Assembly (NCBI GenBank): GCA_014871385.1
Contig: CM026432.1
Span: 2,754,150-2,818,149, forward strand
Length of the DNA: 64,000 nt
Direction of reading: 5' to 3'
Source: Ceratodon purpureus
Taxonomy: Eukaryota > Streptophyta > Bryopsida > Pseudoditrichales > Ditrichaceae
Shown here one piece after another: positions 1 through 64,000 of the stretch. Each line of letters opens with the position of its first letter. The first letter of the stretch is position 1. Position numbers and translations under genes: made by a program. The notes beneath the pieces are model-generated. The model had not been told where the DNA came from, made no database searches, and was given only the letters and a program-made list of their open reading frames with translations.

Positions 1-832
1 TGCTGTAGGGATCTATCCATATACGAACTTACAGGCTCCGCACCAGATGTTTCCAACTTGTCATGGTTGTCCACACTGTGAGTGCTCATCACATCTCTTA
101 TCACTGTACTCATCCTTCCTTGAACGAACTTTCAATTTACTGGTTAACTAAAGTTATGGTCAGTGATGGGTAGGGTAAGAATTAGGTCATAGACTAGAAT
201 CTTGCAGACTTGGGATAAACTCAATTATGTATCTACAACCAATACCAGGCTCTCTGCCAGGACTGGTTGTGACCCTTGACCCCTACGTCATTCCCCGAGC
301 ATGAAGAACTTTAGATGGTTAAATTCACTCCTCAGCTAATCATTGTTTCCAAGTCTGCAAACTGCTCACAAAGGCTAACTCTTTGTTGTAGGGGTTTATC
401 ACGGAACCAAAATTTCTAAGTTATCAGAGTTGCAGTATCTGTGAGTATCATCATATTCATATTGGTCCTCACTGATGAGTAGTTTTACTAATCTAAGACT
501 CAGTTGACTCACTCTGATTTGATGAGTTATTTATCTAACAGAGTGATCACTGGCCTGTGCTTCCTTCCATAGACGTGACCATCTTTTCCTATGCACCATA
601 TTCTCTCTCTTGAAACTCTTGGCAGATTTAGACTTGTCGGACTACCTCCCGGAGAATTTCTATCTTAAAAGACTGTGATATTGTAATGATTTACATGAGC
701 CTTGCCACAGGGATCTGTCTAGCAACACATACACACCTGGTCAAGCACCATCTTGATCGATATGTGAAGTTCCTCTTGTTACCGAAGCTCTCTACCTTTT
801 GTGCCTAATTATTAACTAATTTAAAGGGAGAG

Positions 833-1195
833 TGTGTTGGTGTGCGGGTTTTGGAGGCCTTTGCCGTCTCAGTGTGCGCGTAGGGGTTGTGCTATAATAC
901 TAATAGGTTTCAATAGTAGTGGAGCTGACGCATCTGATATAATTCGTGTTGCTAGGCTTAAGTACGAGAAATGGTGTCCTGGTTGGGGAGGTCTGTTTGG
1001 AGCTTCCTTTGTGCTTACAGATTGAGTAAAGATGTGCAAACAATTTTGGCTTTGGAGTTTTGAGACTCTTGATACTTTGTTGGTTGCAATTACGGCTTCA
1101 TCTGGAGTTGATCGTCTTTATACAGTAATCTAGGTTTGATCGTCTTTGAGCAGAGCTACTCTTTCTGGATTTGTTTATGAACTCCAAGAGGATGT
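833..1195 (+). mobile_element. Possible worn Copia-type LTR remnant in the unit
   Basis: A purine run (AAAGGGAGAG, 823-832) is followed directly by TGTGTTGG, the usual look of a polypurine tract and LTR start. About 360 bp on, near 1198, is a sequence partly like a tRNA-Met primer site. The stretch before the purine run has weak likeness to the end of a Copia pol region. It is clearly broken and old. The unit holds only one such segment, so LTR ends cannot be proved by comparison. Equivalent positions are about 8002-8364, 21879-22241 and 29049-29411. Treat as a fossil. Confidence 0.25.
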
Positions 1196-2018
1196 GTGGT
1201 ATGAACACTGTTTCTGTTTACGTAGAAAAGCTTGGTTTTTTGTTGATTGTGAGCGTAATATGGAATCTCAAGTTTTAACATTGAAGAGGGTGGAATAAGT
1301 TATTTAAATGAGATTATACCCAGCTTCTGATTGAGCTAAAAAATGAGATCTATATTGTGCTGAATTTTAGAGCTTTGGGTTGGTTGAGATGATATGGTGG
1401 TGGGAGAGCGCTTTGGACGATGATCTTTAGATGATGGTGACATTGGTTGTGTTGAGGGTGGGGTTGCAGGTGGATCTCTTGACGCAGGTAGTTCGAATCT
1501 CGAGTGCATGAATTCACAGAACGTGTTCTCTTTTATGCGTTGTTATCTGCAGTCACTGATGTGCAGACTTGAACTTATGTGGTGGAGAGAGTCCTCTATT
1601 TGAGTTTAGAAATCTAGAATATTGAACAAGCAACAGTGAAGTATTCTCAATCGGTGCTTTACGTTTGTAGAATAATTTCAAATTAATAAAACGCTGGTGA
1701 ATGTTCCTCTCAATGAAACGATCTAGATTTTCCAATGTATGTCTAGAGTTTTCAATTTCTATTACAAACGTTCTGTAGTATTCTATTACAATTTGATGGT
1801 GAGCACGTCTAAATAAAACAAAAAGTAGAGTGATTTAGGATATCTTGGGGATTGGAGAAAAGGTCGAAAAAAGGAACTTTTGACACCAGTCTAAAAAAAG
1901 GAACTTCTGACATCATGAAAGGTTACATGTTTTAGTGTGATCATATGAGTGAAGGCTTGGCTTTGTCCATTTCAAAAATTGGGTCAAGCATGACAGCAAC
2001 TTGAATCTGAAGAAATTA

Positions 2019-2419
2019 AGGTAGTAATACCATAAACCGATAGAATAAGGAGTTTTGAGCAATTTGAACTATCATTTTCTCAGGGAATTATTGCAAGTAC
2101 ATAGACAAATTGAAAACAGAATGATAGAAGTTGTTTTCATAAATTTCTGATGAAAATACAATTTCCTGGAAATATTTTAGCTGAACCCATTTTTTGTCTT
2201 GTAGACTTCATAAAGTCTGCTACTGGCATAGGCACAATTCCAAAAGCAGCTCTACCCAAAACCGATATAAGATCTCAAAGCTTGTGAGGTGCATCAACGC
2301 TTTTCAAGGCTGGTCAAGGTATGTACCAAAATCAAGGATCTTGATTCCTGTTGGTGCGGTATCAGCACAAGTCTAATGCACAGGTTGAAGGGAGGTCTCG
2401 GTTTATGGTATTACTACCT
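2019..2419 (+). mobile_element. 401-bp TIR element (MITE-like) in unit A
   Basis: The ends are perfect 22-bp inverted repeats beginning AGGTAGTAATACCAT, flanked on both sides by TA. This fits a non-autonomous element with a TA target-site duplication, as used by Tc1/mariner-type transposases (family knowledge). There is no open frame that could be a transposase. The interior is not palindromic. Superfamily assignment beyond the TA duplication is a guess. Confidence 0.75.
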
Positions 2420-3529
2420 TACTGCAATATTTAGGTGCCTACATGACCTACTTGTACTTACATAATGTAGTGCGTGCCACATTTTGGGCTGGGAAAAGGA
2501 CTATTTGAGAGAGATAAGTTACATACAAGCTTGTGAACTATCTGGACTGTTGTAGTGGGATGGACTGCTTGTCCCCAAATGGATTCATGGCTTGAATATC
2601 CCATGTGATGATATTAACTGGCAAGTGGATCATGTAAACTTCACTATTGCGGACATACTCTAGGTACTGCTTCTCGCTTTCAAGTTGTAGGGATCAAATC
2701 CAGGTTCTAAAAGTTATTTGTCAACAAAATGTTCAATATATTGATTTTTCTCTCTCAAAATCTGCTGTCATAAATTCCACAAAATAAATTAACCAAAAAA
2801 ATGCACAATTATGAAAATTTGCATGATTTTGTTCATCCATTTTCTTTTCTAACACATGCACTTGTACCTATTCTTTTTAAATCAAAATTCATAAATTCTG
2901 TTGCAAAGTGAAATGTGATTTTTCAAATGCTCTCTGAAAATTTATGAAATAGAATATTCATACGACACTTAGACCAAGATTCCAAGAGTTTGATTTTGAT
3001 TCAGGAAAAAAAGGAAAACAAAGGGGAAAAATATAGAAGAAGAAGAAGAAAAAAGATCGACAAAAGAAATGAAGAAGAAGAAAAAGAATTCCATCTTCAA
3101 AGAAAGTCACTCTAAACAAAGTGTATGTTTATCCCATCAAAATATAGATTGAGGGTGTAGAAGTACGAGTATCCTTGTTGGATTTCAAAATGACTTATAA
3201 GGTGGGCCTTCAACTATGAATAATTCCCATGAGCCTCGGTTGAGAAAGGAAAAACTATAAACTTTAAATTAGCACCAATAGTTGTCATATACTTGAAGGT
3301 GGCCGATGGGAATTTCGCACATTATGCATCTTACTCCACTGCCTACTTGCACGTACTTTTATAACCATGGTTATGGGTGCTCCATGAAGTGTGATTTCTT
3401 CATAGATATATTTTAGCGCAAAATTGATTGAAGAGTTAAAAGTAATATTCTTGCTTACGATTTTTACGTATTCGTCTTCATATCCATCACCCTTCCATCC
3501 ACCAACGTAGTGGGGCTCGCCGCACAAGA

Positions 3530-4140
3530 GGCTAGTTTTATAAAAAAAAATGAAATATGTTCATAACCAAATCACTACTCAAATTCAATAGTGACCCAAG
3601 TCAAAAAGTTCACCAATTTTGCAAGGGCAGCCTCCATTACTTACAAAGACAAGCTTCAAAGTTTTTAGTAATTATTGGGTTTTTCTATAAATTTTTTGTC
3701 AAAACTCAAGATTTTTGATTTTTTTGAAATTGTTTTTTTGAAAATCACAAATTCATAAAGGTACCTACTCACCGTTCACTTTTCCTTTATCTCACAAATT
3801 GTTTTTGTAATGCATGTTTTACTATTTTTGTCAATTTTATACCTTCTTATAGAAAACAATTTGCATGATGCTCTAAAAAGCGTTTTGAGTCCCTAAAATT
3901 TTGCATGATCATACCTTGCCTAGTTAACTACATGGAAAAAAATATGACCAAAATGTGTGAGGTAAGAAGCTTCAAGTCTCACTTTGCACCGTGGAAGTAA
4001 TGCCTCTCGAGCAATGCCCAAAAAAGCTTTTGCACACACATTGAATGTTACGATGTTGTGAAAGATAATAATTAAAACATTGGTTTTCAAACTAGACCAA
4101 GAAATAGGCTGAGATAAACATCTTACGGTTGAAAGTCTTT
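3530..4140 (+). repeat. Partial copy of the 0.93-kb dispersed repeat, unit A
   Basis: This part of the unit aligns with the middle and late parts of the complete elements at 44890-45817 and 58181-59109; all share phrases such as aaccaaatcac and gacaagcttcaa. Neither terminal inverted repeat is present. Equivalent partial copies lie near 10699-11310, 18934-19543 and 26104-26713. The array's outer breakpoint at 33296 falls within the same segment. Confidence 0.7.
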
Positions 4141-4880
4141 TTTGTTGTTATTGGTAGGGAACCAGAATGTGGTTGCGAAACTCAGTTGGGGGTGAATATC
4201 TTGAAATCCAAAATGAATTTGCTCTCGACTATACCTGTTCAGATTTCCGTTCTTCTCAGAGGCTCAGGATGCAACAATCAGATCTCCATTCAGAGTCATT
4301 GTAGACGGTCCAAATTGATAAGAATACATCACTGTAGTAATATACGGAAACCAAAAGAAAGGCGGAATTGAAGAGAATACGGAGAGGAGAGTACAAAAGA
4401 TAAGGGTCTTGGTGGGATGAACTTTGCTCATGAAGAAAGCTTTAGTCCATGAGTGGTTGTTTCCGTTGACATTATAAATGTAGATGGAAGATTCTCTAGA
4501 AAGAGAAGTGATGAGTCATTGGAGTAAGGCTAAAGATGATTGGTGTAACGATACACATCCTTGTGGATCGGACCGGTATTAGAGTCATATTGTACATGTA
4601 GTGTATATAGAGTAAAAAATACAATAGATTTGAGGTGTTTTATTTACTGTTTTTGGTTTATGCCTAGATTCTAACTCTTCAATTGTTGTGGATTGCATCA
4701 CATTTGAGTCATGTCAATGAGGCCTAGTGTACAAAAAACATGCCTAAGCCTTAAACATCCTCTGAATCTTTTACTAATTTAGCACATGCATACATACACA
4801 TATACATAAAACGAGAGAAAACAGAGTTGTTGGTGGAAAAGAATTAAAAGGGTGAAGAGAATTAAAAAAATCACAAAAGT

Positions 4881-4990
4881 GGGTCGGAGGGAATCGAACC
4901 GGAGACGTCGGGGGTGGGGGGCAAAAGGCTGTGGGGGCGCGGCGCACGCGTCCCTCACAGCCCCTGGCCGGGTGTGCCTCACCCACGACC
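4881..4990 (-). ncRNA. tRNA-like CpG-rich segment with Pol III B-box, unit A
   Basis: On the minus strand a GC-rich patch ends with GGTTCGATTCC, a match to the Pol III B-box consensus, followed by CTCCGACCC. That 3' end can pair with GGTCG at the segment's 5' end like an acceptor stem. The spacing (about 110 bp) is too long for a plain tRNA and the A-box is poor. It is more likely a tRNA-derived SINE head or decayed tRNA than a working tRNA gene. It sits as a GC island in AT-rich DNA. Confidence 0.4.
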
Positions 4991-7900
4991 GATTATTGGA
5001 GGGCGATAAATGTATTTATATACAAAACTTGTGCGGTGGGGAGTGGAGTCCAGGCTATGCAAATTCAGTTGTAAGTATGGTATTGCGTGCCGTTATAACC
5101 ACCCAGAAATTCTTCTAAGTGGTAAAATTTGCTTTCTTTCAAAACTCTTGTGTATAGATGATTATTTTTATTTTTATTTAGATATAGATTTATAAACAGA
5201 CATTTCGTATTTCAATGAATTAAATATAATTTGAAATGATAGTATGCTTTAATGATAATTAATGTAAGCCTAATAAGAATTTATAATTTATTGATTTGGT
5301 TTGAATTATTTCAGTGTAAAATAAAGCCTATTATAAATATTAAGTTGATCTTAATATCAGATAAATTTAATTTATTTAATATTAATATATTTTTACAATT
5401 AATTTCAGATCATGTTTTTTTTATTTACAATTAGTTGTTACGATGAGGCAGGTTCTAGACTTTGTCTTTGTAAAAGTTACCAACATTGAATGTTTAAATA
5501 GGCACCATTCTTAACACAATTACAACCTACAACATGTAGTGGAATAATATAAATACATTTTTGGTAATCAGACTTTAGTAGACAATATTAACTTTGTTGC
5601 ATTCAAAATATAAAAGATCATATATCATTCGTATGAGTAATAAAATTTACAAATGATAACTTAAGCTTAAGCAATCTCTAGTGTTACTAGAGATTTTTAT
5701 ATGAACTGCTTTTTTTTCTCTTCATAAGTAGGTGATCAGATAATATTGAAAATGCACCCCCAATGAACTTAGTCTATAATTTATAAATATTAGATTTGAA
5801 TCTATATATTTTTGGGTCAAAAAAATTATAAATCTTTTAATAAATCATTATTAAATTACTACAAATTGAGATGAATTTTAAAGTTCTATTTTTTCATTGA
5901 TTCAGTAGGTGGAAGAAGCGGAGCAACTCTACAACCTCAACAAGGGGGTTTATCCACACAACAGAAGACTGGGTGAGGTTCTCGCCGGCTGATTTACATT
6001 CCAGCTTCTCAATCTCGGACTTCTGTGAGTAATGACTGATTCATGTCTTCGCCGAATCTTGTGCTCTTTGTTGTGGTTTCTTCAGATGGATATTAATTAA
6101 CTATCGCGATGGAGGTTACTTCAAAAGCTCGTGGTGTATATCGTCGTTGCTGCCATTTAGATCATAGCTGAGATTTTTCAGAATTCTTTTGATCTATGAT
6201 GAGCGAGGAAACGGCATGAACCCAGCGGTTAGGTTTCTAGGACTTTATAGGAAGAATTTATTTGCGCAATGCCAGCCTTGTCAGTGCCGAGCCTGCGCTG
6301 TGAATCCATTGATTCCGATTCATTCAGATCATTCGAGATCTGTTTTCTCTGTAGTCCGTGTCGTTGCGGATTAGCGCTCGAATGCTGTTAGATCTCTAGT
6401 GATTCGGCTTCATTCGAAGTGTTTACAACACATGTGTTGCTATTGAAAATGAGACATGTCGCTTGTGGGGAACGGACCCAGTGTCTTACGATTCTTTCCT
6501 TTTTGGCTATGATTCTCTGCGGAAGATCTTTCTTTGTGGCAAACCGATGTTCGCTTGTTCTGAACGCATAATTACAAATGTAATGTGGGTAAAGATTCTT
6601 ATCTGCACAAATCAACTGAGTTCCCTCCTGAAAGTTTAGTTCCCAGAATTGTGAGAAATGATTACCACGTTAGGATGGCAATTACTTATCAGTTCAGCGG
6701 TTCTGAGCTCATTTCATCAGTTGAACCCAGTGTTGTTTTTGCTGAAGTTTTTGACGACTAATACCAGATAGGCTTTTTATTTATTTTGGGCTTTATTTCA
6801 TGAGGATTTTGTTGATGCTGATTGTTATTCTTATTGATTCTACTGGGGCGTATTATGGTTTGTGCAAGTGTTCTGTTCCAACGAAAACCAATATAACGAC
6901 CTTGCCACAATCTTTTTTAATACTCAGGTATATTATTCCCATACACAAACTCTTCGTGCCTCGTAAGCTTGAAAATGGAATTTGACGGTTGCTCGCCTCT
7001 TAGGAGGAGTTACTGTATCTTTCCGTCATATGACAATTATTAAATCATCTGAAACGGAATCAATTGCTTTGAACATCTCATTTTTAAAATTTCTAAGCAT
7101 GAGTTTAATGATAATTGAGCTGTAGTGACATGTTTGGGCTGATTAGTGTCTCCAAGTGAACAATTGTCTTGCTGTAGGGATCTATCCATATACGAACTTA
7201 CAGGCTCCGCACCAGATGTTTCCAACTTGTCACGGTTGTCCACACTGTGAGTGCTCATCACATCTCTTATCCTTGTACTCATCCTTCCTTGAACGAACTT
7301 TCAATTTACTGGTTAACTAAAGTTATGGTCAGTGATGGGTAGGGTAAGAATTAGGTCATAGACTAGAATCTTGCAGACTTGGGATAAACTCAATTATGTA
7401 TCTACAACCAATACCAGGCTCTCTGCCAGGACTGGTTAAGACCCTTGACCCCTACGTCATTCCCCGAGCATGAAGAACTTTAGATGGTTAAATTCACTCC
7501 TCAGCTAATCATTGTTTCCAAGTCTGCAAACTGCTCACAAAGGCTAACTCTTTGTTGTAGGGGTTTATCACGGAACCAAAATTTCTAAGTTATCAGAGTT
7601 GCAGTATCTGTGAGTATCATCATATTCATATTGGTCCTCACTGATGAGTAGTTTTACTAATCTAAGACTCAGTTGACTCACTCTGATTTGATGAGTTATT
7701 TATCTAACAGAGTGATCACTGGCCTGTGCTTCCTTCCATAGACGTGACCATCTTTTCCTATGCACCATATTCTCTCTCTTGAAACTCTTGGCAGATTTAG
7801 ACTTGTCGGACTACCTCCCGGAGAATTTCTATCTTAAAAGACTGTGATATTGTAATGATTTACATGAGCCTTGCCACAGGGATCTGTCTAGCAACACATA

Positions 7901-9187
7901 CACACCTGGTCAAGCACCATCTTGATCGATATGTGAAGTTCCTCTTCTTACCAAAGCTCTCTACCTTTTGTGCCTAATTATTAACTAATTTAAAGGGAGA
8001 GTGTGTTGGTGTGCGGGTTTTGGAGGCCTTTGCCGTCTCAGTGTGCGCGTAGGGGTTGTGCTATAATACTAATAGGTTTCAATAGTAGTGGAGCTGACGC
8101 ATCTGATATAATTCGTGTTGCTAGGCTTAAGTACGAGAAATGGTGTCCTGGTTGGGGAGGTCTGTTTGGAGCTTCCTTTGTGCTTACAGATTGAGTAAGG
8201 ATGTGCAAACAATTTTGGCTTTGGAGTTTTGAGACTCTTGATACTTTGTTGGTTGCAATTACGGCTTCATCTGGAGTTGATCGTCTTTATACAGTAATCT
8301 AGGTTTGATCGTCTTTGAGCAGAGCTACTCTTTCTGGATTTGTTTATGAACTCCAAGAGGATGTGTGGTATGAACACTGTTTCTGTTTACGTAGAAAAGC
8401 TTGGTTTTTTGTTGATTGTGAGCGTAATATGGAATCTCAAGTTTTAACATTGAAGAGGGTGGAATAAGTTATTTAAATGAGATTATACCCAGCTTCTGAT
8501 TGAGCTAAAAAATGAGATCTATATTGTGCTGAATTTTAGAGCTTTGGGTTGGTTGAGATGATATGGTGGTGGGAGAGCGCTTTGGACGATGATCTTTAGA
8601 TGATGGTGACATTGGTTGTGTTGAGGGTGGGGTTGCAGGTGGATCTCTTGACGCAGGTAGTTCGAATCTCGAGTGCATGAATTCACAGAACGTGTTCTCT
8701 TTTATGCGTTGTTATCTGCAGTCACTGATGTGCAGACTTGAACTTATGTGGTGGAGAGAGTCCTCTATTTGAGTTTAGAAATCTAGAATATTGAACAAGC
8801 AACAGTGAAGTATTCTCAATCGGTGCTTTACGTTTGTAGAATAATTTCAAATTAATAAAACGCTGGTGAATGTTCCTCTCAATGAAACGATCTAGATTTT
8901 CCAATGTATGTCTAGAGTTTTCAATTTCTATTACAAACGTTCTGCAGTATTCTATTACAATTTGATGGTGAGCACGTCTAAATAAAACAAAAAGTAGAGT
9001 GATTTAGGATATCTTGGGGATTGGAGAAAAGGTCGAAAAAAGGAACTTTTGACACCAGTCTAAAAAAAGGAACTTCTGACATCATGAAAGGTTACATGTT
9101 TTAGTGTGATCATATGAGTGAAGGCTTGGCTTTGTCCATTTCAAAAATTGGGTCAAGCATGACAGCAACTTGAATCTGAAGAAATTA

Positions 9188-9588
9188 AGGTAGTAATACC
9201 ATAAACCGATAGAATAAGGAGTTTTGAGCAATTTGAACTATCATTTTCTCAGGGAATTATTGCAAGTACATAGACAAATTGAAAACAGAATGATAGAAGT
9301 TGTTTTCATAAATTTCTGATGAAAATACAATTTCCTGGAAATATTTTAGCTGAACCCATTTTTTGTCTTGTAGACTTCATAAAGTCTGCTACTGGCATAG
9401 GCACAATTCCAAAAGCAGCTCTACCCAAAACCGATATAAGATCTCAAAGCTTGTGAGGTGCATCAACGCTTTTCAAGGCTGGTCAAGGTATGTACCAAAA
9501 TCAAGGATCTTGATTCCTGTTGGTGCGGTATCAGCACAAGTCTAATGCACAGGTTGAAGGGAGGTCTCGGTTTATGGTATTACTACCT
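9188..9588 (+). mobile_element. 401-bp TIR element in unit B
   Basis: Same element at the same unit position, with intact inverted ends and TA flanks. It multiplied with the unit, not by separate insertion. Confidence 0.75.
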
Positions 9589-12050
9589 TACTGCAATATT
9601 TAGGTGCCTACATGACCTACTTGTACTTACATAATGTAGTGCGTGCCACATTTTGGGCTGGGAAAAGGACTATTTGAGAGAGATAAGTTACATACAAGCT
9701 TGTGAACTATCTGGACTGTTGTAGTGGGATGGACTGCTTGTCCCCAAATGGATTCATGGCTTGAATATCCCATGTGATGATATTAACTGGCAAGTGGATC
9801 ATGTAAACTTCACTATTGCGGACATACTCTAGGTACTGCTTCTCGCTTTCAAGTTGTAGGGATCAAATCCAGGTTCTAAAAGTTATTTGTCAACAAAATG
9901 TTCAATATATTGATTTTTCTCTCTCAAAATCTGCTGTCATAAATTCCACAAAATAAATTAACCAAAAAAATGCACAATTATGAAAATTTGCATGATTTTG
10001 TTCATCCATTTTCTTTTCTAACACATGCACTTGTACCTATTCTTTTTAAATCAAAATTCATAAATTCTGTTGCAAAGTGAAATGTGATTTTTCAAATGCT
10101 CTCTGAAAATTTATGAAATAGAATATTCATACGACACTTAGACCAAGATTCCAAGAGTTTGATTTTGATTCAGGAAAAAAAGGAAAACAAAGGGGAAAAA
10201 TATAGAAGAAGAAGAAGAAAAAAGATCGACAAAAGAAATGAAGAAGAAGAAAAAGAATTCCATCTTCAAAGAAAGTCACTCTAAACAAAGTGTATGTTTA
10301 TCCCATCAAAATATAGATTGAGGGTGTAGAAGTACGAGTATCCTTGTTGGATTTCAAAATGACTTATAAGGTGGGCCTTCAACTATGAATAATTCCCATG
10401 AGCCTCGGTTGAGAAAGGAAAAACTATAAACTTTAAATTAGCACCAATAGTTGTCATATACTTGAAGGTGGCCGATGGGAATTTCGCACATTATGCATCT
10501 TACTCCACTGCCTACTTGCACGTACTTTTATAACCATGGTTATGGGTGCTCCATGAAGTGTGATTTCTTCATAGATATATTTTAGCGCAAAATTGATTGA
10601 AGAGTTAAAAGTAATATTCTTGCTTACGATTTTTACGTATTCGTCTTCATATCCATCACCCTTCCATCCACCAACGTAGTGGGGCTCGCCGCACAAGAGG
10701 CTAGTTTTATAAAAAAAAATGAAATATGTTCATAACCAAATCACTACTCAAATTCAATAGTGACCCAAGTCAAAAAGTTCACCAATTTTGCAAGGGCAGC
10801 CTCCATTACTTACAAAGACAAGCTTCAAAGTTTTTAGTAATTATTGGGTTTTTCTATAAAATTTTTGTCAAAACTCAAGATTTTTGATTTTTTTTGAAAT
10901 TGTTTTTTTGAAAATCACAAATTCATAAAGGTACCTACTCACCGTTCACTTTTCCTTTATCTCACAAATTGTTTTTGTAATGCATGTTTTACTATTTTTG
11001 TCAATTTTATACCTTCTTATAGAAAACAATTTGCATGATGCTCTAAAAAGCGTTTTGAGTCCCTAAAATTTTGCATGATCATACCTTGCCTAGTTAACTA
11101 CATGGAAAAAAATATGACCAAAATGTGTGAGGTAAGAAGCTTCAAGTCTCACTTTGCACCGTGGAAGTAATGCCTCTCGAGCAATGCCCAAAAAAGCTTT
11201 TGCACACACATTGAATGTTACGATGTTGTGAAAGATAATAATTAAAACATTGGTTTTCAAACTAGACCAAGAAATAGGCTGAGATAAACATCTTACGGTT
11301 GAAAGTCTTTTTTGTTGTTATTGGTAGGGAACCAGAATGTGGTTGCGAAACTCAGTTGGGGGTGAATATCTTGAAATCCAAAATGAATTTGCTCTCGACT
11401 ATACCTGTTCAGATTTCCGTTCTTCTCAGAGGCTCAGGATGCAACAATCAGATCTCCATTCAGAGTCATTGTAGACGGTCCAAATTGATAAGAATACATC
11501 ACTGTAGTAATATACGGAAACCAAAAGAAAGGCGGAATTGAAGAGAATACGGAGAGGAGAGTACAAAAGATAAGGGTCTTGGTGGGATGAACTTTGCTCA
11601 TGAAGAAAGCTTTAGTCCATGAGTGGTTGTTTCCGTTGACATTATAAATGTAGATGGAAGATTCTCTAGAAAGAGAAGTGATGAGTCATTGGAGTAAGGC
11701 TAAAGATGATTGGTGTAACGATACACATCCTTGTGGATCGGACCGGTATTAGAGTCATATTGTACATGTAGTGTATATAGAGTAAAAAATACAATAGATT
11801 TGAGGTGTTTTATTTACTGTTTTTGGTTTATGCCTAGATTCTAACTCTTCAATTGTTGTGGATTGCATCACATTTGAGTCATGTCAATGAGGCCTAGTGT
11901 ACAAAAAACATGCCTAAGCCTTAAACATCCTCTGAATCTTTTACTAATTTAGCACATGCATACATACACATATACATAAAACGAGAGAAAACAGAGTTGT
12001 TGGTGGAAAAGAATTAAAAGGGTGAAGAGAATTAAAAAAATCACAAAAGT

Positions 12051-12160
12051 GGGTCGGAGGGAATCGAACCGGAGACGTCGGGGGTGGGGGGCAAAAGGCT
12101 GTGTGGGCGCGGCGCACGCGTCCCTCACAGCCCCTGGCCGGGTGTGCCTCACCCACGACC
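12051..12160 (-). ncRNA. tRNA-like segment, unit B
   Basis: Same segment with a one-base change in the GC-rich middle near 12104 that is shared with unit C. The B-box is unchanged. Confidence 0.4.
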
Positions 12161-13671
12161 GATTATTGGAGGGCGATAAATGTATTTATATACAAAACTT
12201 GTGCGGTGGGGAGTGGAGTCCAGGCTATGCAAATTCAGTTGTAAGTATGGTATTGCGTGCCGTTATAACCACCCAGAAATTCTTCTAAGTGGTAAAATTT
12301 GCTTTCTTTCAAAACTCTTGTGTATAGATGATTATTTTTATTTTTATTTAGATATAGATTTATAAACAGACATTTCGTATTTCAATGAATTAAATATAAT
12401 TTGAAATGATAGTATGCTTTAATGATAATTAATGTAAGCCTAATAAGAATTTATAATTTATTGATTTGGTTTGAATTATTTCAGTGTAAAATAAAGCCTA
12501 TTATAAATATTAAGTTGATCTTAATATTAGATAAATTTAATTTATTTAATATTAATATATTTTTACAATTAATTTCAGATCATGTTTTTTTTATTTACAA
12601 TTAGTTGTTACGATGAGGCAGGTTCTAGACTTTGTCTTTGTAAAAGTTACCAACATTGAATGTTTAAATAGGCACCATTCTTAACACAATTACAACCTAC
12701 AACATGTAGTGGAATAATATAAATACATTTTTGGTAATCAGACTTTAGTAGACAATATTAACTTTGTTGCATTCAAAATATAAAAGATCATATATCATTC
12801 GTATGAGTAATAAAATTTACAAATGATAACTTAAGCTTAAGCAATCTCTAGTGTTACTAGAGATTTTTATATGAACTGCTTTTTTTTCTCTTCATAAGTA
12901 GGTGATCAGATAATATTGAAAATGCACCCCCAATGAACTTAGTCTATAATTTATAAATATTAGATTTGAATCTATATATTTTTGGGTCAAAAAAATTATA
13001 AATCTTTTAATAAATCATTATTAAATTACTACAAATTGAGATGAATTTTAAAGTTCTATTTTTTCATTGATTCAGTAGGTGGAAGAAGCGGAGCAACTCT
13101 ACAACCTCAACAAGGGGGTTTATCCACACAACAGAAGACTGGGTGAGGTTCTCGCCGGCTGATTTACATTCCAGCTTCTCAATCTCGGACTTCTGTGAGT
13201 AATGACTGATTCATGTCTTCGCCGAATCTTGTGCTCTTTGTTGTGGTTTCTTCAGATGGATATTAATTAACTATCGCGATGGAGGTTACTTCAAAAGCTC
13301 GTGGTGTATATCGTCGTTGCTGCCATTTAGATCATAGCTGAGATTTTTCAGAATTCTTTTGATCTATGATGAGCGAGGAAACGGCATGAACCCAGCGGTT
13401 AGGTTTCTAGGACTTTATAGGAAGAATTTATTTGCGCAATGCCAGCCTTGTCAGTGCCGAGCCTGCGCTGTGAATCCATTGATTCCGATTCATTCAGATC
13501 ATTCAAGATCTGTTTTCTCTATAGTCCGTGTCGTTGCATTTAGCGCTCGAATGCTGTTAGATCTCTAGTGATTCGGCTTCATTCGTAGTGCTTACAACAC
13601 ATGTGTTGCTATTGAAAATGAGACATGTCGCTTGTGGAGAACGGACCCAGTGTCTTACGATTCGGATTTTT

Positions 13672-14251
13672 ATAAAATAGCATATATATAAATTCACTAA
13701 ATTCAAAAAATGTATAAACAACCTTTCAAATAAGAAGGTTGTTTTATAATAATCATGATCTGAGAACACTAGATTTCTAACCTTCTTATTTTTTTGTTTA
13801 TAGCGTTGACAACGTAAAAAACAAAACTCTTTGAGTTTGTATTTATGTAGTTCAAATTAAGTACAAAGCTTTTTTATGAAAGTTTATTTCAATTCACCTA
13901 AAAAAATGTGCACAGCATCGGTATAAAATTTGAGTCATCATCAGTATAAAATTTTGACTATCATATAGTAACATAATGTCAAGACAACATCAAACTAACA
14001 AGTTACTCTGTAATTTCATATTGATGACAAACTGATCGGAATGCATGCGGAAGAGATCGAATGCTGTACTGCTTTGCGAAGAAAGCTCGTCTGCATTGCC
14101 GCCGTGTAATGAACAAGAAGCGATGCCCAGCCTTCGAGTCGCTCCCCGCCTCATGAACAAGTAGCTCACTGTGCTCAGGGTCGTCTGCGACAGGAATTGT
14201 CATCAGCGCTGCCTTTGATTTCGCAAATTCTCACACCAATTCTTGTTCATG
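13672..14251. other. 5' flank of the loop gene
   Basis: Non-repeated, AT-rich up to about 13990, then more balanced. I see no gene or RNA here. A CCAAT sequence lies near 14235, just before the TATA box. Confidence 0.6.
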
Positions 14252-14258
14252 TATAAAA
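14252..14258 (+). promoter_or_regulatory. TATA box of the SINA-like gene
   Basis: TATAAAA, 44 bp before the ATG at 14302, with CCAAT about 17 bp upstream. Transcription should start near 14280-14290, giving a short 5' leader. Confidence 0.6.
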
Positions 14259-14301
14259 CCCTGCGCTCCGCATTGCTGAGACTATCGTAGCGGTCGTGGC
14301 C

Positions 14302-15589
14302 ATGGCGTCAGATCCGTCCCCGGAGAGGAATGCAGTTGCGACGCAGGCTGACACAGTCAGGCACACGAAGCGGAAGATGTGCGATCTGGATCTCGACACG
14401 CTCGGATGCCCTCTCTGCAATTTGCTCCTCTCCCCGCCCGTCTTGCAGGTGCTCATCCACTTTCTTGAATTCTTACTTACTATCGTACTCTCCGCGTTAG
14501 CCATTGCCGTCAGCGCTACGAGCTCTTAATTGATTAATATTGTATAGTCTGTCACTGTTGTTTGAAATCGGAAACCGTCACTGAAAGCTTGCGCGAATTG
14601 TCTTTTAGTTTGGAGCTGGATTGCACTTTCTGTTGTGGCGTGAATTTCATCTGCAAGGTTTCAAGACTAGCTATGGCTAGGCGAGAGTCGAGCGTATAAT
14701 TATTTCTTGGTGTAGGATATGTTGTTGTGCTGGTGGATTAGTTGCCGAAATCTTAGTTCTCTGAGTATGTGTACGTAGATGGATAGATGGAGGTGGAATT
14801 TCATGTTTGCTATGGATTAGGCGGCTGCAATACTGGTGCTGAGATGCTTCTACTGAACCCTAGCTTGACTACGGAGGCTGGTTGATTTGTGACTGGCAGT
14901 GTTACAATGGTCATATTATGTGTCAAAGTTGTTACGAGCAGCTTACAGAAAAGCAATGTCCGTCATGCTCCCTTCCTATTGGAGACTATCGGTGCAATAT
15001 AGTGGAGAAAATTATTGAATCACTTGAAGTGCAATGTAAGCATGCTGGTTGCAACGAAATGCTGCACAACACCAAGTCCGACGAGCATGAGGAGATGTGC
15101 GAGTATCGTCTCTTTCACTGCCCATTAGCTGGCTGCGGATATGAAGGTCTGATGGGAGGGATCACACAGCACTTTCAAGCGAGACATGGAGCACGAGCCT
15201 TCCCAATGGATCAGCACGGAGATAAGGAGCAGTGTTTTCTGTACGTGCACCCCGACTTCTCAGGTGGCGTTCGTTATATTGTAGTGCAGAGCTCCAATGG
15301 AAGTGGTGCGTTCCTGCTTCAGCATGGGTTTGACGAAGAGTTTTATAGATACAGTATTTTCTGGACTTTGTTTGGAGCGCGCAACAGGTTTTATCGCCTT
15401 TCTGTGAAAGTCAAACAAGGTACAACGCATTGCTATTCCATTGAGGCTCCAGTTAGTGACAATCAATTTGGCACAGACTGGTTAGCTAAAATGGAATCAC
15501 GATCTGATTTCCTTACTGTTTCCCCGTTGCCTACAAATATTACGCTGTATGAAGAGAGTAGGTTTGAGGTCCGTATTGAGCTCTTATAA
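14302..15589 (+). CDS. SINA-like RING E3 ubiquitin ligase (2 exons)
   Basis: Exons 14302-14448 and 14900-15589, joined in phase 0 across a 451-bp intron with gt/ag ends; predicted protein 278 residues. The splice joins two halves of a C3HC4 RING: C36, C39, C50, H54, C57, C60, C69, C72, with the family signature PPVLQ followed by CYNGH. Next is the SIAH-type zinc-finger region (about 90-141) with several Cys/His pairs, then a TRAF-like substrate-binding region to the C-terminus (LYVHPDFSGG onward). Family members act as dimeric ubiquitin ligases that recruit an E2 and target proteins for the proteasome. The start is the first ATG after the TATA box; an upstream in-frame GTG is not needed. The frame is open throughout with all RING ligands kept, so it looks functional. 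It is the only gene in the palindrome loop. Confidence 0.9.
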
Positions 15590-16571
15590 TACTGCAACTT
15601 CTATGGCCTCTGAAAACCACCGAGCACTCCACATTGGAAGTAGATTAGGATAATTTTGCCACAAGAGAGCTTAACGACTCGAACATAAATTTCATGTTGT
15701 AAAGCAGAGCACAATTCCCAAGCATAGACTACGGAAATCACTTTCAGCATTGCGGATTCAAGATTTCACTCCTTGTTACTGCAACATCACTTCTTCATTT
15801 CTAACGGAGTGAAGCGGATGTAACTTACGGTTTCCATGGAGAAAGTTGGAAATTCCTCAAAGTTGCTTCAAATTATTGCTGCTCTCGTTTCAACCTTATC
15901 CTTCTCTGTCTCTATGGTCCCCTTCAATTTTTCACGAAAGCCTGACAGTCGATTTTAGTAACACATGCGCGAAATTCCTGGTTGCGAAAGAGTACGTAAT
16001 CCGTACTGATATAACATCGGTTTTCAACCAGTTTCTTGTAAGTTCTTTGCCAACTGAGAATCATGTGACGATAGGATGTGTCACGAGAGCTTTGACAGTG
16101 GATTCTCGGGAAATGAGGAATTGCCATTACTTTGTCTTTTCTTACACAATCGAAACTTCACTCTCGAACACAGAGAGGAACACGCAGAGGCTCTGTGACG
16201 CAGCTGCTGTATGGTCTGCAAGCTAAACAGTCCGGCAAGGTAAACGAGCGCCTATGCTTTGATGTAGCACTGATGATGAAAACGCATTGCATGCGGCCAT
16301 TGGAATCATTGCAAATTAGTTCACAGAAGGGCCTACTAGATCCACGTAAGGTATTATCCAGGAAATGGAACATCTATTCCAGAGGACCTCAAATGAGAAT
16401 TGCAGTACATTGAACTTATTTCTGCAATAAGTGTGGGGCAATTAAGTTCAAACACCTTGCTGAACAAAGAAATGCACCAGAACCAAACCCAACTGGTTCC
16501 GTGCACAATGATACCAACACCCATGCCACAAAAGACTCATCCAAACACCTCCCAGACACCGATTTCAACAC
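15590..16571. other. 3' flank of the loop gene
   Basis: Unique sequence of ordinary composition. Several overlapping frames of 60-126 codons exist on both strands, but none resembles a known protein and none has coding-like structure. It holds the 3' UTR of the SINA-like gene and otherwise nothing I recognise. Confidence 0.5.
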
Positions 16572-18082
16572 AAAAATCCGAATCGTAAGACACTGGGTCC
16601 GTTCTCCACAAGCGACATGTCTCATTTTCAATAGCAACACATGTGTTGTAAGCACTACGAATGAAGCCGAATCACTAGAGATCTAACAGCATTCGAGCGC
16701 TAAATGCAACGACACGGACTATAGAGAAAACAGATCTTGAATGATCTGAATGAATCGGAATCAATGGATTCACAGCGCAGGCTCGGCACTGACAAGGCTG
16801 GCATTGCGCAAATAAATTCTTCCTATAAAGTCCTAGAAACCTAACCGCTGGGTTCATGCCGTTTCCTCGCTCATCATAGATCAAAAGAATTCTGAAAAAT
16901 CTCAGCTATGATCTAAATGGCAGCAACGACGATATACACCACGAGCTTTTGAAGTAACCTCCATCGCGATAGTTAATTAATATCCATCTGAAGAAACCAC
17001 AACAAAGAGCACAAGATTCGGCGAAGACATGAATCAGTCATTACTCACAGAAGTCCGAGATTGAGAAGCTGGAATGTAAATCAGCCGGCGAGAACCTCAC
17101 CCAGTCTTCTGTTGTGTGGATAAACCCCCTTGTTGAGGTTGTAGAGTTGCTCCGCTTCTTCCACCTACTGAATCAATGAAAAAATAGAACTTTAAAATTC
17201 ATCTCAATTTGTAGTAATTTAATAATGATTTATTAAAAGATTTATAATTTTTTTGACCCAAAAATATATAGATTCAAATCTAATATTTATAAATTATAGA
17301 CTAAGTTCATTGGGGGTGCATTTTCAATATTATCTGATCACCTACTTATGAAGAGAAAAAAAAGCAGTTCATATAAAAATCTCTAGTAACACTAGAGATT
17401 GCTTAAGCTTAAGTTATCATTTGTAAATTTTATTACTCATACGAATGATATATGATCTTTTATATTTTGAATGCAACAAAGTTAATATTGTCTACTAAAG
17501 TCTGATTACCAAAAATGTATTTATATTATTCCACTACATGTTGTAGGTTGTAATTGTGTTAAGAATGGTGCCTATTTAAACATTCAATGTTGGTAACTTT
17601 TACAAAGACAAAGTCTAGAACCTGCCTCATCGTAACAACTAATTGTAAATAAAAAAAACATGATCTGAAATTAATTGTAAAAATATATTAATATTAAATA
17701 AATTAAATTTATCTGATATTAAGATCAACTTAATATTTATAATAGGCTTTATTTTACACTGAAATAATTCAAACCAAATCAATAAATTATAAATTCTTAT
17801 TAGGCTTACATTAATTATCATTAAAGCATACTGTCATTTCAAATTATATTTAATTCATTGAAATACGAAATGTCTGTTTATAAATCTATATCTAAATAAA
17901 AATAAAAATAATCATCTATACACAAGAGTTTTGAAAGAAAGCAAATTTTACCACTTAGAAGAATTTCTGGGTGGTTATAACGGCACGCAATACCATACTT
18001 ACAACTGAATTTGCATAGCCTGGACTCCACTCCCCACCGCACAAGTTTTGTATATAAATACATTTATCGCCCTCCAATAATC

Positions 18083-18192
18083 GGTCGTGGGTGAGGCACA
18101 CCCGGCCAGGGGCTGTGAGGGACGCGTGCGCCGCGCCCACACAGCCTTTTGCCCCCCACCCCCGACGTCTCCGGTTCGATTCCCTCCGACCC
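18083..18192 (+). ncRNA. tRNA-like segment, unit C
   Basis: Mirror of the unit B segment with the same variant base; the B-box lies near 18172-18182. Confidence 0.4.
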
Positions 18193-20654
18193 ACTTTTGT
18201 GATTTTTTTAATTCTCTTCACCCTTTTAATTCTTTTCCACCAACAACTCTGTTTTCTCTCGTTTTATGTATATGTGTATGTATGCATGTGCTAAATTAGT
18301 AAAAGATTCAGAGGATGTTTAAGGCTTAGGCATGTTTTTTGTACACTAGGCCTCATTGACATGACTCAAATGTGATGCAATCCACAACAATTGAAGAGTT
18401 AGAATCTAGGCATAAACCAAAAACAGTAAATAAAACACCTCAAATCTATTGTATTTTTTACTCTATATACACTACATGTACAATATGACTCTAATACCGG
18501 TCCGATCCACAAGGATGTGTATCGTTACACCAATCATCTTTAGCCTTACTCCAATGACTCATCACTTCTCTTTCTAGAGAATCTTCCATCTACATTTATA
18601 ATGTCAACGGAAACAACCACTCATGGACTAAAGCTTTCTTCATGAGCAAAGTTCATCCCACCAAGACCCTTATCTTTTGTACTCTCCTCTCCGTATTCTC
18701 TTCAATTCCGCCTTTCTTTTGGTTTCCGTATATTACTACAGTGATGTATTCTTATCAATTTGGACCGTCTACAATGACTCTGAATGGAGATCTGATTGTT
18801 GCATCCTGAGCCTCTGAGAAGAACGGAAATCTGAACAGGTATAGTCGAGAGCAAATTCATTTTGGATTTCAAGATATTCACCCCCAACTGAGTTTCGCAA
18901 CCACATTCTGGTTCCCTACCAATAACAACAAAAAAGACTTTCAACCGTAAGATGTTTATCTCAGCCTATTTCTTGGTCTAGTTTGAAAACCAATGTTTTA
19001 ATTATTATCTTTCACAACATCGTAACATTCAATGTGTGTGCAAAAGCTTTTTTGGGCATTGCTCGAGAGGCATTACTTCCACGGTGCAAAGTGAGACTTG
19101 AAGCTTCTTACCTCACACATTTTGGTCATATTTTTTTCCATGTAGTTAACTAGGCAAGGTATGATCATGCAAAATTTTAGGGACTCAAAACGCTTTTTAG
19201 AGCATCATGCAAATTGTTTTCTATAAGAAGGTATAAAATTGACAAAAATAGTAAAACATGCATTACAAAAACAATTTGTGAGATAAAGGAAAAGTGAACG
19301 GTGAGTAGGTACCTTTATGAATTTGTGATTTTCAAAAAAACAATTTCAAAAAAAATCAAAAATCTTGAGTTTTGACAAAAAATTTATAGAAAAACCCAAT
19401 AATTACTAAAAACTTTGAAGCTTGTCTTTGTAAGTAATGGAGGCTGCCCTTGCAAAATTGGTGAACTTTTTGACTTGGGTCACTATTGAATTTGAGTAGT
19501 GATTTGGTTATGAACATATTTCATTTTTTTTTATAAAACTAGCCTCTTGTGCGGCGAGCCCCACTACGTTGGTGGATGGAAGGGTGATGGATATGAAGAC
19601 GAATACGTAAAAATCGTAAGCAAGAATATTACTTTTAACTCTTCAATCAATTTTGCGCTAAAATATATCTATGAAGAAATCACACTTCATGGAGCACCCA
19701 TAACCATGGTTATAAAAGTACGTGCAAGTAGGCAGTGGAGTAAGATGCATAATGTGCGAAATTCCCATCGGCCACCTTCAAGTATATGACAACTATTGGT
19801 GCTAATTTAAAGTTTATAGTTTTTCCTTTCTCAACCGAGGCTCATGGGAATTATTCATAGTTGAAGGCCCACCTTATAAGTCATTTTGAAATCCAACAAG
19901 GATACTCGTACTTCTACACCCTCAATCTATATTTTGATGGGATAAACATACACTTTGTTTAGAGTGACTTTCTTTGAAGATGGAATTCTTTTTCTTCTTC
20001 TTCATTTCTTTTGTCGATCTTTTTTCTTCTTCTTCTTCTATATTTTTCCCCTTTGTTTTCCTTTTTTTCCTGAATCAAAATCAAACTCTTGGAATCTTGG
20101 TCTAAGTGTCGTATGAATATTCTATTTCATAAATTTTCAGAGAGCATTTGAAAAATCACATTTCACTTTGCAACAGAATTTATGAATTTTGATTTAAAAA
20201 GAATAGGTACAAGTGCATGTGTTAGAAAAGAAAATGGATGAACAAAATCATGCAAATTTTCATAATTGTGCATTTTTTTGGTTAATTTATTTTGTGGAAT
20301 TTATGACAGCAGATTTTGAGAGAGAAAAATCAATATATTGAACATTTTGTTGACAAATAACTTTTAGAACCTGGATTTGATCCCTACAACTTGAAAGCGA
20401 GAAGCAGTACCTAGAGTATGTCCGCAATAGTGAAGTTTACATGATCCACTTGCCAGTTAATATCATCACATGGGATATTCAAGCCATGAATCCATTTGGG
20501 GACAAGCAGTCCATCCCACTACAACAGTCCAGATAGTTCACAAGCTTGTATGTAACTTATCTCTCTCAAATAGTCCTTTTCCCAGCCCAAAATGTGGCAC
20601 GCACTACATTATGTAAGTACAAGTAGGTCATGTAGGCACCTAAATATTGCAGTA

Positions 20655-21055
20655 AGGTAGTAATACCATAAACCGAGACCTCCCTTCAACCTGTGCATTA
20701 GACTTGTGCTGATACCGCACCAACAGGAATCAAGATCCTTGATTTTGGTACATACCTTGACCAGCCTTGAAAAGCGTTGATGCACCTCACAAGCTTTGAG
20801 ATCTTATATCGGTTTTGGGTAGAGCTGCTTTTGGAATTGTGCCTATGCCAGTAGCAGACTTTATGAAGTCTACAAGACAAAAAATGGGTTCAGCTAAAAT
20901 ATTTCCAGGAAATTGTATTTTCATCAGAAATTTATGAAAACAACTTCTATCATTCTGTTTTCAATTTGTCTATGTACTTGCAATAATTCCCTGAGAAAAT
21001 GATAGTTCAAATTGCTCAAAACTCCTTATTCTATCGGTTTATGGTATTACTACCT
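20655..21055 (-). mobile_element. 401-bp TIR element in unit C
   Basis: Mirror copy of the element in unit B; both inverted ends and the TA flanks are present. Confidence 0.75.
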
Positions 21056-24000
21056 TAATTTCTTCAGATTCAAGTTGCTGTCATGCTTGACCCAATTTTT
21101 GAAATGGACAAAGCCAAGCCTTCACTCATATGATCACACTAAAACATGTAACCTTTCATGATGTCAGAAGTTCCTTTTTTTAGACTGGTGTCAAAAGTTC
21201 CTTTTTTCGACCTTTTCTCCAATCCCCAAGATATCCTAAATCACTCTACTTTTTGTTTTATTTAGACGTGCTCACCATCAAATTGTAATAGAATACTGCA
21301 GAACGTTTGTAATAGAAATTGAAAACTCTAGACATACATTGGAAAATCTAGATCGTTTCATTGAGAGGAACATTCACCAGCGTTTTATTAATTTGAAATT
21401 ATTCTACAAACGTAAAGCACCGATTGAGAATACTTCACTGTTGCTTGTTCAATATTCTAGATTTCTAAACTCAAATAGAGGACTCTCTCCACCACATAAG
21501 TTCAAGTCTGCACATCAGTGACTGCAGATAACAACGCATAAAAGAGAACACGTTCTGTGAATTCATGCACTCGAGATTCGAACTACCTGCGTCAAGAGAT
21601 CCACCTGCAACCCCACCCTCAACACAACCAATGTCACCATCATCTAAAGATCATCGTCCAAAGCGCTCTCCCACCACCATATCATCTCAACCAACCCAAA
21701 GCTCTAAAATTCAGCACAATATAGATCTCATTTTTTAGCTCAATCAGAAGCTGGGTATAATCTCATTTAAATAACTTATTCCACCCTCTTCAATGTTAAA
21801 ACTTGAGATTCCATATTACGCTCACAATCAACAAAAAACCAAGCTTTTCTACGTAAACAGAAACAGTGTTCATACCACACATCCTCTTGGAGTTCATAAA
21901 CAAATCCAGAAAGAGTAGCTCTGCTCAAAGACGATCAAACCTAGATTACTGTATAAAGACGATCAACTCCAGATGAAGCCGTAATTGCAACCAACAAAGT
22001 ATCAAGAGTCTCAAAACTCCAAAGCCAAAATTGTTTGCACATCCTTACTCAATCTGTAAGCACAAAGGAAGCTCCAAACAGACCTCCCCAACCAGGACAC
22101 CATTTCTCGTACTTAAGCCTAGCAACACGAATTATATCAGATGCGTCAGCTCCACTACTATTGAAACCTATTAGTATTATAGCACAACCCCTACGCGCAC
22201 ACTGAGACGGCAAAGGCCTCCAAAACCCGCACACCAACACACTCTCCCTTTAAATTAGTTAATAATTAGGCACAAAAGGTAGAGAGCTTTGGTAAGAAGA
22301 GGAACTTCACATATCGATCAAGATGGTGCTTGACCAGGTGTGTATGTGTTGCTAGACAGATCCCTGTGGCAAGGCTCATGTAAATCATTACAATATCACA
22401 GTCTTTTAAGATAGAAATTCTCCGGGAGGTAGTCCGACAAGTCTAAATCTGCCAAGAGTTTCAAGAGAGAGAATATGGTGCATAGGAAAAGATGGTCACG
22501 TCTATGGAAGGAAGCACAGGCCAGTGATCACTCTGTTAGATAAATAACTCATCAAATCAGAGTGAGTCAACTGAGTCTTAGATTAGTAAAACTACTCATC
22601 AGTGAGGACCAATATGAATATGATGATACTCACAGATACTGCAACTCTGATAACTTAGAAATTTTGGTTCCGTGATAAACCCCTACAACAAAGAGTTAGC
22701 CTTTGTGAGCAGTTTGCAGACTTGGAAACAATGATTAGCTGAGGAGTGAATTTAACCATCTAAAGTTCTTCATGCTCGGGGAATGACGTAGGGGTCAAGG
22801 GTCTTAACCAGTCCTGGCAGAGAGCCTGGTATTGGTTGTAGATACATAATTGAGTTTATCCCAAGTCTGCAAGATTCTAGTCTATGACCTAATTCTTACC
22901 CTACCCATCACTGACCATAACTTTAGTTAACCAGTAAATTGAAAGTTCGTTCAAGGAAGGATGAGTACAAGGATAAGAGATGTGATGAGCACTCACAGTG
23001 TGGACAACCGTGACAAGTTGGAAACATCTGGTGCGGAGCCTGTAAGTTCGTATATGGATAGATCCCTACAGCAAGACAATTGTTCACTTGGAGACACTAA
23101 TCAGCCCAAACATGTCACTACAGCTCAATTATCATTAAACTCATGCTTAGAAATTTTAAAAATGAGATGTTCAAAGCAATTGATTCCGTTTCAGATGATT
23201 TAATAATTGTCATATGACGGAAAGATACAGTAACTCCTCCTAAGAGGCGAGCAACCGTCAAATTCCATTTTCAAGCTTACGAGGCACGAAGAGTTTGTGT
23301 ATGGGAATAATATACCTGAGTATTAAAAAAGATTGTGGCAAGGTCGTTATATTGGTTTTCGTTGGAACAGAACACTTGCACAAACCATAATACGCCCCAG
23401 TAGAATCAATAAGAATAACAATCAGCATCAACAAAATCCTCATGAAATAAAGCCCAAAATAAATAAAAAGCCTATCTGGTATTAGTCGTCAAAAACTTCA
23501 GCAAAAACAACACTGGGTTCAACTGATGAAATGAGCTCAGAACCGCTGAACTGATAAGTAATTGCCATCCTAACGTGGTAATCATTTCTCACAATTCTGG
23601 GAACTAAACTTTCAGGAGGGAACTCAGTTGATTTGTGCAGATAAGAATCTTTACCCACATTACATTTGTAATTATGCGTTCAGAACAAGCGAACATCGGT
23701 TTGCCACAAAGAAAGATCTTCCGCAGAGAATCATAGCCAAAAAGGAAAGAATCGTAAGACACTGGGTCCGTTCCCCACAAGCGACATGTCTCATTTTCAA
23801 TAGCAACACATGTGTTGTAAACACTTCGAATGAAGCCGAATCACTAGAGATCTAACAGCATTCGAGCGCTAATCCGCAACGACACGGACTACAGAGAAAA
23901 CAGATCTCGAATGATCTGAATGAATCGGAATCAATGGATTCACAGCGCAGGCTCGGCACTGACAAGGCTGGCATTGCGCAAATAAATTCTTCCTATAAAG

Positions 24001-25252
24001 TCCTAGAAACCTAACCGCTGGGTTCATGCCGTTTCCTCGCTCATCATAGATCAAAAGAATTCTGAAAAATCTCAGCTATGATCTAAATGGCAGCAACGAC
24101 GATATACACCACGAGCTTTTGAAGTAACCTCCATCGCGATAGTTAATTAATATCCATCTGAAGAAACCACAACAAAGAGCACAAGATTCGGCGAAGACAT
24201 GAATCAGTCATTACTCACAGAAGTCCGAGATTGAGAAGCTGGAATGTAAATCAGCCGGCGAGAACCTCACCCAGTCTTCTGTTGTGTGGATAAACCCCCT
24301 TGTTGAGGTTGTAGAGTTGCTCCGCTTCTTCCACCTACTGAATCAATGAAAAAATAGAACTTTAAAATTCATCTCAATTTGTAGTAATTTAATAATGATT
24401 TATTAAAAGATTTATAATTTTTTTGACCCAAAAATATATAGATTCAAATCTAATATTTATAAATTATAGACTAAGTTCATTGGGGGTGCATTTTCAATAT
24501 TATCTGATCACCTACTTATGAAGAGAAAAAAAAGCAGTTCATATAAAAATCTCTAGTAACACTAGAGATTGCTTAAGCTTAAGTTATCATTTGTAAATTT
24601 TATTACTCATACGAATGATATATGATCTTTTATATTTTGAATGCAACAAAGTTAATATTGTCTACTAAAGTCTGATTACCAAAAATGTATTTATATTATT
24701 CCACTACATGTTGTAGGTTGTAATTGTGTTAAGAATGGTGCCTATTTAAACATTCAATGTTGGTAACTTTTACAAAGACAAAGTCTAGAACCTGCCTCAT
24801 CGTAACAACTAATTGTAAATAAAAAAAACATGATCTGAAATTAATTGTAAAAATATATTAATATTAAATAAATTAAATTTATCTGATATTAAGATCAACT
24901 TAATATTTATAATAGGCTTTATTTTACACTGAAATAATTCAAACCAAATCAATAAATTATAAATTCTTATTAGGCTTACATTAATTATCATTAAAGCATA
25001 CTATCATTTCAAATTATATTTAATTCATTGAAATACGAAATGTCTGTTTATAAATCTATATCTAAATAAAAATAAAAATAATCATCTATACACAAGAGTT
25101 TTGAAAGAAAGCAAATTTTACCACTTAGAAGAATTTCTGGGTGGTTATAACGGCACGCAATACCATACTTACAACTGAATTTGCATAGCCTGGACTCCAC
25201 TCCCCACCGCACAAGTTTTGTATATAAATACATTTATCGCCCTCCAATAATC

Positions 25253-25362
25253 GGTCGTGGGTGAGGCACACCCGGCCAGGGGCTGTGAGGGACGCGTGCG
25301 CCGCGCCCCCACAGCCTTTTGCCCCCCACCCCCGACGTCTCCGGTTCGATTCCCTCCGACCC
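25253..25362 (+). ncRNA. tRNA-like segment, unit D
   Basis: Mirror of the unit A segment, with the A-type base in the GC-rich middle and an unchanged B-box. Confidence 0.4.
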
Positions 25363-27824
25363 ACTTTTGTGATTTTTTTAATTCTCTTCACCCTTTTAAT
25401 TCTTTTCCACCAACAACTCTGTTTTCTCTCGTTTTATGTATATGTGTATGTATGCATGTGCTAAATTAGTAAAAGATTCAGAGGATGTTTAAGGCTTAGG
25501 CATGTTTTTTGTACACTAGGCCTCATTGACATGACTCAAATGTGATGCAATCCACAACAATTGAAGAGTTAGAATCTAGGCATAAACCAAAAACAGTAAA
25601 TAAAACACCTCAAATCTATTGTATTTTTTACTCTATATACACTACATGTACAATATGACTCTAATACCGGTCCGATCCACAAGGATGTGTATCGTTACAC
25701 CAATCATCTTTAGCCTTACTCCAATGACTCATCACTTCTCTTTCTAGAGAATCTTCCATCTACATTTATAATGTCAACGGAAACAACCACTCATGGACTA
25801 AAGCTTTCTTCATGAGCAAAGTTCATCCCACCAAGACCCTTATCTTTTGTACTCTCCTCTCCGTATTCTCTTCAATTCCGCCTTTCTTTTGGTTTCCGTA
25901 TATTACTACAGTGATGTATTCTTATCAATTTGGACCGTCTACAATGACTCTGAATGGAGATCTGATTGTTGCATCCTGAGCCTCTGAGAAGAACGGAAAT
26001 CTGAACAGGTATAGTCGAGAGCAAATTCATTTTGGATTTCAAGATATTCACCCCCAACTGAGTTTCGCAACCACATTCTGGTTCCCTACCAATAACAACA
26101 AAAAAGACTTTCAACCGTAAGATGTTTATCTCAGCCTATTTCTTGGTCTAGTTTGAAAACCAATGTTTTAATTATTATCTTTCACAACATCGTAACATTC
26201 AATGTGTGTGCAAAAGCTTTTTTGGGCATTGCTCGAGAGGCATTACTTCCACGGTGCAAAGTGAGACTTGAAGCTTCTTACCTCACACATTTTGGTCATA
26301 TTTTTTTCCATGTAGTTAACTAGGCAAGGTATGATCATGCAAAATTTTAGGGACTCAAAACGCTTTTTAGAGCATCATGCAAATTGTTTTCTATAAGAAG
26401 GTATAAAATTGACAAAAATAGTAAAACATGCATTACAAAAACAATTTGTGAGATAAAGGAAAAGTGAACGGTGAGTAGGTACCTTTATGAATTTGTGATT
26501 TTCAAAAAAACAATTTCAAAAAAAATCAAAAATCTTGAGTTTTGACAAAAAATTTATAGAAAAACCCAATAATTACTAAAAGCTTTGAAGCTTGTCTTTG
26601 TAAGTAATGGAGGCTGCCCTTGCAAAATTGGTGAACTTTTTGACTTGGGTCACTATTGAATTTGAGTAGTGATTTGGTTATGAACATATTTCATTTTTTT
26701 TTATAAAACTAGCCTCTTGTGCGGCGAGCCCCACTACGTTGGTGGATGGAAGGGTGATGGATATGAAGACGAATACGTAAAAATCGTAAGCAAGAATATT
26801 ACTTTTAACTCTTCAATCAATTTTGCGCTAAAATATATCTATGAAGAAATCACACTTCATGGAGCACCCATAACCATGGTTATAAAAGTACGTGCAAGTA
26901 GGCAGTGGAGTAAGATGCATAATGTGCGAAATTCCCATCGGCCACCTTCAAGTATATGACAACTATTGGTGCTAATTTAAAGTTTATAGTTTTTCCTTTC
27001 TCAACCGAGGCTCATGGGAATTATTCATAGTTGAAGGCCCACCTTATAAGTCATTTTGAAATCCAACAAGGATACTCGTACTTCTACACCCTCAATCTAT
27101 ATTTTGATGGGATAAACATACACTTTGTTTAGAGTGACTTTCTTTGAAGATGGAATTCTTTTTCTTCTTCTTCATTTCTTTTGTCGATCTTTTTTCTTCT
27201 TCTTCTTCTATATTTTTCCCCTTTGTTTTCCTTTTTTTCCTGAATCAAAATCAAACTCTTGGAATCTTGGTCTAAGTGTCGTATGAATATTCTATTTCAT
27301 AAATTTTCAGAGAGCATTTGAAAAATCACATTTCACTTTGCAACAGAATTTATGAATTTTGATTTAAAAAGAATAGGTACAAGTGCATGTGTTAGAAAAG
27401 AAAATGGATGAACAAAATCATGCAAATTTTCATAATTGTGCATTTTTTTGGTTAATTTATTTTGTGGAATTTATGACAGCAGATTTTGAGAGAGAAAAAT
27501 CAATATATTGAACATTTTGTTGACAAATAACTTTTAGAACCTGGATTTGATCCCTACAACTTGAAAGCGAGAAGCAGTACCTAGAGTATGTCCGCAATAG
27601 TGAAGTTTACATGATCCACTTGCCAGTTAATATCATCACATGGGATATTCAAGCCATGAATCCATTTGGGGACAAGCAGTCCATCCCACTACAACAGTCC
27701 AGATAGTTCACAAGCTTGTATGTAACTTATCTCTCTCAAATAGTCCTTTTCCCAGCCCAAAATGTAGCACGCACTACATTATGTAAGTACAAGTAGGTCA
27801 TGTAGGCACCTAAATATTGCAGTA

Positions 27825-28225
27825 AGGTAGTAATACCATAAACCGAGACCTCCCTTCAACCTGTGCATTAGACTTGTGCTGATACCGCACCAACAGGAAT
27901 CAAGATCCTTGATTTTGGTACATACCTTGACCAGCCTTGAAAAGCGTTGATGCACCTCACAAGCTTTGAGATCTTATATCGGTTTTGGGTAGAGCTGCTT
28001 TTGGAATTGTGCCTATGCCAGTAGCAGACTTTATGAAGTCTACAAGACAAAAAATGGGTTCAGCTAAAATATTTCCAGGAAATTGTATTTTCATCAGAAA
28101 TTTATGAAAACAACTTCTATCATTCTGTTTTCAATTTGTCTATGTACTTGCAATAATTCCCTGAGAAAATGATAGTTCAAATTGCTCAAAACTCCTTATT
28201 CTATCGGTTTATGGTATTACTACCT
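27825..28225 (-). mobile_element. 401-bp TIR element in unit D
   Basis: Mirror copy of the element in unit A; both inverted ends and the TA flanks are present. Unit E is truncated before this position and lacks it. Confidence 0.75.
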
Positions 28226-30243
28226 TAATTTCTTCAGATTCAAGTTGCTGTCATGCTTGACCCAATTTTTGAAATGGACAAAGCCAAGCCTTCACTCATA
28301 TGATCACACTAAAACATGTAACCTTTCATGATGTCAGAAGTTCCTTTTTTTAGACTGGTGTCAAAAGTTCCTTTTTTCGACCTTTTCTCCAATCCCCAAG
28401 ATATCCTAAATCACTCTACTTTTTGTTTTATTTAGACGTGCTCACCATCAAATTGTAATAGAATACTGCAGAACGTTTGTAATAGAAATTGAAAACTCTA
28501 GACATACATTGGAAAATCTAGATCGTTTCATTGAGAGGAACATTCACCAGCGTTTTATTAATTTGAAATTATTCTACAAACGTAAAGCACCGATTGAGAA
28601 TACTTCACTGTTGCTTGTTCAATATTCTAGATTTCTAAACTCAAATAGAGGACTCTCTCCACCACATAAGTTCAAGTCTGCACATCAGTGACTGCAGATA
28701 ACAACGCATAAAAGAGAACACGTTCTGTGAATTCATGCACTCGAGATTCGAACTACCTGCGTCAAGAGATCCACCTGCAACCCCACCCTCAACACAACCA
28801 ATGTCACCATCATCTAAAGATCATCGTCCAAAGCGCTCTCCCACCACCATATCATCTCAACCAACCCAAAGCTCTAAAATTCAGCACAATATAGATCTCA
28901 TTTTTTAGCTCAATCAGAAGCTGGGTATAATCTCATTTAAATAACTTATTCCACCCTCTTCAATGTTAAAACTTGAGATTCCATATTACGCTCACAATCA
29001 ACAAAAAACCAAGCTTTTCTACGTAAACAGAAACAGTGTTCATACCACACATCCTCTTGGAGTTCATAAACAAATCCAGAAAGAGTAGCTCTGCTCAAAG
29101 ACGATCAAACCTAGATTACTGTATAAAGACGATCAACTCCAGATGAAGCCGTAATTGCAACCAACAAAGTATCAAGAGTCTCAAAACTCCAAAGCCAAAA
29201 TTGTTTGCACATCCTTACTCAATCTGTAAGCACAAAGGAAGCTCCAAACAGACCTCCCCAACCAGGACACCATTTCTCGTACTTAAGCCTAGCAACACGA
29301 ATTATATCAGATGCGTCAGCTCCACTACTATTGAAACCTATTAGTATTATAGCACAACCCCTACGCGCACACTGAGACGGCAAAGGCCTCCAAAACCCGC
29401 ACACCAACACACTCTCCCTTTAAATTAGTTAATAATTAGGCACAAAAGGTAGAGAGCTTTGGTAAGAAGAGGAACTTCACATATCGATCAAGATGGTGCT
29501 TGACCAGGTGTGTATGTGTTGCTAGACAGATCCCTGTGGCAAGGCTCATGTAAATCATTACAATATCACAGTCTTTTAAGATAGAAATTCTCCGGGAGGT
29601 AGTCCGACAAGTCTAAATCTGCCAAGAGTTTCAAGAGAGAGAATATGGTGCATAGGAAAAGATGGTCACGTCTATGGAAGGAAGCACAGGCCAGTGATCA
29701 CTCTGTTAGATAAATAACTCATCAAATCAGAGTGAGTCAACTGAGTCTTAGATTAGTAAAACTACTCATCAGTGAGGACCAATATGAATATGATGATACT
29801 CACAGATACTGCAACTCTGATAACTTAGAAATTTTGGTTCCGTGATAAACCCCTACAACAAAGAGTTAGCCTTTGTGAGCAGTTTGCAGACTTGGAAACA
29901 ATGATTAGCTGAGGAGTGAATTTAACCATCTAAAGTTCTTCATGCTCGGGGAATGACGTAGGGGTCAAGGGTCTTAACCAGTCCTGGCAGAGAGCCTGGT
30001 ATTGGTTGTAGATACATAATTGAGTTTATCCCAAGTCTGCAAGATTCTAGTCTATGACCTAATTCTTACCCTACCCATCACTGACCATAACTTTAGTTAA
30101 CCAGTAAATTGAAAGTTCGTTCAAGGAAGGATGAGTACAAGGATAAGAGATGTGATGAGCACTCACAGTGTGGACAACCGTGACAAGTTGGAAACATCTG
30201 GTGCGGAGCCTGTAAGTTCGTATATGGATAGATCCCTACAGCA

Positions 30244-33200
30244 AGACAATTGTTCACTTGGAGACACTAATCAGCCCAAACATGTCACTACAGCTCAATT
30301 ATCATTAAACTCATGCTTAGAAATTTTAAAAATGAGATGTTCAAAGCAATTGATTCCGTTTCAGATGATTTAATAATTGTCATATGACGGAAAGATACAG
30401 TAACTCCTCCTAAGAGGCGAGCAACCGTCAAATTCCATTTTCAAGCTTACGAGGCACGAAGAGTTTGTGTATGGGAATAATATACCTGAGTATTAAAAAA
30501 GATTGTGGCAAGGTCGTTATATTGGTTTTCGTTGGAACAGAACACTTGCACAAACCATAATACGCCCCAGTAGAATCAATAAGAATAACAATCAGCATCA
30601 ACAAAATCCTCATGAAATAAAGCCCAAAATAAATAAAAAGCCTATCTGGTATTAGTCGTCAAAAACTTCAGCAAAAACAACACTGGGTTCAACTGATGAA
30701 ATGAGCTCAGAACCGCTGAACTGATAAGTAATTGCCATCCTAACGTGGTAATCATTTCTCACAATTCTGGGAACTAAACTTTCAGGAGGGAACTCAGTTG
30801 ATTTGTGCAGATAAGAATCTTTACCCACATTACATTTGTAATTATGCGTTCAGAACAAGCGAACATCGGTTTGCCACAAAGAAAGATCTTCCGCAGAGAA
30901 TCATAGCCAAAAAGGAAAGAATCGTAAGACACTGGGTCCGTTCCCCACAAGCGACATGTCTCATTTTCAATAGCAACACATGTGTTGTAAACACTTCGAA
31001 TGAAGCCGAATCACTAGAGATCTAACAGCATTCGAGCGCTAATCCGCAACGACACGGACTACAGAGAAAACAGATCTCGAATGATCTGAATGAATCGGAA
31101 TCAATGGATTCACAGCGCAGGCTCGGCACTGACAAGGCTGGCATTGCGCAAATAAATTCTTCCTATAAAGTCCTAGAAACCTAACCGCTGGGTTCATGCC
31201 GTTTCCTCGCTCATCATAGATCAAAAGAATTCTGAAAAATCTCAGCTATGATCTAAATGGCAGCAACGACGATATACACCACGAGCTTTTGAAGTAACCT
31301 CCATCGCGATAGTTAATTAATATCCATCTGAAGAAACCACAACAAAGAGCACAAGATTCGGCGAAGACATGAATCAGTCATTACTCACAGAAGTCCGAGA
31401 TTGAGAAGCTGGAATGTAAATCAGCCGGCGAGAACCTCACCCAGTCTTCTGTTGTGTGGATAAACCCCCTTGTTGAGGTTGTAGAGTTGCTCCGCTTCTT
31501 CCACCTACTGAATCAATGAAAAAATAGAACTTTAAAATTCATCTCAATTTGTAGTAATTTAATAATGATTTATTAAAAGATTTATAATTTTTTTGACCCA
31601 AAAATATATAGATTCAAATCTAATATTTATAAATTATAGACTAAGTTCATTGGGGGTGTATTTTCAATATTATCTGATCACCTACTTATGAAGAGAAAAA
31701 AAAGCAGTTCATATAAAAATCTCTAGTAACACTAGAGATTGCTTAAGCTTAAGTTATCATTTGTAAATTTTATTACTCATACGAATGATATATGATCTTT
31801 TATATTTTGAATGCAACAAAGTTAATATTGTCTACTAAAGTCTGATTACCAAAAATGTATTTATATTATTCCACTACATGTTGTAGGTTGTAATTGTGTT
31901 AAGAATGGTGCCTATTTAAACATTCAATGTTGGTAACTTTTACAAAGACAAAGTCTAGAACCTGCCTCATCGTAACAACTAATTGTAAATAAAAAAAACA
32001 TGATCTGAAATTAATTGTAAAAATATATTAATATTAAATAAATTAAATTTATCTGATATTAAGATCAACTTAATATTTATAATAGGCTTTATTTTACACT
32101 GAAATAATTCAAACCAAATCAATAAATTATAAATTCTTATTAGGCTTACATTAATTATCATTAAAGCATACTATCATTTCAAATTATATTTAATTCATTG
32201 AAATACGAAATGTCTGTTTATAAATCTATATCTAAATAAAAATAAAAATAATCATCTATACACAAGAGTTTTGAAAGAAAGCAAATTTTACCACTTAGAA
32301 GAATTTCTGGGTGGTTATAACGGCACGCAATACCATACTTACAACTGAATTTGCATAGCCTGGACTCCACTCCCCACCGCACAAGTTTTGTATATAAATA
32401 CATTTATCGCCCTCCAATAATCGGTCGTGGGTGAGGCACACCCGGCCAGGGGCTGTGAGGGACGCGTGCGCCGCGCCCCCACAGCCTTTTGCCCCCCACC
32501 CCCGACGTCTCCGGTTCGATTCCCTCCGACCCACTTTTGTGATTTTTTTAATTCTCTTCACCCTTTTAATTCTTTTCCACCAACAACTCTGTTTTCTCTC
32601 GTTTTATGTATATGTGTATGTATGCATGTGCTAAATTAGTAAAAGATTCAGAGGATGTTTAAGGCTTAGGCATGTTTTTTGTACACTAGGCCTCATTGAC
32701 ATGACTCAAATGTGATGCAATCCACAACAATTGAAGAGTTAGAATCTAGGCATAAACCAAAAACAGTAAATAAAACACCTCAAATCTATTGTATTTTTTA
32801 CTCTATATACACTACATGTACAATATGACTCTAATACCGGTCCGATCCACAAGGATGTGTATCGTTACACCAATCATCTTTAGCCTTACTCCAATGACTC
32901 ATCACTTCTCTTTCTAGAGAATCTTCCATCTACATTTATAATGTCAACGGAAACAACCACTCATGGACTAAAGCTTTCTTCATGAGCAAAGTTCATCCCA
33001 CCAAGACCCTTATCTTTTGTACTCTCCTCTCCGTATTCTCTTCAATTCCGCCTTTCTTTTGGTTTCCGTATATTACTACAGTGATGTATTCTTATCAATT
33101 TGGACCGTCTACAATGACTCTGAATGGAGATCTGATTGTTGCATCCTGAGCCTCTGAGAAGAACGGAAATCTGAACAGGTATAGTCGAGAGCAAATTCAT

Positions 33201-33296
33201 TTTGGATTTCAAGATATTCACCCCCAACTGAGTTTCGCAACCACATTCTGGTTCCCTACCAATAACAACAAAAAAGACTTTCAACCGTAAGATGTT
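30244..33296 (-). repeat. Macrosatellite unit E (truncated at outer edge)
   Basis: Covers unit positions 7169 down to 4117 and then stops inside the partial 0.93-kb-family repeat. It carries A/D-type variants and at least one private change near 31660. The base after 33296 no longer matches any other copy, so this is the array's outer breakpoint. Confidence 0.9.
32423..32532 (+). ncRNA. tRNA-like segment, unit E
   Basis: Fifth copy, A-type. It is the last complete sub-feature before the array's outer end. Confidence 0.4.
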
Positions 33297-33320
33297 CAAC
33301 AATTTAAATCAAGCAGCAAA

Positions 33321-35478
33321 ATGGATATGGCGAGAATTTTGTCCGATTTTGCTCTAGACCGTGTAGTGCAAACTCCAGATGACATTTGCAAGTGGGGTTG
33401 TGCACTGAAGAAGTTGTTGTTAGTGCTGGGCGTGCAGCTCTGGACGGTGGAATTTCTGTGGTACTTTTCTCTGCCTTGCCAGTTTCTTTCTGTTAGGGAA
33501 TTTTCTTCAGTGGTAAATGATAGGGTTTAATGGCAGAGATTGTTGGTAGCTTCAAAGGTCAGTCCGAGTTTGCCGAATTGATACGAATACAGATTCCACA
33601 AAACCAAAGCGGAAACTTACGGTGACCTAATGCTTGCATAGCAGCACGACTCTGGCTCTTACTGTGGCTTATGCCTCTTAAGTCAAGATCTTAGCGGACT
33701 GTTTGCTTGATTTCCTGTTTGTCTTATTTACTGGGTGTGACTAGTCATTGACGTGCAGTTGGAGGTTACAATGAGGACACCGGGGGCTTCCAAGGTTAGC
33801 CGTGAGTATGATCCCAATGGCAACTTATCATAATCATTCGTTGGATTGACACGAATATTTTGTTGCAGTAAGATGGAAATAACTGCCATGGCTATTTTAT
33901 CATTTCACCATCTAAGGGCGTGGTTATGCTCCTCTGTAGGTCATCAAGAAACTTGTACATGAGTATCCATCAGCAACTATTGGGGTGTGTTCAATTGTAA
34001 CCTTAACTGCCTTATTGGTGGATAACATTGTTCATCCAACTTTTGCTTAGAAGCAAGTTTGGCGAGTATTCTAATTCCTAGCATGATATATACTCTAATG
34101 CATACAACGTAATATTTAGCATTTGAAGGTGATCCGGTAACTATATGATGAACTTTGAGATGCTGCTGTTCATTTTCTCGCTTACTTTGCATAGGTATGG
34201 CGATTTGTTTTGAAGTGCATTATTAGGCCAGTTCGTTACAGACATCTTTCGACGATCTTACTTGTCCGGTCACTGTGACTGCAGGCTGGAACAGTCTTGA
34301 CATGGCAGGATGCAAAAATAGCCAAAGAAGCAGGGGCAACTTTCCTGACGAGCCCCGTTACTTATCAGGTTTTATATTCTGTGCTTAAAATTTTTAATCA
34401 AGAAAATCACAAAATAAAATACGGAGTTGGTTTGGTGGATTGCATATGAGGTTCCTATTGTACTTGTAGCGGATTTGAAGTTAAGTGCATATTTACTACA
34501 TCTTACAAGTTCTGTTGGCACAGGAACTTATTCAAGTCCATACCAGTTCTACTGTTCTATTTATTCCAGGCGCAATGACTCCATCTGAGGTTTGATGGAA
34601 TCCCTTTCTTACATTCAAATGGCATCTTATTACATACACACAATGGGCTTGACCCTTAACAAGCAGATGATGATAGAATCCTTGGAGTTCATTTACACTA
34701 CTAACAATATCTTGAGCTGGTCTTTGTCGTGGATATCTGATGAATGTGCTTTTTTCTATGCAGATTCTCCAAGCTCGTAGATGGAGAGCCTCGTGTGTGA
34801 AGGTAAAGATCATGCAATTCATAAATTGGCCCTTCTCTCAGGATTACTATGCTGATTGTCCATTTGGAAACGATGATTGTTGTACAATTTGCTGCTGTTA
34901 TATATGAGTTAGGGATGCCGAACTTTGGAAGTCCCCATGCACAAAGTTTTTACATCTTGGAGTTATACCCAGTATCTCTTATGGGAGGTATTCAATACGT
35001 GAAAATGTTGAAGCTGTTGTTCCCAAGCCTACCGATCATTCCTGCAAACGGCATATCTTTGGGTGAGTATCGCATATGTGGCAACTCTCGAGTTCTTTGC
35101 TTAGTCAGTGACTTTCAACTATCTGCATATGCGCTTGAAGTTTGGAAAATTAACAGTGTCCTTTGAAATTTCACAGCATGCAGTAGTTGAAATTCCTGGA
35201 TGTAGTCCATTAAATTAATTTTTGGATCAGCTCATTGAACTTTGGTCCGATTCCTTTCTGGATGTAGATGCGGTGGAGAGCTATTTGCAAGTGGGCTCGA
35301 CCGCAGTGGTAACATCCGTGATGCCATTTTCAACAAGACTGCTCTTGTGCAGCATGACTATGACCAAATCGCAGATCGAGCAAAGAGAGTAGCTACTGTA
35401 GCTGCTAATTCAGAAAGAGTAGATTCAAGCACTTTGAAATACACTAGGAATGGCCAAAGGTTCAGAGCTGTAATCTAG
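33321..35478 (+). pseudogene. KDPG-aldolase-like gene, probably a pseudogene (8 exons)
   Basis: Exons: 33321-33460, 33759-33794, 33940-33984, 34285-34368, 34524-34589, 34764-34802, 34963-35062 and 35268-35478; every junction is gt/ag and phases agree. Conserved pieces in order are AGRAALDGGISV, LEVTMRTPGA (the catalytic-type Glu), AGTVLTWQDAK, LFIPGAMTPSE, CVKLYPVS (the Schiff-base Lys) and DAIFNKTALV. This is the class I aldolase family that splits 2-keto-3-deoxy-6-phosphogluconate into pyruvate and glyceraldehyde 3-phosphate. Two frame changes are visible. Exon 1 changes frame between about 33360 and 33405. The last exon changes frame near 35316-35320, just before DAIFNK, and an apparent one-base loss fits. 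No transit peptide is seen; the array breakpoint lies 24 bp before the ATG. Sequencing error at two sites is the alternative. Confidence 0.75.
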
Positions 35479-36103
35479 AGTCCACAACTTCACAGGTTTC
35501 CCGCTTAACCCTAGTAGACGTTCCTTCTCCAGATTAAGCTTGTGTTGCTTGTGTTGTTCGTTCACTCTTCTCGTGGTAAAAATGCCCGTTCTCTGTCCAA
35601 TGTCGTTGGTCTTGTGTATCGCATTTTTCTATTTCATATTTTTTGATTGAGCATGCCGAGAAGGTCCATCCCTTTGCCCATGGCCCACGGGCCTCGCATG
35701 CCGTTAGCATTCATTTCATTGAAGTTCACATGGTTCAGCAAAAATTAGTTCTAATTTCCTTAGCATCACATAATTGGTAGAAGTGCAACAAATTTTGCTA
35801 TCATATAATCCATATTACCGGTACTACATCATTTACAAAAAAATAAGTACTCCATTAAAAATGGTAACATGTTTCAATTTTGCTTGAAAATGTTTCAAAG
35901 CTTTTATTGCTTTTCAAAGTAATGAATTTGTTGAATTTCAAAAACGGTTAAATTCTTTGTGCTCATTTCTAAATATAGCTGTGAACAATGTCACTTAGCA
36001 TTTTCTCTTTAATCCCTTAAAAAGGACTAAGAGGTCTAAAACAGGTTCATATCACCTCAATGGGTAGGTTCTTATCACCTCAATAATTTTCTCATATTTT
36101 TAG
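35479..36103. other. Intergenic, no gene seen
   Basis: 3' flank of the aldolase-like gene followed by AT-rich DNA; the phrase 'cttatcacctcaat' recurs nearby around 36050-36080. No upstream exons of the FabG-like gene could be found here. Confidence 0.5.
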
Positions 36104-36835
<732 letters not shown>

Positions 36836-38603
36836 AGACACCAATAGTCCTCACATGTGCCTCCTCTGTCTACGATTAAAATGCCGCCCTAAAAGCTTTA
36901 GCAGCTACATGCCTTGCGGGCTCTAGAATCTGTACCATCGTGCAGCCTCGGGATCGATTGTATCATGTGACTCAAATTTTTGTGACTCAAGGACCATCAC
37001 CGCTACAAGTGCCAGGCCATTCATTTAGCATTGCTACATCAAACAGTAAGCGGATTCCCAAAACTATTTCAACCGCAAGAAAAAGTCAATACGAGCTTCC
37101 GACGATTCTCCAGCAAGACAATCCTATGAATGAGCGGTGTTTGAGAGAAAACGATGATGCCTCCATTCAATGCGTAGTCGATTCTATTGCATGTCAACCT
37201 CAAATCTGTCCCGCTACATGATTCCTCCGGTGGAGCTTGACAATGTGGCTCCTGGGTCTCGGTTCGACAATGTGGCTCCTTGGTCTTAGTGTCGCGCAGA
37301 ACCTTACTTGCTCGGTCTTCTCTTGTCTTATTCTCTTGTGTTGGATTGATGAGAGAGCGGTTATTGCTATAATCAATTATTGGAGGTTAGGTTTGTATCT
37401 AAGACATCATCTAAAAGATTGCATCACACGATCAAAACTTATACCATTTCCATAAAATAAATAATGAATTAATGACTATTACATACACAATATGTATGAA
37501 GCATTTTCAAAAAATAATAATTCATCTCTATATATAAATTAATTATACATAAACATATACATACTTACTACTATAAATACTAAATAATATCATATATACC
37601 AACTTTGTTCTTCAATTATGTACGAATGTGTCATAAGATATATCAATCGTCACTGGTAATGCGAAGAGTAGCGAAGCCTTAGTGTTTTTTACTTAAAATT
37701 CTATAATCTTTTAATTCACCTTGTCAAATATATTAATTTTTTTTGTACATAATCCTCTAAAAGCCTTTAATCAGAACCTACGGTTTGAAATGCAAATAAA
37801 TCTTTGATTTTGGTATGTTCACTCTTCTTTCAGAAATGGCAATTTTTGGATTGTTTTCGGTGAGAGATGGTCATGGCCAAATAGGAGTTAATGACAACAT
37901 AAATACAAATAAATTCACTTTTTGATAAGCAAATCTAATTTGTTCTAAAAAACAATTTCTTCATTTTAAGGTGTACAAATTAGCTACCTTGATGTGGTAT
38001 TTCTGATTGTACATGAGAAAATTACTTGGTCTGATACCATACACGGTATCTAGTGGTGATACTTGAAATCTTTCCATGACAAACATGTCCTAATTACAAA
38101 AAGGCAAGATGGATGGTCCAATAATGTCACTTAAAAGCTCCAAAAGTAAGTTAGCATACAATTGAACCATTTGACTTTTAGTGTAGTGCCGTGGTAACTC
38201 CACCTTACCCAAGTTTGATGAATCTATATTGTCTAGGATTCAAAATCTCACAAATAAATTATAGAGGGTGCAAAGTCGTCTTCTAAATAGCATATATTTT
38301 TTTGAGTGAATAATAAATTTTCAATACTTATATAAAATTGTGATATATGCCATTAATATGATTTTCTAAACATTGTACTTCAAAATTGTTGTACATTACA
38401 AAGCAAATGTTTCAAAGACTTTTAAGTTATATAACCTAGATTTTGAATAGTAAACTTATCCTTTGCTATTATTATTGACTACAATGTTTTTATTATTTTT
38501 GTGGATACAATCTTAGCAAAGTTCAGAATCTAAAGCTTTATCTAAGGTATAAATATATATTTATATTTTGAAGACAAGTAATCAATTTGAATTACTCAAA
38601 AAC
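36836..38603. other. AT-rich intergenic region
   Basis: An open frame of 93 codons at 36940-37221 starts with GTG and resembles nothing I know. The segment 37215-37280 contains the short tandem phrase 'gacaatgtggctcct' twice. The remainder to 38600 is AT-rich without a gene. Confidence 0.5.
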
Positions 38604-39440
38604 AGGAGGTACAGCTGACAAGAGCCCCGGAAGCCTCTCGACTTAGAGGGGTAAGGATATCAAAGCATTATCAACGAAAGAATCCAAAGAATAAGGACGT
38701 CAGGTGGACGTGAGTGCACTCATGTAACGACCATGTCCCTGCAAGAGCTAAGAAAGCCCTCCGAGAACATCCATTGAGAATCAAACGGTAGCAAGAGTCG
38801 AGTACTGTCTCGAGGACGATGCTTGATGGCGCGGGTGACCTTAAGCTAGGCCACTCGCCCCGCGTCGATGAGGGCGTTCCACACGGCTTGCTGAAGGTGA
38901 GGGCTCGGCCAGTCTTCCAAGGCAAAGACCCGGGCATTCCTGGCCAGCCATGATTGCTAGAGCACGGCCTCGGGAAGGATAGCCCATATGTGACGCAAAG
39001 TTAGTGAAGGGTCGAGGCCATCGGAGACCGAGGATACAAGAGCGCCAGTGGAACCTCGGATGGGGACCGAAGCCTGCGCCCCTAAGGCAATGGAAATGGC
39101 TTGAGCATAATTCCAAATGCCGAGGACTTGGGCGCATTTGCAAAATCTATGAAGGACAGATTTATTGCGGATATGGGGCATACCGGGCACTCTACAAAGA
39201 TGAAAGCATCGGCTCGGTGCCGCCAAAGATTGACTGCTACAGCCTTGTGTAACACTGACCAAAGAAACGCACTTTCCTTGCGGTGGCGTAGCGGGGTCCA
39301 AGTATCTTTCCAATCCGGTTTGAAACGAGCGGGGAGGAGGGTAGGTCCCGATTTTGCATTGATGGGGTTGTTGAGTTCTGTGCGGGGATTGAGGATGAAT
39401 CAAGCTTTCTAGGGCAAGTAGGACAATAGTTTGGATCCGT
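38604..39440 (-). mobile_element. LINE ORF2 C-terminal fragment (zf-RVT region), decayed
   Basis: The minus strand translates in pieces to FKPDWKDTW, KESAFLWSVLHKAVAVNLW, ECPVCP, a WAILPE stretch and FDSQW. These align in order with the better-preserved LINE at 50410-51155. This is the zinc-binding region after the reverse transcriptase of plant LINEs. Several frame changes separate the pieces, so the copy is dead and older than the other one. It is more GC-rich than its surroundings. Confidence 0.65.
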
Positions 39441-40374
39441 CTTTCCACAACCATCGGTTCATATCAAATTTGAGTGAAGCAATGGAAGCCACGTACAGTT
39501 GGACCGGGGTAGCGGCCTGCCCACGGGCAACAGTAGCAATGCGAACGGTTCGGGTGTAGCCCAAGAAGTATCTAAAGTATTAGATTGCAAAATTATGATT
39601 AAGAACTCAATTTGTATAAAATTTATTATAAAATTTATCATCAAATAAAGATTTCTTTAAAAAAATGAATATCTTCTAATTTACATAGTTATTTTTTTCT
39701 TGAAAACTAGTACTTTTTTACCATTATTGTAGAAAATAATATTCATAGAACTTTTTTTACTTTAATAATTGAAACCTCAAAGCTAAGTTTTTTTACTTTT
39801 CTTATCATTGTATTAAAGTTTAAAAAAAAACTTTAACTTTATACAACCCACAACTAACTTTGATTAAGTCTAACTTTGATTAAGTCACCAATACCCAACC
39901 CACAACACACAACAACAAAAATCCACACCCAAAACACAATAACAACTAAATCTAAACTACCCTATAGAGAGAATCCATTACTATCTTAACAACAACCACC
40001 ATATCAAAGGCCAAAGAAACCACACTTGAAGAATCTCCCAGGCACCAAATGAGACACCCCCACATCATAATAAGTTAAACAAACACAAGAGTATCTTTTT
40101 GTTTCCTTTTTTTCCTTTCCAAAGCATCCAGAGAGCATCCAAAGTTGAAGTTTGGGACAAAGTATACAAAGCAGTTGCCTTCTCAAACCCAATTCCTTTC
40201 CTCCAAAACCCACTGTTTTGGTTCTTGCTGCTCAAGCTCTGGTTTTGTGTTGGTTGTTGTATTTTTCAATCTCTCTCTCGCTGGGTTGAGATTTTTTTTG
40301 GAGCATCAATTGGGCTGCAAAGGGAGAAGTGGGTTGTGTGCTCGCTGCGTTTTTGATCACAACCCATCTTCGCG
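39441..40374. other. Upstream region of the La gene
   Basis: AT-rich to about 39850, with a short tandem duplication of 'taactttgattaagtc' near 39858-39889, then a C/A-rich stretch. From about 40090 it is probably the La promoter and 5' leader. No separate gene is seen. Confidence 0.5.
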
Positions 40375-43300
40375 ATGGCGGCCGTCTTGGACGAGGAGAC
40401 GGCGGCCAAGGTGCTTCGCCAGGTGGGTTTTGTTTCCACAATTTAGGTTTTCCAGGTTTTTGTTGCATTGTGGGATAATTTAGGTTTTGTGGTTTTTTGT
40501 TGAGGTTTTGGAGGTTGTTTAGTTGGTTGTTTGAGGTTCATGTGTGGTGCTGTTGGGTAGGATTTTATTTCAAAAAGAAAATTTGGTTTTTGGTTTTTAA
40601 AAGTGGTGGTTTTGGTGGTGCAGGTGGAATTTTATTTCAGTGACAGCAATCTCCCCGGTGACCCGTTTCTGCTGAGGTCCATTGAAGAGAGCGGCGATGA
40701 CTGTATCCTTTTTCCACGATTTTTTACCTGCTTGTTCCTCTTTCCACATTTTTCATGAATTAGGAAGTGATTGGGGGATTATATTTTGAGGTGATTTGTG
40801 TTGGGGTGATATTAGGGTTTTGGTGAGGTTTTTCCAGGGTTTGTGATGTTGGAAGACCAGATTGTTGGTTTTGTGTTTTTATTTTTGACTGTGTTCCAAG
40901 TTTAGGGTTTAACATGTAAATGAATGTCTCGGTAATCTTCAAGTCAATGAGGTTGGTAGCTCTAAACAAGACTCTACATACTTGCTCATTTGTGTACTCG
41001 GGGAAGCCTTTCTATTCTATTGTTTTGCAGCAGCTCTTGTTCAAAAATCTGGTTCTATTCGGACGCTTCTAGTTTTGCGGGTCAGGTTGGAGTCTGCCTT
41101 TTCGTGCAAATTGTGATATGTTTGATAAGGTTACCTCCTTGACTCGGAGCTAGTGGTGGACCTATCCCTCCTGTGTTCCTTCCAAAGAATGAGAGCTCAT
41201 TTGGGAGTGAAGGAATCGGATCCAGCCAAGTTTCCAGCTGACAAATTGGCAGCTGTGGCTGAAGTGCTGCGCACGTCGACCTCCGTCCGTGTGTCTGAAG
41301 ATGGTGAGTTCTCGACACTTTCTTCCAATGAAGTGATCCTTCAATATTTTTTTTCCGCTTTGTTTTGATGGTGCAACGTAGGTTGAGGATGGGAAGACTA
41401 AGAAGCTGGTTGTTTGCATGCGTGCAGGAAAAAGGGTAGGACGTGTTTCAAAGTTATTGAAACCGGAGGCTGTGCAAGCTGAGGTGGATGCTAGGAGTAT
41501 TGCAGCTAATCCATTTCCCTACACCATCACCATGGAAGAAGTTGAATCTTTTTTCAGAGAGCATGGGGAGGTACATTCAGCTCCTTCAAAATAGCTCAGT
41601 CTTATTCTTATCAGCTTTTGTAGAACCCATTGCGGTGAATGCATGATTTCCTATTCCAACCAATCCTTAGTTGTTGATCAAGTGTTTCTCATGGTTTTGT
41701 GTTCATTTATTGGCAGGTTAAGAGTGTGCGACTTCCTAAGCATGCAACTAGCAAGAATGCTCCGTCAGGTTTTGCAGTCATAGAGTTCTCATCTGAAGAG
41801 GAGGCTCAGAAGGTTTTGAAAATGGAGCTGGTATGCGAGGGTGCTACTTTGGAGCTTGAGCCGAAGTATGTATTCTGCTAGATTTTATTCTACTCTCCAG
41901 AGGATTGCATTGCAACCATTTTCTTGAGAATTTAGGTGTCTTATTTATTTTTAATTAAGTATATCATACTGTAGACTGGCATGTAGATGATTCTTTCCAT
42001 TAGAATGTAGCTTCTAGCCACGTGATCTCGTGGTTCAATTAAGAATTGTACTTGGGCACTACCGATTGATTGATGTTAATTGATTGCAGGGCTGTCTTTG
42101 ATACCCGGAAAGAGGCCGTTTTGGAGCATGGTCATAGCAACAGGCAGTCAGGACGTGAACAATCCCAGAGGCGTGAGAAACAGTGGAATGGGAGGTCGGG
42201 ACTGCAAATACTAGACACATTATGTTTACAGTCATTTGGTTCAGAACCGTTTCACTTGATGTCGTCTACAGTTTTATAAGCATTCAGTTCACATCGTTGT
42301 AAGTGGAATGTAGTGTGGTGTATTGACGCGTCTGGCTTTGGTTTGTGATTTCTCAGGTCACAGGAAAACCCAGAGGATGACTACACAAAGGGGTTGATCG
42401 TTTCTTTCGCTGCCAAAAAGATTGGGGCTGCGGATGAGGCTGAAAAGGCTGCCGATGCCGCCGATAAAGAAGAAGGTGGAGACGAAGGAGAGAAGCTTTC
42501 CAGAGAGGACATCAAAGGCGGTCTGACTAAGTTTGGAATCATTCGGGTTGGCTTTCTTCACCATACCCACGACTCTGATAAAGCATTCCTTTTCTGTAAT
42601 CTGGTGCTAGACATGGTATTGCGTTATTCAAATGTTATATACGAAACTTCTACGATTTGCGCATGTTGCCCTGCTGTTCGCTGATGGTATGGTCTGCGTG
42701 CAGTACGTGGATTACGCTAAAGGAGAATCTACTGGGTATTTGCGATTCGACGTACCCGAGGATGCACAAAAGCTCAGAGCAGCAGCTGTTATTGAACCTG
42801 AAGGGGGTTTGACCATTGCTAATCATCTGGTTACTTTTGAGGCTCTAGAAGGTACAATCTCATGTTTTAATTTTTTTGAATTTTTTCTCACAAAGTGGTC
42901 TCCAAGTAATTTTCAAATTTACACACTGCAAATTTACACACTGCAAATTTTCAAATTGCAGGAGATGATGAGAAAGAATACTGGAAGAAGTTGAGAGAAG
43001 GACAGGGCCAGAAGCGAGACTTTGGTGGAGGCGGCAGAGGTGGATTCCAGAACAACCGTGGTTTTGACAACCGCGGGAGAGGGAGGTGATATTTCTACCC
43101 TTGTTCCTTCCCTGAAAAAAACAATCGAGATTTCAGTATGTTCCGAGTACGTCACATGTGCCCATTATGGCTTCTAAAAATGTCAAATGTGCTTAATTTT
43201 CAAGCATTCAAGCTATTCTCACCTTCTACGATGACTAGTTTGAACATTTTTGATCAAGGAGCTCTCTGCCCGTCAATCTAAATCTGAAGTAGCATTGAAC

Positions 43301-43558
43301 TCTGCACTGCAAGATCTTAACTATCCTGGGGGTGCAATTTTGGAGTATCGAAAGCTTATTTTGTTTTAACACGATGTCTTTTTCAGGGGCGGTGGTGGAC
43401 GATTTGGAGGCCGTGGAGGAGGAGGAGGCCGAGGTGGCCGAGGAGGTAGAGGAAGGGGTGACAGAGATGGTGGAAGGGACTCCAAGTTCGACGGAAAACA
43501 CAAGCGTTTTAATGAGTCCGGTGAAGGAGGATCCAACAAGTCACAGAGGACAGAGTAG
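40375..43558 (+). CDS. LA1: La protein (RNA-binding, Pol III transcript chaperone), 10 exons
   Basis: Exons: 40375-40422, 40624-40702, 41154-41303, 41428-41570, 41717-41865, 42090-42194, 42357-42546, 42704-42851, 42962-43085 and 43387-43558. All introns are gt/ag and phases match; 435 residues. Residues 10-97 form the La motif (VEFYFSDSNLPGD, LLCSFQRMRAHLG, RVSEDG). About 122-190 is RRM1 (PYTITMEEVESFF, GFAVIEFSSEEEA) and about 232-330 is a second RRM (FGIIRYVDYAKGES, TGYLRFDVPEDAQ). A charged linker follows, then a Gly/Arg-rich RGG tail (about 355-400) and a basic end. La binds UUU-OH 3' ends of nascent Pol III RNAs in the nucleus and helps tRNA maturation. The length matches plant La proteins. 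The start ATG sits in a GCGATGG context. No defects seen. Confidence 0.9.
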
Positions 43559-44347
43559 GCGAGGTGTAGTTGCGGCTTTGAGTATGATAATAGTTTGAGG
43601 AGCTTGTTGAGTTGCAACATCAATTTTGTTGCTTTAGATATTTTCCGTAGATTTTTTTTAATGGAGTCCAGAGTACACCTGCGAAGATCTATCATTTTGG
43701 ATCCGTGTGCGGCAGTTGGAGGCATTGTGGCAAATGGTACCTTCAGGTGCCTCTAATGGAAATTTTGCTTTCAAAACTTTCAAGCTGAGGGTGTAGTCCC
43801 AGTTGTTTGTCTCTTCTCTTTCTGGAGGAACCTGTGTGGTACATGCTGGCTCGACATATTGCACCTCCCACATTGTTACGCATTCTTTTTCAGAAGGTGC
43901 TTGTTGTCAACCTTTGTAAGGTACTGGACTCTTTCTGTTAGTTTAAGCCACAGTGCAGCATACTTACAAGGATGACTTTCTCAAAAGAAAAATGTCAAAC
44001 TAGTTTCTTTAAATTAGAAAAGGAATTATGATGTTTTTCATTTAAATTTTTGAAATAGATCTTTGGAGACCCCTGTATATTTTGGTTAACTAATATATTT
44101 TTATTCACATCATGCACCAATCACCTACTACCATATTGAAGTACAAGTACAAGAAATAGAGTCTTTTTAGTGGTTAAATGGCATGGTTGAAGGCAAAAAA
44201 TAAATTCACAAAGGTTAAACAATCATAGAGAATTATAAAAAGATTTCAATTTTTTAGAATTGTATTGATTTTTCAAAGGTAAAAAAGCAAAAGTAGTAGT
44301 GAGTAATAATAGGAGGTTGTAAAAAGCAAGGGTAGCATGCAACTAAA
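43559..44347. other. 3' flank of the La gene
   Basis: 3' UTR and AT-rich intergenic DNA. No gene, RNA or repeat end recognised. Confidence 0.5.
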
Positions 44348-44888
44348 TAGGGGTGTTCACAGTGAGAAATCATGCCACTTAATAACCCACTAGAAACAGA
44401 ACAAGTATCCAATTGAATTCAAGAAGCTGTGAGCTACCCTTCTGAGCCGAATCTGCGATGCCAGTAGATGATGTTCGATGCGAGTTAAAAGTGCACTAAG
44501 GTCGATCTACCCATAACCGATCACTTAAGGATTTTAGCATATGAGAATAAGGTATATAATTTGTTTAGGGTTTTTCATGTGTGCAAACATAAGGTTCTTG
44601 TTGAATGCAAAAAGTCCTATAATTTTATTCCCACTATTTTATTAGTTATAATTATTTGAAGAGAAAAGTTGTTCGGAACCACCAATCAATATCTAGAGTA
44701 CCTGATCTGCTGTCAAAAGCTGATGAGGCAAAAAAAAACGTCAAGTAAAACTCATTGAGGAGGCCCCCACCCTCTTCGATGAGTTTCAAGTGCTGGAAGG
44801 ATTTCCAGTGTCTAGAAACCAGGTAACGACGACAATTGGAATCTACTAGGGGGTCAAGTGGCCTCGACCGACGCTGTGAACACCCATA
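44348..44888. mobile_element. 541-bp hAT-like TIR element (non-autonomous)
   Basis: The left end TAGGGGTGTTCACAG and the reverse complement of the right end (TATGGGTGTTCACAG) match at 14 of 15 bases. TAGGGGTGTTCA-type ends are common in plant hAT elements (family knowledge). The expected 8-bp target duplication is not visible; the right end abuts the next element, which may have disturbed it. No coding frame. Confidence 0.45.
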
Positions 44889-44889
44889 A

Positions 44890-45817
44890 CCTCTAAGTGC
44901 CTAGGAAAGCCGAAATGGCTTTTTGCTGTTTCGGTCAGTCTAGATAAAGGGGTTAAAATTGATATTTTTGCCTGAGATTTTTACTCGATGCTCCTTGTAC
45001 TGCAAAGTGTATGTGGTAAAATTTGCAAAGCCAAATTCCAATTTGAAGACCTTCATGTAGAAATTTTAGATTTCAAGTCCAAAACGGGCAGCTTAAAATT
45101 AGGCTTTTTTAAAAAAAAAAATTCTTGAAATATGTTCATAACCAAACCACCACTCAAATTCCAAAGAGACCCAAGTCAAAAAATATACCAATTTTACAAG
45201 GGCAGCCTCTAAAAATTCCAAAGACAAGCTTCAATATTTTCAGTAATTTTTGAATTACTTCTTTCAAAATTCGTCAAAATTTGAGATTTTAGATTTTTTC
45301 AAAAATAATTTCGCCCAAAAATCAAAAACTTAAAAAGGCACCTAACTACCGTTCAAATTTTTCTAAAACCAAATATACGTGACGTCATGCATGTTTTAGT
45401 ATATCAACGTTTTCAGACCTGCTTCTAGAAAACAATTTTTATGAGAACCAAAAAAGGAATGAGTCTCTCAAATTCTCTATGTAGGTACTCAACTTGATTA
45501 CCTACATGGAAAAAAATATGGGCAAAATGTTTGGGGTAACAATCTTCAACTCCCCCTTTGCACCATTTTGACTATGTCATTCAGCCAATGCCTAAAACAA
45601 ATTTGCTGCAACTTTGAATATTACAATATCTAAGATGGTAAACATCCAACAGCTGAAATTTTTATCAGTACTCCTAAATAAGGTTTAGTACAAGATCTTA
45701 CGGCTGGATGTCCAGAAAAAGCAAGTTTGTTTGGTTCAAATTATCGTTTCTACAAGGTGGTCAGAAATCACTGTTTTGGAGGTTTTGAGACCCAAAACAT
45801 GCTTGGGCACTTAGGGG
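44890..45817 (+). mobile_element. 0.93-kb TIR element, copy 1
   Basis: Terminal inverted repeats match at 13 of 16 bases (left CCTCTAAGTGCCTAGG), flanked by ATAA on both sides as a 4-bp target duplication. Length 928 bp. It shares extended sequence with the element at 58181-59109 and with the partial copies in the macrosatellite. No protein-coding frame, so it would need a transposase from elsewhere. Confidence 0.65.
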
Positions 45818-46096
45818 ATAATAAAAGTATTGTAGAAGTATAATGAGTAGTAAAGGACCAATGATGCACCTTATATTGATGATGCCAAAATATAATCGGT
45901 GCTACTATTTTAATAATGATCAAATATCATAGTAAATAGATTAGTAAGGTGCTCAATACATGTGCATCATAGGAGATTAAAATATGTCTTATAATGTTTT
46001 GATTTACATTAGTATGTATGACTATTGTATTCAATTTTCAATTTCTCATTCTAATTTCTTGCTAAATGTTGCATTTCTTTCTATACATATTCTGAG

Positions 46097-46164
<68 letters not shown>

Positions 46165-46895
46165 CCTTTTTCCTTAATTCCTTATAATAATGAAAAGTTA
46201 TTTTGTAACATTCTAGATGACTTGAAAGTTTGAAGAGCCATTTCTCTTTCATCAAAAGTTTGGTTTTAAGATAATAACACAAATTTAGCTTTATTAGATT
46301 AATTTTCACCTCCATCTAGTTGTTTGAAAAATTTGAGAATTATTTTATTATTAAAGGAGCCATGTATTGAATCATTGTTGTTATGTAAAATTTGGGTCAC
46401 TTTTTGATATAACAAGGTCATTTTTAAACACTTCCTTTTAGTAATTAATTTTTTTTGTTATCAAACTAGTTTTAAAGTGATTTTTTCTTTTTTGAAATTG
46501 AAAATTATTGAAAAAATCGTCTTTTTTGAGTAATATAAAGATTAAAGTAACACCATAGTAAGTTTTTCCTTGTCGCACAAATATTTGTGTCTTTTGGGAA
46601 AAATAAGGTTTGCCCTTCAAAAATAATTTTCTTGATTTTTGTTTTTTAACAAAAAAAAATCTCTAAAAATAACCTCAAATGACTTAGATGTAACAAAAAA
46701 TCTCAAAAAATAAATTATACTATTCTATTTTTTTATCTTCATGATTTTTCTAATTTATATGTTCTTTTTGTGTGGGAATTATTTATGAATGAACCTGCAC
46801 GGTATTGTCTCAGTATGAAACACTTGTCAAGTCAGTGACTTACGGAACATAAATTTCATCTGGCCGATTCCTTTAAAACACACACGACTCAGGCC
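45818..46895. other. AT-rich intergenic with a 63-T run
   Basis: Very AT-rich. An uninterrupted run of T occupies 46102-46164. No gene seen. Confidence 0.6.
46102..46164. repeat. Poly-T tract, 63 bases
   Basis: An unbroken homopolymer. It could be the reverse-strand A-tail of a lost retrotransposed sequence or simple slippage; nothing gene-like is attached. Confidence 0.85.
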
Positions 46896-46899
46896 CTCT

Positions 46900-47650
46900 G
46901 ATCGACGCTTCGACTCACTGTTGATCGATTGCGTTGAAGACATCGCGTGGATTACAATACTTGCACGAGGATTCCAACACCGGGGGCGTCATATACGGTG
47001 GCGTGAAGCTGGTCAATATTATGATCGGCATGAACATGCATCCCAAACTTGTGGATTATGGTCTCCTACACTAATCCAGCCGATTTTCGACGCTCCATTC
47101 CGCTGCGCCTTTGCGCGGCACCCGTGTGTAAGGTCATTTTCATTAAAATGGCCAATCCTGATTATATTGGCCGCTCAAATAGTGTGATTTCAGTTCATTT
47201 TCTCTCCTTATTTGAATAGTGTGGCGGCCAATATAATCGGGAGTGGCCATTTTAATGAATATAGACTGTGTATATATGGCGCTTGAGTTGATAAATTCCG
47301 CAGGAAAGGCGGATGTGTACAGCCTTGGAGTGGTGATCATAGAGCTTATTAGCGGCTGGCGGTGCTTGCTCCTTGACCTCACTCTGGAAGAGTCTTTAAT
47401 TACCTGCCTACCTGGGTATCCTCCATTCTCAAACGGAATGACAATGTTAGTCTAGACTCGGTTCTGGAGCTTACGGATCTGCGTCTCGATCGACATCAAT
47501 GCCTTGTCTGAGATTCACAAGCAGGTGCTTAAAGGCATGACTGTTGTGGCGTTGTTATGCCTGCATTTGGACCTGGATCTGCGACTCTCCATGGACCAAG
47601 TGGTGATGTTACTGGAAGGTGGCCAAGTAGTGAAGTTGCGATCTCGACGC
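46900..47650 (+). pseudogene. Receptor-like kinase fragment, decayed
   Basis: Pieces of a plant serine/threonine receptor kinase domain appear in the right order. They are the catalytic-loop region (likeness to YLHEDSN, then VKLVNIMIGMNMHPKLVDYGLL, where usual kinases have HRDVK and DFG), the activation-segment end YMALELINSAGKADVYSLGVV (usual MAPEY), and the late subdomain RLSMDQVVMLLEGG. The catalytic HRD and DFG motifs are altered, the N-terminal lobe is absent and the frame changes between pieces. A 121-bp foldback element interrupts it at 47139-47259. Dead remnant; no extracellular domain or membrane segment remains. Confidence 0.65.
47139..47259. mobile_element. 121-bp foldback/MITE-like element
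   Basis: Two 36-bp arms (47139-47174 and 47224-47259) are inverted copies with two mismatches, starting TTCATTAAAATGGCCA. They surround a 49-bp AT-rich middle that itself has a short inverted pair (ctcaaatagtgtg / ttgaatagtgtg is direct, not inverted). It lies between the kinase pieces ending GTRV and starting YMALE, so it looks inserted. No clear target duplication. Confidence 0.55.
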
Positions 47651-48996
47651 TTATGCAAGAGAATTGTGGTTAGGCCAGCAGGGTGTCTATTCATGCACTC
47701 GTTATCGCTGTCAGAGAATTCAGACATGCGACCTAGATGATCCATCGCCATAGACCCCTTACCCTTCCTTGTACATACATCATTATGATTGATAGTGTTA
47801 AGGAAATACATGACTCTTCCACACCAGAACCTAAGGCTTTGCGAGAACGGAGATCCTGATTGTGGCTTTCACATCTAGTGTACATCTTGAAGCGCCATTT
47901 TCTGTCCACGAAAGGGGACAGAGAACTCCCGAGATGACCACGCATGGTTACATCAAAGGTGACGCTGTCTGTGTGAGCATCTGAGCGCAACATCCGACCT
48001 CTCATAAGCGCAACATCCGACCTCTCATGAAATGTTTTAATCGAGATGAGATGAGGTTAATTAAATTTCTTTATTTTTCTCAAGTGTTCGATAGATTAGG
48101 TGTGGGATATGTTGAGATTAACGGTTTGATGGACTGACAAGACATCAGAGTCATGTCTAAAAGATTGTTCATGTTAAAGCATAGCTACACAAAGACAACT
48201 TTCTCGTGCCCTCCTCCTGATCTGGATAATGTAGGTGGTGTAAAAAGTAATTAAAACTAGATGGCTTCCAAATGAAGTCCCATCGTTTTTTATTCTGAAG
48301 CTGCAATATGAAAGTTTCAAGAATTGTTAAACTCCATTAGAAGAGACGAGACTCCTGTTCCAACAATGTCAAGACTTACTTCAAAGCGCAAGTTCAGCGA
48401 AATATTCAAGCCTAGCAAACAAATATGCAATAGTTTCATTTGATTAGATACTGGAAATCTTTACTGTGTCATATAGAAATCGAACATAGAATTTACAAAG
48501 TAATAAAAGAAAGACTACCTAAGAATTGATACTATCATCGTCGGCGACGGAACTGGTGAATAAACAAGTAAACAGACAGATAGAAATTCACCTCAAATAC
48601 AAGACGCCACGAAAAGGAAGCTATCTGCTCCAGAATACAGACATTGATGTCAATACAAATGAATGGAAAGCGAAATAAAGTATTCAGATAAATCTTTCAT
48701 ATCATTTCTTCGATTGAAAGATTGGACAAGCTGGAACAACATAGTACAATCGAGCACACTATTTCTGCAAAATCCTTGGGGCTGTGCTTCCTGCATTGGC
48801 CACTCATCAATCCTCAAAACTCACAATAGTACTACTTACAGCTGCAAAACACTAGACTGTACAAGAACTGATCCGTTGCCAGGATACAACTTCTTTCCAA
48901 GCTAACAATATCTAAAATTCTCCTCTCCAATGCCCTGGCTAAAAAATCTGTACATTTCGCTTCGTTACAAACACCACTCCGGATCAGTTCACTCAT
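47651..48996. other. Intergenic, 3' side of the ELIP gene
   Basis: The phrase 'gcgcaacatccgacctctcat' type repeat occurs twice in tandem near 47985-48030. The final few hundred bases are probably the ELIP 3' UTR. No gene seen. Confidence 0.5.
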
Positions 48997-49701
48997 TCAG
49001 TGAAACACCGGGGCCTGGCGGATGAGCTCGGTCACCACCAGCGACAGAAATCCCAGCATTGCCAGTCGCCCGTTCCATCGCTCCGCCCGCGCCGTAAACG
49101 GCCCGAAGCTGCGAGCGTCCGTGGACTCGCCGTTCATGATCGGCACAATCGACGCGTACGTGAACAGCTGCACGACGCCCACGAAGTACACCAGCCCGCT
49201 CGTCGACGGGTTGAACAGCTGCTCCATCACCGTCAGCCCAGTCGCCTTCTCGGCGAAGAACGCCCAGACCATGCCCAGCATGGCCAGCCGGCAGTTGATG
49301 GTCTCCGGCGCCGCGCCATCGAACGCGAACACGCTCAGGAACGACTTGTCGCCGGTCTCGGGCCGCCTCTCGATCTCGGGGCGGGGGGTGAAGCCCACGG
49401 CCTGGTCGAAACCGGGCGTGGGCTTCGCACCGAAGTAAGAGCGCTGCTCCGACTCGTTGGTCTCCATGCTCTTGAGGATCTCGGCCTCGGTGATGTCCTT
49501 CTTGGTGGTCTCGTCGATGGTCTCGCGGAGTCCCTTCCCGGCGTCGCATCGGACTCGCCCCGCCAGCGAGGTGGCCAGTCTGGGCGTGGCCACCACACGA
49601 GAAGTAGCACTGAGGAGCTTCCTGGATGAGGTTGGGGTGAGAGCTGTGAGCCCGCCGGCCAAGGTAGCAGCAGTCATCTGGGACATCATTGCGGAAGCCA
49701 T
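48997..49701 (-). CDS. ELIP: Early light-induced protein (ELIP), chloroplast
   Basis: Single exon, 234 residues from the ATG at 49701; in-frame codons before it lack another ATG. Residues 1 to about 52 are Ser/Thr/Ala/Arg-rich, a plastid transit peptide. A stromal segment rich in Glu/Lys follows, then three membrane helices. Helix I is about 133-155 (ETINCRLAMLGMVWAFFAEK), helix II about 168-188 and helix III about 205-226 (ERWNGRLAMLGFLSLVVTEL). Helices I and III carry the ExxxxRxAM-type chlorophyll-binding motif of the light-harvesting superfamily. ELIPs accumulate in thylakoids under strong light, cold or drying and are thought to bind free chlorophyll and protect photosystems. Much more GC-rich than its flanks. 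Intronless, which suggests origin through an RNA copy or intron loss. Looks intact. Confidence 0.9.
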   Translation of the reverse strand: MASAMMSQMTAATLAGGLTALTPTSSRKLLSATSRVVATPRLATSLAGRVRCDAGKGLRETIDETTKKDITEAEILKSMETNESEQRSYFGAKPTPGFDQAVGFTPRPEIERRPETGDKSFLSVFAFDGAAPETINCRLAMLGMVWAFFAEKATGLTVMEQLFNPSTSGLVYFVGVVQLFTYASIVPIMNGESTDARSFGPFTARAERWNGRLAMLGFLSLVVTELIRQAPVFH

Positions 49702-49877
49702 TGTGCAAGTAATTCTACCTCGCAAAGAATGGTCTAGGAGATGTCTGCGGTCTAGGAGGGAATGCTCAGAAATGGAGATAGCAGAAGGAAGGCTGTTTTA
49801 CTAAGAAAAGTGCTGGTTGAGAGAATTGTGTAAGCAATGCAGTGGCTTGTGATGTCGGAATGAGGGAATGGCGCTGC

Positions 49878-49887
49878 ATTTATAGGT
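49878..49887 (-). promoter_or_regulatory. TATA box of the ELIP gene
   Basis: The minus strand reads CTATAAATGC about 180 bp before the ATG, in a locally GC-rich setting, so the leader would be roughly 150 bases. Confidence 0.55.
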
Positions 49888-50399
49888 CCCGCGGCAGGGA
49901 AGAGATTGCGGGAGTGCCGTAGATGGGAGATAGCCAGCTGCAGGCAATGGGGAGCGACACAGCATGAGTTGGAGGAATTGGAGAAACGAGCGGTTCCATT
50001 GGATGGCATGTGGCATTAAAGTGGAAGATTCATTTCTAAAAGTTGCCTCAAGTCACTCACATTTGTAATACTCTGTATCACCCGGTATTCAGCTTCACTC
50101 TAAATCTTGCCATGGAAGCCAATCATCGGCAATTGGTGATGAGGTCGGAGCGGTCTCCACATGCTGGCTGAATTGTGAAAGAGTCCTAATTAAATTTTGG
50201 TGACTAGGATTCTCGAATTGGTCACATGGAGGTTGAATGTTTTCCTTTATTCTGAACTTCTAATGCTTACACGTAGTTACTTGTTCATGTTACACGTGCA
50301 GTGGGGCGGAGGACAACACAGAGACTATTTCGGTCAGGGGTGCTAGTAATTTATCGAAGGTTTCGCATTCATGAGTCGGGTTGTAGTCATTGTGGCGGC
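49888..50399. other. ELIP promoter region and intergenic
   Basis: Upstream DNA of the ELIP gene; no further gene. It ends at the target duplication of the LINE insertion. Confidence 0.5.
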
Positions 50400-50409
50400 A
50401 ACAATTTAT

Positions 50410-51155
50410 TTTTATTTATTTTTTGAAGCAAGAAAGAACTTACATTGCAGGAAATAGATTACAAGGCCCCCATCAGCTCGAAGCTGGGGCCGAGGGAGAA
50501 AAGTTACCAGAAGATTAGAGGCACATCCGGGGGAGCATACTTCCAACTAACTCTAAGACCATCTCTAACACACAAGGCCTCGAAAACTGTCCAGGTAGAG
50601 TCAAATTCACATAAAGCAGACTGAGCCTTCTCAGGAGACTTAGCAGATTTCAGCTTCTTAAGGGTGCGATCCCATTCTACTCTACCATATTCCAGGAGGG
50701 AATCCCAGATGTATCTCCTACCTCTAGCATTAGACCACACCGTCCCCTCAAAGACAGCATCGTTCCTCAGAATCCAGCTACCCCACACAATTATACCACG
50801 CAACAAAGCCCAGGCCCTCAAGGCGCCCATCATCCTCAGCCTGATTCTTTTACCAAAAATGCATTGCTCGAGGGAATAGGCTTTAGCAGGACTCTGGCTT
50901 TTAGGTCCTTTAGTGAGCCAATGTAAAATGGTAAATCCAAAATTCCAAAGCTCCTTGGAGAAAGGGCATTGAAAGAATCTGTGAGAGTTAGTCTCCGGAA
51001 TGCCCAAACCACAAAGAGGACAGTCAGGGCTAGCTTGAGGGTTGAACCGAGCTCTCCAAGTGTTGGTTGCTACAGCCTGGTGCAGCACAGACCAAAGGAA
51101 AGCAGATTCCTTCTTGGAACGATCGGACCAAACAGCCTTCCAGTCTGGTTTCGGT
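50410..51155 (-). mobile_element. 5'-truncated LINE insertion with target duplication
   Basis: The 10-bp direct repeat AACAATTTAT flanks it (50400-50409 and 51156-51165). On the minus strand it ends in an A-rich tail (aaaaaataaataaaaa type), as expected for target-primed reverse transcription. Only the last part of ORF2 is present. Confidence 0.8.
50504..51155 (-). pseudogene. LINE ORF2 C-terminal fragment (zf-RVT), open frame
   Basis: About 215 residues are open, from PKPDWKAVW to the stop at 50504-50506. KKESAFLWSVLHQAVATNTW is followed by the zinc-binding pattern CPLCG, then H and C in SHRFFQCPF, the zf-RVT region found after the reverse transcriptase in plant LINEs. The endonuclease and reverse-transcriptase parts are absent because the insertion is 5'-truncated, so it has no start codon of its own. 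The lack of stops and the intact target repeats suggest a recent insertion. It shares its family with the decayed fragment near 39 kb. Confidence 0.75.
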
Positions 51156-51165
51156 AACAATTTAT

Positions 51166-52149
51166 ACAGATGTCGGGAAGATTCAATTTGAATTGTTGAT
51201 TATAGTAGAAGGAACTTATCTAATGTTAACTTTAGATTATATAATTGCGGTTGCAGGTATATAATTGACATGTAGAATAGTCCCTGATTGATGGAGTTGA
51301 GATTGAACTAAACATGAAAGCTGGAAATGTAAATTTGAAAGGGGAACAGTCGTTTGGAGGAGATCCACAGGTCAAATACCGTGATTGCGCAAACTTGACA
51401 TTGTTTTTCACTTAATAGTTTCACATAGGAGTGGACTATACACATGGAGTATATAGTTTACCATAACTTCCGAAAATGATCCAGTTACATCAAACTGCCG
51501 GACTAGCTCCTACGGAGTGACCACGTCTGTGGTATGCATAGGCAGTCGAAGTAAAATTGACATGCCCACTAGGATAAACAAAAATGCAAGCCATTTTCAC
51601 TGAAACCCCCTAGGTTGTAAACCCTGGTTGAATTCCCGAACATAGTATGACGCTATGAGTAGGGAAAGAACTTTTTGAGAAAGGAAAACTAAGTATTGAA
51701 TTTTATATTTGATGATATAGTATGTATTCAAACTATATCACATGGTAAGTCCTCCCTTTGTGAACAATTGAAGCACCTTATTTTGTTTGTGGAGCTTCCA
51801 GGACTTGCCGATAGGAGCCACTGGTAGAATGATCACTGATTTCGAACATAATGGAACCTGCACTAAGTTCACTAGATCGGAACAAGGTATATACTATGTT
51901 TAATGAAGCCAAACAAGTTGCAGGTCATTTGTTAATGCAGCGGATCCACCAAGCTAGTCTTCCTTCATTTGCTCACACACAACACAAGATCAGCAGCCAG
52001 CCCGAGGAACACAAATAAGCAATTCAACACATGAATATTGACTTCAAAAACAAAACGGTGATCACAAAACGGGCAACCACATTGAAACAGATGAATAAGG
52101 AAAAAGCTTTGTTTACCAATGATTTCTATAACTGAAGCAATGCAGGTTG
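51166..52149. other. Intergenic, no gene seen
   Basis: AT-rich, ordinary sequence; short frames only. Confidence 0.5.
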
Positions 52150-52384
52150 TCAATAGCCGGCATTTGGAAGAAGCTGATCACGATGATGGTGTGAGGGTGC
52201 CGGTGCAGGTGCGTGAGGAGGGTGATGGGGAGGGGGTGACTTGTGGTGATGGTGGGGAGGAGGGGGGCTATGGTGGTGATGATGGTGAGGAGGGGGTTGA
52301 GTGTGGTGGCCATATTGATAAGGGGCAGGAGCCTTGTGAGAAAGGGAGCAGAGTGGCAACGCAGAAATTGGAGTGAAAGAAATT
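52150..52384 (-). CDS. His/Pro-rich ORF lacking a start codon
   Basis: The minus-strand frame is rich in His and Pro: SPPPPHHHHKSPPPHH-like blocks, then APAPAPSHHH, ending LLPNAGY. The composition recalls cell-wall Pro-rich or arabinogalactan proteins, but there is no signal peptide. The frame opens after a stop in the hairpin loop without an ATG. Its first residues FTPISALPL match the start of a small plus-strand ORF, MAAFTPISALRL (52389-52427), which suggests that the original start now lies on the opposite strand after an inverted duplication. Could also be non-coding low-complexity DNA. Confidence 0.35.
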
Positions 52385-52445
52385 TGCTATGGCAGCTTTC
52401 ACTCCAATTTCTGCGTTGCGACTCTGATCTCCTCCTCACAAGGCT
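52330..52445. repeat. 50-bp-arm hairpin (inverted duplication)
   Basis: Arms 52330-52379 and 52396-52445 are inverted copies at 45 of 50 positions, with the 24 bases nearest the loop fully paired; loop 16 bases. The sequence is that of the His/Pro-rich ORF's 5' end, so this is a head-to-head duplication of coding sequence. An RNA from either strand would form a long stem of the size of a plant miRNA precursor. Confidence 0.7.
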
Positions 52446-52570
52446 TCTCCCCCTCACTCAAGCGTCACTCACTCTCAAATTCCAAACTCATGTTTCCACT
52501 TATAAGTTCTTTCCTCTTACTACACACCTCCACCTCCAGCCATAAGCATCAGAGTTCATGATACCATGCT

Positions 52571-52734
52571 TTTGTGGGCAGTAACACAACTGTGCAAGAG
52601 CTCTCGCTGCAAGGCCGAGGACAAGCAATGAGGTAAAGCAATTTGAGATGAGTTTGTGGGCAGTACCAGAATCATGAAAGGACTCCCCCGGCAAGGCACA
52701 GGACAAGCATCGTGGTATTGCAATTTAAGATAAG
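52571..52734. repeat. Two tandem 82-bp repeats
   Basis: Units 52571-52652 and 52653-52734 both begin tttgtgggcagta and share GGCAAGGC-like and AGGACAAGCA phrases and the end GCAATTT. The second unit runs into the left inverted repeat, whose start ttggtgggc resembles the beginning of a third unit. Confidence 0.6.
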
Positions 52735-52850
52735 TTGGTGGGCTCCGTGAGGAGCATTCCAAAAACCGGACATGCCGGTTGGTGTACCCAACGCACGGTA
52801 TTCTTTAGTAAAAGGCGAAAGAATAGGTCGCTCTGGGCTCAGCACCCGAC
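52722..52850 (+). repeat. Left inverted repeat of the gene-carrying block
   Basis: About 129 bp, matched in reverse at 55948-56075. Long identical stretches include ggtgggctccgtgaggagca and tattctttagtaaaaggcga. The middle is more diverged. Confidence 0.75.
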
Positions 52851-53934
52851 TTCATATTCCAGTTCTTGTACAGATGAACGGTCCTTTACCTAGCAATTCC
52901 AATGGGACAAACATGATCGTCCTCTGAAATTCCATGTCTAGATTCTCGACCTTGAATCATCACACAGAAAACTCCATGGCATTAACGAAGCAGGAATGGA
53001 TCTCAGTGGTTCCGTTCTCACTCTAAGTTATAGTTGGCGGTGAGAGTGATTCCTTGAGAGAATTTTCATGTGCAGGGGAATGCAACTGGAAGGTTAGAAG
53101 AGAATTGTGGGAGCCAAGACATGGTTGTATGAGGCAAATGGTGGATGTGCCGGAGAAGAATTAAAAGAAATAAAATATTTCAAAAGACTGTAACTGCGCC
53201 TTGGCGGCGACAATTAGTGCGTGACAGTTCAGTTACAGTGGATGAAGACTTGGGAGTAACAAAACACAGTGTTTGAACTGTGAATGAAAGCTTCCTGAAG
53301 AAGCAAACTCTGCAAGGTTTTGGTGTTCCTGTAAAGTTTCTGGAAATCCTATTCTATTGTTACTGCCGTCTTTGAATTAATGCTGCATGTAGGTGCTCAC
53401 TGCTCACTGCTGATTTGTTGCTCGTTTAGAGATCTGTGCAGCAGCTGCGTCGATGGAGCTCCAGAATCTGCCGGTTGGTATCAGTACTCAGGTGTGATTA
53501 ATCTGACTGAACTCCACTTACCCATATCTCAATTGCACCATCCATAGAATCGAAAATCTCTGCAGTCTGTTTTCAAAGCTTGTCGCACAATTACACGTCT
53601 TTAAACATCCTGCACAGGAGCAGAAGAGTTGCATCCTAATGAAAATGTGTAGCATCTGAGCTGTTGCTAACCCAGCTGATCGCATTCCGCAACTTGCCTA
53701 TCTCAGAGAAGTTTGAACAGCTCTGCCAAGTGTACGAATTCTATCAACATTTTGATCATTTTTGTGTGGATTAGTACTAGTTGCTGCATAGGTTTACTGG
53801 TTTGATTGTGGTGAGAGAAGAACTGGGTTCATGAGACAGGATCGTGAGCACGAATGACCTCATTCTCGCAACAGGGTTGGACGCTCGAGTGATATGTAGG
53901 CGCTGTGTCCTGGTTACATTGATCTTTCCTTGCC
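52851..53934. other. Upstream region of the SAP-like gene
   Basis: Sequence inside the left inverted repeat. No separate gene recognised; probably promoter and leader, possibly with a 5'-UTR intron, of the gene at 53935. Confidence 0.45.
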
Positions 53935-55281
53935 ATGGATAGTCCTCTTCCTGCTCTCCATCCCATTGTCCTATCGCACATTTCTTCGCCGCCGTTTGAG
54001 TACTCTCCGAAGGGACTTACATTCAAGGGCCACCTGCGAGGGTCTGTTGCTGACCTAAAACAGTGGCTCTTCCCCAAGCGCAAGAGCGATCCGCCTCCCA
54101 ACAAGGTCAAGGACTGGTGGGTGGCTCAGCTGCGTCTTTATGGGTTCGACGTCAAAGCATCGACTAAGAAAGAAGACGTGATCGATGCTCTCAAAAGCGC
54201 GCTCGCGAGCGGGCTGGATGGCCCACCATGGGATCTTCTGGAGCTCGAGCGGAAACTGAAGCGAGAGTTTTTGTTGCGGAATGAGGAGGAAAGGCAGAAG
54301 GAGTACCTACTTCTTAGCGAGGAGGAGCGCGCGGAGAAGTACAGCGAGCGTTTTCTGACGGAGAAATTTTTCAACGGTGTCAACAACGAGAGGTTGTTGG
54401 CTCTGGAAGTGGATCCGCTTGGACGCTCGTTTGGTCAAGTGCACATGGCGGCTGCGATGCTGGGGTTGTACTCTGTGACCGCATGCGGGCCGCAACGACG
54501 AGTCTGGACCATCATTGGTAAGAAGAAACGGCATGTGATTAAGCGGAAGGTTGCAATAGAGGAAGAGGGCTTTGACTGGGAATCAAAGAAGCGAGCTGCA
54601 AAGCGGAGGAGGAGAGCTGCAGAGCGGGAAGAAGTCGAACAGCGTCGCCAGAAGTTGGAGGCTGGTGGAGAAGGAAGCTTTAAAGATGTTGAAGGCGAGT
54701 GGAGCATCCAATGCCCTATGATGGACAAAGAGTGCCGGAAAGTTCACCGCAGTATGTCCATCTTCTTCGACTCACCTCCCACATCGAGCGACGGGCGCAG
54801 TGAGAAGGATTATATGTTCAATTACGTCTACAGGCGACGTGATGGCTATGGTTCTGAGGATGGTGGCTCTGATTCTGAGGATGATGATGAGCTGTGCTAT
54901 GGCTCTGAGGACCATGACGAAGGTGAAGAGGAAGATGATTCCCCCATTCTGTATGCCAACTTCAAGATGGGCCTCTATGAAGGAATGCTGCGTTCCAGAG
55001 TGGACGATCACCCTGCTCAGTCCAGTTCATTTCCGGTCCGGAATGTGGAGTTCAATTGGCGAGGTATAGATATGTCTGGATTGATCTCGTTCAGCTTGGA
55101 TAGTAATTCGAACGTGGGTTCATTCGATTTTATCAGCAAGACAAGATTGAAGGGCGTTTTCAACAGGTGGCCATTTACAGGGACCAAAGTGTCCGAAGCT
55201 CCGGACAATACTAGAGATGTTTGGGAGGATTACAGCCGCGAAGCATACGAACGTGCGAATGTTGCGAGATGTCGACGTTAG
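53935..55281 (+). CDS. Unrecognised nuclear-type protein with SAP-like motif
   Basis: Single open frame of 448 codons; the start is in a good GCCATGG context. I do not recognise the family. Residues 58-92 (KDWWVAQLRLYGFDVKAS, then EDVIDAL) resemble a SAP helix-turn-helix pair, a DNA/RNA-binding module. Residues 100-145 are a charged helix likely to coil. Two basic clusters, KKKRHVIKRK (197-206) and KKRAAKRRRR (218-227), look like nuclear localisation signals. Residues 305-336 are strongly acidic (SDSEDDDEL, EGEEEDD). The N-terminus lacks a signal peptide. More GC-rich than its flanks, with no stops, so a real gene is likely. It lies between inverted repeats, which may mean that it was carried or duplicated as a block. 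A histone/DNA-interacting role is possible but only inferred from composition. Confidence 0.75.
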   Translation: MDSPLPALHPIVLSHISSPPFEYSPKGLTFKGHLRGSVADLKQWLFPKRKSDPPPNKVKDWWVAQLRLYGFDVKASTKKEDVIDALKSALASGLDGPPWDLLELERKLKREFLLRNEEERQKEYLLLSEEERAEKYSERFLTEKFFNGVNNERLLALEVDPLGRSFGQVHMAAAMLGLYSVTACGPQRRVWTIIGKKKRHVIKRKVAIEEEGFDWESKKRAAKRRRRAAEREEVEQRRQKLEAGGEGSFKDVEGEWSIQCPMMDKECRKVHRSMSIFFDSPPTSSDGRSEKDYMFNYVYRRRDGYGSEDGGSDSEDDDELCYGSEDHDEGEEEDDSPILYANFKMGLYEGMLRSRVDDHPAQSSSFPVRNVEFNWRGIDMSGLISFSLDSNSNVGSFDFISKTRLKGVFNRWPFTGTKVSEAPDNTRDVWEDYSREAYERANVARCRR

Positions 55282-55947
55282 CTAGCATTGTGTAAGATAT
55301 TTGGTGTTGGACTGTCTGAGTGCATGTCATGCTTGTAATGGCTTCGAATCCTTTTTTTGCAGTTTGCTTGATCCATAGAAGCTTATGGAAATTGTGTAGT
55401 GTCCCACTTTTTGAGGCAGATGTTCTGTTACAACTAACCTTTAGTGAGCAGAGTCCTGCTCAGGAAAGATAGTAATCGGACGAGTGCATTAAACTTGTAT
55501 AGTTAGCAACTCCAGGACCTTCGTCTGCGGCAATTGTAAGTTTTGCGGCCTAATTGCTTCGTCTCTGAATTCGGACCTAGTTTTTTTGATTTGAGAGTAC
55601 GCCTGCATTTCACAGGTGGATGCAAGCCTTCTATTCGTCTTATTCAATGAAGGTAACTTACAATTTAATATTGGACTATGACATGCACAACTGTGCAAAC
55701 AGTAGAGCTGTCTTGGTATAAAATTTGTCACCCGGAAGAAGTAGTGTGTTGCTAATCAGGTCCTGTCCGCGTCAACACCAGGTTCCATTCTGTGCTTTGT
55801 TAGTGCCATGAAGTTTTGTGGCTATCACGGTGTCTGTCCTGAGATAATGGATCTCCAGCAAAAATTATGCTTGTCCCATAGGGGTTGCTACATGAGTGAC
55901 ACTTCCTTTGTTCAGTAGCTGGCGTCTCTCTTCCAGAAGGCATCGAC
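55282..55947. other. 3' flank of the SAP-like gene
   Basis: Likely 3' UTR and spacer inside the right inverted repeat. Nothing else recognised. Confidence 0.5.
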
Positions 55948-56075
55948 CCGGGTACTCAGCACAGAGCGAACTATTCTTTCGCCTTTTACTAAAGAATACC
56001 GTGCGCTGGTTACACTCACCGGTATACTCAATTTTTGGAATGCTCCTCACGGAGCCCACCAATGAATCCTAAATT
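55948..56075 (-). repeat. Right inverted repeat of the gene-carrying block
   Basis: Reverse partner of 52722-52850. No convincing target-site duplication lies outside the pair, so it may be a transposon end or the product of an inverted duplication. Confidence 0.75.
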
Positions 56076-56585
56076 GCTTGATCTCAACAACACTTCACCA
56101 AGTGCTATCCTCAGATGTTGACACTGAAATTAGGGACATTCACGTTGCACCGCAGGACGCCACTATTGAGGGACCTGCAAAAACATTCACCATTCGGAGC
56201 CTACTGCAAAGACTTCAAGGGAGTATGCATGGCATGGTTTCAATGTGAAACCTGCATCCTCACTTGCAAATCTTCAAAACAAGTTTTATGTCAGCACTAA
56301 GTTGTGTGTCTTATCGTATGTGGGTTAAGTGTATGTCAGCAATATGTGAGTTCAGTATATTGTGAGCAGCACCGTGTCAGCAATAGATGAGTCGTGTATG
56401 TATGCAACGTGTTTTGTTCTGGAGATCTGTAGATCGTGTAGATGCATGATATCTCGTCCGTGGATAGGTGCCGGGTATGGTTGCGGGATATAGATCTCAA
56501 AAGATTAGTTATGAGCAAGTTTCATGAAGTCAGAGCCGTCTCTCTGAAAAATAAAGGCAGAGTTACGCTGAATCAACCGCCGGCA
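56076..56585. other. Intergenic, upstream of the secreted-protein gene
   Basis: Ordinary sequence with imperfect GT-rich repetition near 56300-56400 (gtgtgtcag / gtatgtcag phrases). Probably contains the promoter of the next gene; no TATA box is clear. Confidence 0.45.
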
Positions 56586-57953
56586 ATGACGATAAACTGG
56601 TGCTGCAATCTCGTGATCCTGTGCTTCTTCACGGTTTTCGCCGCCTCTGGTACGTACATACCATGCTCAGCTGATCTTCTCCGGTCGTATCTCCAATTTA
56701 ATTCACACATCGATGGTTAATTCCCAATGGAAGGAATTTCAGAAGTTACAATTTCATTGTTGGAGAGTCTTCCTTCTTTGCATTGTTGTCCTATTCTTCT
56801 TATTCAGTTCATCGTCTTATGTTCTGATACTCCACATGCAACACTCTTCTCCATAAAAAAATGACTGCATGCAATCCCAAAGCAATTTCTATTTCATTTC
56901 TGAGACTCCACATCCTGTAATAATCTTCGGTAATCTTCATAAACTCAAGCCTAAGTTATTTGATTCAACCGCTCTAACCAGAACTCCAATGTGCCCCGTC
57001 CTGATCCTAAAACTTCCAGGCGTTGCTGCGGATGGGAAAGTGACATTACAAGCTCTGACAATCTACGACACGCATGAGTGGTTTGGGCTGAAACCCGAAG
57101 TATACTTCCAGTGCACCGATGAGAACAAAGTGAAGCTGCCCGACGTGAAAGCGAAGAATGAGCGATACACATTCGAAGGGCAGGAGTCGTTCCAGCCGCT
57201 GACGACGCTGGTGGGGGGGAAGTGCAAGCGGTGTGGGCTGTATGAGGAGGATTCGTGGAATCCGGACGACGTGTATGACAAGTGGGAGCTGTGTCCTTCG
57301 GACTTCACCGCTGGGCCAGATGGGCGTTACTACCGTTTCAAAGAGGACGAGTTCAACCTCACCCTCGGCTGCTACTTCTGCTCCAAGTCCAGTAAGACAA
57401 CTTAGTTTCTTTTTTAAATTGTCCAGAAAATTAAATTAAATTTTTGATTAAATTCTTTTATTTATTTTTTTCTAATTTTTAAATAACAAGTTTAGTTGGT
57501 TTACTATCCTTATTGCTTGGCAATGACCAAGTTACAAGACATTGAAATTTTGAAATTATTTGCACAGTTTCATGGCAGATCTTCTTTTTAAGAGACTGCA
57601 AATTCCAGTCTTTTTAAGATGCAATTTTTCAATATTTTTGGGTTTTTCTTTAAGGATACACACTTGTTCAATCCAAATGATTAATTTATCTAGATTGATT
57701 TTGAATTTTGGTTTAGTTTTGGATTTGGATTTAACATTCTTATCCATGTAATGTTGGCATATTAAGGATGTTTAATCTGAACTCAGCCAAATTACTTATA
57801 ATAGTTACTTAATCATGTTGTTGTGAATGTTTCCTATTTCATATTTGAGCTTGCAAGTGTGTAGGCAAAGCAATTCTTTGTATTTAATTACTTGTATTTA
57901 ATGTGGATGCAGATGGACCACAAAAAAACTTACCAAAGAAACTACCACATTAA
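56586..57953 (+). CDS. Small secreted plant protein of unknown function (DUF7953-like)
   Basis: Exon 1 56586-56649 encodes MTINWCCNLVILCFFTVFAASG, a hydrophobic signal peptide. Exon 2 begins at 57020 (phase 1, aacttccag acceptor): VTLQALTIYDTHEWFGLKPE, VYFQC, YTFEGQESFQPLT, KCKRCGLYEED, WELCPSDF, then GCYFCSKS. Its conserved Cys and Trp positions match a plant family of small secretory-pathway proteins that I believe is DUF7953; function unknown. The frame stops at 57405, but a strong donor (gtaagac) at 57392 precedes that stop. An acceptor at 57911-57912 would add a short basic tail ending KKLPH with stop 57951-57953. I favour the spliced form weakly; otherwise the end is 57405. Confidence 0.7.
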
Positions 57954-58180
57954 GTGGTAATTAATTGGATGTTGAAACAATGATGCTACACTTAATAAAC
58001 AGTCAAAGTTTAAAGACTTATTAAATTAATATAGTAATATAAGTATCTGTATTAATGCTCAAAATCACAAAAATGTATAAAAAATGATAACTTACATTGC
58101 AAATTTTGCTACCTCATCATTTTTATGGTTTCAACGTACAACTTTTGACCAAAATAAATAAAAAGTAAATTATTGTTTAA

Positions 58181-59109
58181 CCCCTAACTATCCTTAAAAC
58201 CCAAAATGGGTTTTGGCTATTTCGGGCAGCCTGGATGGGGAGGTTAAAATTAATATTTTTTTTCAAGATTTTTACTGGGATCTCCCTTTACTGTAAGGTC
58301 TATGTAGTAAAAAATTTGAAGCCAAATTCCAATTTTAGAACCTTCATCTAGAAATTTTAGGTTTCAAGTCCAAAACGGGCAGTCTAAAATTAGGTCTTTT
58401 AAAAAAAATAAAAATTGAAATATTTTCATAACCAAATCACTAATCAAGTTCCATAGTGACCCAAGTCAAAAAGTTTACCAATTTTACAAGGGCAGCCTCC
58501 AAAACTTACAAAGACAAGCTTCAAAGTTTTTAGTAATTTTTGAATTTTTTCTTTAGAAATTTGTGAAAATTCGAGATTTTTGAATTTTTTTTAAATATTT
58601 TTTCCTAAAAATCACAAATTTATAAAGGTAGCTACTCACCGTTCACTTTTTCTTTAGCTCACAAATTGTTTTTGTAATGCATGTTTTACTATTTTATCAA
58701 TTTTATACCTTCTTATAGAAAATAATTTTTATGAAGGTCTAAAAAACGTTTTTTTGGCCTAAAATTTTGCATGAGCATACCTAACTTAGTAAGCTACATG
58801 GAAAAAAATGTGACCAAAATGTTTGAAGTAATAATCATCAAGTCTCCCTTTGGCCCATTTGCACTATGCTTCTTGGCCAAGGCTGAAAAAAATATTTGCT
58901 GAAACTTTGAACACTACGATCTCCCTAATGAAAAACATCAAACGGTTGAAATTTGGATCAGTTCTTCTAAGTAGGGTTAGGTACAAGATCTTACGGTTGA
59001 AATTCCCAAAAAGGTTAAAAAGTTTGTTTCATATCCTCGGGAGGGCATAGTGGTAAAAAATCGCAGTTTTGAGGATTCAAGCTCTCAAAAACACAAGGAA
59101 ATTTAGGGG
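58181..59109 (+). mobile_element. 0.93-kb TIR element, copy 2
   Basis: 929 bp, flanked by TTAA on both sides. The terminal inverted repeat begins CCCCTAACTATCCTT and matches the other end at 13 of the first 15 bases. The interior aligns along its length with the copy at 44890-45817. TTAA plus CCC-type ends recall piggyBac-like elements, but copy 1 has ATAA, so assignment is uncertain. No transposase frame. Confidence 0.7.
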
Positions 59110-59113
59110 TTAA

Positions 59114-61330
59114 GATATATACAACAACAAAATCATTCAATCTATCTAATATAAGTCGAAGGGAAATTAGGAAAATGGAAAGAAAAAAAGTATGACTTTA
59201 AATAAAGCTTAGCCAACAACATCTTGAACTTTGAATATGCATTTGAATCTATGTTTGATCTTTTAAGGCACATACAAGATGTTTAAATTTCATATTGTTT
59301 TTCAAGTTGCTTAAACATTCTCTACAAAAACATAAAAAATAGTAAGACATAGAGAATATGCCCAAGCTATTAAGATGATACATCATACATTTTGATTTTT
59401 TTGTTTTCTTTGTTATTTTTTACCTACACAAGCGGCATATTTATTATATATTATCACACATGTAAATTGAATAATTAGATTCTTATAATCTTTTTCATAA
59501 AAAATACAATCATCTAAAGTGTTTATTATGTATGATTCATATAAACAATTGTTATTCAAAACCTTTATTAGTTTTCATATATAATAACGCTAAATACTAC
59601 TTTGAGCATTTTGAGTAATTTACCGTTTATTATAAGTTTTAGAGACAATATCATTTTAGTTTTGTCTATAAATAATGGCTTGTAAAATTTTAAATCAAAT
59701 GCACTTATTTTTTATTGAATTATTATAAATTTGATAATCCAAAAAAATTTATAATCAAATTCACAAAATACAATAACACTAATTTATCAAATCATGCATT
59801 GTTTGTTAGTACAATTTATACATCATTTGAATGATTTGCAATGAGACATTAGATGTATAAAATAAGGTTGTAAAGAATAAATATTTTAAACTAGGTTTAA
59901 GTCTAATTTCTTTAGAAGTGCCAAATACAACTTTATGACCTTAGAAGGGTAGAAATTAGATAAGGAAGGTTTCAAGCTATTTCAAATAAATTAATTTATT
60001 ATTTATCTAATCTTCGAATAATATAATTGAAAAAAACAATTTGGTTCAATCTCAAAAAGAAAATTACAATAAGCTTAAATAACATTGCATTGAAATTAAA
60101 GTAAGTATTTTTCATGTACAGTTTCAAAAAAATATTCATCATATATATCAAAAGATTATAGTATTTGAAGTTGAGAGTTTGATCTATAAGAGAATTCCAA
60201 GAAAAACCATGTTAATTACTAACATACCAATTTTAAAATGTATTGAAAAGTCGTAATATTTTTAAACAAATTTTACAATGGAAGGATGTCAAATAAATTA
60301 CAAGTATCATTTTATTGTTTTATAAACTCAACTTCTTATAAAATCAAATCCAAACGATTAATATCATTATCATTTTTTTTTAATTGAAGAAATATTCCAA
60401 CACATACAAAAGGATAATATCTTTATTTTTTTATTTAAAAAATACTCTTTGCATTTAATTTGAATTAATGAAAAAACTTCTACTCCCTTTGAAATGAAAT
60501 GTTTGCTTTATAGGAATGTTTGTCTTTTTATGATCTCAAGAATAATTATGATAAATACTTGTAGAACTAAATCTTAAGGTATAAGAGGGATGTCACATAG
60601 TTATTTGAGTTGCCTGAACATTAAAATTGTTGCTTCACGCACCATTAAGTTCTTTCCAAGATCTGATAATTTTTTTCATAATCCTACAAAACTCTCATAA
60701 TCTCCAACATTAAAACAAAAAATCCTCAAAAAATCCTCAAAAAATCACACTCAAAATTTACACCATAAGATCTTCCTACTGATTGCGGAAAATCCATTAC
60801 CAATAATTGTCCTTCAAAGGCTAACCATCAGAATATAAATAATTACAAACTTAGTAAAATTCACAAATACTTGAATAATACATTGAGCCATGGGTCCCAT
60901 ACTAAGTCATCGATCAGACAACTACAGATTACGTACATAATGAACTTTCCCATATTTTCACCAATCTAAAACAACTTTAAAATATCTTTAAAACAACTCC
61001 CATAGGTGGATCTGAACCTTTGAAAATCTCAACAGCAGATCCAGAATTCCGCGCCTCCAGAATTCTAAATCCCAGATTGTTGTTACAACATAACTTAACA
61101 CGCATGAAACAAAAGGAGTCGGATTTCCAAAAGCACAAAAGTGCATGTTGAAAAAGGAACGGAGGCTGTAGCCTGTGGGAATGCTGTAACTTATTCAATG
61201 TCACTCCGCTGCACGCTGCCAGTGCCACTCTGGACCCCCCCTGGACTCTGTCCCCACAGACTCTGTCCCCAAGGAATGAACTCCGTTAGAGCTCATGATG
61301 AATGCATGGATTGCCTCCTCCACGAATGAA
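59114..61330. other. Very AT-rich gene-free region
   Basis: Long A/T-rich stretches with no credible gene, RNA or element ends. Confidence 0.5.
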
Positions 61331-61421
61331 CAGAGAATCACGAACGAATGAACAGAAAAAATACGAACGAATGAATAGAGAATCACGAATGAATGAACAG
61401 AAAAATACGAACGAATGAACA
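61331..61421. repeat. Short tandem repeat, about 24-bp unit
   Basis: Repeats of the pattern 'cgaatgaacagagaatcac' alternating with 'cgaatgaacagaaaaatac', about four units. One related single unit occurs near 63031-63060. Confidence 0.75.
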
Positions 61422-63500
61422 TTGTTTCATAAGTTCGGTCAGTATTTGGAAAAGCATTACATCTCCCAAAATGTGGCTAAAATTTAGAAGCAAAATTTAG
61501 ACACAATTTTAGCCGATAATGGGGTTGCTAAATCTTCCAAAGGAAAGAAATGGGAAAAAAATAATGACTTTTAGTTGAAATTTGCATCATAATATGAGTT
61601 TCTAGCAACTTTATAGTTTGATTTTCAATGATGTCATCATAGGAGCACCATAGTATCTCAAGGGATATTACAAGATAGTGTGGGGTTATTGTTTGTGGAA
61701 TATGCACAAGGTAGCATAATAAAAGAATGGGGTCGCTAAGTTTTCAAAGGAAAAAATGAATAAATAATGTATTTTAGCCAATTTTTTTTAGTATGATGTG
61801 ATTTCTATAGATACCATCATGGTATCACTTGAATATTTCATGGATACTATTGTAAATTGAAGAGTAGTCCTATATAATATAAAAGCAACTAGGTAACAAA
61901 AGTAGCTAATATTTATTGTGTGCTAAATGTTATAAAATGGTTATGGGATCCCGAAAGGCGGCATTGTATTTCACATCCACTCGCTCATCCAACCCTCGGT
62001 TCATGTCATGATGGACGATCGTTGGATCCTGGCCATGGAAGAAGTCAGATTGGAGATTTTATTTTTTTGGCAGAAATTACAGAAAATTATTTTCAGCCGG
62101 CCTAAGCTGTAATGAGAGAAAGAAGGCGGTCTTGTCAAGGCTATTGTTTCCATGACCACTCCAGGTAAGTGAAACCTTTCCAAATTCCAACAGTGTCCAT
62201 ATGAGGGAATTTTAGTGGGTTGTTTTGAGAATTTTTTTTTGTTGAGGGGAATTGCTTATCTGGAAAAACATATCCCTGGTCACCACATTCTACACACTAG
62301 GGAATCATATGCAGTATATACACAGTGGGGCCAAATAGTCTGTGGTAATTTTACTCATTCATTAATTAAGTGTTCCGACCTATTCATAAGCAACTTAATC
62401 AGTGAATCACTCTGACAAATAAATTAAAAGTCTCCATGAGTTGGTGCAAAATTTGCTCAAATGGACACTGCAATGATGGTGTTCCAGAGGGGGTTCCATT
62501 AAACATGCATGTGATTGTTATCACTAATGAAGTCCAGGTTGTAGTTGTTATTAGTGAAAATGATAAAACAGTTGGTTAATTAATTCTCAAATCTATTACC
62601 CAACTACTAACCCATTTGGTTTCCAAATCTGAAACAGAAATCTGAGTGGACACCTGTTTCACAGGCCTACACTTCTGCAACGTACCGTACATCAGACCAC
62701 ACATTTAAATTTATTTCCCCCGGAAAAGTGTTGGAGTTTACAGTATTCATCAGTAAGTCCACCCATGTACGTCAAAAAAAAATTAAAAAATTAAAAAAAA
62801 GAAAGAAGAATGGAGGGAAGGCATACGGTAACCAGTTTAAGTTTAATCTGAAGTAAATCACTGGGGTGAAAATGTGACCACACTAATCACGGTCCTACAG
62901 TATTAGAAATGGCCTCTCTAAAATTGGTGCAATTGATTAAAAAGGAAAGAGCCGGTGTTCAGCTGACAATGCGAGCCCTGCCAGATGGATGAACGCAAGT
63001 AAATGCCACGCATGCCACGACCAGTGCAGGAACGAACAGAGAATCACAATTCGGATGAATAACGATATACGTGATGGATGCAATTTAATCGGGATTTGGG
63101 GGTCGCCAGCACCGAAAACCGTCGCCACCTTCAGATTGGTAACATCATCTATTCAAGGTTTACATTCTGGATCCTCGAATCGACAGCTTTAGCTGTGGTG
63201 ACGCGTTTGGACACCGGCGTCGCGATTAAGAAAACGGCATAACGCTAATCCGGAGAGATTAAAGCGCCAACTAAACTTGACTCAGCGCTGAAGGCATGGA
63301 ACGGGAAAGAAAACAGATATCACAACGACTCCTCATCAGGGGTGATACCTGGGACATACTGCTTTGATATCCTTTAATATCTAGGTGATAACAAGGAGAT
63401 ACACGTTCTTGTGTAGTGGTGAGACTGATGAGATACACGGGTTTGATACTTATGCGGGTATTAGGAATTTGGACGGGATTACTTCGTCGTAAGCTTTGTA
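61422..63500. other. Intergenic, no gene seen
   Basis: AT-rich to about 62900 and more balanced after that. Two phrases, 'ggggttgctaaatcttccaaaggaa' type, recur near 61523 and 61731, suggesting a diverged local duplication of roughly 200 bp. No gene recognised. Confidence 0.45.
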
Positions 63501-63519
63501 GAGTTGTGTGTAGATATGG

Positions 63520-64000
63520 CGATGGCGATGGTGATGGTGGTGATGGCGATGGCGGAGGTGGTTGAACGGAGACTAAGGCGACGAGAGTACTGTTGAGGGA
63601 GGATGAGCGCAGAAGCTGTGCAGGAACCGACGCCGCACGAGCTCACGGCGAGGACAGAGCGAGGCTCCCGACGCGGAGGAATGCGAAGGAACGGTGAGGG
63701 AGGATGAGCAGTGGTTTAGGAGTGTGATTGGAGGATGCGCCGCTTGTGGAGCTTCGCGTCTGTCGATGCCGTTGTTATGAGCGTTACGACGCAGGGGATT
63801 ACGGAGCGGGAGAATGCAAGCGAACGATGAGTGACGATGAGGAGTGGCGGTGTGGTGTGACTAGAGGAGGCGACGCTTGTGCCTGGTTTTGACAGGCGCT
63901 ACCAGTTTTTTGCCGTTGCAGTAAGAGTCAGGAAGAGGACGTGGAAGCTGTGCAGGAACGAGCGACGCAAGAGCTTGAGGCGCGGTGGAATGCAACTGAA
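63520..64000. repeat. GC-rich, internally repeated tail of the window
   Basis: Begins with a 'gatggcgatggtgatgg' low-complexity run. Then related blocks recur: 'gaagctgtgcaggaac' at about 63613 and 63945 (about 332 bp apart), with sub-blocks such as 'gaatgc-aag/gaacgatgag' near 63680 and 63812. It could be the start of a gene or tandem array that continues beyond the window. Confidence 0.55.

Follow-up and report, generated by a model that had tools for sequence, protein, structure and literature searches.

An inverted macrosatellite array of near-identical 7.17-kb units flanking a predicted SINA-type E3 ligase gene in Ceratodon purpureus

The window, that is, the whole 64,000-nt stretch of DNA analysed here, opens with a large palindrome (Table 1). 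Self-BLAST of the window aligns the left arm with the reverse complement of the right arm over 13,672 columns at 99.89% identity, above the 99% by which the inverted arms of large near-identical palindromes are recognized, and a direct listing gives 15 differing columns; the length and identity of the arms together exclude chance. Each arm is itself an array of head-to-tail units of 7169–7170 bp: direct self-BLAST matches of 99.68% and 99.86% are seen for the left tandem pair (1–6494 and 7170–13663) and the right tandem pair (16580–26126 and 23749–33296), respectively, and this head-to-tail arrangement of kilobase-sized units is that of macrosatellites or megasatellites. The right arm measures 16,725 bp and comprises an 8-bp tail followed by 2.33 units, the last of which is broken off at 33296; beyond this point lies non-repeat sequence, and the self-searches list no other copy. 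The left arm is truncated by the edge of the window, and the copies there amount to at least 1.9 units; an outer end symmetric with that of the right arm would be expected about 3.05 kb beyond the edge. A sequence-only reading of this DNA had described arms of more than 13.6 kb, tandem 7.17-kb units, a loop of 2.9 kb and a repeat ending at 33296; the alignments bear out all four, with the refinement that the left arm extends past the window. Further to the right, the window contains a chlorophyll a/b-binding-type protein (48997–49797) and a zf-RVT frame (50504–51199), which we take to be part of a plant LINE. Both, like the CWG pattern described below, point to plant DNA, and the gene density would suit a bryophyte or lycophyte.

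Table 1. Coordinates of the palindrome, its repeat units and the gene model in the loop
Feature	Position	Strand	Basis
Left palindrome arm, runs on past the window	1..13671	+	99.89% to 30243-16572 reverse complement
Left outer unit LB, incomplete at the window edge	1..6494	+	Direct repeat with 7170-13663
Left inner unit LA, 7169 bp, adjoins the loop	6495..13663	+	Self-BLAST, unit alignment, variant listing
Dispersed-repeat fragment in the unit; also in the other three units covering this part	10705..11224	+	Self-BLAST
Diverged loop-side edge of unit A; its ~162 bp hold 6 of the 7 internal events that tell inner from outer units	13502..13663	+	
8-bp tail past the unit, common to both arms, missing at tandem junctions	13664..13671	+	
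Single-copy loop, 2900 bp	13672..16571	+	Self-BLAST, searches within the window
TATA-like box TATAAAA, 44-50 bp upstream of the start codon	14252..14258	+	Read by eye
SINA-type E3 gene model, exon 1, 49 codons	14302..14448	+	Splice model, Pfam
Intron GT..AG, splits the RING domain	14449..14899	+	Splice model, Pfam
SINA-type E3 gene model, exon 2 and stop; 278-aa product with exon 1	14900..15589	+	Splice model, Pfam
Right palindrome arm, 2.33 units and 8-bp tail	16572..33296	-	
Right inner unit RA, mirrors LA (3 differing columns of 7170)	16580..23748	-	Unit alignment
Right outer unit RB, mirrors LB (12 differing columns of 6503)	23749..30918	-	Unit alignment
Right partial unit RC, 2378 bp; the array stops mid-unit, then non-repeat sequence	30919..33296	-	

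As in other palindromes, the spacer is not duplicated within the window: no second copy was found, either as a self-match of at least 200 bp or in 33297–64000 at an expect value of 10−4, and against the unit the loop gives just three matches of 13–18 bp (expect value 0.74). It contains an open frame of 241 aa, a length reached in none of 200 Markov shuffles. Taken alone, the exon 2 frame scores 42.6 bits against the Pfam family Sina_ZnF, but its 26.6 bits against Sina_RING fall below the cut-off of 29.3; the spliced product passes both, with 39.1 bits for Sina_RING and 42.3 bits for Sina_ZnF (cut-off 32). The RING domain reaches its cut-off only after removal of the proposed intron. The pairing of a RING with a SINA zinc finger is that of the SINA/SIAH RING E3 ligases, and when exon 2 was compared with PDB sequences at an expect value of 0.001, all 11 matches were to SIAH1/1A or SIAH2. 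These results support the presence of one structurally complete, intact-looking SINA/SIAH-type gene model in the loop, with a predicted ligase role, and agree with the earlier proposal of a ubiquitin-ligase gene standing alone there. It is probably an ordinary gene that was caught between the arms, and for the array itself no function is established. A search of viral contigs for the SINA protein gave three pattern matches, none of which was confirmed.

The description of the arms as a non-coding macrosatellite is also supported, in that no coding content was detected in the unit. The longest stop-to-stop frame in the unit is 102 aa, which was equalled or beaten in 136 of 200 Markov shuffles, and none of the 26 ORFs scanned, out of 42 of at least 50 aa, reaches a curated Pfam cut-off. 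Duplicated arm genes of the sex-chromosome ampliconic kind were thus looked for in frame lengths and in this sample of domains and not found, and the locus is not placed among the sex-chromosome palindromes. The best match is to zf-CCCH (expect value 0.0017; 18.7 bits against a cut-off of 20.5), and the same peptide gives sub-threshold matches to three further CCCH models (expect values 0.0068, 0.11 and 0.13). Four other weak matches (expect values 0.036–0.13) were set aside as chance, each being to a single unrelated family and far under its cut-off. A search of 6502–16600 against Rfam up to an expect value of 1 returned nothing, which leaves the unit without rDNA, 5S or any other known RNA gene. 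Additionally, a tRNA scan of the whole window was negative, Tandem Repeats Finder detected no short-period array in the arms at periods up to 500, and the one 28-base unit pattern tried was absent from viral contigs. A dispersed-repeat fragment of ~0.5 kb is the only part of the unit that is matched elsewhere in the window, having relatives at 45107–45564 (74%) and 58407–58920 (84%). CWG sites occur at 0.25 and 0.19 of their expected frequency in the two bins covering 10095–11094, and most of the unit is not depleted. Such depletion is a footprint of old CHG methylation of plant transposable elements, and the fragment is presumed to be a piece of one. The unit thus looks like mostly ordinary non-coding sequence together with an old repeat fragment, in which small exons could escape detection.

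These data bear on two further views of the unit. The genome sizes of caulimovirids include ~7.2 kb, and the length of the unit would therefore suit a decayed virus or transposon inserted in tandem, for example, an endogenous caulimovirid; given that the 26 unit ORFs scanned, out of 42, show neither a reverse transcriptase nor a coat protein nor any other domain at or over its cut-off, and that just ~0.5 kb of the unit is matched elsewhere in the window, we hold this to be extremely improbable. Alternatively, the inverted array might give rise to a hairpin RNA, and hence to small RNAs by which the array itself or the gene in the loop would be silenced. In plants, long inverted repeats can serve as a source for small-RNA pathways, and the strong CWG depletion in part of the unit is what might be expected of long-standing CHG methylation. 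That depletion is, however, limited to the dispersed-repeat fragment and the sequence around it, and a hairpin could form only from a transcript that spans the loop. Moreover, a tblastn search of the unit with the SINA product gave a best expect value of 0.83, hence no convincing SINA fragment, and small RNAs from the array would, therefore, not hit the gene by sequence. Silencing of this kind is accordingly very improbable.

The history of the locus is best read from the variants among the unit copies. Five copies were aligned, with LB spanning column 668 onward and RC the last 2386 columns alone; 30 columns are variable, and the least alike pair is still 99.33% identical. Mirror partners differ at 3 of 7170 columns for the inner units and at 12 of 6503 for the outer ones, and the tandem neighbours LA and LB at 26 of 6503, five of these being tail columns beyond the unit. 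Not one of the 30 variable columns is arm-specific, in the sense that the left units agree with each other, the right units agree with each other and the arms differ. Inner and outer units are told apart by seven internal events and by the 8-bp tail, and the split is identical in both arms. One of the events lies at column 5602, and the other six are in the last 162 bp by the loop, as against a single event in the other 6333 of the 6495 bp compared (binomial P = 1.6 × 10−9, for a 162-bp cut picked after inspection of the data). The body of the unit is homogenized and its loop-side edge is diverged, with both edge and tail common to the two arms.

The differences between the arms are as few as had been claimed (15 in 13,672 columns), but they are not evenly scattered: nine of the 15, including two doublets, fall within 64–1776 and are all private to LB. 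The inner 11.9 kb holds the remaining six, one of which is a gap of one base within a run of Ts. Since a simple recent copy would spread its differences evenly, the cluster makes some exchange between LB and a copy outside the window likely, and the outer part of LB may be a mosaic with such a copy.

We favour, with a probability of roughly 0.58, recent inverted block copying, by which a macrosatellite array placed an inverted partial copy of itself past the neighbouring gene. In the first step, a non-coding segment carrying the old dispersed-repeat fragment would have been duplicated in tandem, and unequal exchange or conversion would have homogenized the units, leaving the loop-side edge diverged. 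In the second, break repair or template switching would have copied the 8-bp tail and no fewer than 2.33 units, as one block, in inverted orientation past the gene; the original could be on either side. The few differences would then have accrued after this inverted copying. The same 8-bp tail in both arms argues that the block was copied together with its edge, and the identical inner/outer split argues that a tandem array preceding the inverted copy is the simplest order of events. The order is not unique, in that in-register arm-to-arm conversion of an older palindrome could produce the same shared edge. The right arm is bordered by a 7-bp direct repeat, which is equalled by 1.6% of 20,000 random pairs of places and lends weak support to an insertion-type event; it is too weak for the right arm to be accepted as an insertion with a target-site duplication, and that candidate was rejected. 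When the right-arm flanks are joined, four frames of at least 60 codons cross the junction, none of them recognized by eye. The inner arms differ by five substitutions in 11,895 bp (0.042%); at the Populus rate of 2.5 × 10−9 substitutions per year, given in the accessible part of PMC7023750, this corresponds to about 84,000 years between the arms if there has been neither conversion nor sequence error, a figure that indicates scale only.

The sequence-only reading had instead pointed to arm-to-arm gene conversion, which keeps arms alike in known large palindromes. Conversion may have acted here, but tandem neighbours resemble each other nearly as closely as mirror partners do, so that a recent block duplication would account for the identity just as well. 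In its fuller form, an old palindrome would be maintained by continuing conversion from arm to arm and from unit to unit, as on the primate Y and the willow W. The nine clustered differences in 64–1776, with their two doublets, do suggest a mosaic involving a copy that is more diverged, and a diverged edge of unit A beside a homogenized body points to exchange between units. The homogenization observed, however, concerns tandem units and may be older than the palindrome; no arm-to-arm conversion tract can be identified, and the outcome is indistinguishable from that of a recent block copy, the shared edge variants and the LB mosaic being compatible with both. We regard continuing conversion as unlikely.

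An error of assembly must also be weighed, for near-identical units longer than 7 kb pose difficulties for assembly. A tandem array could have been misjoined, for example, with two haplotypes or collapsed copies placed in opposite orientation on either side of the gene. In a fold-back read, a sequence is followed by its reverse complement, and a unique loop of 2.9 kb between the two is not usual. Library fold-backs have identical arms and a spacer near zero, whereas here there are 15 differences and a loop of 2900 bp. Moreover, the arms have differences private to them, and the right arm breaks off mid-unit at a junction of its own before non-repeat sequence; an artefact with these private variants and the third junction at 33296 would require several false joins made independently. 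Artificial palindromes do arise in long reads, notably when whole-genome amplification has been used (PMC6218980). These features make a trivial artefact less likely, and misjoining in general we consider unlikely.

The locus would be expected to recombine readily, with unequal exchange changing the copy number and crossover between the arms flipping the gene. Provided that the assembly is right, it would be a compact and datable case of a palindrome arising from a tandem array, in which the variants record that tandem growth preceded inverted copying. The single-copy loop supplies unique anchors on both sides for testing conversion in non-coding palindromes, and, as the conversion idea rests on gene-rich sex-chromosome cases, the locus offers a test away from those. 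A more far-reaching picture, that of a self-homogenizing inverted macrosatellite isolating one E3-ligase gene in an invertible loop, where crossover between the arms would flip the gene, conversion would keep the arms alike, and gene orientation or silencing might be polymorphic and possibly sex- or mating-linked, is improbable. RING-finger genes are present in the Y repeats of Marchantia, for which no paper was traced in the open-access literature.

The architecture had been called unusual, and this stands in part. Among the matches listed from open-access titles, no report of a SINA-centred inverted macrosatellite was recognized, a weak negative for the exact combination; as a general arrangement it is less unusual than supposed, with parallels in the accessible parts of PMC2588610 and PMC7023750. 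The former describes human gene-less megasatellites with inversions at 4p11 (6.0-kb units, 51.4 kb) and 5p15.1 (3.4-kb units, 71.0 kb), which share with the present locus kilobase tandem units and switches in unit orientation; their units lack genes (here none was detected) and contain pieces of transposable elements (here presumed). Their units are >96% and >97% identical, compared with 99.33% for the least alike pair here, and, in contrast to the present case, a lone gene within unique sequence where the orientation switches is not described for them in that part of PMC2588610. The palindrome W.P1 of the Salix purpurea W, as reported in the accessible part of PMC7023750, has arms of 20,071 and 19,550 bp that are >99% alike on average and a spacer of 2.6 kb according to the text, or 3586 bp according to Table 2 of that paper; it is likewise a plant palindrome, with arm and spacer sizes nearly equal to those found here. 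The W.P1 arms, however, carry five genes, are female-specific and show evidence of conversion, whereas here no arm gene was found, the gene is in the spacer and the arms are tandem arrays. The human Y palindrome P6 (104,230 bp compared; Table 1 of PMC3723533, seen in part) resembles our locus in that its unique spacer lies between long inverted arms of nearly identical sequence. The arms here are much shorter, and P6, in the same source, is located on a sex chromosome, undergoes rare inversion between its arms and has had its conversion measured in populations. Overall, we conclude that the locus combines known features, namely, a palindrome built from an array and a sole detected gene in its spacer, and that it acts like other long inverted repeats.

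The two edges of the right arm (16572-33296, minus strand) share short sequences, identified by eye: TTCAACA lies at each edge (16564-16570 and 33295-33301), and AAYCGTAAGA is immediately internal to each (16581-16590 and 33283-33292). These repeats are possibly a trace of the joining event, the proposed inverted copying of a block of the array beyond the SINA-type E3 gene of the loop, but 1.6% of random place pairs also have a run of at least 7 bases in common. The outer border of the array, at 33296, also coincides by eye with the motif ATCTTACGG, which is found close to the end of a dispersed AT-rich repeat; the two copies of this repeat in the flank to the right of the array are 76.7% identical to each other (BLAST).

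Features of the flank and copies of the dispersed repeat
Feature	Position	Strand	Evidence
RRM_3/xRRM frame	42611-42991	+	Pfam E 1.4e-8 and 3.2e-5
Dispersed AT-rich repeat (~830 bp), flank	44906-45732		BLAST
Chlorophyll a/b-binding domain frame, intact-looking	48997-49797	-	Pfam E 1.5e-10
U5 spliceosomal RNA gene	52740-52851	-	Rfam 69.1 bits
452-aa frame, acidic and basic stretches	53923-55281	+	
U5 spliceosomal RNA gene	55946-56057	+	Rfam 90 bits
182-aa frame, strong DUF7953 match	56857-57405	+	Pfam E 4.7e-52
Dispersed AT-rich repeat (~830 bp), flank	58197-59029		BLAST
Dispersed AT-rich repeat, in-unit (copies also in other units)	10705-11224		BLAST

Within the left inner unit of the macrosatellite (6495-13663), a perfect 24-bp inverted repeat (9186-9209 and 9567-9590, separated by 357 bp) could, judging from the sequence, mark a MITE-like element of ~405 bp. 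Also inside the unit, a weak, partial CCCH zinc-finger peptide (12180-12362, plus strand; Pfam E 0.0017, under the cut-off) is possibly a captured exon fragment.

In the flank, the chlorophyll a/b-binding frame, which we take to be ELIP-like, helps to assign the organism to the plants. The RRM_3/xRRM frame is perhaps a piece of an intron-split La-type gene; the frame upstream of and overlapping it (42349-42681) has no Pfam match, and a Pfam search of the 452-aa frame at E 0.01 likewise gave zero matches. The two U5 genes, in opposite orientation, are 86% identical across 129 bp (BLAST).

CWG trinucleotides are strongly depleted in four 1-kb bins, with observed/expected ratios of 0.16 (3001-4000), 0.28 (10001-11000), 0.11 (19001-20000) and 0.09 (59001-60000), a pattern consistent with old CHG methylation of plant DNA.
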